Source: Plantibacter sp. ME-Dv--P-122b (GTDB lineage Bacteria; Actinomycetota; Actinomycetes; Actinomycetales; Microbacteriaceae). From it: 64,000 nt of DNA. Every line of letters begins with the position of its first letter. Within the stretch, counting starts at the first letter, position 1. The translations under genes and the position numbers were made by a program. This document shows, in pieces, positions 1 through 64,000 of this stretch. The notes beneath the pieces were generated by a model, which was given only the letters and a program-made list of their open reading frames with translations, did no database searches and was not told where the DNA came from. The DNA lies in the NCBI RefSeq assembly GCF_030209375.1, contig NZ_JARVSC010000011.1, positions 124,001 through 188,000 of the forward strand. Reading direction: 5' to 3'.

Positions 1-1219
1 GGCCGCCCCCGGCGGCTGAGCGTGAGACGGCGGAGACGAGGGTCTCGAGTGGGCCGCGACGGCGCAGGAGCGCCAGACACCCTCCGACCACGAGGATGGC
101 GCCGAGGTTAGCGCCGAACGCCACCGGACCGTAGGTCCACGTCGTGTCCTGCCCCGTGCCGGCCGCGACGAGGAGCACGGTGAGCACGATCAGGTGGAAG
201 GTGTAGCTCGTGAGGGGAGCGGCCCCGGCACGACGGATCGGCGCGAGGACCGGAACCGACAGCGGCTTCGACAGGAGCGTGGTGATGCCGATTACGAGGA
301 GCGCCACACCCGCGCCCCGACCGATGTCGAACAGGGTCCCGGTGTGCGGGCTGTCGAGCAACAGGTCCGGCCAGCGGAACGCGGCCGCGCCCATCCCGGC
401 ACTCCGGAATACGGCGTCGACGGTGAACCCGGGAGGCAATTGCCGCGCGAGACCCGGCGTCAGGGCGAGGAGGGCGTCCCGACCGACCAGCGTGTACAGC
501 GCGGTGGCGATGATCATGGCGGCGGCGGCGGCGAGGAGCCCGATCGACGCGATCGTGATCGGAGTGCGGGCCGTCCGCTGGCGGAGGAGGGACCGCCCGA
601 CGAGCATGCCGATGAGCAGGTAGGTCAGCCACGTGACCACGGGGTAGGTGCCCGTCACCAGGACGCCGCGAAGGGCGCTGAGCGGCTGGCCGAGATCGAG
701 CCAGGAGATGGAGGCGTACTCCTGGAGCGCGTCCATCCCGATGCGCGACCAGGCGGTGAGGATTCCACCGCCGACAGCGAGGACGGCGACGGCGGTTCCG
801 ATGAGCCAGGACGGCGCACGGAGGAACGGGACGGCGAACAGCATCGCGACCCCGAAGTAGACGAGGACGTTGATCGCCGGTGCCGGGAGCAGGCCGAGGG
901 TGAGTCCGATGACGATGATCGCCAGGCTGCGGGCGATGAGTGAGCGGTACGCGCCACGAGGGTGGCCGCGGTCGACGGCGCTCTGGGTCGCGAGGATGAT
1001 GCTGACACCGCCGAGGACCGCGAACAGGGTCGAGGCGTTCCCGGCGGCAAGATCACGGATCGACCACGGTTCGCCCGGCACCCGGGGCCAGACGTGTTCG
1101 GTGACCATCCCGAGGATGGCGATGAAACGGGCGATGTCGATACCGATGAGTCGGGCTCGAACGCTCGTCGGACGGACGCTGATCGGTGGGGCGCTCAGAG
1201 GCGTGTTGAGATCGGGCAT
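1..1219 (-). CDS. Membrane acyltransferase-like protein (HGSNAT/DUF418 type), 3' end beyond the window
   Basis: The reading frame is open from an ATG at 1219 down to base 1, so only the N-terminal 406 residues are visible. The protein begins with a short hydrophilic segment, then GIDIARFIAILGM and a TEHVWPR motif, followed by about nine or ten hydrophobic segments. A leading helix with a conserved Asp and a following His is typical of the heparan-alpha-glucosaminide N-acetyltransferase/DUF418/DUF1624 membrane families. It probably acylates a cell-envelope sugar or lipid; the substrate cannot be read from sequence. A hairpin at 1297-1326 separates it from the upstream metal-uptake operon, so it probably has its own promoter in 1220-1296. 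The family assignment is moderately secure, the function inferred. Confidence 0.7.
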   Translation of the reverse strand, partial: MPDLNTPLSAPPISVRPTSVRARLIGIDIARFIAILGMVTEHVWPRVPGEPWSIRDLAAGNASTLFAVLGGVSIILATQSAVDRGHPRGAYRSLIARSLAIIVIGLTLGLLPAPAINVLVYFGVAMLFAVPFLRAPSWLIGTAVAVLAVGGGILTAWSRIGMDALQEYASISWLDLGQPLSALRGVLVTGTYPVVTWLTYLLIGMLVGRSLLRQRTARTPITIASIGLLAAAAAMIIATALYTLVGRDALLALTPGLARQLPPGFTVDAVFRSAGMGAAAFRWPDLLLDSPHTGTLFDIGRGAGVALLVIGITTLLSKPLSVPVLAPIRRAGAAPLTSYTFHLIVLTVLLVAAGTGQDTTWTYGPVAFGANLGAILVVGGCLALLRRRGPLETLVSAVSRSAAGGG

Positions 1220-1296
1220 CGCATCAGTCAAGCCGGAGGCCGGCGGTGGCCGCGTCCGCTCAGCGGATGATGAGCGTTCGTCCCCGGGGTGACAAG

Positions 1297-1326
1297 CCGG
1301 GGCGCAGCACGCACGCTGCGCCCCGG
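1297..1326 (-). terminator. Hairpin terminator after the metal-uptake operon
   Basis: An 11-bp perfect inverted repeat (CCGGGGCGCAG / CTGCGCCCCGG) with an 8-base loop lies just beyond the methyltransferase stop codon. There is no clear U-tract, which is common in high-G+C actinobacteria. It most likely ends the operon that begins at 5150. Confidence 0.6.
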
Positions 1327-1330
1327 GCGT

Positions 1331-2140
1331 TCAGGGTGCCGTGACGCCGTACAGGACGTAGTCGTCGAGGTACTGCCAGACGGTCCCGGTCTCCGCGAAA
1401 CCGGCGGAACGGAGGGTCTCGAGGTGGAACCCCAGGGTGACCTTCGGTGGTGCCTCGTGCAGCGACGAGCCCCAGACCTCGTCGCGGCGGCGGAGTGCGT
1501 CGGCATATCGCCGGCTGGTGGCGACAGCCTCCCACCACTCATCCCACGTGTCGGTGTCACCGGAGAACGTCTCCCGCTGCATCTGCTCGTCGTCGGCCCT
1601 GGCGATGCCGGCCAGGGTCGGTTCGTGGTGTCCGCTGTACGAGAGGTGGTCGCCGTTCAGGACGATGCCGCCCGGCCGGAGGAGGTCGGGCAACACCCGA
1701 TAGACCTCCACGAGCTCGGCGGGCTGCAACCAGTGCAGCGCGGTCGACGAGATCACCGCGTCGAACGGGGTGTCGGCGATGCTCGGATGGGTGGTCCAAT
1801 CGGCCCGTGCGAGGTCGATCTCGGCGACCGAGATCCGGGGGTCGGCGGCCGCGAGGTCGGTGGCGATGGCGAGCAGCGCGGGGTCCTTGTCCGCGACGAC
1901 CGCCCGACCGTTCGGAACGGCCGCGAGGACGTGCTCGGCGAGTGACCCCGTCCCACCCGCCAGGTCGAGGATGCGAGGAGTGGGCGAATCCGCGCAGATC
2001 GCCGCGACGACCCGCGCGATCGTGTCGAACCGCTCGGCTCGGTGCCTGATGTACCCGGTCTGCTGCGCGTCCCAGCGCGATGCGAGGTTCCGGGCGGTCG
2101 CGAGTGCCGTCGCGTCTTCGGGCGAAGTGGTTCCGGTCAT
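1331..2140 (-). CDS. Class I SAM-dependent methyltransferase
   Basis: A 269-residue protein. The SAM-binding motif I, ILDLAGGTGSLAEHV, lies near residue 70, followed by an acidic motif II (VVADKD) and the later FDAVISSTALHWLQP block typical of UbiE/Tam-like class I methyltransferases. The ATG at 2138-2140 overlaps the stop of the upstream ABC ATPase gene (ATGA), so the two are translationally coupled. Last place in a metal-transport operon suggests that it modifies a chelator or another small molecule linked to the imported ligand, but nothing in the sequence identifies the substrate. A longer reading frame upstream exists only as a shadow of the ATPase gene. Confidence 0.85.
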   Translation of the reverse strand: MTGTTSPEDATALATARNLASRWDAQQTGYIRHRAERFDTIARVVAAICADSPTPRILDLAGGTGSLAEHVLAAVPNGRAVVADKDPALLAIATDLAAADPRISVAEIDLARADWTTHPSIADTPFDAVISSTALHWLQPAELVEVYRVLPDLLRPGGIVLNGDHLSYSGHHEPTLAGIARADDEQMQRETFSGDTDTWDEWWEAVATSRRYADALRRRDEVWGSSLHEAPPKVTLGFHLETLRSAGFAETGTVWQYLDDYVLYGVTAP

Positions 2141-2934
2141 GTGGACTCCTTGGTGTCGGGGTGATGGTGTCGTTGCGGAGGGAGCGAGAAGTCGAAACGG
2201 ACCCGGCCCGCCGGGTCGTCGTGCCGTGTGGTGCTGACGTCGTAGACGCGGTCGATCAGCTCGGGGTGCAGGACCTCGCGAGGTGGGCCTGCAGCGGCGA
2301 CGCGGCCGTGGTGGAGGAGGACGAGGTGGTCGCAGGCCTGCGCCGCGAGGTCGAGATCGTGCAGGACCACTACGACGGTGGGCGCGATCGTGCGCAGGAG
2401 TGCCACGACCTCGAGTCGATGTCTGAGATCGAGGTGGTTCGTGGGTTCGTCGAGCAGGACATGCGGTGCACGTTGAGCGAGTGCCCTGGCGAGGGCGACC
2501 CGCTGCAGCTCTCCTCCGGAAAGCGTGGCCAGGCGATCGAACGCCCGCGGAGTCAGCCCGACCGTGTCGATCGCGGCGGCGACCTCCTCGTCGAGCGCGC
2601 CGCCGCCGCCGCGAAGCACCCCGCGTTCGGCGAGACCGCCCAGCGACACCTCGTCGACGACGCGCAGCCCCGGGTCCGGGTCGATGCGCTGACCGACCTC
2701 GGCGACCCTCCGGGCGATCCACCGCCGCCGACGAGTACTGAGGTCGTGACCGTCCACGACGATCCGGCCGCCGGCCACCCGGACCGCCCGGACGAGGGCG
2801 CGCAGCAGGGTGGTCTTCCCGCTGCCGTTCGGCCCGACGATCCCGGTGACGGTGCCGGTCGCCGCGGTGAGGGAGACACCGTCGAGCAGGGTGCGGGTGC
2901 CCGCACGGACGGTCACCGCAGTGGCCTCGATCAT
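2137..2934 (-). CDS. ABC transporter ATP-binding protein, FecE/BtuD type
   Basis: A 265-residue ATPase of the iron-siderophore/cobalamin/metal-chelate importer class. Walker A is GPNGSGKTT (about residue 34), the signature is LSGGELQR (about 139), and Walker B is VLLDEPTNHLD, with a switch His in VVVLHDLDLAAQA. It has the standard length of a FecE-type subunit. Its start overlaps the stop of the lipoprotein gene by four bases, and its own stop overlaps the methyltransferase start. It powers the permease encoded at 3970-5031. Confidence 0.93.
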   Translation of the reverse strand: MIEATAVTVRAGTRTLLDGVSLTAATGTVTGIVGPNGSGKTTLLRALVRAVRVAGGRIVVDGHDLSTRRRRWIARRVAEVGQRIDPDPGLRVVDEVSLGGLAERGVLRGGGGALDEEVAAAIDTVGLTPRAFDRLATLSGGELQRVALARALAQRAPHVLLDEPTNHLDLRHRLEVVALLRTIAPTVVVVLHDLDLAAQACDHLVLLHHGRVAAAGPPREVLHPELIDRVYDVSTTRHDDPAGRVRFDFSLPPQRHHHPDTKEST

Positions 2935-3935
2935 CCGAGATCGTCGAGGAGTCGGACGAGTTCCTCCGGCCCCTGGATCGACAGCAGGCTCGGGGGATCC
3001 GTGTACGGGAAGCGGAGGGCGATGACCCGATCGTCGCGGACGGCGCTCAGCCCGGAGACGCCCGGCGTGTCCAGGAAGGTGTCGATCGTGCTCTGCGGAT
3101 CGCCGCTGGAGTACAGCAGCACGATCGTGCCGGGATCGCGCGAGAGGATGTCCTCCACGCTGGCGTCGAACACCCGCTGGTCCGAATCGGCGTACACGTT
3201 GGTGAGTCCCGCGGCGGCGAACACCGGCGTGACCATGCTCGGGCCGCCGTACGGTGACAGCACGGCGCCGCCGGAGGAGACGTAGAGTGCGGCTGCGGTC
3301 CCCGCGTCGGGGGCCGGTGACTCCACCGACGCCTTGGCGGCGGCGATGGCCTGTTCGGCTTGGTCGTCAGCGCCGAGCAGGCTTCCGAGTGACCGGACCT
3401 CGTCCCAGACCCGGTCGAAGGTCGCGGTCGTGCTGAGCTCCGGATCCGGGTTCGAGCAGTACGCGGTGGGGGAGTAGACGGGGATACCACTCGCCGCCAG
3501 CGCACCGCGGTCCACGGCGTTCTCAGGGGCGATGACCAGATCGGGTGCCGCGCCGAGGATGCTCTCCTGGGAGACGACGGAGCCGCCGGTCGCGTTCCGC
3601 TCGGTGGTGAGCGGCGACAGTGCGTCGAGCGCGGCGTAGGTCGCATCGTCGTAGAGACCCGGTTGCGGGGTCGCGGTGATGGCGACGATCCGGTCGACGG
3701 CTCCCAGGGCCTCCAGGTTGGGGAGTTCGTCGTCGTTCACGAGCACGATGCGTCGTGCCGGGGCGTCCAGGGTGATCGTCGTGCCGCAGTTGTCGAGGGT
3801 GACCGGGAAGCCGACGTCGCTCGGCGCGGTGGACGTCTCGGCGGCGGTGGGGGCGGTGCAGGCGCTCAGGACGCTGAGCGCGAGCACTGGGGCGGTCGCG
3901 GCGAGGAGCGCTCGCCGGAGTCGGGGTGTGGTCAT
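2931..3935 (-). CDS. Substrate-binding lipoprotein of the FecCD-type ABC importer
   Basis: A 334-residue protein with a lipoprotein signal peptide: positively charged start, hydrophobic core, and a lipobox LSAC with Cys at about residue 26. It has the FepB/BtuF-like fold signature: ARRIVLVNDDELPNLEALGAVDRIVAIT near the N terminus and APDLVIAPEN in the middle. It would capture the metal or metal-chelate outside the membrane. Family members bind siderophores, heme, cobalamin or coenzyme precursors. Zinc or a zincophore is favoured here by the operon's Zur-like operator and L36-like first ORF, which is inference. It lies between the permease and ATPase genes. Confidence 0.88.
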   Translation of the reverse strand: MTTPRLRRALLAATAPVLALSVLSACTAPTAAETSTAPSDVGFPVTLDNCGTTITLDAPARRIVLVNDDELPNLEALGAVDRIVAITATPQPGLYDDATYAALDALSPLTTERNATGGSVVSQESILGAAPDLVIAPENAVDRGALAASGIPVYSPTAYCSNPDPELSTTATFDRVWDEVRSLGSLLGADDQAEQAIAAAKASVESPAPDAGTAAALYVSSGGAVLSPYGGPSMVTPVFAAAGLTNVYADSDQRVFDASVEDILSRDPGTIVLLYSSGDPQSTIDTFLDTPGVSGLSAVRDDRVIALRFPYTDPPSLLSIQGPEELVRLLDDLG

Positions 3936-3969
3936 CGGGTGTGTTCCGTTCTGATGAGTGGTGGAGGGG

Positions 3970-5031
3970 TCAGGTCTCGGACCGGGCGCCTCGGCCCTGT
4001 CGGAGGAGGACGAGCAGGAAGGGGGCGCCGAGGATCCCGGTGATCACGCCGACGGGGATCTCCTGGGGTGCGAACGCGGTCCTGGCGACGGTGTCGGCGG
4101 CGACCAGGACGATGCCGCCGAGCAGTGCGGCGACCGGGAGCACCACCCGGTGACGTCCGCCGACGAGTCGCCGTGCGAGATGCGGGATCACGAGTCCGAT
4201 GAACCCGACACCGCCGACGGCCGCGACCGTCACGCCGACCATCGCCGAGACGCCGACCATCAGCCCGACCCGCGCTCGCTCAGGATCGATCCCGACCGAC
4301 CTGGCCGAGTCGTCACCCGACGCCAATGCGTCGGTCCAGGGTGCGAGGGCGACGAGCGCGCTGAGGCCGATCACCGCCGAGACCGCCGCGGCGAGGAGGG
4401 CGACCGGCTGCACCGAAGCCAGCGAGCCGAGCAACCAGAAGAGCACGGAACGGGCGGCCTCCGGTGCGTCGCTGGAGAAGACCAGGAAGCTCGTGGTCGC
4501 GTTCAGCGCGTACCCGACGGCGAGCCCGGCGAGGACCAACCGCAGGGGCCCACGTCGATTCGCGACCCCTGCCAGGAGGACGACCAGCAAGACGGCGCCG
4601 ATGGCTCCGGCCAACGCCGCGCCCGCGGTGAGGAGAGCGCCTCCACCGCCGATGACGAGGACGACGAGGGCGACACCCGTGGAGGCACCTGAGTTGAGCC
4701 CGAGCAGGTAGGGGTCCGCAAGCGCGTTCCGGACGAGGGCCTGCAGCATGACGCCCGCTGACGCGAGCACGGCGCCCGCGACGAGTCCCATGGCCACCCG
4801 CGGTGCTCTGGTCGCCCAGACGATCTGATCGATCGAGTCCGGCCAGGGGCCGGGTGTCGTCGCCAGGAGGTGTCGGGCGAGGACGCCGGCGACCGTCGTC
4901 GGGTCGATGCTGACGGGACCGATCGCGACCGCCGTCAGCGTCGTCGCCACAGCGAGCAGGATCAGCCCGATGGTCGTCGCCGCGTCGCGCCTGCGGTCGC
5001 GCCGGATGGACGCGACGACGACCCCGCTCAA
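3970..5031 (-). CDS. FecCD-family ABC transporter permease
   Basis: The frame can be read upstream to an ATG at 5211, but that start would run through the operator palindrome. The best start is a TTG at 5031 that overlaps the stop of the 40-codon ORF upstream (TTGA). It gives 353 residues, the usual FecCD length. The protein has about ten transmembrane helices and FecCD hallmarks such as VWATRAPRVAMGLVAGAVLASAG, split here as RAPRV and LVAGAVLASAG, plus LADPYLLGLNSGAS and FIGLVIPHLAR. It forms the membrane channel (as a homodimer) of the importer encoded with 2931-3935 and 2137-2934. The start codon is inferred. Confidence 0.88.
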   Translation of the reverse strand: MSGVVVASIRRDRRRDAATTIGLILLAVATTLTAVAIGPVSIDPTTVAGVLARHLLATTPGPWPDSIDQIVWATRAPRVAMGLVAGAVLASAGVMLQALVRNALADPYLLGLNSGASTGVALVVLVIGGGGALLTAGAALAGAIGAVLLVVLLAGVANRRGPLRLVLAGLAVGYALNATTSFLVFSSDAPEAARSVLFWLLGSLASVQPVALLAAAVSAVIGLSALVALAPWTDALASGDDSARSVGIDPERARVGLMVGVSAMVGVTVAAVGGVGFIGLVIPHLARRLVGGRHRVVLPVAALLGGIVLVAADTVARTAFAPQEIPVGVITGILGAPFLLVLLRQGRGARSET

Positions 5032-5150
5032 CGCTGTGGCCCCGTGAAGCACGGGTTGAGCGTGTCGCTGCCGATGACCCGTGTGCGCCGTCGTGCTGCC
5101 CTCGACCCGTGCGGCCGTTGCAGAGTCTTCACTGGATTCCCGACCTTCAT
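5028..5150 (-). CDS. Ribosomal protein L36-like 40-residue protein (possible zinc-free L36 paralogue)
   Basis: A 40-codon ORF starts with ATG at 5150 after an AGGTG ribosome-binding sequence and stops at 5028, overlapping the permease TTG start. Its length and gapless pattern match the zinc-free (C-minus) type of L36: MKV at 1-3, N5, L10, G15, RRR at 20-22, V25, P33, F35, G37, Q39. From memory, about 14 of 40 positions match actinobacterial RpmJ2 proteins, and the zinc-binding cysteines of ordinary L36 are absent. Zinc-free ribosomal paralogues are classic Zur-regulon members. It lies 10 bases downstream of a Zur-like palindrome. It is clearly diverged or decaying (several basic residues lost), with somewhat lower GC3 than neighbours. 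It could instead be a coupling leader ORF. Confidence 0.5.
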   Translation of the reverse strand: MKVGNPVKTLQRPHGSRAARRRTRVIGSDTLNPCFTGPQR

Positions 5151-5160
5151 GAGCACCTGT

Positions 5161-5183
5161 GTATTGATAATGGTTATCAATAC
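5161..5183 (-). promoter_or_regulatory. Fur/Zur-type operator
   Basis: A perfect inverted repeat with 10-bp arms, GTATTGATAA and TTATCAATAC, is separated by TGG. The core GATAATGGTTATC closely resembles Fur-superfamily boxes, including the actinobacterial Zur box. It lies 10 bases upstream of the L36-like ORF and overlaps the likely promoter of the transport operon. Zur is favoured over iron-responsive regulators because of the L36-like gene; a DtxR/IdeR box would look different. Confidence 0.75.
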
Positions 5184-5235
5184 CATAGTGCTCCGAGGGT
5201 GTCGCTGTCACATCGGAGCCCGCTCGGAGTTCCGG

Positions 5236-6480
5236 TCAAACGGTCGTCGCCGCGCGTCTCCGGAACGGCAGCGCTGCCGACACCACCGCGATCAGGACGA
5301 GGGCCATGAGCGTCGGTATCGCGTCCTCGACGCCTCCCTGTGCGACGAGCCAACCGGTGAGCGCGGCGCTCGCCGCGATACCCGCGGCAGAAGCGGAGTT
5401 GATCCAGGTGAACCCCTGTGTCAGTTCCTGTGGGACGACCGTCGCCTGCACGATCTGCGACGACGAGGCGAGCAGCGGTGCGATCGCGGTCCCGCCGACG
5501 AGGAGCATGATCGCCAGTCCGAGCAGGGTCGGCCAGACGGCGCCGACCAGGACGGCGAGCGTGAGGACGACGGACGCGATCAGCTGCACGATCTGAGGCT
5601 GCGGGGTCGATCGCATCGCCCCGTACAGCGCGCCGGCGACGATGCTCGCAGCACTGGAGAGCGCGAGGACGAGTCCGATGAGCGGTTGCCGTCCCTCCGT
5701 CGTCGCCGCTGCCGTGACGAGGAGTGGAACCGCCCCGAAGAAGCACCCCAGCCCGAGGTTCACGCCGAGCGCCGCGAGGAACGGTGGGGCGAGGAGGGTG
5801 GAGCGGTGGGTGTCCGTCCCGCGCTCCGGTCGACGTCGCGGTATCGGTGTGGTGGCGTGTTGCAAGGAGAGTGCGATGCATCCGGCGACCACGAGGATCC
5901 CCGCAGTTGTGGATCCCGCCCAGGGCGCGAGCAAGGAGCTCATGAGCGTGACCAGGATCGGTCCCGACAGGAACACGACGTCGTTCACGTTCGCCTCGAG
6001 GGAGAAGGCGGTCCGGAGCGCTTCGGGCTCCGGGAGGAGCCGTGACCAGCGTGCCGCCGACAGGGCGCCGGGCTGCGGGATCGCGGCACCCGCGACGACG
6101 ACGATCGCCAGGGTGACGCCGATCGGCGCATGTCCTGCGGTGGTGATCGCGACGACGACTCCACTGATGTGCACGAGCACGGCCACCGGCACGGTCGCCG
6201 TCTGCCCCCACCGGTCCGTGAGTCGGGCGATCTGCGGACCGACCACCGCCTCGGCGAGGGCGAACGACCCCGTCGCCGCGCCCGCGGCCGCGAACGACCC
6301 CGTCGCGTGGTGGATCGAGAACAGCAGCCCGAGTCCGGTCATGGCGACGCCGAGCCGGGCGAGGGCCGCAGCGAGGAAGAACTGTGGCGCCCCGGGGCGG
6401 CCGAGGACGCCGCGATACCGGCTGGCGGCTGCGCGGAGGGGGCCGAGGATGGAGGGCGGGAATGAGCGAGCAGTCGTCAT
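5236..6480 (-). CDS. MFS transporter
   Basis: A 414-residue major facilitator protein with about twelve hydrophobic segments. The start chosen is the ATG at 6480 (MTTARSF), preceded by GGAGG with an eight-base gap; the longer frame to 6600 has no such support. The cytoplasmic loop after helix 2 contains RLTDRWGQT, the degenerate MFS motif A. The general pattern fits the small-molecule export branch rather than sugar porters. It ends 53 bases before the Zur-like operator, in the same direction, so it is a separate unit upstream of the metal operon. Export of a drug or a metallophore is possible, but there is no specific evidence. Confidence 0.85.
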   Translation of the reverse strand: MTTARSFPPSILGPLRAAASRYRGVLGRPGAPQFFLAAALARLGVAMTGLGLLFSIHHATGSFAAAGAATGSFALAEAVVGPQIARLTDRWGQTATVPVAVLVHISGVVVAITTAGHAPIGVTLAIVVVAGAAIPQPGALSAARWSRLLPEPEALRTAFSLEANVNDVVFLSGPILVTLMSSLLAPWAGSTTAGILVVAGCIALSLQHATTPIPRRRPERGTDTHRSTLLAPPFLAALGVNLGLGCFFGAVPLLVTAAATTEGRQPLIGLVLALSSAASIVAGALYGAMRSTPQPQIVQLIASVVLTLAVLVGAVWPTLLGLAIMLLVGGTAIAPLLASSSQIVQATVVPQELTQGFTWINSASAAGIAASAALTGWLVAQGGVEDAIPTLMALVLIAVVSAALPFRRRAATTV

Positions 6481-6686
6481 GGACGATGCCTCCGAGGCGG
6501 AGCGGGGGATCGGTCGGCAGACAAGTCGGCCTGGGCTTCGACGATCACCACGACACCGCGGTACCCGTCCATCGTGCCCGCCAGGACTGGGTGAAGGCAA
6601 GCGTGTCCCGGCACTGGTATCTTACGGATGGCGCCGACACACATCGGGGTGTGACTCCGGATGCGGTGACGAGTGACGAGGTATCG

Positions 6687-7031
6687 ATGCGAACGGTCGG
6701 CGTACTGGACAGTGACGACCGCGCCCGCGCGTCCGCCGTGTCGTGGCTCGGCTCCCACGCGCCTCATCTGCAGGTGACGATCGCGGCGTCGTCCTGGGGT
6801 GAGATGCTCACGAACGAGCGCTTCCCACCGAGCGCGGTCGTCTTGTGCCCGCGAGTCGGGGACCGCGTCGACATCGCGTACAAAGCGCGTGTCTGTCGCA
6901 TCCTCGACATCGACGTGGTCGTGCTCTCCGACACTCCGCAGCAGGAGATCCGGTCGGGGCACCGGAGCGTCGGCGCCACCTTCGTCTCGACCGTCGAAGC
7001 GGCGGCGGGAGCGCTCGGCGCCGGAAGCTGA
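6687..7031 (+). CDS. Stand-alone receiver-like protein lacking the phosphoacceptor
   Basis: A 114-residue protein starting at ATG 6687 behind GAGG. Its layout follows a response-regulator receiver fold: TVGVLDSDDRAR (strand 1 with the acidic pair), then SAVVLCPRV where the phosphorylated Asp would be, then DVVVLSDTP (strand 4 with Ser/Thr), and GATFVSTVEAAAGAL at the end. The phosphoacceptor Asp appears to be replaced, so it would be a pseudo-receiver. No output domain follows. Similar N-terminal modules occur in LuxR-type regulators, so it may be a free-standing or truncated remnant. Function unknown. Confidence 0.6.
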   Translation: MRTVGVLDSDDRARASAVSWLGSHAPHLQVTIAASSWGEMLTNERFPPSAVVLCPRVGDRVDIAYKARVCRILDIDVVVLSDTPQQEIRSGHRSVGATFVSTVEAAAGALGAGS

Positions 7032-7069
7032 TCCGCGCGTGCAGCCGGGCTCAGCGCCTGCAGCCGGGC

Positions 7070-7957
7070 TCAGCCCGTGGTGTCGGTGAGGAGCGAGGAC
7101 ACGGAGGCCGCGATGCGGTCGGCCCCCTCATGGTCCACGGCGGTGATGGTGACCACGGCGTCGCCGGCGAAGATGACGAGCTGCCCGTAGGCGCCGTGGA
7201 GTCGCCAGGCCGCGCCCGGACCATCCCATCCGGCGAGCGCATACCGCTCGTACCCGGCACCGGTTCCGGAGGGCACCCAGTCGGTGTGCATGGCGTCGAT
7301 CCAGTCCGGCGACACGAGCTGTCCGCCTACCCACCGTCCGCGGTCGCGGATGAGGCGTCCGATGCGCGCGAGTTCCGTGGTGCGGAGGGCCAGTCCGCCG
7401 CCGGCCGCGATGAATCCGCGGGGGCACCGCTCCCAGGGCGCGTCGTGGATGCCGAGTGGTGCGAGGAGTCGCTGCTCGAGGTAGTCGCCGACATCGCCTA
7501 TCCGGGTCTCGAGCGCGCGCATCGCCGTGTAGGTGCTGGCGTTGGAGTACTGGAAGACCCGGCCTCGGGACGGCCTGCTCAGGAACTCGAGAGCCAGGTC
7601 CGGCCAGTCGGACAACAGGGTCGGCGACCAGGGGAGGTCGACGCCGCTCGTCATGTTCAGGAGGTATCGGAGGGTGACGTCGGCGGTGCCCTCGCCGAAC
7701 TCGGCATCCGGGAAGACCCCGCCCAGCGTGGTGTCCACCGTGATCAGGCCGTCGTCGATGGCGAGACCGGCGGCGAGCACGCAGACGCCCTTCGCCGCGG
7801 AGTGGATGTCCTCACGGACGTCCTCGGTCCAGCGATGCCCGGCTTCGTCGTCACCGGCGAGCACGTGGAGGCCGTGCGCGCCGAAGCCCTGTTCGGCGAC
7901 CTGCTGGACGATGCGGTCGCGGAGGAGGGCTGCTCGGGTCGTGTCGGCTCGGGTCAC
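7070..7957 (-). CDS. Beta-lactamase-family serine hydrolase (class C/esterase type)
   Basis: A 295-residue protein. The catalytic SxxK tetrad is visible in HSAAKGVCVLAAGLAIDDG (about residues 52-70), and the region LLNMTSGVDLPW matches the serine beta-lactamase-like fold (DD-peptidases, esterases, AmpC-like). It has no signal peptide, so it is probably a cytoplasmic esterase or peptidase rather than a secreted lactamase. It is convergent with the receiver-like gene and stands alone. Substrate unknown. Confidence 0.82.
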   Translation of the reverse strand: MTRADTTRAALLRDRIVQQVAEQGFGAHGLHVLAGDDEAGHRWTEDVREDIHSAAKGVCVLAAGLAIDDGLITVDTTLGGVFPDAEFGEGTADVTLRYLLNMTSGVDLPWSPTLLSDWPDLALEFLSRPSRGRVFQYSNASTYTAMRALETRIGDVGDYLEQRLLAPLGIHDAPWERCPRGFIAAGGGLALRTTELARIGRLIRDRGRWVGGQLVSPDWIDAMHTDWVPSGTGAGYERYALAGWDGPGAAWRLHGAYGQLVIFAGDAVVTITAVDHEGADRIAASVSSLLTDTTG

Positions 7958-8073
7958 GGCTCAAGTCTGCCCGACCGGACGGCAGGATCCACCGCAGCCC
8001 AGGACGGCGCCGACGAGCCGTGTCGCCAGGCGGCAGTGACATCCTGTTCGACCATGCATCGATAAACTACAAT

Positions 8074-8090
8074 TGTCGCTAGTATCGACA
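8074..8090 (+). promoter_or_regulatory. Inverted repeat upstream of hicAB, possible autoregulatory operator
   Basis: TGTCG and CGACA arms separated by seven bases lie 18 bases upstream of the hicA start, in the only AT-rich stretch of the region. HicB proteins with a DNA-binding domain usually repress their own promoter, so this is a reasonable operator candidate. Confidence 0.4.
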
Positions 8091-8107
8091 GTACAAGGGT
8101 AGATAGT

Positions 8108-8326
8108 ATGCCCTGTGCGACGAAGCCGCAGAAGTACCGGGACGTGAGTAGGTTTCTCCGCGCGCGAGGGTGGGTGCACGTTCGCACGCGGGGCAGCCAC
8201 CGTATCTGGTCATCCGAGGACGGCATGATGAAGATTTCGATCCCGGTCCACGGCGACACGGTGAAGGCAGGGATCGTCCGTCAGGTCCAGGTCGCCTTCA
8301 CCGACACCCCGAGCAGCTGGAACTGA
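8108..8326 (+). CDS. hicA: HicA-type mRNA interferase toxin
   Basis: A 72-residue protein with the double-stranded-RNA-binding-like HicA fold. KYRDVSRFLRARGW is followed by RTRGSHRIWSS, which holds the catalytic His in the GSH motif, then ISIPVHGDTVKAGIVRQV (HicA consensus: GSHxxF/W, then VPxHxxxLxxGTLxxIL). It would cleave mRNA ribosome-independently until neutralised by the HicB encoded 11 bases downstream. AAGGG upstream of the ATG serves as ribosome-binding site. Confidence 0.88.
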   Translation: MPCATKPQKYRDVSRFLRARGWVHVRTRGSHRIWSSEDGMMKISIPVHGDTVKAGIVRQVQVAFTDTPSSWN

Positions 8327-8337
8327 GAGGAACCGCC

Positions 8338-8775
8338 ATGACGACGCAGGTCACAGCACACGCCACCCGCGATGAGGACGGCACGTGGACGATCACGATC
8401 CCGGAACTCACGTCCACCGCGCCAAGTGGAGCGACGATCATCGCCACCGGTTCCGCACTCACCTTCCGAGGAGTGAAGAAGGCTGCATCGGACCTTGCGT
8501 CCGTTTGGCTGGATATCGAGCCCTCCGAACTCGAGGTGACGGTGACGGTCGAGGCGCCCAGTGCGATCGTCCGGCTCGTGGCCGAGAGCAACGACGCCAA
8601 TGCGGCCGGCAAGGCCGCGATCGAGCGCGCCGACGCACTGCGGCGCGAGGCAGCGCGCAAGCTCCGCGAAGAGGGCTACCCGATGGAAGCGGCCGGGGCC
8701 ATTCTCGGTGTGAGCTACCAGCGCGTTCAGCAGCTCGCCGGTCCATCGACTCGCTTGGTGAAGAAGTCCGCGTAA
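8338..8775 (+). CDS. hicB: HicB-type antitoxin with C-terminal DNA-binding helix
   Basis: A 145-residue protein starting at ATG 8338 behind GAGAGGAACC. The N-terminal part (DEDGTWTITIPEL) resembles the HicB RNase-H-like domain, which often carries the pattern DGxWxVxxPEL. A central helical region rich in Ala/Glu/Arg is followed by EEGYPMEAAGAILGVSYQRVQQL, a helix-turn-helix. It should bind HicA and repress the hicAB promoter. An independent transcript antisense to it is not supported. Confidence 0.82.
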   Translation: MTTQVTAHATRDEDGTWTITIPELTSTAPSGATIIATGSALTFRGVKKAASDLASVWLDIEPSELEVTVTVEAPSAIVRLVAESNDANAAGKAAIERADALRREAARKLREEGYPMEAAGAILGVSYQRVQQLAGPSTRLVKKSA

Positions 8776-8828
8776 GCGACAACGGTTAGCGGCACCGCGC
8801 AGCTCGCTCCTGCCGCCAATCCCGGCGC

Positions 8829-9380
8829 TCAGCTCCCTCGGGGCGGGGAGGCGTTCGCGGTGCCCGCGCTGAACGCGGTCAGCAGTCGCCGGCCCTCCGG
8901 CCAGGCGCCGAGTCCACTGGTGGAGTTCACGTGCCCGTGCCGCCCGATGCTGATTCGAGGCACGCCCCACGTCGCGGCGAACGCGGCCGCGCGTGCCTCC
9001 GAACAGTACGGGTCGTCGTCACTGGTCACGAGCAGTGCGGGCACGGATGGCCGGACATCGAGGTCCTCCGTGAACGCTGCGGCGACCCGCGGGAACCGCG
9101 GCCCGTCGGGATCGGGGGCGGCGACGAGGAACAGCCCGGCGACTCGAGTGGGGTTCGCCGCAGCCCAGCGGACGGCCAGCAGGCACGAGAGGCTGTGGGC
9201 CACCAAGATCGCCGGTTGGTCCGCCACCGCCCGGTCGAGCGCAGCGGACCAGTCGTCGAGATCCGGCTCGTCCCAGGACGCCGGCGCGAACCGTCGGATC
9301 GCAGGCGTCTCGCGCTCCCAGTGGGATTGCCAGTGGGCGTCGTCGGATCCACCGATTCCGGGCATGGTGATGATCGACAT
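8829..9380 (-). CDS. Alpha/beta hydrolase of the RBBP9/YdeN family
   Basis: A 183-residue protein starting at ATG 9380 with GGAATCCC upstream. It begins MSIITMPGIGGSDDAHWQSHWE, the PGxxGSxxxHWxxxWE signature of small serine hydrolases related to RBBP9/YdeN. The nucleophile lies in LVAHSLSCLLAVRWA (Ser in HSLSC), with an Asp in VTSDDDPYCS and a His in GRHGHVNSTSGLG. The length suits the family. It is transcribed divergently from the Lrp-type regulator at 9480, which may control it. Confidence 0.85.
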   Translation of the reverse strand: MSIITMPGIGGSDDAHWQSHWERETPAIRRFAPASWDEPDLDDWSAALDRAVADQPAILVAHSLSCLLAVRWAAANPTRVAGLFLVAAPDPDGPRFPRVAAAFTEDLDVRPSVPALLVTSDDDPYCSEARAAAFAATWGVPRISIGRHGHVNSTSGLGAWPEGRRLLTAFSAGTANASPPRGS

Positions 9381-9479
9381 GGGATTCCTTCGTCGTGGGC
9401 GGGTGATCTGTCCACAGCGTGCCCGCTGAACCATCGGTGTCAGCAGTTGGAGCGTCATCATCCGTTGTTTACTAAGCAG

Positions 9480-9935
9480 ATGACGGACGATGCTTCGCTT
9501 TCCTTCGATCGAACGGATCAGACGATCCTCGACGTGCTCCAGGTCGACGGGCGAACCACGATGACCGACCTCGCCCGGCTCGTGCACCTGTCCCAGCCGG
9601 CGGTGTCGGCGCGGGTCCGCAAGCTCGAACTCGCCGGATACATCACCGGCTATGGAGCTCGGGTGTCACCGAAGAAGCTCGGGCTCACGACGCACGCCGT
9701 CGTCCGGCTCCGGACGACCCACGCACAGATCCAACCGGCACTGACCCAGTTCGACGAGCTGCCGGAGATCCACCGGATCTACCGCGTGACCGGCGAGGAC
9801 TGCTTCGTCCTCGACGTGCACGCTCCCTCGCCCGAGCGCCTCGAGCAGATCATCGACGCCATCGGCCGGTTCGGCCCGGTGAGCACGGCCCTGGTACTGC
9901 GCGAGTACCCGGCCCACCCCATCGCCAGCCGCTGA
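9480..9935 (+). CDS. Lrp/AsnC-family transcriptional regulator
   Basis: A 151-residue protein starting at ATG 9480. An N-terminal winged HTH (DQTILDVLQVDGRTTMTDLARLV, then LSQPAVSARVRKLELAGYI) precedes a RAM-type ligand domain (AVVRLRTTHAQ, IYRVTGEDCFVLDVHAPS). These proteins sense amino acids or related effectors and usually act on divergent or nearby genes; the hydrolase at 8829-9380 is divergent with a 99-base gap. A TTTACT sequence six bases before the ATG could be a -10 element of a leaderless transcript, but this copy is weak. Confidence 0.9.
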   Translation: MTDDASLSFDRTDQTILDVLQVDGRTTMTDLARLVHLSQPAVSARVRKLELAGYITGYGARVSPKKLGLTTHAVVRLRTTHAQIQPALTQFDELPEIHRIYRVTGEDCFVLDVHAPSPERLEQIIDAIGRFGPVSTALVLREYPAHPIASR

Positions 9936-9942
9936 GTGTCGC

Positions 9943-10587
9943 TCATCGATACCACTCTTCATCGACCGTGGCGAGGCGCGAGGGGTGCACCTGGTCGGTG
10001 AGACCGAAGAACTTCTGGAAGCTCATGATCAGGGGCCGCCACCGAAGCGGGTCGATCCGGTTCGGGTGGGCCGCGTCCTGGATGCCGGGGTGGACGTGCA
10101 CCCGCGTGACGGTCACCTCGAAGACCGAGGCTGAACCGGCCTCGGCGGGATCATGGACATTGAGTGGATGAACGGCGGTCACGCGGCCTTCCAGCGACAC
10201 CGGGCACTCGGCGACCCGCGGGGGAGCGACGGTCGTCGAGGGCACCGCGGTGAGGCCGGCGAGGGCGAACTTGTCGGCGGCGTGCCGGTAGCCGACCTGC
10301 TGCTTGGCCGCGGGCACCGGATGCCGGCCGGTCGTGAGCGCGAGGCGGTCGACGGCGTCGACCTGGGCGACCGACGGTAGATTCATCACGACCTCCCTGG
10401 TCGCGAGCAGGTTCGACGCCGTCTGCGACCGCATCCCCATGCCCAGGACGGCCGTGTGGCCGAGCCAGAAGGCCGACGACATCGGGGCGAGGTTCGGGCG
10501 GCCGTGGGCGTCCGCCGTGCTGAGCAGCACCACGGGTGTCCCGAAGTAGAGGATGGCGGGGTCGATGTCGACATGGGAGTGGGGCAC
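9943..10587 (-). CDS. Flavin reductase-like FMN-binding split-barrel protein
   Basis: A 214-residue protein. PVVLLSTADAHGRPNLAPMSSAFWLG and MGMRSQTASNLLATREVVMNLP match the FMN-binding split-barrel/flavin reductase family (IPR012349 type), where the N-x-AP-S-F and NL motifs contact flavin. It could reduce free flavin or act as an oxidoreductase on a small molecule. Its stop lies seven bases from the convergent Lrp gene's stop. Confidence 0.85.
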   Translation of the reverse strand: MPHSHVDIDPAILYFGTPVVLLSTADAHGRPNLAPMSSAFWLGHTAVLGMGMRSQTASNLLATREVVMNLPSVAQVDAVDRLALTTGRHPVPAAKQQVGYRHAADKFALAGLTAVPSTTVAPPRVAECPVSLEGRVTAVHPLNVHDPAEAGSASVFEVTVTRVHVHPGIQDAAHPNRIDPLRWRPLIMSFQKFFGLTDQVHPSRLATVDEEWYR

Positions 10588-10704
10588 GGGTGTCCAGACG
10601 TCAGGGAAGCGGGGCGGTCACCTCTCAGCTTCCTCAGTCGCGTCACCCTGAGCTGGCGGGAAACAGACGTCGCATCGGGGTGGTCGAGTGCACCCGGCGG
10701 CGAC

Positions 10705-10719
10705 TAGCGTTGACGGGTG
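10705..10719 (+). promoter_or_regulatory. Probable leaderless promoter: TAGCGT, six bases, GTG
   Basis: A -10-like hexamer TAGCGT ends six bases before the GTG start of the GNAT gene and no Shine-Dalgarno sequence precedes the start. Transcription would begin at or next to the start codon. The same TANNNT-N6-RTG arrangement occurs at 44313, 55249 and 63696. Confidence 0.55.
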
Positions 10720-11259
10720 TTCACCGTGATCAACCTCGCCGACGGCATCGACATGCGGCCCTTGGAACTCGGCGATGCGAGGGAGCTCGCTGCGGCGTAC
10801 GCGCGCAACCGCGACCATCTGGCCCCGTGGGAGCCGGCTCGATCCGAGGAGTTCTTCACCGAGGCCGCGCAATCGGCGGACCTCACCAGCAAGCTCGCGT
10901 CGAGTGCCGCCGGGAGCGCGTACTCGCTCGGCCTGTTCGATGGCGCGACGGTCGTCGGCCGGTTCAACCTGTCGGGGATCGTCCGCGGCCCGTTCCAGAA
11001 CGCCGCGCTCGGCTACTGGGTGGATGCGGACTACGCGGGTAAGGGCCTCGCGACGGCCGCCGTGCAGGCGATCGTCCGGGTAGCGCGCGACGACCTCCGC
11101 CTGCATCGGGTCGAGGCGAGCACGCTGCTGCACAACCACGGTTCGCAACGGGTGCTCCGGAAAGCCGGGTTCGAGCAGATCGGCATGGCTCCGTCGTACC
11201 TGAGGATCGCCGGGACCTGGCAGGACCACAACCTGTATCAGATGATCCTGCACGGGTGA
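10717..11259 (+). CDS. GNAT acetyltransferase, RimJ/RimL type
   Basis: A 180-residue protein. DMRPLELGDARELAAAYARNRDHLAPWEPAR is the usual start of RimJ/RimL-like enzymes. The acetyl-CoA loop is seen in GYWVDADYAGKGLATAA and the C-terminal RVLRKAGFEQIG completes the fold. Family members acetylate N-terminal amines of ribosomal proteins or other substrates. The GTG start at 10717 appears leaderless. Confidence 0.87.
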   Translation: MFTVINLADGIDMRPLELGDARELAAAYARNRDHLAPWEPARSEEFFTEAAQSADLTSKLASSAAGSAYSLGLFDGATVVGRFNLSGIVRGPFQNAALGYWVDADYAGKGLATAAVQAIVRVARDDLRLHRVEASTLLHNHGSQRVLRKAGFEQIGMAPSYLRIAGTWQDHNLYQMILHG

Positions 11260-11304
11260 GTCTCGGAACCGCAACGGCTGACCGCGTGATCGTGTCCCGG
11301 AGGC

Positions 11305-12342
11305 TCAGGGCTTGTCGACGACCGACGCACGAGGGTGCGCGGGCTCACGCCGGCGCACGAGCGGGTTCTCGAAGGACTTGAGGAGCACGGCCAGGTTGGT
11401 CATCGCCCGGTCGCGCTCCCGGACGTTCTCCTCCCAGTCGGGGTGGGGTAGCTGTGCCTGCACCTCCGTCGCGACGCGCTCGATGGTCTCGGCGGTCCAC
11501 GGGTTCTCCTGGCCACGCTCCAAGCCCAGTCGAGCGTAGACCGGTCCGATGACCTCGCCGTGGCGGCGCAGGCCGCCACGGGTGTTCAGCTCGCTCGTCG
11601 TGAAGGGACCGATCACCGACCATCGCCGGCCGAGTCCGTCACGGACCAGGACGTCGAGGTCGGCGACGCTGATGACGCCGTCTCGCACGAGACAGTAGGC
11701 CTCCCGCAACAGGGCGCCCTGCAGCCGGTTGAACACGAAGCCCTCGACCTCGTGGTCCAACACGATGGGGGCGATGTCCACCTCCGCCAGCAGGTCGTGG
11801 GCGACGGCGATGGCCTCGGCGGAGGTGAAGTCGGCCGGCACGATCTCCGCGACTCGCAGGAAGTAGGGCGGATTACCGGGGTGCACGACGAGGCAGCGTG
11901 CGCGGCCGGGTAGGTCGGCGGCGAAGGCGGAGGCGACGATGGTGGACGTCGAGCTGGCGAGCACCGCGTGCGGTTCGGTCAATCGGTCCATCTCCCGGAA
12001 CAGGGCGACCTTCACCTCGAGATCCTCGATCACGCTCTCCTGCACGTAGACGACGTCGTGCAATGCTTCGGCGAGTGTCTCGCAGACCAGGACTCGGGCC
12101 AGGACGGCCTCGGGTTCGTCGTCGAGCAGGCCGGCCGTCTTGAGTTCGACGAGTTTCCCGTGCACCGTCGCCCGGGTGGCGTCGCGGGTGGAGGGGTTCG
12201 ACTCGTACACCCGCACGTGCCGTCCGGCGGAGGCGAAGACGACGATCCACGCCGCCCCGATGCTGCCTGCGCCCACGACGGCCACCGACCCGCTCTCATC
12301 GTCGCCGGTTCCAGGAGGGGGGAGAAGAAGGTCCATGCTCAT
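11305..12342 (-). CDS. 3-hydroxyacyl-CoA dehydrogenase-family NAD enzyme (carnitine/gulonate dehydrogenase-like)
   Basis: A 345-residue protein. The NAD-binding motif VAVVGAGSIGAAWIVVFASAGRHVRVYE is followed by the family's STSTI segment and catalytic His (VVHPGNPPYFLRVAEIV), then the C-terminal helical domain (EGFVFNRLQGALLREAYCLV). Single-domain members of this size include 3-hydroxybutyryl-CoA, L-gulonate and L-carnitine dehydrogenases; HPGNPPY rather than HFFNP favours the latter two. It is transcribed away from the VOC gene, across a large inverted repeat at 12416-12469. It could oxidise a 3-hydroxy acid of the pathway encoded to its right. Confidence 0.85.
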   Translation of the reverse strand: MSMDLLLPPPGTGDDESGSVAVVGAGSIGAAWIVVFASAGRHVRVYESNPSTRDATRATVHGKLVELKTAGLLDDEPEAVLARVLVCETLAEALHDVVYVQESVIEDLEVKVALFREMDRLTEPHAVLASSTSTIVASAFAADLPGRARCLVVHPGNPPYFLRVAEIVPADFTSAEAIAVAHDLLAEVDIAPIVLDHEVEGFVFNRLQGALLREAYCLVRDGVISVADLDVLVRDGLGRRWSVIGPFTTSELNTRGGLRRHGEVIGPVYARLGLERGQENPWTAETIERVATEVQAQLPHPDWEENVRERDRAMTNLAVLLKSFENPLVRRREPAHPRASVVDKP

Positions 12343-12415
12343 CCGATCCGTCGATGACCTCTATGTCGGGCGAATCCGTCGTGAATGCCACCCTGCGTCG
12401 AAAGTGTACGTTCTG

Positions 12416-12469
12416 CGAACACACGATCGCAATACGCACCGAATCGTGCGTATTGCGATCAAGTGTTCG
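12416..12469. promoter_or_regulatory. Large inverted repeat in the divergent promoter, probable regulator-binding site
   Basis: Two 24-base arms (12416-12439 and 12446-12469) match at 22 of 24 positions around a six-base centre, CGAATC. Each arm contains the 14-mer ATCGCAATACGCAC or its complement. A related 14-mer, GTGCGAAATGCGAC, occurs at the aminotransferase/aldehyde dehydrogenase promoter. The IclR-type protein encoded at 21288-22091 is the obvious candidate ligand, because PcaU/PobR sites have a similar form. Confidence 0.6.
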
Positions 12470-12558
12470 TTATGCATACGATCATGGGCAACAAACGTAG
12501 CTGTACGCACCCGGGGCATCCGTCCCGTGGAGACCACGATGTCGTGAGGAACCAGACC

Positions 12559-13524
12559 ATGAGTGCACCACCACGTCAGGGCTTCGGCACCCTGCTCGGC
12601 CTCGACCACATCGGGGTCGGGGTGTCGGACATGGCCACCTCCCTCGACTTCTACGCCGAGCTCGGCTTCGTCGACGTCGTGTTCGACTACGAGGGTCCGC
12701 TGCCGGGCCTGTCCCGCGTCGCCGGCCACACGGAGACCGAGGCGCGCGTGGTCTATCTGCGCAGCGGTAACCCGACGGTCCTGGGTCGGTCCGGCATCAA
12801 GCTCGTCCAGCTGACGAACCGCGAGCAGCCGCCGGTACCCGATGGCTTCGCCTACGGTGAACCGGGCATCTGCGAGGTGTGCGTCCACGTCAAGGACTAC
12901 GAACCGTTCCACGAATCGCTCGTCGCCAGCGGGCACCGGAGCCTCATGGAGCCGAACGAGCAGGTGCTCGACCCCTACCGCACGCACTGCGGCCTCTCCT
13001 ACGTCGAGGACCCGGACGGAGCCAAGATCGAGTTCATCGAATGGAGCTCCCTGGAGGCGGGTTGGCCCCACCCCAGTGGCCCACAGGGCGTCAACCACGT
13101 CGCGTTCGGCGTCCGGGACTCCGAACGGACCGAAGCCTTCTACCGGCGACTCGGATTCAGCACGAAGCTCTTCGACATGTCCGGCGTGAACGAGCCGATG
13201 GACCCCTGGTTCCACGCCGTGGGCCGGCAGCCACCGGAGCAACGGATGATGCTCCTCATGAGCCCGCACGGCGGCTCGCTCGAGCCCGTACAGCAGACTC
13301 CGGCCGGGCCCGACCTGCGCGGCGAGTGGGGGCACCTCGGGACCTTCGAGTTCGCGCTGGGCGCCCGCAACCTCGACCTGGCCATCGACTACCTGGCCTC
13401 GATCGACGTGCCGCTGGTCGACGAACCGGCCGAGGTGCAGCTCCCGGATGGTGCGAGCTGGCGGTTTGTACACATCGAGGACCCGGATGGACTGTACGTG
13501 AGTGTGACGGAGGTACGCGCGTGA
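12559..13524 (+). CDS. Two-domain VOC (glyoxalase/extradiol dioxygenase-like) protein
   Basis: A 321-residue protein starting at ATG 12559 behind GAGGAACC. It carries two VOC modules: LLGLDHIGVGVSDMATSLDFYAELGF at the N terminus and GVNHVAFGVRDSERTEAFYRRLGF near residue 178. Candidate metal ligands are the first His of each module and Glu residues in AKIEFIEW and YVSVTE. Two-module VOC proteins include extradiol dioxygenases, 4-hydroxyphenylpyruvate dioxygenase relatives and isomerases. As first gene of the transporter/dehydrogenase operon it probably acts on a pathway intermediate. Its stop overlaps the ABC ATPase GTG start. Confidence 0.8.
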   Translation: MSAPPRQGFGTLLGLDHIGVGVSDMATSLDFYAELGFVDVVFDYEGPLPGLSRVAGHTETEARVVYLRSGNPTVLGRSGIKLVQLTNREQPPVPDGFAYGEPGICEVCVHVKDYEPFHESLVASGHRSLMEPNEQVLDPYRTHCGLSYVEDPDGAKIEFIEWSSLEAGWPHPSGPQGVNHVAFGVRDSERTEAFYRRLGFSTKLFDMSGVNEPMDPWFHAVGRQPPEQRMMLLMSPHGGSLEPVQQTPAGPDLRGEWGHLGTFEFALGARNLDLAIDYLASIDVPLVDEPAEVQLPDGASWRFVHIEDPDGLYVSVTEVRA

Positions 13525-14321
13525 CGGCGACGACGACGAGCCGGATGGAGGCGTCGGCCGATCAGCCGAAGGCACCGATCATCCAGCTGCGGCAGATCAA
13601 CAAGTCCTTCGGGCCCACCCAGGTCCTGTTCGACATCGACCTGGAGGTGCAGCGTGGCGAGCACGTCGTGCTGTTCGGGCCGTCGGGCTCGGGGAAGTCG
13701 ACGGTGCTCCGGAGCATCAACCTGCTCGCCGACCCGGACTCGGGCTCGCTGCAGGTCGACGGGGTCGAGTTCGGTCCGGGGCTGCCGGGTGACACCGGCG
13801 TCAAGCGCGGCGGTCGGCTCGCCTTGCGCCGTCGGGTCGGCATGGTGTTCCAACAGTTCAACCTGTTCCCCCACCTCTGCGCGCTCGACAACGTCGCGCT
13901 CCCGCTCCGCAAGGTGCACCGGCTCAGCAGGGACGCCGCCCGGGAACGTGCCGCGGTCGCCCTGCGTCGGGTCGGCCTCATCGCCCGCGCCGGGCATTAC
14001 CCGGCCGAGTTGTCCGGAGGACAGCAGCAGCGGGTCGCGATCGCTCGGGCCCTCGCGCTCGACCCCGAGGTGATCCTGTTCGACGAGCCCACCTCGGCCC
14101 TCGACCCGGAGCTGGTCGGCGAGGTGCTCAAGACGATGCGCGAGGTGGCTGAGACGGGGATGACGATGGTCGTCGTCACCCACGAGCTCGGCTTCGCGAA
14201 GGAGATCGGCGATCTCAACGTGTTCATGGAGGACGGACGGATCGTGGAGTCCGGACCTCGAGGTTTCTACGAGAACTGCACGAGCGACCGCGCTCGTGAG
14301 TTCCTCAAGGCGGTGATGTGA
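13521..14321 (+). CDS. Polar amino acid ABC transporter ATP-binding protein
   Basis: A 266-residue ATPase of the HisP/GlnQ class, starting with a GTG that overlaps the VOC stop codon (GTGA). Walker A is GPSGSGKST, the Q-loop lies in GMVFQQFNLFPH, the signature is LSGGQQQR and Walker B is ILFDEPTSALDPE, followed by THELGFA. Importers of this class take up glutamine, histidine, arginine, opines and other polar amino acids. It works with the permease at 14321 and the lipoprotein at 15188 and is co-transcribed with the catabolic genes. Confidence 0.93.
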   Translation: MTATTTSRMEASADQPKAPIIQLRQINKSFGPTQVLFDIDLEVQRGEHVVLFGPSGSGKSTVLRSINLLADPDSGSLQVDGVEFGPGLPGDTGVKRGGRLALRRRVGMVFQQFNLFPHLCALDNVALPLRKVHRLSRDAARERAAVALRRVGLIARAGHYPAELSGGQQQRVAIARALALDPEVILFDEPTSALDPELVGEVLKTMREVAETGMTMVVVTHELGFAKEIGDLNVFMEDGRIVESGPRGFYENCTSDRAREFLKAVM

Positions 14322-15097
14322 TGTCGATCGGTGATTACGACTGGAGCCTGATCTGGGACAACCGGGACGCCCTGCTCGGCGGCCTGTGGACGGCGGCGGC
14401 CGTGGCGGTGATCGCGCTCCTGATCTCCGTCGTCTGTGGCCTGCTGTTGGCCGTCCTGCGTTCGGCGCCGAAGCCGTTCAACTGGATCGCGCTCGTGTAC
14501 ATCAACATCTTCCGTGGCGTGCCCGCTCTCGTGAGCGTCATCTGGGTCTACTTCGGACTCGCGCTGTTGCTCGGGGTGCGCTTCTCGGTCTTCCAGGCGG
14601 GTGTCATCGCCCTGTCCTTGCTGTACAGCGCGTTCTTCGCGGAGATCTTCCGCTCGGCCCTCGAGGCCGTGTCGCCCGGACACCGCGAGGCCGGATGGGC
14701 ACTCGGGATGAAGTCGAGCCAGATCTTCTTCTCGGTGACCTTGCCGCAGGCGCTCAAGATCGCGTTGCCGAACATCGGCAGCATGTTCATCGGCATGGTG
14801 AAGGACACGTCGACGTTCACCGTGATCGGCCTGCTGGAGGTGGTGCGCGTCACGCAGAACCTCGTGGCCACGACCTTCCAGCCGTTCGTCCTCTACACAG
14901 CGGCTGCCCTCATCTACGTGCTCGCCGCCTTTGCGATCGACCTGATCTTCCGGCTCATCGAGGGCACCTACGTGCGTCCTCCGCTCGGGGGCGTGGGACG
15001 CATGCTGCGTCGGCGCCAGAACAAGCGGATCGACACGATCGTCGAGCGCGTGAATGCCGGCAGCATCGCCACGTCCACCGTCCCGACGCTGCACTGA
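14321..15097 (+). CDS. Polar amino acid ABC transporter permease
   Basis: A 258-residue protein of the HisM/GlnP family. Its ATG at 14321 overlaps the ATPase stop (TGATG); a GTG three bases upstream is equally possible. It has about five membrane helices and the permease loop motif EAGWALGMKSSQIFFSVTLPQA, which contacts the ATPase. NIFRGVPALVSVIWVYFG is the typical FRGTPLLVQ-like segment. Only one permease gene is present, so it would act as a homodimer. Confidence 0.92.
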   Translation: MSIGDYDWSLIWDNRDALLGGLWTAAAVAVIALLISVVCGLLLAVLRSAPKPFNWIALVYINIFRGVPALVSVIWVYFGLALLLGVRFSVFQAGVIALSLLYSAFFAEIFRSALEAVSPGHREAGWALGMKSSQIFFSVTLPQALKIALPNIGSMFIGMVKDTSTFTVIGLLEVVRVTQNLVATTFQPFVLYTAAALIYVLAAFAIDLIFRLIEGTYVRPPLGGVGRMLRRRQNKRIDTIVERVNAGSIATSTVPTLH

Positions 15098-15187
15098 CCC
15101 GACGCCGTCCTGACCCGAACCCGTCCGGCATCCGCCCGGCACCCGCTGTTCCACCCATCCGTACCCCCACACCGAATGGAGACACCC

Positions 15188-16045
15188 GTGACATCCCGAA
15201 TGCGCACCTCCCTCCGACTTCCCCTGGTGGCGGCCCTCGCCGTGGCAGCACTGGCGCTGTCCGCGTGCAGTGGCGCAGACGCCGGCTCCTCCGGCGCAGA
15301 CGCGTCCGCCGGCGGTGACGATCTCGGTCTCATGACGCCCGGCACCCTCGTCGTCGGTATGAACCTGCAGTACAAGCCCGAGATGTACCTCGACGAGTCC
15401 GGGAAGCCGACCGGGTACGACGTCGACCTCCTCAACGCCATGGCGGACGAACTCGGCGTGAAGCTCGACATCCAGAACCTCGACTTCAACGGCCTCATCC
15501 CGGGGCTGCAGGCGTCGCAGTTCGACGTCGTGTCGGTCGGTCTCGGCGCGACGGACGAGCGGAAGAAGGTCATCGACTTCAGCCGGGGGTACGTCCCCTA
15601 CGCGACCGTCCTCGCGGCGTCGCCGGACTCCAACCTCGGCACCGCGGTCGACTCGTACAACAAGGCGGGTGTGACCATCACGGCGCTTCAGGGGTCGACC
15701 GGCGAGCAGCTCGTCCGCGACACCTTCCCGAACGCGACCGTCGCGACGTTCCCCGACCAGAACGCGGCGCTCCTCGAGGTCGCCACAGGCCGGGCCGACG
15801 CCACGGTCGTCGAGGACTACATCCTCGCCGAGTTCGACCGGAGCAACCCCGACCAGGTGGTGCCACTCGACACCGACGAACCGCTCGCGCTCTACTACGG
15901 TTCCTACGGGGTGCAGAAGGGCAACACCGAACTGACCGAGGCGATCGACGCGTTCCTCTGCTCGGCGCAGCAGGACGGGACACTCGAGGAGCTGTACACC
16001 AAGTGGATGGCGCCGAGTATGCCCGCGATGCCGGAGGGCTGCTGA
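15188..16045 (+). CDS. Amino acid-binding lipoprotein of the ABC importer
   Basis: A 285-residue solute-binding protein. The GTG at 15188 is preferred because GGAG lies five bases upstream; an ATG at 15176 is in frame. The signal peptide ends in a lipobox LSACS (Cys near residue 25). The mature protein starts with GTLVVGMNLQYKPEMYLDESGKPTGYDVDLLNAMA, the family 3 binding-protein signature, and contains LQGSTGEQLV. It delivers the pathway's substrate, probably a polar amino, imino or opine-like acid. Confidence 0.92.
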   Translation: MTSRMRTSLRLPLVAALAVAALALSACSGADAGSSGADASAGGDDLGLMTPGTLVVGMNLQYKPEMYLDESGKPTGYDVDLLNAMADELGVKLDIQNLDFNGLIPGLQASQFDVVSVGLGATDERKKVIDFSRGYVPYATVLAASPDSNLGTAVDSYNKAGVTITALQGSTGEQLVRDTFPNATVATFPDQNAALLEVATGRADATVVEDYILAEFDRSNPDQVVPLDTDEPLALYYGSYGVQKGNTELTEAIDAFLCSAQQDGTLEELYTKWMAPSMPAMPEGC

Positions 16046-16048
16046 CCG

Positions 16049-18745
16049 ATGACCGTCGATGAGCACGCGTTCGACCTCCTGGTCGTCGGCGGTGGACCCG
16101 CCGGGATGGCTGCGGCCGCGTCCGCCGCTGAGCTGGGGCTGGACGTCGTGCTCATCGACGAACGGCCCACGCTCGGTGGGCAGGTCTACAAGCAGCCCGG
16201 GCCGGGCATGTCCGTCACCGACGCCGGTGAGATGGGCAAGCAGTACCGGGCCGGTCGCGCCCTGATCGACGAGGTCGAGGCGAGCCGCGCGACCGTCCTG
16301 CTGCGCACCGCCGTCGTCGACCTCGAGCCGGACGGCGACGGCTGGCTCGCCATGGCACAGACCGACCGATCACCCGTCGCCCCGGTCCGGGCTCGACGGG
16401 TGGTCGTCGCCGCCGGTGCGAACGACCGTCCCGTCGTCTTCCCCGGCTGGACCCTGCCGGGCGTCATGACCGCCGGCGGTCTCCAGACGCTCGCCAAGAC
16501 CCAGTCCTACGTCCCCGGCGAGCGCATCGTCTTCGCCGGTTCGGGCCCCGTCGCGCTCGCGTTCCCCGCGCAGCTGGCGGGCTACGGTGCGAACATCGTC
16601 TCCGCGCTCGAGGCCGGCCCCGCGCCCGGTCCAGGCGACCTCGCACGCATCGCCGCGGTCGCCCCGGGCAACAGCGGACTCCTGCTCGACGCGGCCCGGT
16701 ACCAGGCGGCGCTACTGCGACACCGGATCCCGCTGCGGTATCGCCGGATGGTCATCCGCGCCGAGGGCGACGGGCGCGTCGAACGCGTCGTCCACGCCCG
16801 CGTCGACGACGACTGGCGACCGGTTCCCGGCACCGAGGAGACCGTCGAGGCCGACGTGCTGTGCGTCGGGTACGGCTTCGCACCGTCGACCGAACTCCTG
16901 CGACTCCTGGGGTGCGGATTCGATGTCGACGAGGACCTCGGGGGTGCCGTGGTGCGCCGCGACGACTGGGGTCGCACCGACGCCCCCGGCGTCTACGCGG
17001 TCGGGGACGGGGCCGGGGTTGAGGGCTCTGCCGTCGCCGTCGACGAGGGTCGACTCGCGGCGTTCGCAGCCGCGCTCGACGCGGGACGGATCTCCGAGCG
17101 CACCGCCTCCGACGGGGCCATGCCCCTGCGTCGGCGCATCGGTCGTCGTCGTGCGCTCACGAAGGCCACGCAGCGCATGTACGGCGTCGGGTCCGGCATC
17201 TACGGCCTGGCAGCACCCGACACGGTCGTCTGCCGTTGTGAGGGTGTCACCGCGGCGCAGCTCACGGAGGCCGTCGCACAGGCGCCGGACGTGAGTGCGG
17301 CGAAGGGGGCGACGCGCGCCGGTATGGGCCCATGCCAGGGGCGCATGTGCGGCAGACACATCGCCGCCATGGTCGCCGCCCAGCGCGGTGTCGCAACGGA
17401 CCAGGTCGAGGTCGCCACTCCGCGGATGCCGGTCCGGCCGACCGCGATCGGCGCGATCGCGGACGAACGCGTCGCCGACCCGGGACTCTTCAAGGCCAAG
17501 GACGGCACCCCCGTCGAGCCGGCCCGGACCGACCTGACCTCGCCGAACGACGGGTGGCTGGACGAGGGCCCCGTCACCGACACCGACGTCCTGGTGGTCG
17601 GTGGGGGTATCGCCGGCGCGGCAGTCGCGTACTACCTCGCCAAGGAGGGCGTCGAGGTCGAACTGCTGGAGCGCGGGGAGCTCAACCGGGAGGCCTCCGG
17701 CACGAACGCGGGGAGCTTCCACTTCCAGCTCGCGATCCATCAGCTCTCCGGACAGGGGACGGGCGCGGACCGCGACCGTCTGCTGAGCGAGGCGCGCGCG
17801 AGCGTGGAGGCGTACGGCCTGTGGAAGGACCTCGGCGCCGAACTCGACGCCGACCTGGGCTTGCATCAGACGGGCGGTTGGATGGTCGCGGAGACCGAGG
17901 AGCAGGTCCGTCTGCTGTTCGAGAAGCACGAGCTCGAGGCGGCAGCCGGTATCGAGACCGAGGTCGTGACCGGTGACGAGCTGCGTCGCCGTGCGCCCTA
18001 CTTCTCCGACCGCGTGCTCGGGGCGACCTATTGCGGGCTCGAGGGGCACGCCAACCCGCTCGTCGCCGCCCCGGTCTACGCGCAGCGGGCCGCGGAACTC
18101 GGCGCGCGCATCCGGACCCGAGCCGAGGTCTTCAGCGTGGAGGTGTCCGACGGACCCGCCGCGCACCGCTTCACCGTCCGGACCAACCACGGCACGATCC
18201 GAGCCCGTCGGCTCGTGAACTGCGCCGGCGGTTGGGCCGGCGAGTTGGCCGACATGGTGGGTCTGCGGTTCCCCATCCGTCGTGAGGGGTTGCACGTCAA
18301 CGTCACCGAGGCGCGCGACCCGCTGCTCCCCTCGATGGTGCAGCACATCGGGCGCCGACTCACGCTCAAGCAGTCGCATCACGGCTCGTTCATCATCGGT
18401 GGAGGCTGGCCGACATCGGCGACGGGCTATCCCCGGCGGTTCCCCACCACCTGGCAGAGCGCCGCGGGGAACCTCCGCGTCGCCCTCGACGTCGTGCCGG
18501 CCCTCGAGGACGTGCGCGTCGTGCGGACCTGGTCGGGCGTCATCGCCTTCACCGACGACCTCTCGCCGATCGTCGGCGAGTCACGGCGCGTCCCTGGGTA
18601 CTTCGCCTGCGTGTCCACCACCGGCTTCACCTTCACCCCGATCTTCGCCAGGCAGCTCGCGGAGCAGATCGTCACCGGCGGCTCCTCGTCGCCCTTCCCC
18701 GAGCGGTACTCGCTCGACCGCGCGCCGGCCCCCGCCTCCGCGTGA
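16049..18745 (+). CDS. Fused FAD-dependent amine dehydrogenase, OoxA-OoxB/HcnB-HcnC type
   Basis: An 898-residue natural fusion. Residues 1 to about 480 form a pyridine-nucleotide-disulfide-like FAD subunit (VVGGGPAGMAAAASAAELGLDV, then GSGPVALAFPAQLAGYGANI) with a BFD-like Fe-S segment: Cys395-x-Cys397 and Cys429-x4-Cys434. From about residue 510 a second FAD domain of the DadA/glycine-oxidase type begins (DVLVVGGGIAGAAVAYYLAK). In opine, hydrogen-cyanide and D-hydroxyproline dehydrogenases these are separate alpha and beta subunits, with a third small [2Fe-2S] subunit, encoded here at 19724. The complex should oxidise the C-N bond of an imported imino or secondary amino acid. It follows the binding-protein gene by three bases. 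Confidence 0.88.
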   Translation: MTVDEHAFDLLVVGGGPAGMAAAASAAELGLDVVLIDERPTLGGQVYKQPGPGMSVTDAGEMGKQYRAGRALIDEVEASRATVLLRTAVVDLEPDGDGWLAMAQTDRSPVAPVRARRVVVAAGANDRPVVFPGWTLPGVMTAGGLQTLAKTQSYVPGERIVFAGSGPVALAFPAQLAGYGANIVSALEAGPAPGPGDLARIAAVAPGNSGLLLDAARYQAALLRHRIPLRYRRMVIRAEGDGRVERVVHARVDDDWRPVPGTEETVEADVLCVGYGFAPSTELLRLLGCGFDVDEDLGGAVVRRDDWGRTDAPGVYAVGDGAGVEGSAVAVDEGRLAAFAAALDAGRISERTASDGAMPLRRRIGRRRALTKATQRMYGVGSGIYGLAAPDTVVCRCEGVTAAQLTEAVAQAPDVSAAKGATRAGMGPCQGRMCGRHIAAMVAAQRGVATDQVEVATPRMPVRPTAIGAIADERVADPGLFKAKDGTPVEPARTDLTSPNDGWLDEGPVTDTDVLVVGGGIAGAAVAYYLAKEGVEVELLERGELNREASGTNAGSFHFQLAIHQLSGQGTGADRDRLLSEARASVEAYGLWKDLGAELDADLGLHQTGGWMVAETEEQVRLLFEKHELEAAAGIETEVVTGDELRRRAPYFSDRVLGATYCGLEGHANPLVAAPVYAQRAAELGARIRTRAEVFSVEVSDGPAAHRFTVRTNHGTIRARRLVNCAGGWAGELADMVGLRFPIRREGLHVNVTEARDPLLPSMVQHIGRRLTLKQSHHGSFIIGGGWPTSATGYPRRFPTTWQSAAGNLRVALDVVPALEDVRVVRTWSGVIAFTDDLSPIVGESRRVPGYFACVSTTGFTFTPIFARQLAEQIVTGGSSSPFPERYSLDRAPAPASA

Positions 18746-18782
18746 CACCGAACCACCCACAGAGACAAGGAGCACGTCGCCG

Positions 18783-19727
18783 ATGAACCGCGATGACATC
18801 GATTGGGCCGGGTACTTCCCCGCCGTCGTCACCCCCTTCACCGAGTCGGGTGAACTCGACACCGACACGTTGGCCGCGTTGATCGACCAGTACGCCGAGC
18901 GTGGCATGCACGGGGCGGTCGTGAACGGCACCTGCGGCGAGTGGTTCTCGCAGACCGTGGAGGAGCGCAAGGCAGTGGCCGAGACGGCGGTCGCCGCCGC
19001 GCGAGGCCGACTCCGGGTCCTCGTCGGATGCACGTCCAACCGGGCCGAACACGTCCGCGACCTCGCGGACCACGCGATGGGAGCCGGCGCCGACGGGGTG
19101 CTGGCGTCCGCGCCGCCGTACATCAAGCTGTTTCCGAACGAGGTGGTGGCCTGGTACGAGGAGATCAGCGAGCTCGTCAAAGCGCCACTTGTCGTCTACA
19201 ACTGGCCGCACGGCACGGGCGTCGACATCGGGAGCGACCTCGCCGACCGGCTGGCCGACATCGACTCGGTGGTCGCGATCAAGGACAGCACCCCGGACGC
19301 CGACCAGTTCTTCGAGACCTCTCGCCGGGTGCGAGACCGGGTGCGGGTGTTCGGACCGTACATGTCGGCCCGTGGGGTCGACGTCCTGCTCAGCGAGGGT
19401 GGCGACGGCTTCGTCGGCGGCGGATCGCTGAACGGCCGGCCGGACGCGCAGTTCTGGGAGCACTACTGGGCCGGCGAGACGGAACCGATGCGGGCGTATG
19501 CAGCCAAGGCCGACGCGCTCTTCCCGAAGCTGTGGCTGCCCGGCGGATGGGCGGGGATCTACGGCTCGTACCAGGCACAGCTCAAGGAGCTCATGCGCAT
19601 GCTCGACCAGCCAGCCGGTCACGTCCGCAGACCCCGCCTGCCGATCACGGACCCCGACAGCCTGGCCGCACTGCGGGCGGTGTTGGTCGAGGAGGGGCTG
19701 CTCGATCCCGCCGCACTGCCCGCATGA
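18783..19727 (+). CDS. DapA-family (class I aldolase-fold) lyase or deaminase
   Basis: A 314-residue TIM-barrel protein. FPAVVTPFTESGELDTDTL is the family start. The substrate loop reads NGTCGEW, with Cys where DapA has the second Thr of GTTGE. The Tyr is in VVYNWPH and the Schiff-base Lys in VVAIKDSTPD. Relatives acting beside OoxABC-type dehydrogenases include 1-pyrroline-4-hydroxy-2-carboxylate deaminase of hydroxyproline breakdown, a good guide to the reaction class. True dihydrodipicolinate synthase is unlikely in this setting. Its stop overlaps the next start (ATGA). Confidence 0.85.
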   Translation: MNRDDIDWAGYFPAVVTPFTESGELDTDTLAALIDQYAERGMHGAVVNGTCGEWFSQTVEERKAVAETAVAAARGRLRVLVGCTSNRAEHVRDLADHAMGAGADGVLASAPPYIKLFPNEVVAWYEEISELVKAPLVVYNWPHGTGVDIGSDLADRLADIDSVVAIKDSTPDADQFFETSRRVRDRVRVFGPYMSARGVDVLLSEGGDGFVGGGSLNGRPDAQFWEHYWAGETEPMRAYAAKADALFPKLWLPGGWAGIYGSYQAQLKELMRMLDQPAGHVRRPRLPITDPDSLAALRAVLVEEGLLDPAALPA

Positions 19728-20047
19728 CCGGCAAGCGGCTCCGCGGGCACGGCCTCGAGCGGGGGACCCGGGTCGACTTCACCATCGACGGGCAGGCCGC
19801 CCGGGCGTACGAGGGTGAGTCCGTGTCGGCCGCCGTCATGGCGGCACGCGATCTCGGTCTGCGCCGGACCGAGCACGATCAGCCGCGGGGGTACTTCTGC
19901 GGTATGGGCGTGTGTTTCGAGTGCGTGATGGTGGTCGACGGAGTCCCGAACACGCGGAGCTGTGTGACCTGGGTCAGCGAGGGCATGGTCGTCGAGCATC
20001 AGGACGGTGCAGGACCGGCCGGAGCACGCGACGCGCCGTCCCACTGA
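19724..20047 (+). CDS. Small [2Fe-2S] subunit of the amine dehydrogenase, OoxC/HcnA-like
   Basis: A 107-residue protein starting at ATG 19724, overlapping the DapA-like gene's stop. The cluster motif YFCGMGVCFECVMVVDG followed by TRSCVTWV supplies four cysteines in the ferredoxin-like pattern Cx4Cx2C...C. VDFTIDGQAARAYEGESVSAAVMA is the characteristic N terminus of the small gamma subunit of opine and hydroxyproline dehydrogenases. Its presence confirms that the 898-residue protein is part of a three-component enzyme with two components fused. Confidence 0.9.
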   Translation: MTGKRLRGHGLERGTRVDFTIDGQAARAYEGESVSAAVMAARDLGLRRTEHDQPRGYFCGMGVCFECVMVVDGVPNTRSCVTWVSEGMVVEHQDGAGPAGARDAPSH

Positions 20048-20062
20048 GCCTGGCGCCGGAAC

Positions 20063-20097
20063 AGGAGAGGCGGTCCCCGTCGGGGACCGCCTCTCCT
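20063..20097. terminator. Strong bidirectional terminator hairpin
   Basis: A perfect 16-bp stem (arms 20063-20078 and 20082-20097, GGAGAGGCGGTCCCC and its complement at the core) with a three-base loop GTC lies between the convergent OoxC-like and Old Yellow Enzyme genes. It should stop transcription from both sides. Confidence 0.8.
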
Positions 20098-20125
20098 CAT
20101 GTCCGGGCCGACCTCGGCCGGTGGC

Positions 20126-21208
20126 TCAGGGGATGCTCTCGATGTACTTCGCCCGGTTGTACTGCCAGGCCCACGGCAGCTCGCCCTGCAACGCCGCTGC
20201 GGCGCGGAGGGGGAAGGTGGGCTCCCGGAGGAACTGGCGGGCCACGTAGACGACGTCCGCGTCCCCGGAGGTGATGGCCGACTCGGCGTGCTCGGGCGTG
20301 GTGATGAGGCCGGCCACGCCCACCGGCGCGTCGATGTTCGCCCGGACGTGCCGCGAGAGCGGCTGCTGGTAGCCGGGACTGGCGTTGATGTGCTGGCGCG
20401 GGTCGTTGCCACCGGAGGAGACGCTCACGAGATCGACGGGAGGCAGGAGACCGATGGTGCGGACCGTGTCCTCCTCGGTGACACCGCCCGGCACCCAGTC
20501 GGTCGCGGAGACCCGCAGCACGAGCGGCATCCCGGACGGCAGCTCGGCCCGGACCGCCGCGATCACCTCACCGAGCAGACGGGCGCGCCCCTCGGCGTCA
20601 CCGCCGTACTCGTCCGTGCGCTCGTTCGACAGGGGCGAGAGGAACTGGCCGAGCAGGTAGCCGTGCGCGGCGTGCACCTCGACGAGGTCGAAGCCGGCGG
20701 CGACGGAGCGTCGGGCGGCCGCGGCGTAGTCGTCGACGACCTGACGGATCCCGTCGAGGTCGAGGGCGGTCGGTGCCGTGAAGTCGCCGTAGGCGAGCGC
20801 CGAGGGGCCGACCGTCCGCCAGCCGCCCTCCGCCTCCGGCACCGAACCACGGCCCCGGGTGGGCGGCCACGTCGACGCCTTCCGGCCGGCGTGCGACAGC
20901 TGGATCCCGATCGCCGAGTCCATCCCGTGGACGAAGTCGACCGGGCGCTTCCACGCCTCGGCCTGCTCGTCGTTCCAGATCCCGGCGTCGTCCGGGGTGA
21001 TCCGGCCTTCGGGCGAGACGGCGGTCGCCTCGGTCATGATGAGCCCGGCGCGGCCGATGGCGAAGGAGCCGAGGTGGACGAGGTGCCAATTGCTCGGCAT
21101 GCCGTCGACGGACGAGTACATGCACATGGGGGCGACCCAGAGGCGGTGGGGGAGGGTGAGGCCGTTGATGGTGATCGGCTCGAACAGGCGTGGGGTGGCG
21201 CGGGGCAT
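20126..21208 (-). CDS. Old Yellow Enzyme-family NADH:flavin oxidoreductase, YqjM type
   Basis: A 360-residue FMN enzyme. LFEPITINGLTLPHRLWVAPMCMYSS holds the Cys that tunes FMN in YqjM-like enzymes. HLGSFAIGRAGLIMTEATAVSPEGR and VEVHAAHGYLLGQFLSPLSNERTDEYGG give the substrate-binding His and the FMN contacts. Such enzymes reduce activated C=C bonds, or demethylate/oxidise amines in the trimethylamine-dehydrogenase branch. It may process an unsaturated intermediate of the supercluster pathway. It lies just downstream of the IclR gene, 79 bases away and in the same direction. Confidence 0.9.
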   Translation of the reverse strand: MPRATPRLFEPITINGLTLPHRLWVAPMCMYSSVDGMPSNWHLVHLGSFAIGRAGLIMTEATAVSPEGRITPDDAGIWNDEQAEAWKRPVDFVHGMDSAIGIQLSHAGRKASTWPPTRGRGSVPEAEGGWRTVGPSALAYGDFTAPTALDLDGIRQVVDDYAAAARRSVAAGFDLVEVHAAHGYLLGQFLSPLSNERTDEYGGDAEGRARLLGEVIAAVRAELPSGMPLVLRVSATDWVPGGVTEEDTVRTIGLLPPVDLVSVSSGGNDPRQHINASPGYQQPLSRHVRANIDAPVGVAGLITTPEHAESAITSGDADVVYVARQFLREPTFPLRAAAALQGELPWAWQYNRAKYIESIP

Positions 21209-21287
21209 GGTGCTCCTCGGGGAGGGGACGGATGTGCGGAACGGACGGGGCGGGTCAACCGCGACGAGGGGTCGTCGCGGCGACCGG

Positions 21288-22091
21288 CTACTCGTAGGAC
21301 TTGCGGCGGTTGAGCAGCGCGATGTCGGCGCTGATCTTCGAGGTCGCGGCGAGCAGCTGGGGGAGGTACTCCTCGAGCAACTGGTCCACCGAGACGCGGG
21401 AGGTCGACACCGAGATGTTGACCGCGTTCACGAAGCGGCCGTCGGTGCCGACGACCGGAGCGGCGATCGACCTGGCACCCAGGTCGACCTCCTGGTTGTT
21501 GAGGGACCAGCCCTGCTCACGCACCTCGGCGATCGCGTCGCGGAGGACGTGTTCGTCGGTGATGGTGGCGGGGGAGAGCTTCTCACGGGCGTAGGTGGCG
21601 AAGTAGGCGTCGAGCTGGGACGGGGTGAACTCGGACAGGAGCACCCGGCCGGTCGAGGTGCAGAAGGCCGGCAGGCGCCGACCGATACCGAGCCGCATGG
21701 GCATGATCGTCTCGGCCGCCGCCCGCGCCACGTAGACGACGTCACCGTCGTCGTACTCGCAGGCGGACACCGACTCACCGATCCGGCCGGACAGACGTCG
21801 CAGGTGGTCCTGGGTGATGTCGATGCTCGTCGACGAGGACAGGAACGCGTAGCCGAGGTCGAGCACGCGCGGCCGCAGGTAGAAGCGGTTCTGCCGACTG
21901 CCGACGTAGCCGAGCGTCTCGAGGGTCAGGAGCGCCCGGCGTACCGACGCGCGGCTGAGATGCGTGATCTTCGCGACGTCCGCGAGCGAGAGCAGGTCCC
22001 GTTCATCGGAGAACGCCCGGATGACGGCGAGTCCCCGATCGAGGGACTGGATGAACTCGCTGGACTTGCGCTCGTTCTCGACATCGGTCAT
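21288..22091 (-). CDS. IclR-family regulator, PcaR/PcaU/PobR type
   Basis: A 267-residue protein starting at ATG 22091 (MTDVENERKSSEF); an in-frame ATG 54 bases upstream lacks support. FIQSLDRGLAVIRAFSDERDLLSLADVAKITHLSRASVRRALLTLETLGYV is the winged HTH of the aromatic-acid (pca/pob) IclR subgroup; an effector domain follows, with FCTSTGRVLLSEF. Members respond to 3-oxoadipate, protocatechuate or 4-hydroxybenzoate, which agrees with the pcaIJF-like genes nearby. It probably controls the divergent promoters at 12343-12558 and 23635-23749 and its own. Confidence 0.9.
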   Translation of the reverse strand: MTDVENERKSSEFIQSLDRGLAVIRAFSDERDLLSLADVAKITHLSRASVRRALLTLETLGYVGSRQNRFYLRPRVLDLGYAFLSSSTSIDITQDHLRRLSGRIGESVSACEYDDGDVVYVARAAAETIMPMRLGIGRRLPAFCTSTGRVLLSEFTPSQLDAYFATYAREKLSPATITDEHVLRDAIAEVREQGWSLNNQEVDLGARSIAAPVVGTDGRFVNAVNISVSTSRVSVDQLLEEYLPQLLAATSKISADIALLNRRKSYE

Positions 22092-22120
22092 CGTTGCATC
22101 CCCTACCGGACCTGGAGTAA

Positions 22121-22135
22121 TGGTAAACACTACCA
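22121..22135 (-). promoter_or_regulatory. Small inverted repeat upstream of the IclR gene
   Basis: TGGTA and TACCA arms separated by AACAC lie 29 bases upstream of the regulator's start. The position suits autoregulation, but the sequence does not resemble the motif shared by the other two pathway promoters, so a different factor may bind. Confidence 0.35.
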
Positions 22136-22164
22136 ATCCGGCCATTCGCGGGTAAGGCGCGGAG

Positions 22165-23634
22165 TCATGCGACGCCCTCGATGCAGATGTACTTCATCTC
22201 GGTGTACTCGTCGATGCCGTGCAGGGAGCCCTCTCGACCGATGCCGGACTGCTTCACGCCTCCGAACGGAGCGCCTTCGTAGGAGATGAGGCCGGTGTTC
22301 ACGCCGACGACGCCCACCTCGAGCGCTTCGGCGACCCGGGTGACCCGACCGATGTCCCGACTGAAGAAGTATCCGGCGAGGCCGAACTCGGTGTCGTTCG
22401 CGAGCGCGATCGCCTCCGCTTCGGTGCTGAACCGGAAGATCGGGGCGACCGGGCCGAAGGTCTCCTCCGAGGCGATCAGCATCGACGGAGTCGCACCGAC
22501 GAGCACCGTCGGGGTGAAGAAGGTTCCGCCTTGCTCCGTCACATCGCCACCGTGGGCGACGGTCGCGCCGTGCTGCACGGCGTCGTCGATGTGCGAGCGG
22601 ACCTTCGCGAGGGCCGACTGCGAGATGAGCGGACCTTGCGTGACGCCGGGCTCGCGGCCGTCGCCGACGCGGAGTGCCGCGACCGCCTTGGTGAAGGCCT
22701 CGACGAACGCGTCGTGGATGCCGTCCTGCACGAGAATGCGGTTCGCGCACACACAGGTCTGGCCCGCGTTGCGGAACTTCGAGTCCATCGCCCCCTTGAC
22801 CGCCGTGTCGAGGTCGGCGTCGTCGAAGACGATGAGCGGCGCGTTGCCGCCGAGCTCCAGGGCGAGGTGCTTGAGGGTGTCGGCCGACTGGGCCATCAGC
22901 GTCCGGCCGACCTCGGTCGAGCCGGTGAAGCTGATGGTGCGGACGACCTCGCTCGCGGTGAGGACCGCGCCGATCTCCGCACCGGAGCCGTTCACGACAC
23001 TGAGGACGCCGGCGGGGACACCGGCGCGCTCTGCGAGGGCGACGAGGGCGAAGGCCGACAGCGGGGTCTCGCCGGCGGGCTTGATGATCATGGTGCAGCC
23101 TGCGGCCAGCGCCGGGGAGGCCTTCCGCAGGATCATCGCGCTCGGGAAGTTCCAGGGTGTGATCGCGGCCGTGACCCCGACCGGGTTCCGGGTGGTGAGC
23201 ATCCGGCGGTTGGGGTTGTTGGTGGGGATGACCTCGCCGTAGAGGCGCTTGGCCTCCTCGGCGAACCACTCGATGAAGCCGGCGCCGTAGAGGATCTCGC
23301 CGCGGGCCTCGGCGAGAGGCTTGCCCTGCTCCCAGGTGAGGATCTCGGCCAGTTCGTCGACGTGCTCGACCACGAGGTCGTACCAGCGGCGCAGGATGCG
23401 GGACCGTTCGGGGGCCGGCACCTTCGACCAGGTGGCGAAGGCCTCCGCCGCCGCATCGATCGCCTCGGTGACGTCGTCCGCGGTGGCGACGGCGACCGAC
23501 ACGATCTCCTCTCCCGTCGCCGGGTCGGTGACGGGTCTCCGCTCACCTCCGGAGCCGTCTCGCCACCGCCCACCGAAGTGGAGCTGGGTGCGCAGGAGGT
23601 CGCCCTCCAAGAGCTGCTGTCGGGTCATGCCCAT
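22165..23634 (-). CDS. NAD(P)-dependent semialdehyde dehydrogenase, GabD/DavD type
   Basis: A 489-residue aldehyde dehydrogenase starting at ATG 23634 after GAGGAAGACC. PWNFPSAMILRKASPALAAGC binds cofactor, LALELGGNAP carries the general-base Glu and NAGQTCVCANR the nucleophilic Cys. GVNTGLISYEGAPFGGVKQSGIGREGS matches succinate- and glutarate-semialdehyde dehydrogenases. It pairs naturally with the divergent omega-aminotransferase: aminotransfer gives a semialdehyde, which this enzyme oxidises to a dicarboxylate. Confidence 0.92.
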   Translation of the reverse strand: MGMTRQQLLEGDLLRTQLHFGGRWRDGSGGERRPVTDPATGEEIVSVAVATADDVTEAIDAAAEAFATWSKVPAPERSRILRRWYDLVVEHVDELAEILTWEQGKPLAEARGEILYGAGFIEWFAEEAKRLYGEVIPTNNPNRRMLTTRNPVGVTAAITPWNFPSAMILRKASPALAAGCTMIIKPAGETPLSAFALVALAERAGVPAGVLSVVNGSGAEIGAVLTASEVVRTISFTGSTEVGRTLMAQSADTLKHLALELGGNAPLIVFDDADLDTAVKGAMDSKFRNAGQTCVCANRILVQDGIHDAFVEAFTKAVAALRVGDGREPGVTQGPLISQSALAKVRSHIDDAVQHGATVAHGGDVTEQGGTFFTPTVLVGATPSMLIASEETFGPVAPIFRFSTEAEAIALANDTEFGLAGYFFSRDIGRVTRVAEALEVGVVGVNTGLISYEGAPFGGVKQSGIGREGSLHGIDEYTEMKYICIEGVA

Positions 23635-23700
23635 GGTCTTCCTCGACTTTCCGGCGAAAAACACGAATCCGTTTGAACCTCGTCCAGCATACGGGGTAAT

Positions 23701-23734
23701 GTGCGAAATGCGACCATTAGTGCGCGATGCGAAC
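23701..23734. promoter_or_regulatory. Tandem operator-like motifs between aldehyde dehydrogenase and aminotransferase genes
   Basis: GTGCGAAATGCGAC at 23701 and GTGCGCGATGCGAAC at 23720 form a direct repeat with a 19-base step. They are close to the 14-mers inside the large inverted repeat at 12416-12469 (11 of 14 identical for the best pair). They lie 15 to 49 bases upstream of the aminotransferase start, suitable for control by the IclR protein. Confidence 0.55.
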
Positions 23735-23749
23735 GAACGAAGGGGTTAC

Positions 23750-25120
23750 ATGACCATCGAAGACCTCGACCGGAACTTCCTGTTCCACCCGATGACCAAC
23801 CTGGCTGCCCACGATCGGAACGGCCCCCACATGACGATCGTCCAGGGTCGCGGGGCCACGGTCACGGACAACACGGGACGCGACTACCTCGACGCCATGG
23901 CGGGCCTCTGGTGCGTCAACGTCGGCTACTCCCACCCGGACATGGCGGAGGCGATCCACGCCCAGGCGCTGCGTCTGCCGTACTTCCACGCCTTCTCCTC
24001 AATGGGCACAGAGCTCCCGGCGATGCTCTCCCAGCGCCTCATCGAGATGGCTCCCGTCCCGATGAGCAAGGTCTTCTACGGCAACTCGGGCTCGGACGCG
24101 AACGACACCCAGGCCAAGCTCGTCTGGTATTACAACAACGTCCTCGGCCGTCCGCAGAAGAAGAAGATCATCGCGCGCCGACGCGGCTACCACGGTGTCA
24201 CCGTGCTCTCCGGTGGCCTGACCGGACTCCAGAACCTGCACGACGGCTTCGACCTGCCGCTGCCGATGATCCGCCACGTCCGACCGCCGCACCGCCTGTG
24301 GGAGCGGGAGCCCGGACAGACGGACGACGACTTCGCCACCCAACTCGCGCTCGAACTCGACCGGTTCATCGTGAACGAGGGCCCCGACACGGTCGCCGCG
24401 TTCATCGCCGAGCCGGTCATGGCCGCGGGTGGGGTGATCGTCCCGCCGGAGACCTACTTCCCGAAGATCCAGGAGGTCCTCGACCGCTACGACGTGCTCC
24501 TCATCGCCGATGAGGTCGTCAACGGGTTCGGTCGGCTCGGTGTCCCCTTCGGGAGCCAGGCGGTCGGGATGCGGCCCGACCTCATGACCGTGGCGAAGGG
24601 CATCACCTCGGCGTACGTGCCGCTCTCGGCCGTCCTTGTGAACGACCGCGTCTGGAAGGTCCTCCTCGACGGCTCCGCGAAGTACGGCAGCTTCGGTCAC
24701 GGGTACACCTACTCCGCCCACCCCCTGGCGGCGGCCGCGGCGATGGCCAACCTGGACATCATCGAGCGCGAAGGGCTGATCGACGAGGTCGCGCGGAAGG
24801 GCGCCGTCTTCCAGGAGATGCTGCGCTCGGAGTTCGGAGACCACCCGAACGTCGCTGAGGTCCGCGGTCGTGGGCTCATGGCGGCCGTCGAGTTCGTCGA
24901 GTCGCGCGAGCCCCTGCGGCCCTTCGCGGCACAGGGTGCGTTCGCGACGGCGGTGACGCGTGCCTCGCTCGACCAGGGCGTCATCACCCGCGCACTGCCG
25001 GCGGCCGACACGGTCTCGTTCTCCCCGCCGTTCGTGACGACCGACGACGAACTCGCGCGCATGGTCCAGGGCGTCCGAGCGGCACTCGACGTCGCCGTCG
25101 GCGAGCTGCGGAGCGCCTGA
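23750..25120 (+). CDS. Class III omega-aminotransferase
   Basis: A 456-residue PLP enzyme starting at ATG 23750 behind AAGGGG. DYLDAMAGLWCVNVGYSHPDMAEAI, KVFYGNSGSDANDTQ (phosphate contacts), LLIADEVVNGFGRLG (the Asp that binds the pyridine nitrogen) and VAKGITSAYVPLSAV (Schiff-base Lys) are all intact. It resembles beta-alanine/putrescine/GABA:pyruvate aminotransferases. It would move a terminal amine of the pathway intermediate to pyruvate, giving the semialdehyde for the divergent dehydrogenase. First gene of a seven-gene operon reaching 31940. Confidence 0.92.
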   Translation: MTIEDLDRNFLFHPMTNLAAHDRNGPHMTIVQGRGATVTDNTGRDYLDAMAGLWCVNVGYSHPDMAEAIHAQALRLPYFHAFSSMGTELPAMLSQRLIEMAPVPMSKVFYGNSGSDANDTQAKLVWYYNNVLGRPQKKKIIARRRGYHGVTVLSGGLTGLQNLHDGFDLPLPMIRHVRPPHRLWEREPGQTDDDFATQLALELDRFIVNEGPDTVAAFIAEPVMAAGGVIVPPETYFPKIQEVLDRYDVLLIADEVVNGFGRLGVPFGSQAVGMRPDLMTVAKGITSAYVPLSAVLVNDRVWKVLLDGSAKYGSFGHGYTYSAHPLAAAAAMANLDIIEREGLIDEVARKGAVFQEMLRSEFGDHPNVAEVRGRGLMAAVEFVESREPLRPFAAQGAFATAVTRASLDQGVITRALPAADTVSFSPPFVTTDDELARMVQGVRAALDVAVGELRSA

Positions 25121-25124
25121 CGAC

Positions 25125-26258
25125 ATGTCCGTCCCCGTTGGTGTCCTCGTCAACCCGATCGCGGGCTTCGGCGGCCCTCGTGGGCTGCACGGCACCGACG
25201 GGCTGACGGACGAGCAGTACGCCGTGGCCGTCTCGGAGGGACGCTCGACCGAGCGTCTCCTCCGGGCGGTCAGGCACCTGCGTGCCGCGACCGACGTCGA
25301 GCTGATCGCGGCGGCGGGTGTGCTCGGGTCCGACGCGCTCACGCGGGCGGACATCCCGCATCGGACGGTGGGTGCGGAGCCCGCGCGCCGGACGACCGGT
25401 GTCGACTCCATCGCCGCGGTTCAGTCCCTGCAACGGGCCGGAGCTCGTGCCGTCCTCTTCGCCGGCGGTGACGGCACGGCGCTCGACCTCGCCAGCGCAC
25501 TGGGGCCGGAGGTGCCGATGATCGGTGTACCGGCCGGGGTCAAGATGCACTCCGAAGCGTTCGCGCGATCGCCGGAGGGCGCCGGTCGGCTCGCGGCGCA
25601 GTACGTGTCCGGGAACGCGACCCTCGTCTGGGCGGAGGTGCTCGACGTCGACGACGAGGGCGTCTCCCGCCCGATGGCGGTGGTCCGCGTCCCCCGGGGC
25701 GGAGAGCCGCTCCAACGCGCGAAGTCGATGACGCCGGCGTCGGCGGGTCGAGCCGCGGTCGCGCAGGATGTCGTGGACGGCGCGGACCCCGGCAGCACCT
25801 GGATCATCGGGCCGGGGACCGGTGCGGGAGCGGTGGCCGAGGCGCTCGGTTTCACGGCGACACTTCGCGGCGTCGACCTCCGGCACGCCTCGGGGGAGGT
25901 CGAGCTCGACGTCGACGAGTCCCGACTGCTCCACGTCGCCCGGACCGTCCCCGGCACCCGCATCGTCCTCGGGGTCGTCGGCGGCCAGGGGTTCCTCCTG
26001 GGGCGCGGCAATCAGCAGCTGAGCCGTGCCGTCGTGGACGCCGTCGGAGCCGAGCACGTCGACATCGTCGCGACCACCGAGAAGGTCGGCGCGCTCCTGC
26101 CTCCCGTCCTCTACGTCGACGACGACGGCGCAGGCGGGACACACCCGCTCCTCGGATACCGGCGCGTGCGCGTCGGCCGACGCGAGAGCACCGTCATGCG
26201 GGTCCTCGACGCCGCGGCCGAGACCCTCCCGACCACTTCGATCCCGGCGCGCCGCTGA
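25125..26258 (+). CDS. AcoX-like/ATP-NAD kinase-fold protein
   Basis: A 377-residue protein. VPVGVLVNPIAGFGGPRGLHGTDG and ARAVLFAGGDGTALDLASAL show the NAD/diacylglycerol-kinase fold (GGDGT motif). GVPAGVKMHSEAFA and a C-terminal RIVLGVVGGQGFLLGRGNQQLS match the AcoX subgroup (COG3199), first seen in acetoin operons and of unproven function. It starts four bases after the aminotransferase stop, so the two are tightly linked. A role as kinase of a small metabolite or as a cofactor repair enzyme is possible but unproven. Confidence 0.8.
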   Translation: MSVPVGVLVNPIAGFGGPRGLHGTDGLTDEQYAVAVSEGRSTERLLRAVRHLRAATDVELIAAAGVLGSDALTRADIPHRTVGAEPARRTTGVDSIAAVQSLQRAGARAVLFAGGDGTALDLASALGPEVPMIGVPAGVKMHSEAFARSPEGAGRLAAQYVSGNATLVWAEVLDVDDEGVSRPMAVVRVPRGGEPLQRAKSMTPASAGRAAVAQDVVDGADPGSTWIIGPGTGAGAVAEALGFTATLRGVDLRHASGEVELDVDESRLLHVARTVPGTRIVLGVVGGQGFLLGRGNQQLSRAVVDAVGAEHVDIVATTEKVGALLPPVLYVDDDGAGGTHPLLGYRRVRVGRRESTVMRVLDAAAETLPTTSIPARR

Positions 26259-26309
26259 CGACCGCCACCACCCGAACCAGACCGACGACCGATGGAACAG
26301 GAGACCACC

Positions 26310-27710
26310 GTGACCCGTGAGGCACACCCGTACATGGCCAACTCGGCAGCCGAGAGCCGACAGGCGCTCCTCGACGCCGTGGGGGTCGAGGACCCCGACG
26401 AACTGTTCGCACAGATTCCCGCCCACCACCGCTCGGACGACCGCATCGAGCACCGCCCCGGCATCCGCTCCGAGTACGAGCTGCGGCGGCTCCTGGAGGA
26501 CCGTCTCCGCGGTGGTGTCTCCACCGAGAGCCACATCTCCTTCCTCGGCGGCGGATACTGGAACCACTACGTCCCGGCGCTGTGTGACGAGATCGCCGCA
26601 CGACCGGAGATCTCCACCTCCGTCTGGGGCACCCCGAGCTCGGACCACGGACGCAACCAGGCCTGGTTCGAGTTCACCTCGCAGCTGGGCGCGCTCCTCG
26701 AGCTCGAGTTCGTCGGTCTCCCCGTCTACAGCTGGGGATGCGCAGCCGGACACGCCCTCCGCATGGCGGCCCGGCTGACCGGTCGCTCCGTCGTCGTCGT
26801 GCCGGCCAACCTCGACCGTGAGCGCCGACTCGTGATCGAGACCTACTGCGGCTCGCGCGAACTCGGCGGAGCTCTCGAGCTCCGGACCGTACCGGTCGAC
26901 GCCGCCACCGGGGCGATCGCGCCGGACGCGCTGCAGGCCGTCCTCGACGAGGGCGTCGCCGCGGTCTACGTCGAGACGCCGAACTCGTGGGGCGTCGTGG
27001 AGGACGGTATCGCCGGGCTCATCGAGCGCACGCACGCGGTCGGTGCCGAGGCGATCGTCGGGGTCGACCCGATCTCGCTCGGCGTGCTCGCTCCGCCCGT
27101 CCGGTTCGGGGCGGACATCGTCGTCGGCTCCCTGCAGCCGCTCGGCGTGCACCTGAACGCCGGTGGCGGCGTCGGTGGATTCATCGCCTCGCGCGACGAG
27201 GAGCGCTACGCCCGCGAGTTCCCGACGCTGCAGGTCAGCCTCTCGCCCACCATCGCCGACGGTGAGCGGGCGTTCGGGATGACCCTCTTCGGGCAGAGCT
27301 CCTACGGTTCCCGCGAACTCGGCAACGACTGGACCGGCAACTCGGTCTACCTGTGGGCCGTGCGAGCCGCCGTGTACCTGTCGCTCATGGGACCGCAGGG
27401 TATGCGCGAGCTGGCCGAGACGGTCGGTGCGAACGCACGTGCGACCGCAGGGCTGCTCGCCGCCGTTCCCGGAGTGACGGTCCGGAACGCCGATCGGATC
27501 TTCAAGGAGTTCGTGGTCGACTTCTCGGCCACCGGACGGTCGGTGGACGAGATCAACCGGGCGCTGCTCGAGCGGGGCATCCTGGGCGGTCACGATTTGA
27601 GCGGTGAAGCGGACGGGGTCGACGGCTGCGCACTCTACTGCGTCACCGAGACCACGACCGAGGACGATGTACGCGCCCTCGTCGGCGCCCTGACGGAGGT
27701 GCTCGCATGA
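26310..27710 (+). CDS. GcvPA-like subunit of a PLP-dependent enzyme
   Basis: A 466-residue protein related to the first half of glycine decarboxylase (P-protein). The GTG at 26310 has AGGAG six bases upstream and is preferred to the ATG at 26292. HISFLGGGYWNHYVPALCDEIA and the PTSSDHGRNQAWFEFTSQLGALLELEF-like region (here WGTPSSDHGRNQAWFEF) are P-protein features, but the normal YTPYQAE and following G-M-x-x-A-N block is replaced by GLPVYSWGCAAGHALRM. ADIVVGSLQPLGVHLNAGGG matches the GQSLG segment. No lysine for PLP is expected in this half. It partners the next gene. Confidence 0.75.
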   Translation: MTREAHPYMANSAAESRQALLDAVGVEDPDELFAQIPAHHRSDDRIEHRPGIRSEYELRRLLEDRLRGGVSTESHISFLGGGYWNHYVPALCDEIAARPEISTSVWGTPSSDHGRNQAWFEFTSQLGALLELEFVGLPVYSWGCAAGHALRMAARLTGRSVVVVPANLDRERRLVIETYCGSRELGGALELRTVPVDAATGAIAPDALQAVLDEGVAAVYVETPNSWGVVEDGIAGLIERTHAVGAEAIVGVDPISLGVLAPPVRFGADIVVGSLQPLGVHLNAGGGVGGFIASRDEERYAREFPTLQVSLSPTIADGERAFGMTLFGQSSYGSRELGNDWTGNSVYLWAVRAAVYLSLMGPQGMRELAETVGANARATAGLLAAVPGVTVRNADRIFKEFVVDFSATGRSVDEINRALLERGILGGHDLSGEADGVDGCALYCVTETTTEDDVRALVGALTEVLA

Positions 27711-27727
27711 ACCGGGAAGGTGATCGG

Positions 27728-29275
27728 ATGAGCCAGGAGACCACCCGTTCGAGTCGGGTCCGCCGCTACCACGCCGCGTCGTGGGACGAGGGCGTGGTGT
27801 ACGAGCTCGGTGCACCGGGACGGCGCGGCGTCATTCCGCCGACGTCGTGGGCGCCGGCCGACGACGGCCCGACGTTCGCCGAGGGGCTGCGCCGCGACGG
27901 CGTCGCCGACCTCCCCGAGCTGGCGGAGTACGAGGTGCGCCGACACTTCACCCACCTCGCGCAGCAGACGCTCGGGATGATGGGCATCAGCCTCTTCGGC
28001 ACCTGCACGATGAAGCACAGCCCGACGGTGAACGAACAGCTCGCCGCGCGACCCGAGGTCGCCGCCGTGCACCCGCGGCAGGACGCCTCGACGATGCAGG
28101 GACTGCTGGGTATCGTGCACGACCTGGAAGCCGAGCTCTGCAACCTCTCCGGGATGTCTGCGTTCAGCTTCCAGCCCGGTGGCGGGGCCGACGCGGCGTA
28201 CCTGAACATGGTCATCACGCGGGCCCACTTCGAGGCGAAGGGTGAGCTGGGGCAGCGCCGTCAGGTCATCACCACGGCCCAGGCGCACCCGTGCAACCCG
28301 GCTACGGCGAAGGCCGCGGGTTTCGAGGTCGTGACCCTGCCGGTGGAGGAGGACGGCTACCCCTCGCTGGAGGCCTTCCGGTCGGTCATCGGCCCGCAGA
28401 CCGCTGCGATCGTGCTGAACAACCCCGACGACATGGGGGTCTACAACCCGTTCATCACCGAGGTCATCGACGCGGTCCACGCCGAAGGTGGCCTGGCCTT
28501 CTACGACAGTGCCAACTTCAACGGCGTCATGACGAGGCTGCGCGCACGGGACCTGGGTTTCGACGCGTGCATGTACATGCTGCACAAGACCTTCGGGGCA
28601 CCGAAGGGCGGGAACGGGCCGTCGGTGGGTGCCTACGGGTGTTCGGATGAGCTGGCACCGTTCCTGCCCGGCCCGCGGGTCGAACGCCACGACGACGCCT
28701 GTGTGTTCATCGAGCCCGAGCAGAGCGTCGGTCGCGTCCGCGAGTTCTTCGGCAACGTCCCACAGCTCCTCAAGGCGTACTCGTGGACCCGGGCCATGGG
28801 CACCGACGGACTGCGCGAGGCGGCCGACCTCTCGGTCCTCGCGAACAACTACATGGAGCACCGGCTCATGGCGATCCCCGGCGTGACCATGTCGTTCGCG
28901 GGGAAGGCGCTGCCCCGGCTCGAGATGACCCGGTACTCCCTCGAGGAGTACGCGGCCGAGACCGGGCTGTCGACCGTGGACGTGCAGAACCGGATGACGG
29001 ACTTCGGCATCGACGCCTACTGGCTCGCGCATGAACCGTGGATCGTACCGGAGCCGTTCACCCCGGAGGCCGGCGAGATGTGGTCGAAGGAGGACCTCGA
29101 CGAGTGGATCGACGTCCTCGAGCACGTCCTCGAGGAGGGCCGGAACGACCCGGAACTCGTCCGGACGGCACCGCATCGTCAGGTCGTCGCCCAGATCGAC
29201 GGTTCCGGGCTGGACGACCCCGAGCGGTGGGCCACGACCTGGGCCGCCTATCGGCGCAAGCATGCCACGTCGTGA
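27728..29275 (+). CDS. GcvPB-like PLP-binding subunit
   Basis: A 515-residue protein related to the second half of the glycine cleavage P-protein. GISLFGTCTMKHSPTVNE, FSFQPGGGADAAYLNM and a PLP-lysine motif MYMLHKTFGAPKGGNGPS are clear. The start at ATG 27728 follows GGAAGG; an ATG at 27707 overlapping the previous stop is the alternative. No GcvH or GcvT gene is present in the window, so ordinary glycine cleavage is unlikely. A decarboxylase, or another carbon-bond reaction on a pathway amino acid, is more plausible. Family clear, reaction unknown. Confidence 0.78.
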   Translation: MSQETTRSSRVRRYHAASWDEGVVYELGAPGRRGVIPPTSWAPADDGPTFAEGLRRDGVADLPELAEYEVRRHFTHLAQQTLGMMGISLFGTCTMKHSPTVNEQLAARPEVAAVHPRQDASTMQGLLGIVHDLEAELCNLSGMSAFSFQPGGGADAAYLNMVITRAHFEAKGELGQRRQVITTAQAHPCNPATAKAAGFEVVTLPVEEDGYPSLEAFRSVIGPQTAAIVLNNPDDMGVYNPFITEVIDAVHAEGGLAFYDSANFNGVMTRLRARDLGFDACMYMLHKTFGAPKGGNGPSVGAYGCSDELAPFLPGPRVERHDDACVFIEPEQSVGRVREFFGNVPQLLKAYSWTRAMGTDGLREAADLSVLANNYMEHRLMAIPGVTMSFAGKALPRLEMTRYSLEEYAAETGLSTVDVQNRMTDFGIDAYWLAHEPWIVPEPFTPEAGEMWSKEDLDEWIDVLEHVLEEGRNDPELVRTAPHRQVVAQIDGSGLDDPERWATTWAAYRRKHATS

Positions 29276-29317
29276 CGCCGCATCGGACCACCGACGGACA
29301 CTGAGGAAGGAACACGC

Positions 29318-30079
29318 GTGATCGACAAACGAGTCGCCTCGACGGCGGACGCCGTCGAGGGTGTCCGTGACGGGGACACGGTGATGATCGGCGGCTTCGG
29401 CCGCGCGGGACAACCGGTCGAACTCATCGACGCGCTCATCGAGCAGGGCGCGTCCGAGCTGACCATCGTCAACAACAACGCGGGGAACGGCGACCACGGC
29501 CTGGCCGCCCTGCTCGACCGCGGACGGGTGCGGAAGATCATCTGCTCCTTCCCACGACAGAGCGACTCCTGGGTCTTCGACCGGCTGTACCGGGCGGGCG
29601 AGCTCGAACTCGAGCTCGTCCCGCAGGGCAACCTCGCAGAACGCATCCGCGCCGCCGGTGCCGGCATCGGCGGCTTCTACACCCCGACCGGGGTTGGCAC
29701 GACGCTGGCCGAGGGGAAGGAGACCCGCGAATTCGACGGGCGGACCCATGCGCTGGAACTCCCCATCCACGCGGACTTCGCCCTCGTGAGCGCCTACCGC
29801 GCCGACCGCTGGGGCAACCTCGTCTACCGCGAGACCGCTCGCAACTTCGGTCCGATCATGTGCACCGCCGCGCGGACGACGGTCGTCCAGGTCGACGCCG
29901 TGGTGGAGCTCGGCGACCTCGACCCGGAGGCCGTCGTCACGCCGGGCCTCTTCGTGGACCGGGTCGTCGAGACCGGTGAGCGCCGCTGGTTGCGCGACGG
30001 CGCCTTCGTCGGCGGGGTCGACCTCGCCGGTAGCCCGCTGGTGCCCGACGAACCGTCCGACGAGGAGGACGCCGCATGA
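29318..30079 (+). CDS. pcaI: 3-oxoadipate CoA-transferase, alpha subunit
   Basis: A 253-residue protein. VMIGGFGRAGQPVELIDALIEQG, LTIVNNNAGNGDHGLAALL, KIICSFPRQSDSWVFD and VPQGNLAERIRAAGAGIGGFYTPTG follow PcaI/CatI closely throughout. The enzyme moves CoA from succinyl-CoA to 3-oxoadipate, or to a near homologue. It lies in an operon with the beta subunit (four-base overlap) and a thiolase, as in beta-ketoadipate pathways, although no ring-cleaving dioxygenase of the protocatechuate or catechol type is in the window. Confidence 0.9.
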   Translation: MIDKRVASTADAVEGVRDGDTVMIGGFGRAGQPVELIDALIEQGASELTIVNNNAGNGDHGLAALLDRGRVRKIICSFPRQSDSWVFDRLYRAGELELELVPQGNLAERIRAAGAGIGGFYTPTGVGTTLAEGKETREFDGRTHALELPIHADFALVSAYRADRWGNLVYRETARNFGPIMCTAARTTVVQVDAVVELGDLDPEAVVTPGLFVDRVVETGERRWLRDGAFVGGVDLAGSPLVPDEPSDEEDAA

Positions 30080-30768
30080 CCACCCGCATCGACCGGAACG
30101 CGCTCGCCGCGCGCATCGCTGCCGACATCGAGGACGGTGCGATCGTCAACCTCGGCATCGGAGCGCCGACGCTCGTCGCCGAGCACCTGCCGGAGGGCGC
30201 GGAGATCATCCTCCACACGGAGAACGGGATGCTCGGCATGGGGGCCGCACCCCGCCCCGGCGCGCTCGACCCGGACCTCATCAACGCCGGCAAGCAGGCC
30301 GTCACCACGGTGGCGGGCGCCTCGTTCTTCCATCACGCCGACTCCTTCGCCATGATGCGCGGCGGGCACCTCGACCTCTGCGTCCTCGGCGCCTACCAGG
30401 TGAGTCAGGAGGGCGACCTCGCCAACTGGTCCACCGGTGGCGAGGGTTCCATCCCCTCGGTGGGTGGGGCGATGGACCTCGCCATCGGGGCGAAGCGGGT
30501 CGTCGTCATGACCGACCTGCTGACCCGGTCCGGCGAGTCGAAACTCGTCGCCGAGTGCGCCTACCCGCTCACCGGGGTCGGCTGTGTGTCGCGGGTCTAC
30601 ACCGACCACGCCGTGTTCGACGTCACACCGGAGGGGTTCGCGGTGGTGGAGACGTTCGGAGACACGACCGTCGACGAGCTGCGGGCCCTCACCGGGCTCG
30701 CGTTGACCGATGCGACCACCGGTACCGCGCCCGCGGCCGAGCAGACCCTGGAACGGAGTGCAGGATGA
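30076..30768 (+). CDS. pcaJ: 3-oxoadipate CoA-transferase, beta subunit
   Basis: A 230-residue protein. IVNLGIGAPTLVAEHLPEG and ILHTENGMLGMG, which carries the catalytic Glu that forms the CoA thioester, are intact. LCVLGAYQVSQEGDLANWS and SIPSVGGAMDLAIGAKRV are PcaJ features. It forms the heteromer with the preceding alpha subunit. Stop and start overlap with both neighbours, showing one translationally coupled unit. Confidence 0.92.
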   Translation: MTTRIDRNALAARIAADIEDGAIVNLGIGAPTLVAEHLPEGAEIILHTENGMLGMGAAPRPGALDPDLINAGKQAVTTVAGASFFHHADSFAMMRGGHLDLCVLGAYQVSQEGDLANWSTGGEGSIPSVGGAMDLAIGAKRVVVMTDLLTRSGESKLVAECAYPLTGVGCVSRVYTDHAVFDVTPEGFAVVETFGDTTVDELRALTGLALTDATTGTAPAAEQTLERSAG

Positions 30769-31940
30769 CCGAGACCTACCTCTACGACGCGGTCAGGACA
30801 CCGTTCGGGCGGTCCGGGGGAGCGCTCGCTGGTGTCCGACCCGACGATCTGGCCGCCGTGGTGCTCCGCGCGATCGTCGACCGGACCGGACTCGACCCGG
30901 CTCGCATCGACGACGTCGTGCTCGGGGACGCGAACCAGGCGGGTGAGGACAACCGGGACGTCGCGCGGTTCGCCGCCCTGCTCGCCGGGTTCCCGACCTC
31001 GGTGACCGGTGTGACCGTCAACCGGCTCTGCGCCTCCTCGATGGACGCTGTCATCCAGGGGTCACGGGCGATCGCTGCCGGCGACGCCGACATCGTGCTG
31101 GCCGGCGGCGTCGAGTCTATGAGTCGTGCGCCCTACGTGCTCGAGAAGTCGGCCAGGGGTTTCCCCAGCATCGGCAATCCGACGCTCTGGAACACCTCGA
31201 TCGGCTGGCGGATGGTGAACCCCGCGTTGCCCGAGGCGTGGACGATCTCGAACGGTGAGGCCGCGGAGAAGGTTGCACAGGAGCGCGGTGTCACGCGGGA
31301 GCAGCAGGACGCCTATGCGGTCCGTTCGCACCGGCTGGCTGCGGCCGCCTGGGCCGACGGGGTCTTCGACGGCGAGGTGGTCCCGGTCCCCGGGGTCGAG
31401 CTCGGGCGGGACGAGGGGATCCGCGACGACACGACGGTGGAGCGGCTCGCGGGGCTCCGTCCACTGTTCCCCCGTGACGGCCACGGCACCGTGACCGCGG
31501 GCAACTCCTCCTCCATCAACGACGGCGCCTCGGCCGTGTTGCTCGCCAGAGAAGGCGCCGTCGACGGCGAACCGCTCGCCCGGATCGCCGGACGAGCGGC
31601 GCACGGCGTCGATCCGGACGACTTCCCGATCGCGCCCGTGGAGGCCGCGAACAAGGCCCTCGCCCGGGCGGGGCGTCATTGGTCCGACGTCGACGTCGTC
31701 GAGCTGAACGAGGCGTTCGCCTCCCAGACCCTCGCCTGCCTCGCGGGATGGCCGGACCTCGATCCCGAGCGGCTCAACCCGCGCGGTGGTGCACTCGCCA
31801 TCGGTCATCCCCTGGGGGCGTCCGGTGGCCGGGTGATCGGGCGGGCCGCGCACGAGCTCGTGCGGCGTGGCGGCGGGGTCGCCGTGGCGACGGTGTGCAT
31901 CGGTGTCGGTCAGGCACTGGCGGTGGTCCTCGAGCGCTGA
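30765..31940 (+). CDS. PcaF-like thiolase (3-oxoadipyl-CoA thiolase family)
   Basis: A 391-residue thiolase. VVLGDANQAGEDNRDVARFAALLAG is characteristic of PcaF/PaaJ. The acyl-accepting Cys lies in VNRLCASSMDAV, where PcaF usually has CGSGLDA, so the active-site neighbourhood is unusual. The His (GGALAIGHPLGASGG) and second Cys (TVCIGVGQAL) are normal. It would split 3-oxoadipyl-CoA to succinyl-CoA and acetyl-CoA. The changed residues next to the Cys may mean a related 3-oxoacyl-CoA is used. Last gene of the plus-strand operon. Confidence 0.88.
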   Translation: MTETYLYDAVRTPFGRSGGALAGVRPDDLAAVVLRAIVDRTGLDPARIDDVVLGDANQAGEDNRDVARFAALLAGFPTSVTGVTVNRLCASSMDAVIQGSRAIAAGDADIVLAGGVESMSRAPYVLEKSARGFPSIGNPTLWNTSIGWRMVNPALPEAWTISNGEAAEKVAQERGVTREQQDAYAVRSHRLAAAAWADGVFDGEVVPVPGVELGRDEGIRDDTTVERLAGLRPLFPRDGHGTVTAGNSSSINDGASAVLLAREGAVDGEPLARIAGRAAHGVDPDDFPIAPVEAANKALARAGRHWSDVDVVELNEAFASQTLACLAGWPDLDPERLNPRGGALAIGHPLGASGGRVIGRAAHELVRRGGGVAVATVCIGVGQALAVVLER

Positions 31941-31952
31941 GTGCCTGCCCGA

Positions 31953-32735
31953 TCAGCGGATGTAGGAGGCGCCGTTCAGGTCGAGCGTGGCCCCGGTGAG
32001 GCTCGGTGTACGGTCGGTCGCGAGGAAGGCGGCCAGCTCGGCGATCTCCGCGGCGGCGACGTGGCGTCCCATCGTCAGGCCCTCGGCGACGGAGCTCTGC
32101 TGCTCGGTGGAGAGCCCCTGCGTCCCCATGCCGGTGTCGACGACGCCGGGCGCGATCGTGTACACGCGGACCCCGCGGCGTGCGACGTCGCGGGCGAGCG
32201 TCTGGGCGAAGTTGCGGACGGCGGCCTTCGACGCGGCGTACGCGGACGCCTCGGGGAGACGCGAGCCCTGCTCGGCGGCCCAGCTGGAGATGACGATGAT
32301 GGAGCCGCCAGAGCGTTCGGCGAGGTCGTGGGCCGCCTGGCGCATGAGGGCGGCCGGGGCGACGGCGTTGACCGTCATCGACGCCTCCCACCCGTCGTCC
32401 CATTCCGCTACCGGCCCCTGCAGTGGTGTCCGCATCATGACCGCCGCGTTGAGCACGACCGTGTCGACGGGCCGGATCGCGTTCGCCCGATCCCACAGCT
32501 CCCGAGCCGATGCGCCGGAGGTGATGTCCGCCTCGAGCAGGGCGTGGCGGTCCGGGGCCGCGGCTTCCAGGACGGCGCGTGCTTCGGCCGCGCGACTGCG
32601 ATAGGTGCCGACGACGAAGGCGCCTTCGCGGCCGAGGACCTTGGCGAGGGCCGAACCGATGCCGCCGGACACCCCGGTGACGAGCACCGAACGCCCGGCG
32701 AGCGACGGGGTCGGACCGCCGTTCACGACACTCAC
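31953..32735 (-). CDS. SDR-family oxidoreductase
   Basis: A 260-residue classical short-chain dehydrogenase starting with a GTG at 32735 that overlaps the neighbouring SDR's stop (GTGA). The cofactor motif is VTGVSGGIGSAL, the NAG-type segment reads VLNAAVM and the catalytic Ser and Tyr-x3-Lys are in IVISSWA and AYAASKAAV. TYRSRA after strand 2 suggests NADP preference. It should interconvert a hydroxyl and a carbonyl on a pathway intermediate. It is convergent with the thiolase gene. Confidence 0.9.
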   Translation of the reverse strand: MSVVNGGPTPSLAGRSVLVTGVSGGIGSALAKVLGREGAFVVGTYRSRAAEARAVLEAAAPDRHALLEADITSGASARELWDRANAIRPVDTVVLNAAVMMRTPLQGPVAEWDDGWEASMTVNAVAPAALMRQAAHDLAERSGGSIIVISSWAAEQGSRLPEASAYAASKAAVRNFAQTLARDVARRGVRVYTIAPGVVDTGMGTQGLSTEQQSSVAEGLTMGRHVAAAEIAELAAFLATDRTPSLTGATLDLNGASYIR

Positions 32736-33511
32736 AGCAGGCCCCCGTCGACGGGGATCAGCTGTCCGGTGATGGCCGCTGCCTGGGCGGACGAGAGGAA
32801 CAGGGCGGTGTCGGCGACGTCGCCCGGTGTCGCGAGTCGGCGGAGGGCGGTCTGCCGGGCGGCGGCCTCCAGCGCCTCCCCGAGGGCCGGACCGCCGCGC
32901 CCTGCGCGGTCGCTCATGCGGCCGCGCAGGGCGTCGGTCGCCACGGGGCCCGGGGCGACGGCGTTCACCCGGATGCCGCGCGGGCCGAGCGACATCGCCA
33001 TCGAGCGCACGGCGCCCAGGACGGCGTGTTTGCTCGCGGCGTAGGCGAGGAGGTTGGGGTCGCCGCGCCAGGAGTTCAGCGAGCCGATCGCGACGATGGA
33101 CGAGCCGTGCGGCATCGACTCGGCGACGGACTTGACCGTCACGACGAAGCCGCGCACGTTCACGGCCATCGTCTGGTCGAACATGTCGAGGTCGACGTCG
33201 GCCGGTCGGTGCCAGGGCGGCACGATGCCGGCGGCGGCGATCACGCCGTCGAAGGGTCCGTGTTCGGCCTGTGTCGAACGCATCGCCTCGACGACGGCCG
33301 GCTCGTCCGTCACGTCCAGCTGCCGGGAGGGCCACGGCGCATCGTCCGCCGCCGCGGCCAGGTCGACGATGACGCCGTCCGCCCCGCCGGCCGACAGTCG
33401 GGCCACGATCTCGGCACCGATCCCCTGGGCGCCTCCGGTGACGAGGAACCGTCGCCCGGAGAACCCGCTCGAAGACGCTGTCTGTCCACTGCCCACGGTG
33501 TCGCTCCTCAT
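32732..33511 (-). CDS. SDR-family oxidoreductase
   Basis: A 259-residue classical short-chain dehydrogenase: VTGGAQGIGAEI for cofactor, VIVDLAAAAD (Asp, suggesting NAD) after strand 2, AAGIVPPWHRP in place of NNAG, and a YAASKHAV catalytic pair. Its stop overlaps the start of the next SDR, so the two are co-expressed. Their common upstream region contains TTGACG and a 14-mer distantly like the shared pathway operator (33554-33567). Substrate unknown. Confidence 0.9.
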   Translation of the reverse strand: MRSDTVGSGQTASSSGFSGRRFLVTGGAQGIGAEIVARLSAGGADGVIVDLAAAADDAPWPSRQLDVTDEPAVVEAMRSTQAEHGPFDGVIAAAGIVPPWHRPADVDLDMFDQTMAVNVRGFVVTVKSVAESMPHGSSIVAIGSLNSWRGDPNLLAYAASKHAVLGAVRSMAMSLGPRGIRVNAVAPGPVATDALRGRMSDRAGRGGPALGEALEAAARQTALRRLATPGDVADTALFLSSAQAAAITGQLIPVDGGLL

Positions 33512-33605
33512 CGTGTCGATCGCCGCCTCAACCGTACGTCAAGCGAACGTTTGTCCGCAAGGCGAACGCGGGGTGAACCGTGCCGTCGAGGTGCACACTG
33601 GGGTG

Positions 33606-34142
33606 ATGACAAACGCCCGTGTCGTCTCGGTCAGCAGCGACGATGAGCACCGTTTCTCCAAGCCGCGACGTGACGCGATCACGCTCGTCGCCGGGCTGGG
33701 CGTCGAGGGGGACGCGCATTTCGGTGCGACGGTGCAGCATCGGTCCCGCGTGAGACGAGACCCCTCGCAGCCCAACCTCCGGCAGGTCCACCTCATCCAC
33801 CGGGAGCTGTTCGCGGAGGTGGACGCCGACCTCACCCCGGGTGAGCTGGGCGAGAACATCACCACCGAAGGACTGGACCTGCTCGACCTCCCCGCGGGTG
33901 CCGTGCTCCGACTCGGAACCGATGCCGTCGTCGAGGTGACGGGGCTGCGGAACCCGTGTGTGCAGATCGACCGCTTCGAACCCGGGCTGCTCAAGCAGGT
34001 CGTCGGCACGGACGCGGAGGGTCGCACCGTCCGCAAGACGGGAGTCATGGGTGTGGTGCTCGTCGGCGGTGTCGTGCAGCCCGGTGACCCGATCACCGTG
34101 GAGCTGCCGGACGGAGCCCGCGAACCGCTCGCGCCGGTGTAG
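33606..34142 (+). CDS. MOSC-domain protein
   Basis: A 178-residue protein starting at ATG 33606. It consists of a single MOSC domain: RDAITLVAGLGVEGDAHFG, LRQVHLIHRELFAEV, LTPGELGENITTEGLDLLDLP, and the conserved Cys in GLRNPCVQIDRF. MOSC domains take part in molybdenum-cofactor sulfuration or act on N-hydroxylated compounds (YiiM/mARC-like). It stands alone between unrelated genes. Confidence 0.9.
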   Translation: MTNARVVSVSSDDEHRFSKPRRDAITLVAGLGVEGDAHFGATVQHRSRVRRDPSQPNLRQVHLIHRELFAEVDADLTPGELGENITTEGLDLLDLPAGAVLRLGTDAVVEVTGLRNPCVQIDRFEPGLLKQVVGTDAEGRTVRKTGVMGVVLVGGVVQPGDPITVELPDGAREPLAPV

Positions 34143-34190
34143 GGCAGTAGGTCCGCGGTAGCGCGATGCGACGGCGCGTGCGGTTCCCGC

Positions 34191-34610
34191 CTACCGGAGC
34201 GCCAGCCGCGTCTGCGTGTGGGTCGCGCCTCCGTCGTTCTTCATGCTGCGCAGGAGGCGGTCGAGCGCGCTGGTGCCGGCGACGCGGATGTGGACGAGGT
34301 AGTCGTAGGCGCCGGTGACGTGCACCGCGTCCCGGATCTCGGGGATCCGACGGGTCCACTCCAGGAACTCCTCCGACTTGCGCGCAGGGTCGAGTCGGAC
34401 GTCGATGAACGCCTCCAGGCCGTCCTCGGCGACCGGGGCATCGGAGCCGAGGATCGCGCGGTACCCGGTGATGACACCACTGTGCTCCAGGCGACGGACG
34501 CGGGCCGCGGTCGCATTCGTGCTCAAGCCGATCCGGCGACCGAGCTCGCTGAACGATATCCGCCCATCGGCCCGCAGCACATCGATGATTTCACTGTCGA
34601 GAGCATCCAC
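34191..34610 (-). CDS. Lrp/AsnC-family regulator of the adjacent exporter
   Basis: A 139-residue protein. DSEIIDVLRADGRISFSELGRRIGLSTNATAARVRRLEHSGVI is the winged HTH; AFIDVRLDPARKSEEFLEW and AYDYLVHIRVAG form the effector domain. It is divergent from the LysE-type exporter at 34681, an arrangement in which an amino-acid-sensing regulator switches on export. The gap between starts is 70 bases. Confidence 0.9.
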   Translation of the reverse strand: MDALDSEIIDVLRADGRISFSELGRRIGLSTNATAARVRRLEHSGVITGYRAILGSDAPVAEDGLEAFIDVRLDPARKSEEFLEWTRRIPEIRDAVHVTGAYDYLVHIRVAGTSALDRLLRSMKNDGGATHTQTRLALR

Positions 34611-34680
34611 GCGACACAGTATGCCGTCTCACTGCCGGAACGCACTGTCGCGGCAGTCGTGCTGCACCAGAGTCGTCGGC

Positions 34681-35307
34681 ATGGATGTCCTCCTCGCCCT
34701 CCTCGCCGGTTCCGTCGCCGGCCTCGCTCTGGCCGCTCCGCTCGGGGCGATCGGGATCCTGCTCCTCCAGGAGGGTGTCACGCGGGGGCTGCGCCGTGGG
34801 CTCGCAGCTGCCGCAGCCGTGGCGACGGTGGACGTGTCGTATTGCACGGCAGCCGTCGCCGCCGGTGTGCTCGCCGGTCCCGTCGTGAGCGGCTGGACTC
34901 CGTGGCCGCAGCTCCTCGGTGGTGTCGCCGTCATCGCGCTCGGAGCCCTCGGGCTCCTGCAGGGCCTGCGTGCGACGTCGTCAGGAGGAGTGCGGTCGAC
35001 GGGGCGCACGGGCACGTCGCGTCAGCGCTACCTGCTCTTCCTGGGCCTGACGGCGATCAACCCGGCCACCCTGGTGTACTTCGCGGCGATCCTGACCGGC
35101 CTGAACGGGTTCACGGAGTCAGGGCCGACGGCGGTCGCCTTCATCGGAGGCGTCGGGCTCGCGTCCTTCGGCTGGCAGGCGCTGCTGGTCGCGCTCGGAG
35201 CCGGGCTCCGGCGGAGGACTGGCGCGTCCTTTCGGAGGTGGACAGCCATCGTCGGCAACGGCTTGATCGTCGCATTCGGTGTCGCCCTCATCGTCCAGGC
35301 GGTGTGA
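34681..35307 (+). CDS. LysE-family amino acid exporter
   Basis: A 208-residue membrane protein with about six hydrophobic segments, the usual size for LysE/RhtB exporters. LALAAPLGAIGILLLQEGVTRGLRRGLAAAAAVATVD holds the conserved PG-I-G-rich start (here PLGAIG), and LFLGLTAINPATLVYFAAIL contains the family's NP motif. It would export basic or other amino acids under control of the divergent Lrp protein. Confidence 0.88.
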   Translation: MDVLLALLAGSVAGLALAAPLGAIGILLLQEGVTRGLRRGLAAAAAVATVDVSYCTAAVAAGVLAGPVVSGWTPWPQLLGGVAVIALGALGLLQGLRATSSGGVRSTGRTGTSRQRYLLFLGLTAINPATLVYFAAILTGLNGFTESGPTAVAFIGGVGLASFGWQALLVALGAGLRRRTGASFRRWTAIVGNGLIVAFGVALIVQAV

Positions 35308-35343
35308 AGATGTGAGGCCGATGGTCTGGGGGCGTCGGCGCCG

Positions 35344-35865
35344 TCAGTCCTCCGTCGTGGACCGGGGCTCCTCGTCCAGTGACCGGAGGTACTCGGCGTT
35401 GCCTCGCAGGGCCGGCTTGTAACGCGTGAGCTCAGCCGCGTCTACGTGCTCGGCCAGGAGTTCGAGGAGGCTCGACAGCGCGGCGTTCGACCGTCCGGCG
35501 GCATGGAGGGTGAGGGCTTCGAATGCTCCGAGCGCGACTGACTCCGGGAACTCGGCACGCGCCCGTGCGAAGACCTCCAGCGACTCATCGATCCGGTCGA
35601 GGTTGCGGAGGGTGCTTCCGTACTGCAGGTAGCAACGGCGACGGATGTCTCCCGCCAGGCCGCTCTCCATGGCCCGCTCGTAGAGGTCGAGTGCTCTCTC
35701 CTCCTCGCCCGCGGTGTCGTAGGCGCCACCGAGCTCGTAGAGGACTCTCGGGTGGTGAGGGTGCTCGTCGTAGATGGGCAGCAGTGCTTCGATGGTCGGA
35801 CCCATGTCAGCCCGGTCGCCAGCCGCGAAGATGCTGTCGAGCTGTGCGTCGAGCGTGTGCGTCAT
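35344..35865 (-). CDS. TPR-repeat protein
   Basis: A 173-residue soluble protein with tetratricopeptide-like helices: PRVLYELGGAYDTAGEEERALDLYERAME, CYLQYGSTLRNLDRIDESLEVFARARAEFPE and LGAFEALTLHAAGRSNAALSSLLELLAE. The pattern matches small TPR proteins of actinobacteria and firmicutes with unknown partners. It has no signal peptide and no linked operon. Confidence 0.8.
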   Translation of the reverse strand: MTHTLDAQLDSIFAAGDRADMGPTIEALLPIYDEHPHHPRVLYELGGAYDTAGEEERALDLYERAMESGLAGDIRRRCYLQYGSTLRNLDRIDESLEVFARARAEFPESVALGAFEALTLHAAGRSNAALSSLLELLAEHVDAAELTRYKPALRGNAEYLRSLDEEPRSTTED

Positions 35866-35941
35866 GGTCGATTCTCCGGGAGCGATCGGGCTGGATTCGG
35901 TGGAGACAGGCTATCGGGCGTGCCGAGCTGGACCCTCGGCT

Positions 35942-36469
35942 TCAGGAGCGCTCGTCGTGAGACGGCGATTCCCAGCGGACCTCGCCGTCCTCGATGGTCG
36001 ATGTCGGACGGAGGCCCTGGCGGTGCGCCACCCGCTGCGACGCTGTGTGCTCCGGATGGATGTGGGCGGTGAGCCGGGTGACCCCGTGAGCGTGCAGCCA
36101 ATCGATCAAGGCGGCCGTCGCCTCGGAGGCGAAGCCTTGGCGTTGGTGGGCTGGATCGATGACCCACGCGATCTCGGCCAGAATGTCCTGGCTCTGGGAT
36201 TCCACGGTGGCCTGGACGAACCCGATGGGCGCGCCGGTGTCGTGCCGCCGCGCGATCCAGTTGAACCAGCCTTGCGACTCGTCGGCCGGCCCGCGGATCT
36301 GGGAGGCGTATCGAGTGGAAAGTGTGTCGAGCGTCGGCGGCTCTCCGCCGGTGAACGTGTACAGGGTGGGGTCGGAGAGGACGTCGACCATCGACGGAGC
36401 ATGCTCGAGTGACAACGGCTCCAGCGTGAGGCGGTCGGACACCAGTGGTTCGATCGCGGGCCATGGCAT
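35942..36469 (-). CDS. GNAT acetyltransferase
   Basis: A 175-residue protein starting at ATG 36469 (MPWPAIEPLVS); the longer frame upstream overlaps the TetR promoter and is not supported. SDRLTLEPLSLEHAPSMVDVL is a RimJ/RimL-like beginning and IAWVIDPAHQRQGFASEATAALIDWL holds the acetyl-CoA loop (QRQGFA). HIHPEHTASQRVAHRQGLR completes the domain. Substrate unknown. Confidence 0.88.
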   Translation of the reverse strand: MPWPAIEPLVSDRLTLEPLSLEHAPSMVDVLSDPTLYTFTGGEPPTLDTLSTRYASQIRGPADESQGWFNWIARRHDTGAPIGFVQATVESQSQDILAEIAWVIDPAHQRQGFASEATAALIDWLHAHGVTRLTAHIHPEHTASQRVAHRQGLRPTSTIEDGEVRWESPSHDERS

Positions 36470-36560
36470 GCATCGAGCATGGCACTCATCGCACGGGCTC
36501 GCTCCGACCGCGAGAGTGTTCGCGAGCGAGTGGTGCACGCTCCCGGCCGCATTCTGTACA

Positions 36561-36575
36561 CCTGTCCAGAACAGG
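36561..36575 (+). promoter_or_regulatory. Inverted repeat, possible TetR operator
   Basis: CCTGT and ACAGG arms separated by CCAGA lie directly upstream of the TetR-type gene, overlapping its likely promoter. A short palindrome at this place fits autoregulation. Confidence 0.4.
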
Positions 36576-36590
36576 AGTATGGTGACTCGC

Positions 36591-37190
36591 ATGAGCGCCG
36601 CGGCCGGATCGAATGCAGAGCTTCGGCGCGGCCTCCAGGAGTCGCTCGACCCGCGGGTCGCTCGAACCCGCACGGGAATCGCGGCGGCGGTGCACGCCCT
36701 CTCGGACGCCGACGAGGAGCTCAGTGTGGCGGCCATTGCACGCGCCGCCGGCATCAGCCGGGCCAGCTTCTACGCGCACTACGCCAGTCTCGACGAACTC
36801 GCCGACAGCCTCCGGCGAGACGCGTTCCTGGCGATCGCCGACCTCTACCAGCACGATGAGCGACCCGACGCCATGCGTGCCGCTCAGGACCGTCTGGTCG
36901 CCCACTTCGCCGCGAACCGTGCCTTGTATGCGGCGGTCGGTGCGCTCCCGGTCACGAAGGAGGGGTATCTCGCGGGCGTGCGCGCCATGGCGGCCGTGAT
37001 CGAGGAAGCGCTGCTCGAACATCCGGCGCGACCAGCCGAGCTCGTTCCCGAGGCCACCGCACGGTACATCGCCGGCGCCGCGTACGGACTGCTCGACGCC
37101 TGGATCGCGGACGAGATCGACCTCGACGAGCAGGCGCTGGCCGACCATCTGACCCGCCTCCTCCCGGTCTGGTTCAGCGGCACCCACTGA
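36591..37190 (+). CDS. TetR-family transcriptional regulator
   Basis: A 199-residue protein. The HTH is LSVAAIARAAGISRASFYAHYASLDELADSL, a standard TetR N terminus. The ATG at 36591 is used here; GTG 36582 or ATG 36579 in the same frame would add three or four residues and lie closer to AGGAG. It precedes the zinc-type alcohol dehydrogenase gene by 57 bases in the same direction, so it probably controls it. Confidence 0.87.
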   Translation: MSAAAGSNAELRRGLQESLDPRVARTRTGIAAAVHALSDADEELSVAAIARAAGISRASFYAHYASLDELADSLRRDAFLAIADLYQHDERPDAMRAAQDRLVAHFAANRALYAAVGALPVTKEGYLAGVRAMAAVIEEALLEHPARPAELVPEATARYIAGAAYGLLDAWIADEIDLDEQALADHLTRLLPVWFSGTH

Positions 37191-37247
37191 CATCGAACAA
37201 CGGCCCAGGCCACGACGCCTCAGCTCCACCCGAAGAAAGGAACACCC

Positions 37248-38345
37248 ATGAAAGCCACCCTGGTCCGCGAGATCGGCGCAGGATTCGTCACCGAGGACGT
37301 CGAACTCGCCGAGCCGATCGGCAGGGAGGTGCTCGTCGATGTACGGGCCTCCGGACTCTGCCACACCGACCTGACCTACTCCCGCAACGACATGGGCACC
37401 CCGCTTCCGATGCTCCTCGGTCACGAGGTCGCCGGCGTGGTCAGCGCGGTCGGTCCCGGCGTCACCGAGTTCGCCGTCGGCGACCATGTCGTCGGCTGTC
37501 TGGTGCAGTCGTGCGGCAGGTGCGAGGCATGCCTCACCGGTCGCACCTTCCAGTGCGAGCACCCCGAGGCGACGCTTCGGGGCGAGGACGAGCCCGCCCG
37601 TGTCGTCGACGCTCACGGACACCACGTCGAGCAGGTCTTCGGTCTCGGTGGATTCGCCCAGCGGGCGCTGATCCACGAGAACCAGCTGGTCAAGGTCAGT
37701 GACGCCATCCCGTTCGCCCAGGCGGCGCTGCTCGGCTGCGGCGTCGTGACCGGCGCCGGGGCGGTCATCAACACGTCGAACACGCAGGCGGGAGACGCGG
37801 TCGTGATCATCGGTGCCGGCGGTGTGGGCTTGAACGCCATCAACGGTGCCGTCGTCGCCGGAGCCACGACGATCATCGCGGTGGACGTGTCCGACGACAA
37901 GCTCGAGAAGGCCAAGCGTTTCGGCGCCACCCACACCGTCAACTCGACGAAGGTCGACCCGATCGCCGAGGTCCTGTCCATCACCGGGCGGGGCGCCGAT
38001 GCGGCCTTCGACTTCGTCGGGATCCCCGCCGTCACCGCCTCCGGTCTCGAGATGATCCGGCCCGGCGGTGGTCTCTACCTGATCGGCATCATCGACCCCT
38101 CGGCGACACTGCCCCTCCTCACGATCGGCCTCATCGGCACGCAGAAGCGCATCCAGGGCGTCTACATGGGTTCGACGACGCCGAAGCACGACATCCCGTT
38201 GTACGCCGACCTCTACCTGCAGGGCCGGTTCAACCTCGACGACCTGATGTCGCGTGAGATCGCCCTCGACGGCGTCGGCGCGGGCTACGAGCTGCTGAAG
38301 GATCCCGACGTGACGCGAGTCGTGATCACCTCCGGCCTCAGCTGA
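37248..38345 (+). CDS. Zinc-dependent alcohol dehydrogenase (class III/NDMA-dependent-like)
   Basis: A 365-residue MDR-family dehydrogenase starting at ATG 37248 after AAAGGA. SGLCHTDLTYS and LLGHEVAGVV give the catalytic zinc ligands (Cys, His). The cluster CGRCEACLTGRTFQCE provides the structural zinc. GAGGVGLNAINGAVVAGATTIIAVDVSDDK is the NAD-binding segment with an acidic residue after strand 2. It oxidises primary alcohols or S-(hydroxymethyl) adducts. It is preceded by a TetR gene and followed convergently by another. Confidence 0.92.
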   Translation: MKATLVREIGAGFVTEDVELAEPIGREVLVDVRASGLCHTDLTYSRNDMGTPLPMLLGHEVAGVVSAVGPGVTEFAVGDHVVGCLVQSCGRCEACLTGRTFQCEHPEATLRGEDEPARVVDAHGHHVEQVFGLGGFAQRALIHENQLVKVSDAIPFAQAALLGCGVVTGAGAVINTSNTQAGDAVVIIGAGGVGLNAINGAVVAGATTIIAVDVSDDKLEKAKRFGATHTVNSTKVDPIAEVLSITGRGADAAFDFVGIPAVTASGLEMIRPGGGLYLIGIIDPSATLPLLTIGLIGTQKRIQGVYMGSTTPKHDIPLYADLYLQGRFNLDDLMSREIALDGVGAGYELLKDPDVTRVVITSGLS

Positions 38346-38393
38346 GGAGCGAGCCGGGCCCGAGCGCCCCGCCGACCGTGTTCCGGCTCGGCC

Positions 38394-39008
38394 TCAGTCG
38401 GCGTTCCCGACGGAGACGGTCGACATCGCAGCGTCGAGACAGCTCCCGAACGGTTCCGTGCGGTCGGAGGCGAACCACGCGTGGCGGGCAGCCTGCATGC
38501 ACGCGAACGCGGCACCGACGATCGCGCCCGGTCGTGGATCCGCCGGATCGTCGTCGCGGGTGTCCAGCCGCGCAGCGACCCTGCCGATGAGGAGCTGCTG
38601 AATGCGCTCCATCTTCTCCAGGTAGCGTGCGTACAACTGGGGCGTGCTCCGGACGATCTCCTCCATCGCATCGTTCCTGGCGCGCTGGTGGTCGTCCTGG
38701 ACGTAGTCGAGGGTGATGTCGAAGACCCGGCGCAGCGACTCCCAGACCGGCTCCTCGGCAGGTCGGGCGTCCAGTGCCTCGGCCATCCGGTCGCCGAAGA
38801 GGTCGTACTTCCCGATGACCAGGTCGTCCTTCGACGGGAAGTACCGGAAGAAGGTCCGTTTCGACATCCCGGCGGCGGCCGCGATCTGGTCCACCGTGGT
38901 GCCGTCGTAGCCCTGGGCGACGAACAGGTCCTGCGCCACCGACGTGAGCTCAGTCTGGGCGAGTCGGCGGGTGCGCTCCCTGATCGGCATGGGGGAGGTG
39001 TCGGGCAT
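38394..39008 (-). CDS. TetR-family transcriptional regulator
   Basis: A 204-residue protein, start at ATG 39008 (MPDTSPMPIRER); MPIRER two codons on is an alternative. VAQDLFVAQGYDGTTVDQIAAAAGMSKRTFFRYFPSKDDLV is a textbook TetR HTH. It is divergent from the SDR gene at 39112. A palindrome at 39037-39053 overlaps the -35 region of the SDR promoter, a likely operator. Confidence 0.9.
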   Translation of the reverse strand: MPDTSPMPIRERTRRLAQTELTSVAQDLFVAQGYDGTTVDQIAAAAGMSKRTFFRYFPSKDDLVIGKYDLFGDRMAEALDARPAEEPVWESLRRVFDITLDYVQDDHQRARNDAMEEIVRSTPQLYARYLEKMERIQQLLIGRVAARLDTRDDDPADPRPGAIVGAAFACMQAARHAWFASDRTEPFGSCLDAAMSTVSVGNAD

Positions 39009-39036
39009 GCACTCATCATATCCCCAGGATGCAAAG

Positions 39037-39067
39037 TTGACACCTGGTGACAATTTAGGCATATAGT
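39037..39067 (+). promoter_or_regulatory. Promoter of the SDR gene with overlapping TetR operator
   Basis: TTGACA (39037-39042) and TATAGT (39062-39067) form a sigma-70-like promoter with a 19-base spacer. The palindrome TTGACACC-T-GGTGACAA (39037-39053, 7 of 8 positions paired) covers the -35 box, and a related half, GTGTCACC, follows at about 39078. Repression by the divergent TetR protein is likely. Confidence 0.6.
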
Positions 39068-39111
39068 TTCCAGCGGGTGTCACCGTGACGCACACAACGG
39101 AGGAGAGCATC

Positions 39112-39927
39112 ATGAGCAAGGTTTGGTTCGTCACCGGTTCATCGAAGGGCTTCGGCCGCGAGTTCGTCCTCGCCGCGCTGGGACGGGGCGACAAGGTCGC
39201 CGCCACCGCTCGCAACACCGACACGCTGCAGGACCTGGTCGAGCAGTACGGCGACGCCGTCCTTCCGCTGCAGCTCGACGTCACCGACCGCGAGCAGGTG
39301 TTCGCGGCGGTCAAGACCGCGCACGACACCTTCGGCCGGCTCGACGTCGTGATCAACAACGCCGGCTACGGACTGTTCGGCGCGGTGGAGGAGATCACCG
39401 AGCATCAGCTGCGCGACCAGCTCGACACCAACCTGTTCGGCGTCTTCAGCGTCACCCAGGCGGTCCTGCCGATCATGCGTGAGCAGGGCTCGGGGCACAT
39501 CATCCAGATCTCCACCATCGGCGGCATCGCGGCCTTCCCGACGCTCGGTGGCTACCACGCGTCGAAGTGGGCGCTCGAGGGGCTCACCGAGTCGCTCGCG
39601 CAGGAGGTCGCCGGGTTCGGCGTCAAGGTCACCCTCGTCGAGCCCGGCGGGTTCGACACCGACTGGAGCAGCGCATCGGCGGTCGTCGCCGACGCCCAGC
39701 CGCAGTACCAGAGCCTGCACGACGCGATGCAGGCCCGCACCGGCGGAGAGCAGCCGAAGCCCGTCGGGTTCGGGTCCGCGATCCTCAAGGTCGTCGATGC
39801 CGAGCAGGCCCCACTGCGGGTCTTCTTCGGTGAGCAGCCCACCCAGATCGCCCCGCACATCTACCAGCAGCGCCTCGCCGAGTGGGCCGAGTGGGCGCCG
39901 GTCTCCCGCGAAGCGGAAGGCAAGTAG
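39112..39927 (+). CDS. SDR-family oxidoreductase
   Basis: A 271-residue classical short-chain dehydrogenase starting at ATG 39112 behind GGAGGAG. VTGSSKGFGREFVLAALGRGDKV binds cofactor, VINNAGYGLFGAVEE is the NAG motif and GGYHASKWALEGLTESLA holds the Tyr-x3-Lys pair. This subgroup (often annotated as oxidoreductases with TetR partners) usually has NADP and unknown substrates. It is a single-gene unit ended by the hairpin at 39946-39992. Confidence 0.92.
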   Translation: MSKVWFVTGSSKGFGREFVLAALGRGDKVAATARNTDTLQDLVEQYGDAVLPLQLDVTDREQVFAAVKTAHDTFGRLDVVINNAGYGLFGAVEEITEHQLRDQLDTNLFGVFSVTQAVLPIMREQGSGHIIQISTIGGIAAFPTLGGYHASKWALEGLTESLAQEVAGFGVKVTLVEPGGFDTDWSSASAVVADAQPQYQSLHDAMQARTGGEQPKPVGFGSAILKVVDAEQAPLRVFFGEQPTQIAPHIYQQRLAEWAEWAPVSREAEGK

Positions 39928-39945
39928 GAAGCGCCGTAGGCGAAA

Positions 39946-39992
39946 GCGCGCGAAACGCTCCCGAACATCGCGTTCGGGAGCGTTTCGCGCGC
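39946..39992. terminator. Bidirectional terminator made of a repeated palindrome type
   Basis: A perfect 21-bp stem (arms 39946-39966 and 39972-39992) with a five-base loop lies between the convergent SDR and DUF3349 genes. Its core CGAAACGCTCCC / GGGAGCGTTTCG recurs in the hairpin at 45203-45261. Confidence 0.75.
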
Positions 39993-40071
39993 TCTCGGGC
40001 CTGAACGAGCGCGCCCCGACCCGACGGCGGCTCGCGGGAGGAGGTCTCGTCGGCGGTGGAGACAGCGGGGT

Positions 40072-40803
40072 TCAGACCGCGAAGTCGCTCGGCCACCCGT
40101 GGTCGGCGAGCGACCGGCGGACCCGCTCCACATCCTCGTCACTCGGCAGCTCTACGGTGACCCGGGCGATCGCGGTGGCGACGTCGACCCGACTGAGCGA
40201 CGCGTCACCCTCCGCGGCGAGGCGCGCGCCCACCTCGGCGACCTCGGCGTCGCTCAACCGTCGACGGAGGAGCGCCACCAGCGGGACGAAGTCCTGCTCG
40301 GGTAATCCTGCGGGGTACCCGGCTCGAAGCCAACGCACGATGCGGGCGACCAGCCCCTGGCGCTCCTCGTGCAACGGGGTGCGCCCCTGCCCGCCGACGT
40401 GGGTGTCGTCGGCCGCCACGGCACGGATGTCGTCCGGACTGCCGAGTGGCCAGCCCGCGCTCGCGAGCCGGGCGGAGACCCGGACGAGGTCCTCCGGGAG
40501 CGCCGGTCCGAGGAGGAGCTGTTCGACGCGCGCCCGCAGACGATCGTGGCCGACCGGCTCGCCGGCGGCATCGGCGTGCTCCGCCTCGACGAGCAGGCTC
40601 GCGACGACCTCGTCCAGCTCCTCGGGGGTGAGGCTCCGTCGGAGGATGCCGAGCAACGGCACGTAGTCGTGCTCGGGCACGCCCGTCGGGTATCCGGCGC
40701 GGAGCCACCCGACGACGCGCGCCACCACCCCGGACCCGCTGCCGGTGGCCGGTGCGCGGGTCGCGTCGACTCCGATCGCGTCTGCGCCGTCCTCGTTCGA
40801 CAT
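40072..40803 (-). CDS. Protein with two DUF3349 domains
   Basis: A 243-residue soluble protein with an internal duplication. VARVVGWLRAGYPTGVPEHDYVPLLGILRRSLTPEEL near residue 28 is repeated as VARIVRWLRAGYPAGLPEQDFVPLVALLRRRLSDAEV near residue 153, each followed by a helical tail. DUF3349 proteins of mycobacteria have one copy and are encoded next to pitA and a small membrane protein, as here. The function is unknown; the context suggests a link to phosphate uptake. Confidence 0.88.
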   Translation of the reverse strand: MSNEDGADAIGVDATRAPATGSGSGVVARVVGWLRAGYPTGVPEHDYVPLLGILRRSLTPEELDEVVASLLVEAEHADAAGEPVGHDRLRARVEQLLLGPALPEDLVRVSARLASAGWPLGSPDDIRAVAADDTHVGGQGRTPLHEERQGLVARIVRWLRAGYPAGLPEQDFVPLVALLRRRLSDAEVAEVGARLAAEGDASLSRVDVATAIARVTVELPSDEDVERVRRSLADHGWPSDFAV

Positions 40804-40805
40804 CC

Positions 40806-41114
40806 TCAGTCCTTCGGGGTGAAGGTCGGGAACACGTGGTCGAAGCTGACTTCCTGCCCCAGACCGGTGGCCACGATGATCGTGAGTCCCACCAGCACCG
40901 CGGCGACGACCACGGCGAAGCACAGCACGCCGATCGAGCGGAGGAGTACCGGTGGGAGCACCGGCGTGCTCTGCCCGCTCCGGTCTTCGGAACCGGCACC
41001 TCCGGCGATCGCGAACGAGCGGACGCCCAGCGCGAAGAGCGCGGGAAGCCCCGCGCCGAGCACGAGCGCGATGACGGCCACCTGGGCGGCGGCTTCGAGG
41101 AAGAGCATGAACAT
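40806..41114 (-). CDS. Small two-helix membrane protein of the PiT operon
   Basis: A 102-residue protein starting at ATG 41114 behind AAGGA. Two hydrophobic segments (AAQVAVIALVLGAGLPALFALGV, and IGVLCFAVVVAAVLVGLTIIVATGL) flank a short polar loop. It sits between the PiT transporter and the DUF3349 gene with gaps of a few bases. The same trio occurs in mycobacteria, so it probably assists or regulates the transporter, though this is inferred only from context. Confidence 0.8.
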   Translation of the reverse strand: MFMLFLEAAAQVAVIALVLGAGLPALFALGVRSFAIAGGAGSEDRSGQSTPVLPPVLLRSIGVLCFAVVVAAVLVGLTIIVATGLGQEVSFDHVFPTFTPKD

Positions 41115-41125
41115 GTCCGACGTCC

Positions 41126-42337
41126 TTACGCTGCGGTCTTCTGCGACGAACGGGCGGGGGCGTCCTGCCAGTCGTCGTTCACGTTGTGGGATCCGATGCT
41201 GTCGCGGCGCGAGCGGAGGTAGATGGTGAGCGCGACCCCGACGAGGATCGCGACCATGAGGATCCCGCCGATCGCCCCGCCCGCGAGGTGACCGACCCAC
41301 CACATCACCGCGCCCATGAGCGCGGCTGCCGGGAGGGTGATGACCCAGGCGACGACCATCCGGAGGGCCACCCGCCAGCGCACCTGCGCGCCCGGTCGTC
41401 CGACGCCGGAGCCGAGGATCGATCCGGTCGCGACGTGCGTCGTGCTGAGGGCGAAGCCGAGGTGGCTCGAGGCGAGGATGACGGCGGCGGAGGAGCTCTC
41501 GGCGGCCATGCCTTGCGGCGTGTTCAACTCCACGATGCCCTTGCCGACGGTGCGGATGATCCGCCACCCGCCGATGTACGTGCCGAGCGAGATCGCGAGG
41601 GCGCACGCGAGCTTCACCCAGAGCGGAACCGACTCGGTGTCGTCCCAGCCGCCGGCCGCGATGAGCGCGAGGGTGATGACACCCATCGTCTTCTGGGCGT
41701 CGTTCGTGCCGTGGGCGAGCGAGACGAGCGACGCGCTACCGATCTGCCCGATCCGGAAGCCGCGGTGGAGACGTCCCTGGGCGAGGTTGCCGATGACGCG
41801 GAAGACGAGCCAAGTACCGATCGCGGCCACCGCGCCGGCGAGCACGGGCGACATCAGGGCCGGCAGGATGACCTTGCCGACGACGCCGTCGAGCTTCGAG
41901 CCGTCGCCGGCCCAGTTCACGCCGTTCAGGCCGAGGCCCGCGAGCGTCGAGCCGATGAGACCGCCGAAGAGCGCGTGCGACGAGCTCGACGGGAGCCCGA
42001 GCAGCCAGGTGAGCAGGTTCCAGATGATGCCGCCGATGAGCCCCGCGAGCACGATCAGCAGGAGCGCCGAGCCGCCTCCCTCGAGGAGCGCCGGATCGGG
42101 GGCTCCCGACGAGTCCTGGATCTTCACGACCGCGTTCGTGACGGTGAGCGCGACCTCGATACTGAGGAACGCGCCCACGAGGTTCAGCGCCGCCGACAGC
42201 GAGACCGCGACCTTCGGCGGCAGCGCACCGGTGGCGATCGAGGTCGCCATCGCGTTCGCCGTGTCGTGGAATCCGTTGGTGAAGTCGAAGGCGAGCGCCG
42301 TGATCACGACGAGCGAGAGCAGGATGATGGGGTCCAC
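41126..42337 (-). CDS. PiT-family inorganic phosphate transporter
   Basis: About 403 residues from the GTG at 42337; a GTG at 42394 would add 19 residues but would lie inside a PHO-box-like repeat. The two PiT signatures are FDFTNGFHDTANAMATSIATGALPPKVA and SLAHGTNDAQKTMGVITLAL (written here as separate blocks, GFHDTANA and GTNDAQKT). About ten membrane helices are present. It co-transports phosphate with a cation at low affinity. It leads an operon with the small membrane protein and DUF3349 protein. Confidence 0.9.
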   Translation of the reverse strand: MDPIILLSLVVITALAFDFTNGFHDTANAMATSIATGALPPKVAVSLSAALNLVGAFLSIEVALTVTNAVVKIQDSSGAPDPALLEGGGSALLLIVLAGLIGGIIWNLLTWLLGLPSSSSHALFGGLIGSTLAGLGLNGVNWAGDGSKLDGVVGKVILPALMSPVLAGAVAAIGTWLVFRVIGNLAQGRLHRGFRIGQIGSASLVSLAHGTNDAQKTMGVITLALIAAGGWDDTESVPLWVKLACALAISLGTYIGGWRIIRTVGKGIVELNTPQGMAAESSSAAVILASSHLGFALSTTHVATGSILGSGVGRPGAQVRWRVALRMVVAWVITLPAAALMGAVMWWVGHLAGGAIGGILMVAILVGVALTIYLRSRRDSIGSHNVNDDWQDAPARSSQKTAA

Positions 42338-42388
42338 GGCGACGAGCTTGCTCCTCGATCGTGGGATCGACAACGGGTGCGCGGGCGG

Positions 42389-42410
42389 ATTCACCCGTTG
42401 TTCACGTCGG
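42389..42410. promoter_or_regulatory. Possible PHO box upstream of the phosphate transporter
   Basis: Two 11-base direct repeats, ATTCACCCGTT and GTTCACGTCGG, abut each other. They resemble the PhoP-binding direct repeats of Streptomyces (G-T/G-TCAC...). The placement 52 bases upstream of the GTG at 42337 is sensible. The 9-bp inverted pair CAACGGGTG / CACCCGTTG at 42371-42400 overlaps it. Moderately supported. Confidence 0.45.
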
Positions 42411-42534
42411 GAGGGGCGAGAGCGGTCGAGCGCGGCCCGTCAGAGCGCGTCGACGTCATCGCGTGCCGATACAGTGTGAGGCGGCGCCCCCGAGCACTGT
42501 GGACCGGAGGCGAATCGACGGCTGGCGGGGGCTC

Positions 42535-43359
42535 ATGGGCGAACGGCGACATCTTGGACTGCACCTCGACCACCGCGTCCACGAATTCAGCCTCCTCCTC
42601 CAGGACCCGCCGTTCGACGACATCGAACCCGAGACGCGAGCGTGGCTGCGAGCCAGGTATGCCGAGATCGTTCCCGTCGTCCTCCCGGCCGCATTGCGCG
42701 CCGTGGAGCGCGGCGGACCCATCTCGCCGAGGTGTCTCGCCGAGCTGAGAGGTGTGGCGATCCGTTCGGCGAACGAGCCTGGGGCGACCTTCTCCACGGC
42801 CCTGCGGGGGTCGTATCCGGCGCTGGCGACGTTCTCAGCCGTCATGTTCGAACTCCAGCACGCCCGACCCTCGCAGGTCGTGCTCGCCATGACGCGCGCG
42901 ACCTGGGTGGCTCACGAGCTCGGATCCTGCTGGGTCGAGAGTTGGAACCAGGAGCGGGCGCGGCTCGATCGGGCTCAGGGATCGCTGGTGCCGGTCGGAG
43001 AGGTCGTCGCTGAGGGCGTCGACGAATCACCGGTCGAGCTGATCGCCACCGGTCCGGAGCTCGACGAGACCGAACAGCACATGCTGACGCTCACCGCGTA
43101 CGGGCTCTCGAACGATGACATCGCCAAGCAGACGAACTACAGCCGACAGGCGGTCAGCTGGCACCTCGGCAAGCTCATGAAGGCCTGGAACGTGCAGAAC
43201 CGGACCGCGCTCGTGGCGGTGGCGTTCGTCCGCGGTGTGCTCGCCGCCAGATTCCGCCGCCGCTCGTCGACTCCGGCGCAGCTCGAAGCCGCACATCGTC
43301 ATCCCGAAATCGCCCTGGCGCAGCCCGGCGAGCGCGAGGACGACGACCAGCTCGCGTGA
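42535..43359 (+). CDS. LuxR-type HTH regulator with helical N-terminal domain
   Basis: A 274-residue protein starting at ATG 42535. The C-terminal region DETEQHMLTLTAYGLSNDDIAKQTNYSRQAVSWHLGKLMKAWNV is a LuxR-like HTH. The N-terminal two-thirds is helical, without receiver, PAS or ATPase motifs; the segment around LPAALRAVERGGPIS to LGSCWVESWNQERARLDRAQ recalls the helical input domains of PucR/RsbR-like regulators, a weak resemblance. It precedes the secreted protein gene at 43537 by 177 bases and may control it. Confidence 0.8.
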   Translation: MGERRHLGLHLDHRVHEFSLLLQDPPFDDIEPETRAWLRARYAEIVPVVLPAALRAVERGGPISPRCLAELRGVAIRSANEPGATFSTALRGSYPALATFSAVMFELQHARPSQVVLAMTRATWVAHELGSCWVESWNQERARLDRAQGSLVPVGEVVAEGVDESPVELIATGPELDETEQHMLTLTAYGLSNDDIAKQTNYSRQAVSWHLGKLMKAWNVQNRTALVAVAFVRGVLAARFRRRSSTPAQLEAAHRHPEIALAQPGEREDDDQLA

Positions 43360-43536
43360 CGACCACGGTGGTCCGCGCCTCTATCACGCATTCGTCGACC
43401 CCTGCGGCTCTTTAGGCGATCGCCTCAGCAACCGCCGTCCACGTTGTCGAGCCCGAGCCGTCCGCGTCATGCTGACGACACGTCGGAACGACCGGCGCGG
43501 AACAGCGACAGGAACGTACGGCGAAAGGACGGAACC

Positions 43537-44232
43537 ATGAACACCGAGACCACGACCACACACGCGACGGCCACTCGATTCAGCGGAGGTCGGAAGCGGA
43601 ACCTCCTGGCCGCCGGGTCACTGCTCGCGCTCACCGGGGCACTGATCGCCGGAGGCCCCGCATCCGCCGAGGAGGACCCCTACAACGACGACATGCTGAT
43701 GAAGACCTGCAACGGGGAGCCGGCGTCGACGGGTGCAATGGAGGGCTCGTGCACCTTCGAGGTGCAGGGCGAGACCCCGCTCCCGCTCGAATGGGTGCGC
43801 TACGGCGAGCCGCTGTCCAACTGCAACGACGGCGCGGTCAGCGACCTCAAGCTCACGCTGGGTGACGTGAAGTCCTTCGCCCAGTCGTGGACCACCGGCG
43901 GGGGCGTCTCCCTCAACATCAAGGACGTCGTGAGCATCGAGGCCAGCGGCGGTTACACGGAGACCAAGACCACGACCAACGAACGCCGGGCCGAGGTGAC
44001 GGCGGTTCCGGGCTACAAGAACGCGGTGACGGCGGGAACCCAGTACGTCGAGCAGACCGGCCGGATCCGCGTCGACATCACCGTCTACGAATTCCAGGGT
44101 GGAGACGGCTACTCGCAGAGCACCGAGACCCACTACATCGACGACGTCAAGCGCAAGGCGCCGACGGGTCACTTCGAAACCGGGCAGGACAACGTCCCCT
44201 GCAACGAGGACTTCCAGGTCCCGGTGGGGTGA
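43537..44232 (+). CDS. Secreted beta-rich protein, possibly aerolysin/ETX-MTX2-like
   Basis: A 231-residue protein starting at ATG 43537 behind GGAC. The signal peptide (GGRKRNLLAAGSLLALTGALIAGGPASAEE) ends near residue 45. The mature protein has two cysteine pairs (C in LMKTCNG, EGSCTFE, LSNCNDG, VPCNEDF). A region of alternating Ser/Thr and hydrophobics, SFAQSWTTGGGVSLNIKDVVSIEASGG then YTETKTTTNERRAEVTAVPG, is reminiscent of the pore-forming hairpin region of aerolysin-like proteins. The assignment is inference from pattern. It could equally be a secreted beta-sandwich of unknown role. Confidence 0.6.
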   Translation: MNTETTTTHATATRFSGGRKRNLLAAGSLLALTGALIAGGPASAEEDPYNDDMLMKTCNGEPASTGAMEGSCTFEVQGETPLPLEWVRYGEPLSNCNDGAVSDLKLTLGDVKSFAQSWTTGGGVSLNIKDVVSIEASGGYTETKTTTNERRAEVTAVPGYKNAVTAGTQYVEQTGRIRVDITVYEFQGGDGYSQSTETHYIDDVKRKAPTGHFETGQDNVPCNEDFQVPVG

Positions 44233-44312
44233 CACCGCCCACGTGACGCGCTGACGGGCCCCGCGCTTCGCACGCGGTGACGACGGTCGCGCCCGGTGTC
44301 GGCGGCTCATCG

Positions 44313-44327
44313 TAGGTTCGGGCTGTG
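44313..44327 (+). promoter_or_regulatory. Probable leaderless promoter: TAGGTT, six bases, GTG
   Basis: TAGGTT ends six bases before the GTG start at 44325, with no Shine-Dalgarno sequence. It matches the spacing found at 10705, 55249 and 63696. Confidence 0.55.
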
Positions 44328-45191
44328 CCGGAACGTGTGGAAGCGTGGTGGGCCCGCCGTCAGTGGTCGAAGGGCCTCGAGACGCCGTACCCGGTCGGCG
44401 CCTACCGGCAGGCATGGGCGGCGTTCCCTGCGCTGTGGCGTCAGTACCACGCGGATCTCAACGCCGGCATCGTCCTCAGCCAGGTGCCGCCGGCGGCCGA
44501 CGTCCTCCTGCAGTGGCAGTGCGACCGGGGGCACCGCTTCGTCGCGACGCCCGCGGAGCAGCGTGCGCGACCGGGCCGCGAGCGTCGCCGGAGCGCGTGG
44601 TGCCCGGAGTGCTCCGATGAGGCGAACCCGTCCAGGGTCGTCGCGTTGCCGATGCGCGAATCGGTGACCGACCCGGTGATCCAAGACGCGGGGCCCCTCC
44701 GAGCACGCCGAGAACGGCCGAAGCCGTCGCTCTGCGAGAAGACCCCGGAGCTGCCGGTGGGCGAGGCCTTCACCTCCGAGTGCGCGCCGAAGCCGGCCTC
44801 GGCGGTTGAGGCCCGGCTGCGCGCGGACGTCCACGAGCGACTCGCGCTCACCGAGGGGGTGAACGCCGTGCGGGTGCAGCGTCCGTTCTTCCAACACCTC
44901 GAGGTGTGGCCGGACCTGGTCTACCCGGAACTGCGTGTCGCCGTCGAGTACGACAGCATCGGTCGGCACGGTCTCGAGCACGTCGGGCGCCGTGAGGAGG
45001 TCGACCGACGGAAGGATCGCCTGCTGCGATCGGCCGGCTGGGAGGTCGTCCGGCTCCGGACCGGCAAGCTCGAACCGCTCGGCCCCCACGATCTCCAGCT
45101 CGCCTCGTGGAACGCGCGAGCCCTCGTGCGGCTGATCGACACGCTCAGGGCGATCCGGGGTCCGTTGTTGGTCGACGCGTACCTGCGCTGA
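44325..45191 (+). CDS. Zinc-ribbon protein with nuclease-like C terminus
   Basis: A 288-residue protein. A treble-clef or zinc-ribbon segment reads WQCDRGHRF...SAWCPECSDEA (two Cys pairs, near residues 65-100). The C-terminal part, LEVWPDLVYPELRVAVEYDSIG followed by RREEVDRRKDRLLRSAGWEVVRLR, resembles the very-short-patch-repair/DUF559 endonuclease fold: Asp in PDLVYP, Glu in VEYDS, and the arginine-rich helix, although the usual catalytic Lys is not obvious. Homologues are frequent in Microbacteriaceae as single genes. A nuclease role is inferred. Confidence 0.72.
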   Translation: MPERVEAWWARRQWSKGLETPYPVGAYRQAWAAFPALWRQYHADLNAGIVLSQVPPAADVLLQWQCDRGHRFVATPAEQRARPGRERRRSAWCPECSDEANPSRVVALPMRESVTDPVIQDAGPLRARRERPKPSLCEKTPELPVGEAFTSECAPKPASAVEARLRADVHERLALTEGVNAVRVQRPFFQHLEVWPDLVYPELRVAVEYDSIGRHGLEHVGRREEVDRRKDRLLRSAGWEVVRLRTGKLEPLGPHDLQLASWNARALVRLIDTLRAIRGPLLVDAYLR

Positions 45192-45202
45192 CGCGTCAGC
45201 GG

Positions 45203-45261
45203 GCGAGAGTGCACGAAACGCTCCCATGAGCGGCGTTTGGGAGCGTTTTGTGCACTCTCGC
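45203..45261. terminator. Long hairpin of the same repeated palindrome type, probable terminator
   Basis: A 24-bp stem (arms 45203-45226 and 45238-45261, one G-T pair) with an 11-base loop follows the zinc-ribbon gene by 11 bases. Its core CGAAACGCTCCC is identical to that at 39951-39962. Confidence 0.65.
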
Positions 45262-45399
45262 GAGCATGAGCCCGGGGGAGCCGCGCGGCCATGATGCGCT
45301 ACCCTCGTCGCAGAGGGAAAAACCCCGTCGTGCCTCGGCCGACGGAAACGCGCACGCGGCTCGTGGGAGCCGTCACTTCTTCATCGAAGGAGTGCGCCC

Positions 45400-46851
45400 A
45401 TGTTCGAATCCTCATCCTCCCCGGCGGTCACCGTCTCGCCGCCACGCCTCCGCGACGCGTGGGTCGCGCTGGCCGGCCTCTCGGCCGTGTTCCTGTTCGA
45501 GATGCTCGACAACGCCGTCCTGAACGTCGCCCTCCCGACCATCGGCCGTGAGCTCGCTGCATCCACCGCGTCGCTGCAATGGGTCTCGGGTGCGTACTCG
45601 GTCGCGTTCGGCGGGCTGATGCTGCTGTTCGGCGCGGTCGCCGACCGGTTCGGTCGGCGGCGGGTGATGCTCGTCGGCCTGACGTTGCTCGCCGTCGTGA
45701 GCGTCCTGACCGTGTGCGTCACCTCGGTGGAACAGCTGATCGTCGTGCGCGCGCTCATGGGTGTCGCTGCGGCGATGACCACGCCGGGATCCATGGCGTT
45801 GGCGTTCCGCCTGTTCGCGCAGGACGACCTCCGCGTCCGGGCGCTCACGGTCATCTCGACCGCCGGACTGGTGGGCCTCGCGGCCGGCCCGACGATCGGC
45901 GGCCTGGTGCTCGCCGTGGCGCCATGGCAGGTGCTCATCGTCGCCAACGCCCCCATCGCGGTCGTCGCCTGGATCGGGATCCGCGCCGGGATCGGTGCCG
46001 ACGAGCGGTCGCAGCTGCACGGTGATCGCATCGACGGGTTCGGAGCCGTCCTCGGGACCGCGACCGTCGTCGGCGTGCTCCTCACGCCCACCCTGTTCGT
46101 CGCCGACATCGACCCCGCCCTGGCCTGGAGTACGGCGGCGATCGCTGTGGCGGCCGCCATCGGGTTCGTCGTGCGGGAGCGCACGGCGCGTCACCCGCTG
46201 CTGGACCTCCGTCTCATCGCCCAACCGCTCGTCGCCTCCGGTCTGGCCTACAAGGCCGCCGCCGGGCTCGCGATGGCCGGCTTGTCGTATCTGGCGACGC
46301 TGCAACTGCAGTTCGCGTGGGGGTGGCCGCCGGCCCTGGCCGCCGTTGCGATGCTCCCGCAGGTCGTCGTGCTCCTGGCGGGCGGTCGCTTCGTCGGGCC
46401 GTTCGTCCAGCGCGTCGGGCTCGACCGCGCCGCCTGGATGAGCGCGGCCGCCGTCGTCTCGGGGCTCGCGGTGTTCGCGCTCCTGAGCCGGTTCGGCTAC
46501 CCGTCGGTGCTCGTCGCACTCGTCCTGGTCGCCGCCGGGATGCGGGTGGTCGGCGTCGTCGCCGGTAACAACGTCCTCCGTGGCCTCCCCGCGGACCGCA
46601 CGTCCATCGGTGCGGCCCTGATCGACACCGCGAGCGAGATCGCGACCGCGGTCGGCATCGCCGCGACCGGCACCATCCTCGCCACACTCGTCGGCGGCGG
46701 CATCACGACGACGGCCATCACCGGGGAGCGGCTCGCGTCCTTCCAGGAGGCGGTCCTCGTCGCAGGCATCGCCATCACCGCGCTCGCCGCAGCCCTCGTC
46801 GCCGTCGGCGCGTCGCGCTCTCTCCGCGAGCGCTCGCGGACGGCTGGGTGA
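45400..46851 (+). CDS. DHA2-family (14-helix) MFS drug exporter
   Basis: A 483-residue membrane protein starting at ATG 45400 behind GAAGGAG. LDNAVLNVALPTIGRELAAS is motif D1 of drug:H+ antiporters and GAVADRFGRRRVMLVG is motif A. STAGLVGLAAGPTIGGLV is motif C, with the G-x3-GP-x2-GG pattern that marks exporters. About fourteen hydrophobic segments place it in DHA2 (EmrB/QacA). Likely substrates are lipophilic or cationic toxic compounds. It has no linked regulator. Confidence 0.92.
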   Translation: MFESSSSPAVTVSPPRLRDAWVALAGLSAVFLFEMLDNAVLNVALPTIGRELAASTASLQWVSGAYSVAFGGLMLLFGAVADRFGRRRVMLVGLTLLAVVSVLTVCVTSVEQLIVVRALMGVAAAMTTPGSMALAFRLFAQDDLRVRALTVISTAGLVGLAAGPTIGGLVLAVAPWQVLIVANAPIAVVAWIGIRAGIGADERSQLHGDRIDGFGAVLGTATVVGVLLTPTLFVADIDPALAWSTAAIAVAAAIGFVVRERTARHPLLDLRLIAQPLVASGLAYKAAAGLAMAGLSYLATLQLQFAWGWPPALAAVAMLPQVVVLLAGGRFVGPFVQRVGLDRAAWMSAAAVVSGLAVFALLSRFGYPSVLVALVLVAAGMRVVGVVAGNNVLRGLPADRTSIGAALIDTASEIATAVGIAATGTILATLVGGGITTTAITGERLASFQEAVLVAGIAITALAAALVAVGASRSLRERSRTAG

Positions 46852-46853
46852 TT

Positions 46854-46877
46854 CATTCGCCCATCGTTGGGCGAATG
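46854..46877. terminator. Hairpin between convergent exporter and sortase genes
   Basis: CATTCGCCCA and TGGGCGAATG form a perfect 10-bp stem around TCGT, right after the exporter's stop. A further half-copy, TTGGGCGAACG, follows about 30 bases on. It lacks a U-tract but lies exactly between two convergent genes. Confidence 0.6.
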
Positions 46878-46976
46878 TGTGTTGCGGGACCCGATCTTGG
46901 GCGAACGAACGCCCTCGGCGGCGCTCGCGTCGCTCGTGTGCCGAAGCCGAGACCGAGGATGGCGCTGAGAACGGGC

Positions 46977-47996
46977 CTACGCGGTCGGCGGCCCCACCTC
47001 GCCGTGAGCCGGTTCGCCCGGGCGTGACGGTGAACCCGTCGAGGCCCGGTGCTGTTTCGGCGGGCGTCCGGACAGCCAGACGTAGGCGGTCGCGGTCAGG
47101 AACACCCCGCCGGCGATCAGCGACCACCACGGGAAGGACGGACCCTCCGGATGCTCACCGGCGGCATCGAGATCCGATTGCGGGGTGGGGATGACGCGTT
47201 CGCCCGTGACGAGGATGCGGTGGCTGTTGACGCCGAGCGGTGTGCACGTCACGAGGGTGACGAGATCCTCGCCGTCGACCGGGAACAGGGACTGCGTGTC
47301 GGTGGGTTCGACGACCCTGGTGTCGGTGACCCGATAGGTGAGGACCTCGCCGAAGACCTCGATGGTGAAGGTGTCGTCGACCCGCACCCGGTCGAGATGG
47401 GTGAACAGCTCCGAGGTGGCCAGGCCCCGGTGTGCCGTGAGCACCGAATGCGTCGACGGTCCGCCCACCGGCACGGCCGTGCCTTGCAGGTGTCCGACGC
47501 CGTGTTCGAGCACCTCGTTGCTCGTCCCGTGCGAGATGGGCAGGTCGACCTTGATCGACGGAATCCGGAGTCGCCCCATGAGACCGGCCCCGTCGGCACG
47601 GAGGATCTGGTCGTAGTCGCCGTCCTGCTGGGGCTGCTCGGCCAGGGGGAGACGCTCGTTCGCCAGGAGGTTCGCACCGCCGCCGGTGATCTGCGCGTTG
47701 TAGTCACGGGCTTCGTCGAGACGTTGCTGCAGCGTGGCGGCACCGAGGTCCGCGACTTCGTCGGTCAGGCCGTCGATGCGCTGGGACTGCTCGTACTGGC
47801 TGAACCACGAGACGGTCATCGGGAAGAGCAGGATCCCGGCGCCGATGATCGCGACGAGCGCGATCGCCAAGGAGCTCCTCGGCATCCGCCACCGCTCCAA
47901 ACGACGACGAGCACGTCGTGTGAGCGTGGGGCGCGCGGTGTCGCTCTGGGACGACGAAGGCGGGGGTCCCGCAGGACGCCCCGCCTTCTGTGTCAT
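46977..47996 (-). CDS. Class C sortase (pilus polymerase)
   Basis: A 339-residue membrane protein. An N-terminal transmembrane segment (SLAIALVAIIGAGILLFPM) precedes the sortase barrel: LRIPSIKVDLPISHGTSNEVLEHGVGHLQGTAVPVGG, the catalytic His in LTAHRGL, the Cys in TLVTCTPLGVNSHR with the following Arg, and a second membrane segment (WWSLIAGGVFLTATAYVWL). The C-terminal anchor and the ISHGTS/GVGHLQGT signatures identify class C, which polymerises pilins through the LPxTG motif. It follows the two pilin genes in the same direction, as in SpaA-type pilus loci. Confidence 0.93.
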   Translation of the reverse strand: MTQKAGRPAGPPPSSSQSDTARPTLTRRARRRLERWRMPRSSLAIALVAIIGAGILLFPMTVSWFSQYEQSQRIDGLTDEVADLGAATLQQRLDEARDYNAQITGGGANLLANERLPLAEQPQQDGDYDQILRADGAGLMGRLRIPSIKVDLPISHGTSNEVLEHGVGHLQGTAVPVGGPSTHSVLTAHRGLATSELFTHLDRVRVDDTFTIEVFGEVLTYRVTDTRVVEPTDTQSLFPVDGEDLVTLVTCTPLGVNSHRILVTGERVIPTPQSDLDAAGEHPEGPSFPWWSLIAGGVFLTATAYVWLSGRPPKQHRASTGSPSRPGEPAHGEVGPPTA

Positions 47997-48005
47997 GATC
48001 CCAGG

Positions 48006-49529
48006 TTACGCGGAGACGGAAACAGCGCCCGCGCGACGGCGAGCCGCGGCGATCGCGGCACCGATGGCGATCGCCACGAGGGCGCCACCACCGAGGCCGA
48101 ACCACAGGCCACCGTCACCACCGGTGAGCGGCAGCAGGAAGTTCGACGCGGACACCTGCGTGTGGTTGAACTCCACGTAGTTCTGCACCGGCGGGACGGT
48201 CGACGTCGGACCGGCGACGACCACGGCCTGGACCGGGTTGCTCTGCGGCAGGTTGAAGCCGGTCGGCGGGGTGATCTCACGCACGTAGTAGTTGCCGGGC
48301 GTGATGATCGGGATCGCGACGATCCCGTTGGCCCCGGTCGTCCAGTTCGTGCTGCCGTTGATGGTGATGGGGTTCTGCTGGTTGTTCGCGTCGTTCTGGT
48401 TCAGGTACACCTGGTAGACGGCTCCCCCCAGTGCGGTGCGCGGACCACCGTTGTTGCTCTCGTACGCGAACACCGTCAGCTGGCCGATCGGGGTCGTGCC
48501 GGTCACCGTTTCCAGAGCGCCGTTGATGTTGGCCGTCGCGCTGTTGGTGATGAGTCCGTTCGACGGGATCGACACGGCGCGCGTGAGCACGTTGAACGAC
48601 ACCAGTCCGCCCTGCATCGTGGTGAGCCGGGTGAGGCCGGCCGAGGTGAAGGACAGCACCGAGGTCGCCTCCACCGTCGAGGTCGCGTCGGTGTTGGTGA
48701 TCGTGTAGTCGGCACCGAGCGCGAAGTTCTGCGTGATCCCACCGGCGTTCGTCACGGTCACGGTCGACGGCGACACCCCTGCGGGCGGCGAGGCGGGGAA
48801 CACCAGGGCGCCGGGTACCGTGTCGGTGAGCGAGAAGCTGGTGATGGTGTCGCCGGCGGCCAGGGTCGGCACGCTCGACGCGATCGCCCAACGGATGAGG
48901 TCGGGGTTGCGCGCTTCCGCGGAGTTCGCCGGTGCCGGAACGCGCGTCTTCGTCGTCTCGGTGACCGCGTTCTTCGGGTACACGTGGACGTCGTAGATCC
49001 ACTGGTTCGCCGGTGCGCCGACCGGGCCGGTCGGCAACGGGAGCGACACGAGGAACGGTGCCGTCGGGTTGGTCGCGGCGGCCGGCAGGACGGTCTCCTG
49101 CACGTAGAACAGGCCGAGGGGCATGTCCGCGGGGAAGGTCGCCGTGCCGTCGGCGGCCGACGGTGCTGACGTGAACGGAGCGCCGGTCAGACGGGTCGAG
49201 GCCGCCTGCGGGCTGAGGCTGTTCGCGATGGTCCACCCTTCAGGCGTGGTGAGGTCGACACCGGCGACCTGGGTGGCCGTGAAGACGGCTCCGGGGAGCG
49301 GGGTGCCGAGGCCGGCGGTCGACGGCAGCTGCTGACCGGTGCCCGCGTTCTGCCCGTTGTTCGGGCCGAGTGCGAATTTGTGCACCGTGAAGCTGCGGGG
49401 CTGATTGGGGTCGATGTTGCCCGGCAGTGTCACCGCCTGCGCGGGGGCGACGTTCACGAGCGCCACGGCGGCGGCCAGCACGACGGTGCCGATCGCGGCG
49501 CCGAGACGCCGGGTGATGGATGTGGACAT
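48006..49529 (-). CDS. Backbone pilin with LPLTG sorting signal (SpaA/fimbrial isopeptide type)
   Basis: A 507-residue cell-wall protein starting at ATG 49529 (MSTSITRR); the upstream ATG is unsupported. The signal peptide ends at APAQA-V. The pilin motif is WIYDVHVYPKN (polymerising Lys in YPK). The E-box is YYVREITPPTGF (Glu that completes an isopeptide bond). The sorting signal LPLTG is at 466-470, followed by a hydrophobic stretch and ARRR. The class C sortase encoded 9 bases downstream should link monomers through the YPK lysine. Confidence 0.93.
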   Translation of the reverse strand: MSTSITRRLGAAIGTVVLAAAVALVNVAPAQAVTLPGNIDPNQPRSFTVHKFALGPNNGQNAGTGQQLPSTAGLGTPLPGAVFTATQVAGVDLTTPEGWTIANSLSPQAASTRLTGAPFTSAPSAADGTATFPADMPLGLFYVQETVLPAAATNPTAPFLVSLPLPTGPVGAPANQWIYDVHVYPKNAVTETTKTRVPAPANSAEARNPDLIRWAIASSVPTLAAGDTITSFSLTDTVPGALVFPASPPAGVSPSTVTVTNAGGITQNFALGADYTITNTDATSTVEATSVLSFTSAGLTRLTTMQGGLVSFNVLTRAVSIPSNGLITNSATANINGALETVTGTTPIGQLTVFAYESNNGGPRTALGGAVYQVYLNQNDANNQQNPITINGSTNWTTGANGIVAIPIITPGNYYVREITPPTGFNLPQSNPVQAVVVAGPTSTVPPVQNYVEFNHTQVSASNFLLPLTGGDGGLWFGLGGGALVAIAIGAAIAAARRRAGAVSVSA

Positions 49530-49616
49530 GGTTTCTCCTGTCGAAGGTGGAGTGCTGAACAGCAGGATGGAGGTCACGGGGTGGGTTCGGGGATGCGCGG
49601 ACGGGCGGTCAAGGTG

Positions 49617-52600
49617 TCACGTCGCCCTCCTTCGCGCCTCACGACGTCCCTGCCAGAGGGCGAGGACGAAGGCCAAGGCCAGCAGGGTCGATCCGCCGAT
49701 GAGGAAGGCGTCGGTGCTCGGGCCTCCGGTCCGGGGCAACGCCGTCGGTTGGACGGGCGCGTTGACGAACCGGTAGACGGCGGTCTGCCCGGCGGGTGGA
49801 GCGGTGATCGTCGGTGAGGTCACCGTCGTCCAGGTGCCGTCAGGCTGTCGCCGTTCGATTCGCAACTGCTGGTAGGCGAGGCGGGTCCCGCTCTGGGCGA
49901 GCGATTCGCTCAGGGTGTACGAGTGCCCCGGTCGGACGTCGAAGGTGCTGGCGGGGTTGCCGGAGGCGACGAAGTCCGCGCCTCGGACCGTGGTCTCACC
50001 GAGCCCTGTGAACGCGGCCGGCGTCGCCGTCACGTTCCAGGTGGAGGGCTGGAACCCCGCCGCGGGGTTCTGCACGTTCTTCAGCAGGGTCAGGGTCGCC
50101 GTGGCGTTCGTGACCGTACACGTGACGTTCGTCGCCCGCTGCAGACTGACGTCGCCGGCGGCGGTCACCGGCACCGCGGTGCCGGTCTCCGTCGCGCAGG
50201 ACCAGCCACCGACCTGCACGTAACTCGCAGGACCGCCCGCCTCCGACAGCCGGTAGGGGCTGTCGGCCGACACGACCACCGCGCTCACGGATCCGCTGCC
50301 GGCTGCGCCACTCGGTCCGGCGAGGGAGGTGGACGCGCTTCGGGTGGCGCTCAGCTGCCAGGACGAGGGAGCGGCGGTGCCGAAGGAGACGTTCTTCACG
50401 AGGGTCAGCGTGGCGACGGGCCGGTTCGTGTAGACGCAGTCCACGACGTTGCCCGGTCCGATGTCGACGTTGACGGCACCGCGCACCTGGTTGCCGACGG
50501 TCGTGACCGTCGTCGCTCCGGCGGTGCCGTTCACCGTGCACGCGAGGCTCTGGTAGCGGAAGCCGGACTGCGACGTCTCGGCGACGGTGATCCGTCCCCG
50601 TTGCGCCGCCGCACCGAACAGCACCTGCCAGGTGGCCGAGCCGTCGGGTCCGGTGGACTGCGCCGGGTTACGGGACGGCAGGATGCTGACGGTGCTTCCG
50701 GTGTTGGCGGTCGCGGTGGTGGTCATCGTCCAGCCGGGCGTGGGTGTCCGGTTGGCACCGTTCCAGTCCTCGACGATCTTCGTCACCCGGACCGTCGCGA
50801 ACGGCGCCGGTGAGTTGGAGAAGGTGCACGCCACGCCCACACTCAACCGGTTCGGGATCGTGATGTCCGCCGACGTCGCGGTACCGGAGGAGATGCGGAC
50901 ACCGTCGGCCCAGCACTCGTAGACGCTGGTGTACGAGGTCAGGGGCGACGAGGACCCGCTCGCCATGCTCTCCGAGATGGTGACGGTGGTGTTGATCTGC
51001 GTCGGAGTCGGACCGACGCGGGTGCTCTGGATCCCGGTCGCCGTCCCACTGGTCGTCGCGACCGTCGTCTCAGCGGGCGGCGAGCCCGCCGACACGGCGA
51101 GCCGGAACTGGTCGGCCGCGTTGATGCGTCCGACCACGTTCTTCTCGACGGACAGCGTCGACGGTGAGGCGCAGCCGGCGAGGTCGGTGGACGTGATGGT
51201 CGTCGTCCCGATGGTCGCTCGGGGGCTGTTCGGCACCCGGGCCCAGGTCGTCGGGTCGAACTGGTAGGCCGTCGTCCCGTTCCCGAGGAAGAGCGTGCCG
51301 GCCGGCGAGAAGGCCATGCCGTTCACGGCGGTGAGCGCGGCTCCCGCGTCGGTGCCGGACAGCGCGCGGCGGGTGGTCGCGCTGGAGGGGAGCGTCCCGC
51401 CGGAGGCCGCCTGGAGGGATTCCCGGGTGATGCTGAACATGCCGACGTTGCTGGAGTCGGCCGCTGCCTGCACGATGTGGAGGTTGCCCTGCGCGTCGAA
51501 GGAGATGTCGCCGTTCTCGCCGGCGGTGGTCCCCGTGAGCACCTGTCCCAGGTAGAGGAAGCGGGTGCCGTTGTTCAAGGCGTTCGGCGTGTACTCCCAG
51601 AGGCGCATGGAACCGGCCGCCGACTTGCCCACCACGAAGCGACCGTTGAGCGGATCGACCGCGCCGCCGACGATGGTCCCGTCGAGGGCCGCGCCGGTCC
51701 GGTCGAGGAACGAGCCCTGCGTCCCGGTGAACGCGGTGCGGGTCCCCTGGAGTGAGCCGTTGACGATCGTGTAGTTGACGACGCCACCGGCGTTCACCGC
51801 GTTGGTCCCGGTCCGGTCGATCGAGACGGCGCTCGTCCCGTTCGCGTTCACCCCGAGGGCGTTGATGTCGGTCGCGCCGCTCACCGCCCCGACGAGCTGG
51901 GCGGGTGCGGCGGTGCTCGAGGCGTTCACCTGGGCGATGGACCCGTTGTTGCGCACCGCGTAGTAGTAGTTGCCGTCGCAGTACAGGGTCGCCGATTGCG
52001 GGGTGTTCGTGAAGGTGCAGACGATCTCGGCGCCGGCTTCGTTCGGAATGGTGATGGGACCGGAGACCGACGTTCCGGTGGCGACCGTGGTCGTGCCGCG
52101 GATGCATTGATACGTCGTCGAGTAGGTGTTGAGGGTCGCGGTCGACACGATGGATTCGGCGATCGTGTAGACGCTGCCCCGCGTGACGTTGACCGGACCG
52201 ACCTGCTCGGTCTGGACGCCGGTGTTGGCGCCGGTCGTCGTGGCGCTGGCGATCTCGGTCGCGCCGAGCGTCAGCGCGAGACGGAACTGGTCACCCACGG
52301 TCGCGCGAGCGGTCACGGAGGTCCTGATCGTGATGCGCGCCGACGCTTCGACGACGAGGGAGGCGTTCTCGGGCGGGTTCAGCACGGTGCTGACGTTCGC
52401 CGGACCGTTCACGTAGGTGCCGGGTGTGTCCGTCACGACGTTCACGCTGATGGTGCAACTCGCCGCGCCTGCCGCGAGATCGCCGCCGGACACGACGATC
52501 GATGACGCACCGGCGCCGGCCTGCACGGAGAAGGCTGCGCCGGTGACGTTGACGCAGGTGCCGCCGACGGCCGGGGTCGGGGCGACGACCAGTCCGGCCG

Positions 52601-53936
52601 GCAGACTGTCGGTGAAGCCCCAGTCGTTCTTCGCGGCGAGCTCGGCGGTGTTCGTGACGGTGAAGGTCAGCGTCGTCGGGGTGCCCGTCGTGCCGGTGTC
52701 GGCGGCGAACGCCTTGTCGAGGCTCGGTGTCGCGTCGACGATGCGCAGGTTGTCGAAGGCGAAGTCGTTGCCGGAGGAGGCGGAGATCTGGTTGCTGACC
52801 CGGATGCGCGCCTGCGCTGCTTGCGCGGGTGTGAGGCGGACGGCCGTGTCGGTGAAGAACCGGCCGGCCCGGACCGCGGTCTCGGTGCCGAAGCCGCTCG
52901 AGAGGGTGGGAGAGGTGTACCGGCCGCCGGTGATGTTGCACGCCACGATCGGCGACGCGGTGAGGGGCTGCGCGGTCGCTCCCAGGAGGATGGAGATGTC
53001 GAGACGGGAGTTGTTGTTCACCCCGCCGGTCCTCACCGAGCAGGAATCCTCGGCGACGTCGATCGAGGCGGCGTAGTACCGGTCCGCCGACGCCGTCAGG
53101 CCGACGGGCGCGGTGGACTCGATGACCGTCTGGTTCGCCGTCGTCGTCCCGCCCGTCATCGTCAGGGCGGTCACCGCGCGGTTGGCCTGCGACCCGGCGG
53201 CACCCGTCGTCGACCCGTTGGTCGGCGCCGTGTTACTCGTGCTGCCGACGACACCGAGTCGGAACTGGCCGAGGACGTCGGCGAGTCGTCGTGCCTGGTT
53301 GCGAGGAACGACGTCGGTGGCGGCACCGCAGTAGCCGGTGGACGGGAAGGTCACCGCGTAGTTCAGGATCACGCCGTTGCAGTTCGCGTAGTTCAGCCAG
53401 TACGCGGCGGCAGTGAATCGGTTCGAGGCGTAGGGGCCGAGTTGGGCCGGGGTGGTGCTCGATTCGAAGTCCTCGAGCCAGCGTTGCGCCGGTGCTTCCG
53501 GGACGCCGGCGGCGAACAGCGAGACGTCGGTCGGTGCCGCCGACCGGTTCTCCGCGTCCGGCGGTGACTCCTGCTCGGGCCCATCGGCCGGCCCCGGCCC
53601 ATCGGCCGGCTCGTCCGCGCCGGGTGCCGGTTGCTCGGTCTCCGGCGACGGGTCTGCATCATCCGGCGCCGGTGCCTGAGGCGTCTCTGCGGGTGCGGGG
53701 GTCTCCGCGGGGACCGGGGCCTCGGCGGGTGGCTGGGTCTCCGACGGCGCCGGTTCCGCCGTCGGCTCATCGAGGGGTGTCGGCGTCGCCGCCGAGGCGC
53801 CCGGAGCGAAGAAGAGTCCGACCGTCATGGCCAGCACCACGCCATGCGTCACCAGCGGGAAGCCTCGGCCACGCCGCGGTGGTGAGCTGCGGGCGGCTGC
53901 GTGCGAGCGCGCGCGGAAGAGACGGTTGTGGAGCAT
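49617..53936 (-). CDS. Large LPRTG-anchored pilus tip/adhesin protein
   Basis: A 1439-residue secreted protein. The signal peptide (VVLAMTVGLFFAPGASA) is followed by a Pro/Glu/Ala-rich stalk at about 50-135, a folded N-terminal region to about 400, and a DUF11-like module (SLDKAFAADTGTTGTPTTLTF, near 400). A region resembling a beta-propeller then starts at LYCDGNYYYAVRNNGS, followed by repeated prealbumin-like modules (TLTLVKNVSFG, TLTLLKNVQNP, VRVTKIVEDW). The LPRTG signal is at 1400-1404, with a membrane segment and GRREARRRAT. It is likely the tip or adhesive subunit attached by the sortase at 46977. It lacks obvious von Willebrand or thioester motifs. Confidence 0.88.
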   Translation of the reverse strand: MLHNRLFRARSHAAARSSPPRRGRGFPLVTHGVVLAMTVGLFFAPGASAATPTPLDEPTAEPAPSETQPPAEAPVPAETPAPAETPQAPAPDDADPSPETEQPAPGADEPADGPGPADGPEQESPPDAENRSAAPTDVSLFAAGVPEAPAQRWLEDFESSTTPAQLGPYASNRFTAAAYWLNYANCNGVILNYAVTFPSTGYCGAATDVVPRNQARRLADVLGQFRLGVVGSTSNTAPTNGSTTGAAGSQANRAVTALTMTGGTTTANQTVIESTAPVGLTASADRYYAASIDVAEDSCSVRTGGVNNNSRLDISILLGATAQPLTASPIVACNITGGRYTSPTLSSGFGTETAVRAGRFFTDTAVRLTPAQAAQARIRVSNQISASSGNDFAFDNLRIVDATPSLDKAFAADTGTTGTPTTLTFTVTNTAELAAKNDWGFTDSLPAGLVVAPTPAVGGTCVNVTGAAFSVQAGAGASSIVVSGGDLAAGAASCTISVNVVTDTPGTYVNGPANVSTVLNPPENASLVVEASARITIRTSVTARATVGDQFRLALTLGATEIASATTTGANTGVQTEQVGPVNVTRGSVYTIAESIVSTATLNTYSTTYQCIRGTTTVATGTSVSGPITIPNEAGAEIVCTFTNTPQSATLYCDGNYYYAVRNNGSIAQVNASSTAAPAQLVGAVSGATDINALGVNANGTSAVSIDRTGTNAVNAGGVVNYTIVNGSLQGTRTAFTGTQGSFLDRTGAALDGTIVGGAVDPLNGRFVVGKSAAGSMRLWEYTPNALNNGTRFLYLGQVLTGTTAGENGDISFDAQGNLHIVQAAADSSNVGMFSITRESLQAASGGTLPSSATTRRALSGTDAGAALTAVNGMAFSPAGTLFLGNGTTAYQFDPTTWARVPNSPRATIGTTTITSTDLAGCASPSTLSVEKNVVGRINAADQFRLAVSAGSPPAETTVATTSGTATGIQSTRVGPTPTQINTTVTISESMASGSSSPLTSYTSVYECWADGVRISSGTATSADITIPNRLSVGVACTFSNSPAPFATVRVTKIVEDWNGANRTPTPGWTMTTTATANTGSTVSILPSRNPAQSTGPDGSATWQVLFGAAAQRGRITVAETSQSGFRYQSLACTVNGTAGATTVTTVGNQVRGAVNVDIGPGNVVDCVYTNRPVATLTLVKNVSFGTAAPSSWQLSATRSASTSLAGPSGAAGSGSVSAVVVSADSPYRLSEAGGPASYVQVGGWSCATETGTAVPVTAAGDVSLQRATNVTCTVTNATATLTLLKNVQNPAAGFQPSTWNVTATPAAFTGLGETTVRGADFVASGNPASTFDVRPGHSYTLSESLAQSGTRLAYQQLRIERRQPDGTWTTVTSPTITAPPAGQTAVYRFVNAPVQPTALPRTGGPSTDAFLIGGSTLLALAFVLALWQGRREARRRAT

Positions 53937-54305
53937 GAGACATCCTGGGAAGGGCGACGTCAGCAGGACGTCGCCGACGAGATAGCGACTCCTGTGGTCC
54001 GACCCAGGTGCGCTCGAGCAGCGAGAACGCAGACATCCGCCCGAGGCAGGATGTGCGTGATTGAGAGAATCGGACAGGGAGACCTGTGGTCCCAGAGCGT
54101 GGAGAGAGATTCTCTACTCGGCCCCCCGCCTTAGTTTGAGCGTACGAAATACTTCACACGTCGGTCAAGGGTCTGGCTGTCCTCTTTTTGGCCCACATTT
54201 GGGGGTCAAAATGAGCTGTTTGGCGATCGCAGTGCGGTGGTGCCGCTACCGATCCCGATCGATGAGGGCGGTCGGTCGAGGGTGAGCGGGGAGGTTCCGT
54301 GTGCG
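53937..54305 (-). promoter_or_regulatory. Promoter and long structured leader of the pilus locus
   Basis: On the minus strand TTGACC (54163-54168) and TACGCT (54139-54144), 18 bases apart, form a good promoter. This gives a leader of nearly 200 bases before the adhesin ATG. It contains a perfect 9-bp hairpin GGCGACGTC / GACGTCGCC (53953-53975) just upstream of the ribosome-binding AGGA, a direct repeat of the 10-mer CCTGTGGTCC (53991 and 54083, plus-strand orientation), and the palindrome AGAGATTCTCT near 54105. No known riboswitch was recognised. The rest of the interval, to 54305, is the 3' region of the TSUP gene, AT-rich around 54180-54215, with no ORF. Confidence 0.5.
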
Positions 54306-55127
54306 TCACGAACCCGTGAACTGCACCACGGTGTCCCAGGCGAGCTTCACGATGAGGATGGACAGGGTCACCAGGAACACGATCCGCACGAAGCCGCTTC
54401 CGCGTTTCGTCGCCATCCGGGCGCCGATGAACCCGCCGGTGATGTTCATGACGGCCATGGCGAGGCCGAGCGCGAGCAGGACCTCGCCGTGCACCCCGTA
54501 CACGACGAGAGCCGCGAGGTTCGTGGTGAGGTTGGCGATCTTCGCGTTGACGCTGGCTTGCAGGAAACCGTACCCGAGCACGCCGACGATGAGGATGACG
54601 AAGAACGAGCCCGTTCCCGGTCCGAGGATGCCGTCGTAGAACCCCACCAGTAGGCCGATCATCGCGGCCCGCCAGGCGACGGCGGTGGCGCGGTCGTGTC
54701 GGGGCTCGTGGTGCAGGCCCATGGTCGGCTTGAAGAGGGTGTACAGCGCTACGGCGATCACGGCCACCAGCACGATGGGCGTCAACACGTCGCGCGGGAC
54801 GTACCGCGACAGGGCGGCGCCGATGGTCGATCCGCCATAGGCCCCGGCGACGAGGGGGATCAAGAGGACGAGCTGCACCCTGATCTTGCGCAGGTACACC
54901 CAGCTCGCCGACAGGGTGCCGAAGAACGAGGACAGCTTGTTCGTGCCCAGGATGAACGGGGTCGCGACGTCGCTCGGGACGGCGATGACCAGCGCGGGCA
55001 GCTGGATCAGTCCGCCGCCGCCGACGACCGCGTCGACCCAGCCGGCCACTCCCGCGGCGAGGAGCAGGACGACGAGCGCGGCCACCGAGACGGGGAGCCA
55101 TTCGGCGATCAGCGGTCCATCGAGCAC
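54306..55127 (-). CDS. TSUP (TauE/SafE) family permease
   Basis: A 273-residue membrane protein with about eight helices. AAGVAGWVDAVVGGGGLIQLPAL and GLLVGFYDGILGPGTGSFFVILIVGVLGYGF are the paired family repeats (G-x-DAxxGGGGLI and GFxDGxxGPGTGSF). Members export or import sulfonates, sulfite or other organic anions. The gene stands alone with short flanks. Confidence 0.92.
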   Translation of the reverse strand: MLDGPLIAEWLPVSVAALVVLLLAAGVAGWVDAVVGGGGLIQLPALVIAVPSDVATPFILGTNKLSSFFGTLSASWVYLRKIRVQLVLLIPLVAGAYGGSTIGAALSRYVPRDVLTPIVLVAVIAVALYTLFKPTMGLHHEPRHDRATAVAWRAAMIGLLVGFYDGILGPGTGSFFVILIVGVLGYGFLQASVNAKIANLTTNLAALVVYGVHGEVLLALGLAMAVMNITGGFIGARMATKRGSGFVRIVFLVTLSILIVKLAWDTVVQFTGS

Positions 55128-55248
55128 AGTCGCCCAGCCTAATCGTCGGGGTGATGATGCGTAGTGCGGACGTCGAACGGGGTCTTCGAGGATTCAGGCT
55201 GTCCCGGCGAGGTGTTCGGTCCGTCGGGCGTTGTTCCTGGGTGGCCGT

Positions 55249-55263
55249 TACGCTCGCTGCATG
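55249..55263 (+). promoter_or_regulatory. Probable leaderless promoter: TACGCT, six bases, ATG
   Basis: TACGCT ends six bases before the ATG at 55261. No ribosome-binding site precedes the start. Same architecture as at 10705, 44313 and 63696. Confidence 0.55.
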
Positions 55264-55614
55264 GAACCGGACTGGATCGAACATCGGCGCTCGGAGGACC
55301 GAGAGCGGCTGGGGTGGATGAAGCCAGTCGGCGAGGGGTTCGTCGTCATCGATCTCCTGGGACGTCAGCGAACCGATGCGCTGGACTGGTTCCATGCCGA
55401 GGAGGCGCTCGACGAGATCGGCATGGGCTATCTCGCCGACCCGCACGAGCTTCGTCTGGAGGACGGCTCCTGGTTGCGGGTTCGGATCGCAGAGGTCTCG
55501 ACCGCCGGGATCCGGGTGAAGAAGGACGATTGGGGTGACATGACCGCCACGCAGCTGTACGACGAGGTGCCCTTCCCTGTGGCCGAGGACCAGCTGCGAC
55601 CGTTGTCGCGCTGA
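55261..55614 (+). CDS. Conserved hypothetical protein
   Basis: A 117-residue protein starting at ATG 55261, which appears leaderless. The sequence reads MEPDWIEHRRSEDRERLGWM and then GEGFVVIDLLGRQRTDALDWFHAEEALDEIGMGYLAD, with a mixed alpha/beta pattern. It has no membrane segment, no cysteine and no catalytic signature I recognise. Codon use is like that of its neighbours, so it is a real gene. Confidence 0.75.
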   Translation: MEPDWIEHRRSEDRERLGWMKPVGEGFVVIDLLGRQRTDALDWFHAEEALDEIGMGYLADPHELRLEDGSWLRVRIAEVSTAGIRVKKDDWGDMTATQLYDEVPFPVAEDQLRPLSR

Positions 55615-55881
55615 GCGCGTATCGGTACGGTGGCTCCCACTCGCTCACGACCCGACGTCGGGCCCGACCGTTCGTGGACGTTGTGTGCTCGGAGTTCCGG
55701 CGGCTGCTGTCCGCCACCTGTAGGCGTGAATCCGTGCGCGGGCGTCCCGTCGTGACCACCCGCCTGCGCTGATCGAGCCGCATCGCGTGGGGTCACTCTT
55801 GACGACATCGACCATCCTCGCCATCATTCAACAACGATCGACGGCACCGGGCCGCCGGCACCCTCGAGAGAGACGGCCACG

Positions 55882-56334
55882 ATGCCCACCATGATCTTCG
55901 TCAACCTGCCCGTCAGCGACCTGGCCCGGTCACGTGCGTTCTTCGAGTCACTCGGGTACTCGATCAATGAGGGGTTCAGCGACGAGAACGCGATCAGCGT
56001 GGTCATCAGCGACACGATCACGGCGATGCTGCTCACGCGGGAGTTCTTCGCGGAGTTCACGAGCAAGTCGATCATCGACGCCACCACCTCCACGGAGGTG
56101 CAGCTCGCTCTCAGCGCTGAGAGCAAGGGCGACGTCGACTCGATCGTTGAGCAGGCCATCGCGAGCGGGGCTACACCTGCCGGCGAACAGGACCATGGCT
56201 TCATGTACTCGAAGAGCTTCGACGACCTCGACGGCCACCACTGGGACTTCGTCTGGATGGACCCTGAGGCGGCCGCCGGCGGCGCGCCGGAGATGACCGT
56301 CGAGGAGATGCGGGCGAACACGACGCACAGCTGA
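55882..56334 (+). CDS. VOC-family (glyoxalase-like) protein
   Basis: A 150-residue protein. MIFVNLPVSDLARSRAFFESLGYSIN is the start of a single VOC module. The second half ends with HGFMYSKSFDDLDGHHWDFVWMD, typical of the lactoylglutathione lyase-like subgroup common in actinobacteria. Metal ligands are not complete in the primary sequence. The function could be resistance or detoxification but is unproven. It is followed closely by a GNAT gene. Confidence 0.87.
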   Translation: MPTMIFVNLPVSDLARSRAFFESLGYSINEGFSDENAISVVISDTITAMLLTREFFAEFTSKSIIDATTSTEVQLALSAESKGDVDSIVEQAIASGATPAGEQDHGFMYSKSFDDLDGHHWDFVWMDPEAAAGGAPEMTVEEMRANTTHS

Positions 56335-56342
56335 GCGCGTTG

Positions 56343-56888
56343 ATGGACGAGTTGAGGATCCGTCGGGCCGTCCCGGCGGACGCAGGCGCAGTGCTGGCGC
56401 TCTTCGACGCAGCAATCGCCTGGTTCGTGCGGATCGGCAACACACGGCAGTGGGGTACCGAACCTGCATCTGGGCAGGAGCGCTGGATCACGCGTGTCGA
56501 GCAGTGGTGTGCCTCATCCGATGCCTGGGTCGCCGAGCACCCCACGGCCGGGGTTTGCGGAGCGCTCGTGCTGGGCGAGGCGCTCGAGTACGTGCCGGCC
56601 ACCACCGAGCCGGAGGTCTACGTCCGCGTGTTGATCGGCTCGCGCGACCCACGGGTGAAGGGCACCGGTCGCCGCTTGCTGGCATTCGCCGAGGAGCGTG
56701 CGCAGGCCGCCGGGGTCGGTCGCATGCGGGTGGACTGCTACGCGGGTGGCTCGGGGGATCTCGTCCGGTTCTACGAGGCCTCCGGCTATGAGCGTGACGC
56801 GACGTTCACGGTCGGCGACGGGGCTGACGCGTGGCCGGGCCAGGTGTTGTCACGGCGAGTCGACGTGAAGAACGACCTGGCGCGATGA
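56343..56888 (+). CDS. GNAT acetyltransferase
   Basis: A 181-residue protein, start ATG 56343 (a TTG one codon upstream is possible). ELRIRRAVPADAGAVLALFDAAIAWF is a GNAT N terminus, VYVRVLIGSRDPRVKGTGRRLLAFAEERA contains the acetyl-CoA site (in GTGRRLL) and LVRFYEASGYERDATF the C-terminal beta-bulge. It lies eight bases after the VOC gene, so the two may form an operon. Confidence 0.88.
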   Translation: MDELRIRRAVPADAGAVLALFDAAIAWFVRIGNTRQWGTEPASGQERWITRVEQWCASSDAWVAEHPTAGVCGALVLGEALEYVPATTEPEVYVRVLIGSRDPRVKGTGRRLLAFAEERAQAAGVGRMRVDCYAGGSGDLVRFYEASGYERDATFTVGDGADAWPGQVLSRRVDVKNDLAR

Positions 56889-56959
56889 GGCCGTGAGCGC
56901 CGGACGAGCGCAGCAACGGCCACCCAGGAGTCCTCCCAGCTTGCGCAGCCCGCTTGTCG

Positions 56960-57382
56960 TCAGTTCGTGGACGAGCTGAGGAGGCGTGTGACACCTGCCG
57001 GGTAGAAGGGGCGATCGGTCTCGCTGATCGACACCCATCGAACCGGACTGCCCTCGTCCAGGACGTGCAGTTGAGCGTCGAGCGGGATGGCGTCGATCTC
57101 GGCGGACTCGACGGCGAAGATATGGGCGATCTCATGGCCCGGCTCACCTTCGTATTCGAAGATGTTCTCCGCGACGTCGAGCAGGGTCACGCGGCCCAGC
57201 ATGACGCCGAGCTCCTCGACGAACTCTCGGCGCACGGCGGCTTCAGCGGTTTCGCCGAACTCGATGCCGCCCCCGATCGCGCGATGGAAGGCCTGGTTCT
57301 TCACGGTGTCCACGCCGTTCAAGACGAGAACGTGACCGTCTCGGAGAGGAAGGCCGACGGAGATGTTTCGAATCGAGGGCAT
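56960..57382 (-). CDS. NUDIX hydrolase
   Basis: A 140-residue protein starting at ATG 57382 (MPSIRNIS). The Nudix box is complete: GGGIEFGETAEAAVRREF followed by VEELGV, with the G-x5-E-x7-RE-x-x-EE-x-G arrangement. It hydrolyses a nucleoside-diphosphate-linked compound; the exact substrate is not readable. It is adjacent to the tRNA gene. Confidence 0.9.
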   Translation of the reverse strand: MPSIRNISVGLPLRDGHVLVLNGVDTVKNQAFHRAIGGGIEFGETAEAAVRREFVEELGVMLGRVTLLDVAENIFEYEGEPGHEIAHIFAVESAEIDAIPLDAQLHVLDEGSPVRWVSISETDRPFYPAGVTRLLSSSTN

Positions 57383-57417
57383 GTCGTCGACTCTACGACG
57401 AACCCCCACACGGGAAT

Positions 57418-57491
57418 TGGAGCGGATGACGGGAATCGAACCCGCGCTATCAGCTTGGGAAGCTGAAGTTCTACCATTGAACTACATCCGC
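57418..57491 (-). tRNA. tRNA-Gly, anticodon CCC
   Basis: On the minus strand the gene begins GCGGATGTAG and ends CATCCGCT followed by an encoded CCA. The acceptor arms GCGGATG / CATCCGC pair fully. The anticodon stem TCAGC / GCTGA encloses the loop TTCCCAA, giving anticodon CCC (reads GGG). The T-arm contains GGTTCGATTCC. All cloverleaf parts are present. Confidence 0.95.
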
Positions 57492-57530
57492 GTGGCGCCG
57501 GAGCGTCCTGAGTAATCGTACATGACCCGG

Positions 57531-57646
57531 CGGGCCTCCGTCCGGCCTCTGCGAGCGGTCTCCGTTCGGACCCTGCGTGCGGTCTCCGTCCGGACCCTGC
57601 GTGCGGGCGCCGTCCGGTCCCTGCGTGCGGCCGCCGTCCGGTCCCT
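57531..57646. repeat. Tandem array of 24-base units
   Basis: Four full copies of a 24-base unit (for example GCGTGCGGTCTCCGTCCGG plus five bases, starting at 57551, 57575, 57599 and 57623) and one partial copy form the array, which runs into the first REP-like palindrome at 57640. The units end with GGACCCT or GGTCCCT, the edge of that palindrome, suggesting that the array grew from it. The gene-free interval 57492-57846 holds only this array and the REP pair; the ORF across it is a by-product of the repeats. Confidence 0.8.
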
Positions 57647-57700
57647 GAGCTTGTCGAAGGGCGGGGTGTGGTCGTGGGCCCTTCGACAGGCTCAGGGGCC
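57640..57700. repeat. REP-like inverted pair
   Basis: GGTCCCTGAGCTTGTCGAAG(GGC) at 57640-57662 and its near complement GCCCTTCGACAGGCTCAGGG(GCC) at 57678-57700 face each other across 15 bases. The pair recurs at 58953-59014. Palindromes with the CTTCGACAGGCTCAGGG core occur widely in high-G+C genomes and resemble REP elements. Confidence 0.75.
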
Positions 57701-57846
57701 GGGGCTGGTGCTGGCTCAGGGACCGGGGCGAGTACTGGCCAGAGACGGGGCGGGCTCGGTGACGAGGGTCGGCTCAGTGAGCAGCCCAGTACTCGGAGCT
57801 AGGCTGGTTCACCGTTCCCCGGGCGGGACGGGATTGATGGTGTGAC

Positions 57847-58938
57847 GTGAAGCGCAGTGCAGGTGTCGTCGTGGCCGGCCTTGCCACCGTCGCGGTCGCA
57901 GGCTTCGGAGCCGCGAGTGCCATGGTCGCCCGGCGCGTCATCGGAGCAGGACGTGTGCACGACAGCGAGGTGTTGCCGACCTCGTCGCCGATGACCGTGC
58001 GGCTCGAACGGAACGCAGCGGCGGTACTGCCGGGACGATACGGGCTTGAGTTCGACGACGGGTCGCGGGTCATCGTGGGTCCGGTGATCGGCCGCGAGAC
58101 GACGGACGGTTCGGTGATGCGGACGGTGCTCAGCGGTCGCGTTCCCGCAGGGGTGACTCGTGCTCGATTCACCGGCGCGGCCGTGACACCCACGGACCTC
58201 GGGGTGGACGAGGTGCGCGTGCCGAGGACGCCCTCGGGGGCATGGCGGTTCGACGGCGATGCCGACAGCGCCGCCCATGACAACACCTGGGTCGTCCACA
58301 CCCACGGGCTCGGGGCATCGCCGCTCGCGACTCTCCGCTCCGTGCAGGCCGTGCAGCACGCGGGTCTGCCATCGCTCGTCACCTGCCTCGGGTCCGCGTT
58401 CGCCGAGCGTCGCTCCGGGGCCGACGCCACGGACGTCGAGCGCGTCGTCGCGGCCATCGACGACGCCGTGGCCCTCGGTGCGCGACGGGTCATCGTCTGC
58501 GGGTGGTCCTACGGCGCCGCCCTGAGCCTCGCGGCGGCACGCGAGCGACCCGAGGCGGTGCAGGGCGCGATCCTCGTCTCGCCGATGCTCGGCCTCAGTG
58601 AGACGGTGCTGCACGCTGCCGCGGTCGCCGGGGTGCCGCGGGTGCTCGTGCACTCGGCGCTCGCCGTGCTCTCGACGCCGGTACTCGCGCGATCGGCCGG
58701 GGTGCGCGGCGCGGTTCCGGTCCGCGCGTTGTCCGCCGGGCCGATCGACGGTCTGCCGACGCTCGCGATCCACTCGCCCGGTGACACGACGATCCCCGTG
58801 GAACTCACGCGAGCCGTCGCTCGCCGCTCGCCCTCGTTCGAGCTCGTCGAGGTCGACGCGGCGCCGCACGGGTTGGAGTGGAACGTCGCGCCGGAAGCGT
58901 TCGAAGCGGCTGTGCGGGAGTGGCTCGAAGCGCGCTGA
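57847..58938 (+). CDS. Alpha/beta hydrolase with N-terminal membrane anchor
   Basis: A 363-residue protein starting at GTG 57847. An N-terminal hydrophobic segment (AGVVVAGLATVAVAGFGAASAMVA) may be an anchor or signal. The hydrolase core has WVVHTHGLGASPLATLRS (oxyanion region), nucleophile elbow VCGWSYGAAL (Ser), an Asp in IHSPGDTTIPVE and a His in AAPHGLEWN. The substrate is unknown. It is bordered on both sides by REP-like repeats. Confidence 0.85.
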   Translation: MKRSAGVVVAGLATVAVAGFGAASAMVARRVIGAGRVHDSEVLPTSSPMTVRLERNAAAVLPGRYGLEFDDGSRVIVGPVIGRETTDGSVMRTVLSGRVPAGVTRARFTGAAVTPTDLGVDEVRVPRTPSGAWRFDGDADSAAHDNTWVVHTHGLGASPLATLRSVQAVQHAGLPSLVTCLGSAFAERRSGADATDVERVVAAIDDAVALGARRVIVCGWSYGAALSLAAARERPEAVQGAILVSPMLGLSETVLHAAAVAGVPRVLVHSALAVLSTPVLARSAGVRGAVPVRALSAGPIDGLPTLAIHSPGDTTIPVELTRAVARRSPSFELVEVDAAPHGLEWNVAPEAFEAAVREWLEAR

Positions 58939-58952
58939 TCGGAGTGCTCGTC

Positions 58953-59014
58953 GGTCCCTGAGCTTGTCGAAGGGCCGGGTGTGTCCTTAGTGCCCTTCGA
59001 CAGGCTCAGGGACC
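58953..59014. repeat. REP-like inverted pair
   Basis: GGTCCCTGAGCTTGTCGAAG at 58953 and its near complement GCCCTTCGACAGGCTCAGGG at 58992-59014 form a hairpin after the hydrolase stop, which may also serve as terminator. Confidence 0.75.
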
Positions 59015-59055
59015 GGGGGCTGGGGGAGCGGGACGTAGTCGGTTGGGTGGGTGGT

Positions 59056-59163
59056 GCCCTTCGACAGGCTCAGGGACCGGGGTGGGGCTCAGGGACCGGG
59101 GTGGCTGGGGCTCAGGGACCGGGGTGGGGCTCAGGGACCGGGGTGGTTGGGGTTCAGGGACCG
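59056..59163. repeat. REP half-unit followed by tandem CTCAGGGACCGGGGTGG array
   Basis: A third copy of GCCCTTCGACAGGCTCAGGG starts at 59056. Its right edge, CTCAGGGACCGGGGTGG, is then repeated about four more times with small variations (spacers GGG or CTGGGG) up to 59163, ending 11 bases before the flavin monooxygenase stop codon. Confidence 0.75.
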
Positions 59164-59173
59164 GTGGCTCGTC

Positions 59174-60544
59174 CTACTTCGCGTAGCGGTAGCGGGCCCC
59201 GGTGTGCTCCTCGGGGAGACGGTCGCCACGACCGTGGAGCTTGTGCCGCAGGCTGCCCTCGACGTACTCCTCGGGGTAGGCACCTCGACGACGCAGCTCC
59301 GGGATGACGAACTCGACGATGTCCTCGAAGGTGCCCGGCGTGATCGCGTAGGCGAGGTTGAAGCCGTCGACGTCGGTCTCCTCCACCCACTCCTGCAGGG
59401 TGTCGGCGATCTCCGACGCACTGCCGACGATCCGCGGACCGAGCCCACCGATCGCCCCCATGCGTGCGATGTCCTTCACCTTGAACTCGCCTCCTTCCTC
59501 GTTGGCCGCCTGGTAGTTGGCGACCGCCGACTGGATGGCGTTGCTCTTCACGTTGCCGATCGGCTCCTCCGGGTCGTACTGCGACAGGTCGATGCCCATC
59601 CAGCCCGACATGAACACGAGTGCACCCTCCTGCGACGCGTACTGCAGGTAGTCCTCGTGCTTCGCCTGGGCCTTCTCGCTCGTCTCGTCGGTGATGATCG
59701 TCAGCAGCGTGTAGATCTTCGCCGAGTACCGGTCGCGACCGGCGGCCTCGAGGGCGTCACGGATGCGGCCGACCGTCGCCTTCAAGCCGGCCTTCGTCGA
59801 CGCGCCGACGAAGATCGCCTCCGCGTTGCCAGCGGCGAACTGGATGCCGCGCGGCGACGCACCGGCCTGGTAGATCACCGGCGTGCGCTGCTTGGACGGC
59901 TCGGACAGATGGATGCCGGGCACCGTGTAGTGCTTGCCGAAGTGGCCGATCTCGTGGACCTTCGTCGGATCGGTGAAGACGCCCGTCTCGCGGTCGCGGA
60001 CGACGGCGTCGTCCTCCCACGAGCCCTCCCACAGCTTGTAGAGGACCTCGAGGTACTCGTCTGCGACGTCGTACCGCTCGTCGTGCTCGAGCTGGTCGTC
60101 GTGCCCCATGTTGCGTGCCGCACTCGGCAGGTAGCCGGTGACGACGTTCCAGCCGACCCGCCCCTTGGTCAGGTGGTCGAGCGTCGACATGCGTCGCGCG
60201 AACGGGTACGGGTGCTCGTAGGCGGTGCCGGCCGTGACCCCGAAGCCGAGGTGTTTCGTCACCGCGGCCATCGCCGACACGAGCAGGATCGGGTCGTTCA
60301 CCGGCACCTGCGCGCCGTTGCGGATCGCGGCCTCGTTGCTGTCGCCGTAGACGTCGTACGTGCCGAGGACGTCGGCGATGAAGATGCCGTCGAAGTTCCC
60401 GCGCTCGAGCAGCTGCGCCAGGTCCGTCCAGTAGGAGAGGTCCTTGTAGGTGCTCGAGCGGTCGTCGGGGTGACGCCACATCCCCGACGCCTGGTGGGCG
60501 ACGCAGTTCATGTCGAAGGCGTTGAATCGGATCTGTCGGGTCAT
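59174..60544 (-). CDS. FMN-dependent monooxygenase, NtaA/SnaA/DszA family
   Basis: A 456-residue luciferase-like enzyme. IRFNAFDMNCVAHQASGMWRHPDDRS, LLERGNFDGIFIADVLGTYDVYG, GFGVTAGTAYEHPYPFARRMSTLDHLTKGRVGWNVVTGYL and YQAGASPRGIQFAAGNAEAIFVG are the family blocks. Members use reduced FMN from a partner reductase to cleave C-S or C-N bonds in desulfurisation or chelator breakdown (nitrilotriacetate, EDTA). No reductase gene is adjacent; the flavin reductase-like protein at 9943 is distant. Confidence 0.92.
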   Translation of the reverse strand: MTRQIRFNAFDMNCVAHQASGMWRHPDDRSSTYKDLSYWTDLAQLLERGNFDGIFIADVLGTYDVYGDSNEAAIRNGAQVPVNDPILLVSAMAAVTKHLGFGVTAGTAYEHPYPFARRMSTLDHLTKGRVGWNVVTGYLPSAARNMGHDDQLEHDERYDVADEYLEVLYKLWEGSWEDDAVVRDRETGVFTDPTKVHEIGHFGKHYTVPGIHLSEPSKQRTPVIYQAGASPRGIQFAAGNAEAIFVGASTKAGLKATVGRIRDALEAAGRDRYSAKIYTLLTIITDETSEKAQAKHEDYLQYASQEGALVFMSGWMGIDLSQYDPEEPIGNVKSNAIQSAVANYQAANEEGGEFKVKDIARMGAIGGLGPRIVGSASEIADTLQEWVEETDVDGFNLAYAITPGTFEDIVEFVIPELRRRGAYPEEYVEGSLRHKLHGRGDRLPEEHTGARYRYAK

Positions 60545-60627
60545 ACGGACGATCCTGCATCACGAGTCCCCGGCGTCGCCTGGCAATCGGCCTCGCACGT
60601 AACAGGGCGTCATCTGGGCGCAGGGCG

Positions 60628-62097
60628 CTACCTGTGCGAGGTGTCCTCCGCCGCGATCGCCTCGGCGTACTCCGCGTCGCTGAGCGCACCCACCGTCGAG
60701 TGCCGGCGCCCGTATCCGAGATAGAGCGCGGCGCCGACGAGCATCCAGATGAGGAACACGATCCAGGTCGTCCCGCCGAGCGACACCATCAACCCGAGGC
60801 ACATGACGATGCCGAGCGCGGGGACCACCGGGAACAGCGGTACGGAGTAGCTGCGGTCGAGATCCGGGCGCAGGCGACGCAGCAGGATGACCGAGAGGTT
60901 CACGAGGGCGAACGCGAACAGCGTGCCGATGCTCGTGGCGTCGGCGAGCTCGCCGAGGGGGATGAGGGCGGCGACCACCGCGACGACCGCACCGACGATG
61001 ACGGTCCCGGCGACGGGCGTCCCGCTGCGGCGACCCACGCGCGAGAACACCCTCGGCACCATGCCGTCCTGTGCCATCCGGTACAGGATGCGCGTCTGCC
61101 CGTAGTAGACGGTGAGCACCACGCTCGCGATCGCGATGACCGCGCCGATGGAGAAGAAGAGCGCGACGATCGGCTGTCCGGTGATCTCGGTGAGGATGCC
61201 GACGAACGCGGACTCGTCGTCGGCGAACTCGGTCCATGGCCGGGCGCCGATCGCGGCGATGGCGACGAGGATGTAGACGGCGGTGACGATCACCATCGAC
61301 AGGATGATCGCGCGCGGCAGGTCGCGACGCGGGTTCGTCGCCTCGTCGCCGGCGGTCGACGCCGCATCGAAGCCGATGTAGGAGAAGAACAGTCGGCTGG
61401 AGGCTGCCGCGATGCCAGCGACCCCCATGGGCGCGAGCGGTTCGAAGTTGCCGAGCGAGAACGCCGAGAACGCGATGACGACGAAGACGAGCAGTACGGC
61501 GAGCTTCACGAACACCATGATCGTGTTCGCCCAGGCGCTGTCCTTCGCACCGCGGACGAGCAGCAGCATCGCGAGCAGGACGAGGGCGGCGGCCGGCAGG
61601 TTGATCAGTCCGCCGGCGACGCCGATCGGGTTCGCGAGTGCCGGCGGCAGTCCCAGGCCGAACACCGCGAGCGCCTCGTTCACGTACTGCCCGGCACCGA
61701 CGGCGACCGCCGCGACGGAGACCCCGTACTCGAGCACGAGGCACCACCCGCACACCCAGGCGACGCCCTCACCCATCGTCGCGTAGGCGTAGGAGTAGCT
61801 GGATCCGGAGACGGGCACCGACCCTGCCATCTCGGCATAGGACAGCGCGGACAGGAGTGCCGCGAGTCCGGCGACCGCGAACGCGATCCAGACGGCGGGT
61901 CCGGCGAGCGGGACGGCGGTGCCGAGGACGACGAAGATGCCGGTGCCGAGCGTCGCGCCGACGCTGATCATCGTGAGTTGCCAGACGCCGAGCGATCGGC
62001 GGAGCGACGTCCCCGACTCGGCGGGATCCGTCCCGAGTCGGACGAGCGGCATGCGCCGGCGCAGCTGCGCGAGGAGCGGGAGTCGGCGATCAGTCAC
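60628..62097 (-). CDS. APC-family amino acid permease
   Basis: A 489-residue membrane protein, start GTG 62097, with about twelve helices. LTMISVGATLGTGIFVVLG is the G-x-G-I-F substrate loop, and FFSYIGFDAASTAGDEATNPRRDLPRAI the E-x-x-NP motif of the cationic/other amino-acid branch (CAT-like). A further block is GQTRILYRMAQDGMVPRVFSRV. It probably imports amino acids with protons. TACCAT eight bases upstream of the start may be a -10 element. Confidence 0.92.
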   Translation of the reverse strand: MTDRRLPLLAQLRRRMPLVRLGTDPAESGTSLRRSLGVWQLTMISVGATLGTGIFVVLGTAVPLAGPAVWIAFAVAGLAALLSALSYAEMAGSVPVSGSSYSYAYATMGEGVAWVCGWCLVLEYGVSVAAVAVGAGQYVNEALAVFGLGLPPALANPIGVAGGLINLPAAALVLLAMLLLVRGAKDSAWANTIMVFVKLAVLLVFVVIAFSAFSLGNFEPLAPMGVAGIAAASSRLFFSYIGFDAASTAGDEATNPRRDLPRAIILSMVIVTAVYILVAIAAIGARPWTEFADDESAFVGILTEITGQPIVALFFSIGAVIAIASVVLTVYYGQTRILYRMAQDGMVPRVFSRVGRRSGTPVAGTVIVGAVVAVVAALIPLGELADATSIGTLFAFALVNLSVILLRRLRPDLDRSYSVPLFPVVPALGIVMCLGLMVSLGGTTWIVFLIWMLVGAALYLGYGRRHSTVGALSDAEYAEAIAAEDTSHR

Positions 62098-62146
62098 GGG
62101 TATCCATGGTAACCGTGGGTGCGAGGAGCATTCGGCGCGCTCGCCC

Positions 62147-63567
62147 TCACCCCGTCTCGGCGAGCTCCGGTCTGGTCTCGTGTCGTCGGCCGTCGGGTGT
62201 GGTCCAGGTGAGGATGCCGCCGGGACGATGTTCGAGGTTCCAACCCGGCAGGTGTTTCAGTCGGTGATGATGTCGGCAGAGACAGGCCAGATTGTCGACA
62301 GCTGTCGTGCCGCCGTCCTGCCAGGCGACCGAGTGGTCGAGGTCGCAGCTCCGGGCGGCTCGTCCGCAGCCCGGAGCCCGACACGTGGTGTCTCGCAGGC
62401 GGACGGCACGCGCCAGGTCGGCCGGTACCCGGTACTGCTCGCGTCCGACGGACACGACGGCTCCCGTTCCGGTTGGGTGAGGATGCGGATCATCGACGGC
62501 GCCGTGACGGCGAGTCGGGCGGCGGTGTGGGGGTCGATCGGGCCGTAGCCGTCGAGTTCCCCGGGTTCGTCGGTGACGCCGAGGGTGGACAGTGCCGGGA
62601 CCGTCATCTGGACGGTGGCCCGGATGCGGGCCTCGATGCCGACGGGCTCGGCGAGCAGGGGCTCGGCTCCGGCGGCGACCGCCTCCTCCGCGATCCTGGC
62701 AGCGTCGTCGAGCGGCGCGGAACCGGGGAGCCACGTGAACGCCCCGGTCGTCTCCGGGTCGACGGGGATGGGGCCGACGTCGTCGCGCACCGTGCCGGCG
62801 ACGGCGAGGGAGGCCAGGGCGTCGGCGCGCAACTGCGCGAGTGTGCGGGTGTCGCCGGCGACCCGTGCGGGAACGGCGACGGCGTCGAGGCGGTTCCTGA
62901 TCGCGTGCGCCAGCGGTGCTGTGGTGAACAGGTGCAGCCAAGCCATGCCGTCGGCCGCGGCCTCGAGCTCGACACGACGGTCGGTGATCGAGCGCGTGCG
63001 TCGGGCGGTGATCGATTCGGGGTGCAGCCGCTCCCGCACGACCCTCGCGCGCTGACGCAGGCGTGCGGTCGTCGATCGGAGGGCGACGGGCAGCACCTGC
63101 TCCAGGAACACCGCGCGGCCCTCCGCCGGGACGTCGCGCAGCTGGTCGGTGATCGTTCGGGCGTGACCGCCGCTGATGGAACCCTCCGCGAGCGCCTCGA
63201 GCACGCTGGGTGCGTGGTGGACGAGCGCCTCGGCGTCGCCGACCCGCGCTTGCAGCGTCGGCTCGGACATCCTCGTGGCGATCGCGAGCGACGCGCACAT
63301 CGAGCGCCTCGCGAGGTCGCGGGCGTCGTGCGACGAGGTGTTCGCTGAGACGAGGGTCGGAGCAGTCGCGTCCGCGTACGAGGACGCCTCGGCGAGCAAC
63401 TGCGCCTCCTCGGCGTCGAGTGCCGCGCGACGCCGGGCGAGGTCGACGAACCGATCGGTGAACGACGCCATCCGAGCAGCGAACACGTCGCTCGGGTGCT
63501 CGGAGTGCTCCAGACGGCCCGTGCGCTCGTGCGCCTCGGGGCCCTGGATCGTGGCGGTCTCGGTCAT
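62147..63567 (-). pseudogene. DUF222/HNH endonuclease gene interrupted by a frameshift
   Basis: Starting at ATG 63567 (MTETATIQGPEA) the frame encodes a DUF222-type domain through ...MIRILTQPE. The continuation GTGAVVSVGREQYRVPADLARAV and the HNH motif (SCDLDHSVAWQ, VDNLACLCRHHHRLKH) are in another frame ending at 62147. The frames meet at about 62473-62480, in the stretch CTCACCCAACCGG on the minus strand: one base is missing, or two extra are present, relative to the usual RILTHP-x-GAVV sequence. The 13E12-like family is abundant in actinobacteria and often decayed. A sequencing error cannot be excluded. Confidence 0.75.
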
Positions 63568-63695
63568 GACTCCAGTCCACCACGGACCACTGACATTCGA
63601 GATGATCAGGAGCGTCCGGGCTGCCCCGCCGCTCCCATCGCGTCGCACAGACAACCGTCGAACACCAGGGCGATCGCGCCGTCACCGGTGGCTCG

Positions 63696-63710
63696 TACGA
63701 TGAGCGGGTG
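63696..63710 (+). promoter_or_regulatory. Probable leaderless promoter: TACGAT, six bases, GTG
   Basis: TACGAT ends six bases before the GTG start at 63708, with no ribosome-binding site. Fourth example of this arrangement in the window. Confidence 0.5.
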
Positions 63711-64000
63711 GGTATGCGTTCGCTGCTGAGTCAGCTGGCCGGGGGAGTCCGAGGAGCGGCGCCGGAAGGTGTCGACGAGCAGGCGATCGTCCGCCTCAAC
63801 GCGGAACGGCCCGTGCGCGAAGTGCTCGAGCTGGCCGGCCGGATCGGCGAGTCGATGCTGGCGCTCGGAGCCGCAGCGGCCGAGGTCACCGACGCCATCC
63901 GCCGCGTGTGCCGGGCGTTCGACCTCGAATGCCAGGTCGACCTGACCTTCACCTCCATCCTCATCGCCCACGACGGTTCAGAGCGGTCACCGGGGGTCAC
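63708..64000 (+). CDS. Threonine/serine exporter (ThrE-like), start only
   Basis: The frame opens at GTG 63708 (an ATG at 63714 is also possible) and runs off the window end, so only 97 residues are visible. VREVLELAGRIGESMLALGAAAAEVTDAIRRVCRAFDLECQVDLTFTSILIAHDG matches the cytoplasmic N-terminal domain of the ThrE/DUF1212 family, which includes threonine/serine exporters of corynebacteria. The membrane part lies beyond the window. Confidence 0.8.
   Translation, partial: MGMRSLLSQLAGGVRGAAPEGVDEQAIVRLNAERPVREVLELAGRIGESMLALGAAAAEVTDAIRRVCRAFDLECQVDLTFTSILIAHDGSERSPGV

Follow-up and report, generated by a model that had tools for sequence, protein, structure and literature searches.

The window, a 64-kb stretch of DNA from Plantibacter sp. 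ME-Dv--P-122b, holds a run of about 20 genes between positions 11,308 and 33,511 that look like one unit by their layout (Table 1). Twelve of the 15 same-strand neighbour pairs overlap or sit at most 42 bases apart, and the gaps from the aminotransferase gene through those for AcoX, GcvPA, GcvPB and the CoA-transferase to the thiolase gene run from -4 to 42 bases. Every gene class and position named in the original prediction was recovered by NCBIfam or Pfam profile matches; the VOC protein gene had gone unnamed there.

Table 1 Genes and operator-like regions of the Plantibacter cluster, with window coordinates.
Feature	Position	Strand	Evidence or remark
HADlam, lambda-crystallin / L-gulonate 3-dehydrogenase-type 3-hydroxyacid dehydrogenase	11308..12342	-	NF004783 382.4 bits, cut-off 347; PDB lambda-crystallin 2.3e-50
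Operator region 1, between HADlam and VOC	12406..12479		Three half-sites (0 or 1 mismatch) and a weaker fourth
Two-domain VOC protein, heads importer operon	12559..13521	+	Weak NCBIfam matches only
Polar-amino-acid-type ABC importer ATPase	13521..14318	+	GlnQ model 293.9 bits, below cut-off 379
ABC importer permease	14318..15094	+	TIGR01726 80.2 bits, cut-off 42.2
ABC importer substrate-binding protein	15176..16042	+	TIGR01096 126.9 bits, below cut-off 256
Fused OoxA-OoxB-type FAD dehydrogenase	16049..18742	+	Pfam Pyr_redox_2, Fer2_BFD, DAO; nearest PDB sarcosine oxidase beta 3.3e-28
DapA-family enzyme	18783..19724	+	PF00701 137.7 bits; sequence
OoxC-type [2Fe-2S] subunit	19724..20044	+	PF13510 90.4 bits
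Old Yellow Enzyme (OYE) family reductase	20129..21208	-	PF00724 224.5 bits
IclR-family regulator near PcaR/PcaU/PobR	21291..22091	-	TIGR02431 276.4 bits, narrowly below cut-off 284.75
Succinate-semialdehyde-dehydrogenase (SSADH)-type aldehyde dehydrogenase	22168..23628	-	TIGR01780 699.5 bits, cut-off 646.35
Operator region 2, tandem half-sites, 19-bp period	23701..23734	-	15 bases ahead of aminotransferase start
Class-III (omega) aminotransferase	23750..25117	+	NF004767 579.3 bits, cut-off 517
AcoX-like protein (NAD-kinase/DAGK superfamily), GGDGT motif	25125..26255	+	PF01513 56.1 bits
GcvPA-like subunit	26292..27707	+	NF001696 383.8 bits, cut-off 364
GcvPB-like subunit	27707..29272	+	NF003346 476.5 bits, cut-off 441
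PcaI/ScoA-type CoA-transferase subunit A	29318..30076	+	TIGR02429 364.2 bits, cut-off 128.5
PcaJ/ScoB-type CoA-transferase subunit B	30076..30765	+	TIGR02428 289 bits, cut-off 243.55
Thiolase, nearest named kin PcaF	30765..31937	+	TIGR02430 432.6 bits, below cut-off 597; TIGR01930 424.3 bits, cut-off 240.55
SDR family dehydrogenase 1	31956..32726	-	Family match
SDR family dehydrogenase 2	32735..33511	-	Family match
Operator region 3, two weaker half-sites, same 19-bp period	33534..33567	-	22 bases ahead of SDR2 start

The fused OoxA-OoxB protein has a pyridine-nucleotide-disulphide fold with a BFD [2Fe-2S] domain, followed by a DAO fold. The DapA-family enzyme carries the presumed Schiff-base lysine, in a VAIKD motif, and the tyrosine of YNWPHGTG. 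AcoX was assigned to its family by the NAD-kinase N-terminal domain and by the GGDGT motif, which is invariant in 37 of 37 aligned sequences; no related solved structure was found in the PDB at an E-value of 0.01. Two labels of the original prediction held in part. The IclR regulator, called pca type, does lie near PcaR, PcaU and PobR but misses the subfamily cut-off, and the PcaF-like thiolase has PcaF as its nearest named relative but misses the PcaF cut-off (Table 1).

A shared operator-like repeat

A tandem 15-bp repeat is present at three promoters, in positions suited to driving all five operons and serving both halves of the cluster. Its half-site is similar to GTTCG-N5-CGCAC, which we take to be the PcaR/PobR site, and in region 1 the half-sites at 12425-12439 and 12446-12460 form a perfect inverted repeat. 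A 34-bp tandem pattern matched six times, at three places in the interval and with two stretches counting on both strands, compared with 0.06 matches expected and with six or more in none of 100 shuffles. The enrichment is flattering in that the pattern was drawn up after all three places, region 3 included, were known. Across the 3.9-Mb genome, the tandem pattern had three matches at up to two mismatches, two of which lie in the interval and one within a reading frame elsewhere. Taken singly, the looser half-site GTTCGN5CGCAC showed no enrichment across the window (17 matches versus 15.7 expected), and a stricter half-site was mildly enriched (5 versus 2.5). Among 15 other loci scanned, the double site was conserved at the equivalent promoter in L022 and L031, and 12 others had single sites, scattered sites or none; the putative operator motif is demonstrated for close kin only.

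A lack of co-regulation, raised in the original prediction as a possible objection, is not borne out by the sequence, in which three promoters share the operator-like repeat. The genes are probably regulated together, as one unit for the catabolism of an amino or imino acid.

AcoX and the GcvPA/GcvPB-like pair

Related loci span actinobacteria and proteobacteria; our counts come from the best 80 of at least 570 and thus lean toward window-like clusters, and 24 of the 80 loci are shorter than 19 kb, so that absences are overcounted. AcoX was present in 77 and GcvPA in 79 of these best 80. Frequent beside AcoX in the same set were genes for OoxA/B, the DapA-family enzyme, SDRs (SDR1 in 47, SDR2 in 32), the lambda-crystallin-type dehydrogenase (45), IclR regulators and aminotransferases, with the VOC protein in 5. 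Of eight other core families, four or more occurred in 49 of the best 80, as against none or one in each of eight control loci. A further 11 of the 80 had none of the eight, suggesting that the AcoX-GcvPA-GcvPB triad also serves other pathways; the DapA-family enzymes fall into three active-site types, which argues for differing substrates. Numbers slightly different from the 80-locus counts come from a separate cluster table made for 96 loci, namely L015-L109 together with the window stretch.

In another genome of the same family (G362, locus L022), 15 genes from the permease to the thiolase keep their order at 55-85% identity; no SDR genes were seen behind its thiolase gene up to the contig end. 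Among 396 genomes of the order, 10 carry AcoX and 11 a member of the GcvPB-like clade; ten have both, with the genes adjacent. Of the genes whose co-occurrence with the GcvPA/GcvPB-like pair the original prediction proposed to check, OoxA/B often accompany the pair, and PcaI and PcaJ were each found in one of the best 80 of at least 570 loci. Judged by gene content, the heart of the cluster is AcoX with the GcvPA/GcvPB-like pair, rather than PcaIJF.

Both subunits of the pair exceed the curated NCBIfam cut-offs for GcvPA and GcvPB (Table 1). With the two-subunit form of the glycine cleavage P-protein (PDB 1WYT, which we take to be from Thermus) they share the two-subunit make-up and the lysine that presumably binds PLP, K294 of the GcvPB-like subunit, directly after H293, with the neighbouring His and Asp also kept. 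By contrast, 96 members form a clade of their own apart from seven canonical P-proteins (support 100, branch 2.2) in a quick tree built without bootstrap, in which several canonical branches are long. AcoX lies alongside the pair, and none of 95 clade loci has GcvH nearby; one weak GcvT-like match (26%) was found in those loci, whereas GcvT and GcvH were both present in five of six control loci. The alignment has 88 columns conserved in both groups; the residue is the same at 59 of them and different at 29. At one of these 29, all eight canonical sequences aligned have glutamate, whereas 99% of the main group have alanine. Left out of the main group are seven sister sequences (L023-L029), which at some of the differing positions still have the canonical residue.

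These differences bear on an unlikely alternative, that the pair is a true glycine decarboxylase burning glycine released by the pathway, with GcvH and GcvT borrowed from the canonical system. The profile scores and the retained lysine would fit such an enzyme, as would the similarity of the OoxB half to sarcosine and glycine oxidases. GcvH is encoded elsewhere in the genome in 41 of 41 clade-bearing genomes (chosen by hand: 30 from the 80 loci, for the most part isolates, and 11 others), none lacking it, so the pair may borrow the cell's H-protein. However, the Plantibacter genome already encodes a full-length GcvP with GcvH alongside, and the long separate branch, the neighbours without GcvH and the 29 changed columns, the lost glutamate among them, speak against glycine as the substrate. 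In seven of seven plasmid records inspected for the clade, the pair is annotated as glycine dehydrogenase; as the tree, the gene neighbours and the residues all separate the pair from the glycine system, this name is probably a misnomer for the whole clade.

We know of no activity for AcoX. As in acoXABC of acetoin catabolism, the same NAD-kinase-superfamily protein here stands beside a presumed carbon-carbon-cleaving enzyme, but its partner is the PLP-type GcvPA/GcvPB-like pair, and no acetoin dehydrogenase or other aco genes are among the gene families of the interval. AcoX is reported (PMC10943186) to be critical for acetoin dehydrogenase activity, and is also treated in PMC9676059. It is quite possible, if somewhat short of an even bet, that AcoX and the pair make up a new PLP-dependent carbon-carbon-cleaving system with no H- or T-protein of its own. 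Its substrates in that case would be alpha-amino ketones or alpha-amino beta-keto acids rather than glycine, and several catabolic pathways, bacterial as well as haloarchaeal, would have recruited it.

The end product and other readings of the cluster

The original prediction offered as one model that a C6 or C7 amino acid is degraded to 3-oxoadipate, from which PcaIJ and PcaF would give succinyl-CoA and acetyl-CoA, and considered this end well supported. The CoA-transferase and thiolase genes directly follow those of the aminotransferase, AcoX, GcvPA and GcvPB, and the cluster shares with the lower branch of the beta-ketoadipate pathway (PcaIJ, PcaF, PcaR) a CoA-transferase, a thiolase whose nearest named relative is PcaF, an IclR regulator nearest PcaR/PcaU/PobR and the likeness of the half-site. 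A thiolase above the PcaF cut-off is encoded in 16 of 32 clade-bearing genomes (again chosen by hand: 30 from the 80 loci, for the most part isolates, and 2 others). Yet the other 16, the Plantibacter genome included, have none, the cluster's own thiolase and regulator fall below their family cut-offs, and TIGR02428 and TIGR02429, the PcaJ and PcaI models, cover ScoAB too and do not separate it from PcaIJ. PcaI, PcaJ and PcaF occur in 1, 1 and 2 of the best 80 of at least 570 loci, and PcaIJF was not found in L030 of Leucobacter soli or L031 of Microbacterium rhizomatis, the closest two among the matches listed. Moreover, deamination at both ends to 3-oxoadipate leaves the conserved AcoX and GcvPA/GcvPB-like core without a step. 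The model as a whole thus appears improbable.

PcaIJ-type CoA-transferase genes were found in the window, in G362 and in locus L091. A different CoA-transferase-like pair occurs in 12 loci, all actinobacterial, of the best 80 of at least 570, and on a haloarchaeal plasmid (48-49% identity); its family match is weak, at 54 bits against a cut-off of 128.5 for one subunit and none for the other. Given these pairs of another kind, a beta-keto acid is better supported as the end of the pathway than 3-oxoadipate specifically, which is possible.

The beta-ketoadipate comparison also differs in its upper part: as the original prediction held, no ring-cleavage gene of the pca or cat type is among the gene families found in the interval. 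Its alternative, that the CoA-transferase and thiolase serve an aromatic pathway encoded elsewhere, drew little from the genome, in which a search of the intradiol families gave one partial match, outside the window (31.7 bits, cut-off 27.3, positions 24-97 of 182 only). The superfamily of the VOC protein presumably includes extradiol dioxygenases, so ring cleavage is still conceivable, the search having covered intradiol enzymes.

The hydroxyproline pathway uses D-hydroxyproline dehydrogenase, a DapA-family deaminase and ketoglutarate-semialdehyde dehydrogenase. With this pathway and the OoxABC opine oxidases, the first half of the cluster shares an OoxABC-type dehydrogenase, a DapA-family enzyme and an aldehyde dehydrogenase, here with an amino-acid importer, and it could be a hydroxyproline pathway next to another operon by chance. 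We rejected this as very improbable. No proline-racemase-family epimerase lies in the cluster; the sole match to that family in the genome is on contig 7. Next to it stand further OoxA/OoxB/OoxC, DapA and aldehyde dehydrogenase genes, whose products share 28-36% identity with the cluster's counterparts. The cluster's aldehyde dehydrogenase misses the ketoglutarate-semialdehyde model (382.8 versus 770) and passes the SSADH cut-off; the triad, aminotransferase, SDRs and CoA-transferase are extra, and the repeat sits at promoters of both halves. Chance grouping of unrelated adjacent operons is more doubtful still: neighbours do differ between genomes, and PcaIJF and the VOC protein are rare in the related loci, but the common repeat, the order kept in G362 and a core recurring in 49 of the best 80 of at least 570 loci oppose it.

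A candidate catabolic route

Our best explanation, held at about even confidence, is a single catabolic regulon under the PcaR-like IclR protein that degrades a hydroxylated secondary-amine acid by way of AcoX-GcvPA/GcvPB, with exit through a beta-keto acid. This reading draws on the shared operator-like repeat, the operon structure, the gene families and a core that recurs in both actinobacteria and proteobacteria. The importer would take up a hydroxylated secondary-amine or imino acid, and the OoxA-OoxB/OoxC dehydrogenase would oxidise its C-N bond to an imine. The resulting 2-oxo acid may then be deaminated, dehydrated or split by aldol cleavage through the DapA-family enzyme, as happens with a related gene set when hydroxyproline is degraded. 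Hydroxyls would be oxidised by the SDRs and the lambda-crystallin-type dehydrogenase, one of these steps yielding an alpha-amino ketone or alpha-amino beta-keto acid, whose amine the GcvPA/GcvPB-like enzyme would bind on PLP, breaking the neighbouring carbon-carbon bond. AcoX would be a needed partner in this cleavage, by analogy with acetoin dehydrogenase as described in PMC10943186. The class-III aminotransferase and the semialdehyde dehydrogenase could take off a second, terminal amine; the CoA-transferase would activate the beta-keto acid that remains, and the thiolase would split the product into acetyl-CoA and a second acyl-CoA.

In line with the original prediction, we found no description of this gene set in the literature, as judged by titles and abstracts. 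Breakdown of ephedrine-type amino alcohols, imino sugars or calystegines was considered from the chemistry and set aside, literature searches on them giving no gene set for comparison.

The cluster suggests a route, so far undescribed, for breaking down a nitrogen compound, and the core genes are carried by bacteria as distant as Acidimicrobiia, Rhodobacteraceae and Pseudomonas. If the proposed cleavage system is real, AcoX would work with both the TPP-dependent acetoin dehydrogenase and a PLP enzyme, two cleavage enzymes unrelated to each other, and such a second steady partner makes the role of AcoX testable.

Gene layout and a shared operator-like repeat

The window corresponds to positions 124001-188000 of contig 13 (our numbering) of the 3.92-Mb genome. 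Family assignment with NCBIfam and Pfam bore out the catabolic gene set first noticed at 11305-33511, where 20 genes form five apparent operons. Twelve of the 15 same-strand neighbour pairs are separated by -4 to 42 bases; wider gaps of 73-79 bases, possibly holding inner promoters, occur between SSADH, IclR and OYE and between permease and binding protein. By eye, the window also contains, at 2137-5211, the ATPase, binding protein and permease of an ABC importer of iron or cobalamin type and, at 46977-53936, a sortase-like gene with two long surface proteins bearing cell-wall-anchor-like ends, resembling a Gram-positive pilus or adhesin cluster.

Apparent operons and operator-like regions of the interval (HADlam, lambda-crystallin-type dehydrogenase; VOC, two-domain protein; SSADH, succinate-semialdehyde-dehydrogenase type; OYE, Old Yellow Enzyme)
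Feature	Position	Strand	Content
Operon 1		-	HADlam
Operon 2		+	VOC-ABC importer-OoxAB-DapA-OoxC
Operon 3		-	SSADH-IclR-OYE
Operon 4		+	aminotransferase-AcoX-GcvPA-GcvPB-CoA-transferase A/B-thiolase
Operon 5		-	SDR2-SDR1
Operator region 1	12406-12479		tandem-pattern match between HADlam and VOC
Operator region 2	23701-23734		tandem-pattern match between SSADH and aminotransferase
Operator region 3	33534-33567		tandem-pattern match before SDR2

Comparison of the interval's promoter regions yielded the 15-bp half-site GTTCGCANNNCGCAC. Allowing up to one mismatch, the 64-kb window has five matches, all confined to two of the interval's promoter regions, a count unremarkable by number (2.52 expected; 7 of 100 shuffles reach 5). 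The looser GTTCGN5CGCAC was not enriched in the window (17 versus 15.74 expected). What distinguishes the half-sites is their paired arrangement with a 19-bp period: at up to three mismatches, the tandem pattern gave six matches at three places, two stretches being scored on both strands, against 0.06 expected (0 of 100 shuffles reach 6), a flattering figure because the pattern was composed with all three places in view. The regulon reading is unchanged, because conservation and genome-wide scarcity carry the point. The genome G362, from another genus of the family, and Microbacterium rhizomatis keep both sites at the aminotransferase promoter; Leucobacter soli has one. At up to two mismatches, the whole genome has three matches: two interval sites and one within an open reading frame on contig 12. 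The positions of the three places would let them control all five operons. The half-site is similar to the PcaR/PobR operator, in line with the nearest family of the IclR regulator, itself just below the PcaR-type cut-off (276.4 versus 284.75). This operator-like repeat, common to three promoters, favours the co-regulation on which the original prediction depended.

Conservation of the gene set and other settings of its core

In G362, 15 genes keep an unchanged order at 55-85% identity (permease-binding protein-OoxAB-DapA-OoxC-OYE-IclR-SSADH-aminotransferase-AcoX-GcvPA-GcvPB-PcaI-PcaJ-PcaF), with 2.8 kb of other genes preceding PcaI. The stretch examined starts at the permease, and no SDR was found from the thiolase to the contig end.

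A contig scan built on 13 aligned GcvPB-like proteins found at least 570 relatives, and gene presence was scored by tblastn (E 1e-15) in the best 80 loci. Among these best 80 of at least 570, GcvPA (79) and AcoX (77) were followed by OoxAB (54), ABC ATPase (48), SDR1 (47), HADlam (45), IclR (44), DapA (40), aminotransferase (38), SDR2 (32), permease (25), binding protein (24), OYE (21), SSADH (20), OoxC (14), VOC (5), PcaF (2), PcaI (1) and PcaJ (1). In these loci the GcvP-like pair often co-occurs with OoxAB but hardly ever with PcaIJ. From a core of eight families (HADlam, OoxAB, DapA, SDR1, IclR, aminotransferase, OYE, SSADH), 49 of the 80 loci had at least four and 11 had none, compared with 0 or 1 per locus in eight controls. 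Of 396 genomes of the order, 10 had AcoX (E 1e-20) and 11 the GcvPB-like clade (E 1e-70); 10 carried both, adjacent by coordinates in every case.

The AcoX-GcvPA-GcvPB triad also lies near acyl-CoA synthetase in four smaller clusters (L017, L020, L097, L106), with SDRs and an APC permease in L017 and L020, and in Sphingomonas has zinc alcohol dehydrogenases nearby. Seven actinobacterial loci (L023-L029), which form a sister group, have the order GcvPA-GcvPB-AcoX-SDR; several, by eye, lie near sugar transporters and glycoside hydrolases that look like GH42 beta-galactosidases. A plasmid of the haloarchaeon Natronosalvus halobius encodes GcvPA (48% identity) and GcvPB (45%) and, 20-55 kb away, OYE (46%), AcoX (37%), DapA-family, SDR and aminotransferase genes, polyamine-type ABC transporters and a CoA-transferase pair. 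Transporter type near the triad varies: amino-acid in the window; sugar, tripartite or dipeptide on plasmids; polyamine in the haloarchaeon. Other clusters may therefore act on different substrates.

Two database labels look doubtful. In metagenome bins titled Bifidobacterium breve (L047, L053), the GcvPB-like genes cluster with that of a Nanopelagicales bin (L055), to which the L053 gene is nearly identical; the titles are probably wrong. PLSDB assigns a haloarchaeal cupin gene (L135 27455-27838) to tet(51) (tetracycline inactivation) with 100% identity, which looks spurious.

The GcvPA/GcvPB-like pair and AcoX

Several features indicate that the pair is not an ordinary glycine decarboxylase. 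In a 103-sequence GcvPB tree, a branch with support 100 and a length of 2.2 changes per column separates 96 clade members from 7 canonical ones; the nearest relatives of the window's protein are from Microbacteriaceae. The clade keeps the PLP lysine K294, H293, D267 and H194 (numbered from the 27707 start), but 29 of 88 columns conserved in both groups differ, among them A164 for Glu, Q192 for Ser, P195 for Gly, C196 for Thr, D242 for Thr, N247 for Glu, K300 for His, D436 for His and W439 for Thr. Positions 300 and 436 remain His in the sister group, so some changes arose stepwise. GcvH was encoded in none of 95 clade loci and GcvT matched in one, weakly (26%); five of six control loci had both. 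On the other side, curated NCBIfam models accept both subunits as GcvPA and GcvPB, and the pair may borrow the cell's H-protein, as GcvH lies elsewhere in all 41 clade-bearing genomes searched.

Deinococcus sp. QL22 (L113 8538-13559) has GcvPA-GcvPB with a MOSC protein and a class-III aminotransferase, and GcvT and GcvH were not found nearby; this is perhaps another repurposed P-protein.

The AcoX-like protein has an invariant GGDGT motif (37 of 37 aligned sequences), and no relative with a solved structure was found at E 0.01. In acetoin catabolism, AcoX is reported to be critical for acetoin dehydrogenase activity (PMC10943186). AcoX, identified here by family assignment, adjoins two unrelated enzymes, one a carbon-carbon bond cleaver. 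Another AcoX-like gene lies beside a PLP enzyme in Peptoclostridium acidaminophilum (L132 5992-8068), directly before a class I/II aminotransferase-fold gene in a stretch without GcvPA/PB. AcoX matches in G362, G105 and G119 (L006, L007, L010) contain one or two TGA stops in the matched span, which may extend beyond the true gene end.

Pathway ends and the PLP-dependent core

The genome's sole proline-racemase-family match, on contig 7, adjoins genes for OoxA/OoxB/OoxC, DapA and an aldehyde dehydrogenase that share 28-36% identity with the window's. As contig 7 carries its own racemase-linked set, the window's set is a diverged parallel that probably acts on another imino or secondary-amine acid. 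The presence of three dehydrogenases acting on hydroxyls points to a hydroxylated substrate.

At the other end, a PcaIJ-type CoA-transferase (the PcaI and PcaJ models do not separate PcaIJ from ScoAB) occurs in the window, G362 and, beside AcoX, Sphingomonas baiyangensis. Twelve actinobacterial loci have a second CoA-transferase-like pair, one subunit matching the model weakly (54 bits versus 128.5) and the other not at all; its relatives in the archaeon share 48-49% identity and carry the annotations CoA-transferase and malonate decarboxylase subunit alpha. Relatives of the window's thiolase occur in G362, L039 and L048. CoA-transferases recur, and a beta-keto acid end is a fair reading of these families. 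The 3-oxoadipate originally proposed is one candidate; the window's thiolase falls 164 bits short of the PcaF cut-off, and no thiolase above it was found in 16 of 32 clade-bearing genomes searched, Plantibacter included. Contig 9 (L126 7125-9648) holds another CoA-transferase pair (51-54% identity to the window's) with a thiolase (39%), adjoining, by eye, an IclR-like regulator gene.

All enzymes of the regulon belong to known families. The original prediction was right about the gene set, but its focus shifts from the pathway end to the PLP-dependent core: judged from sequence, the interval appears to be a regulon built around a widespread, undescribed PLP-dependent core.
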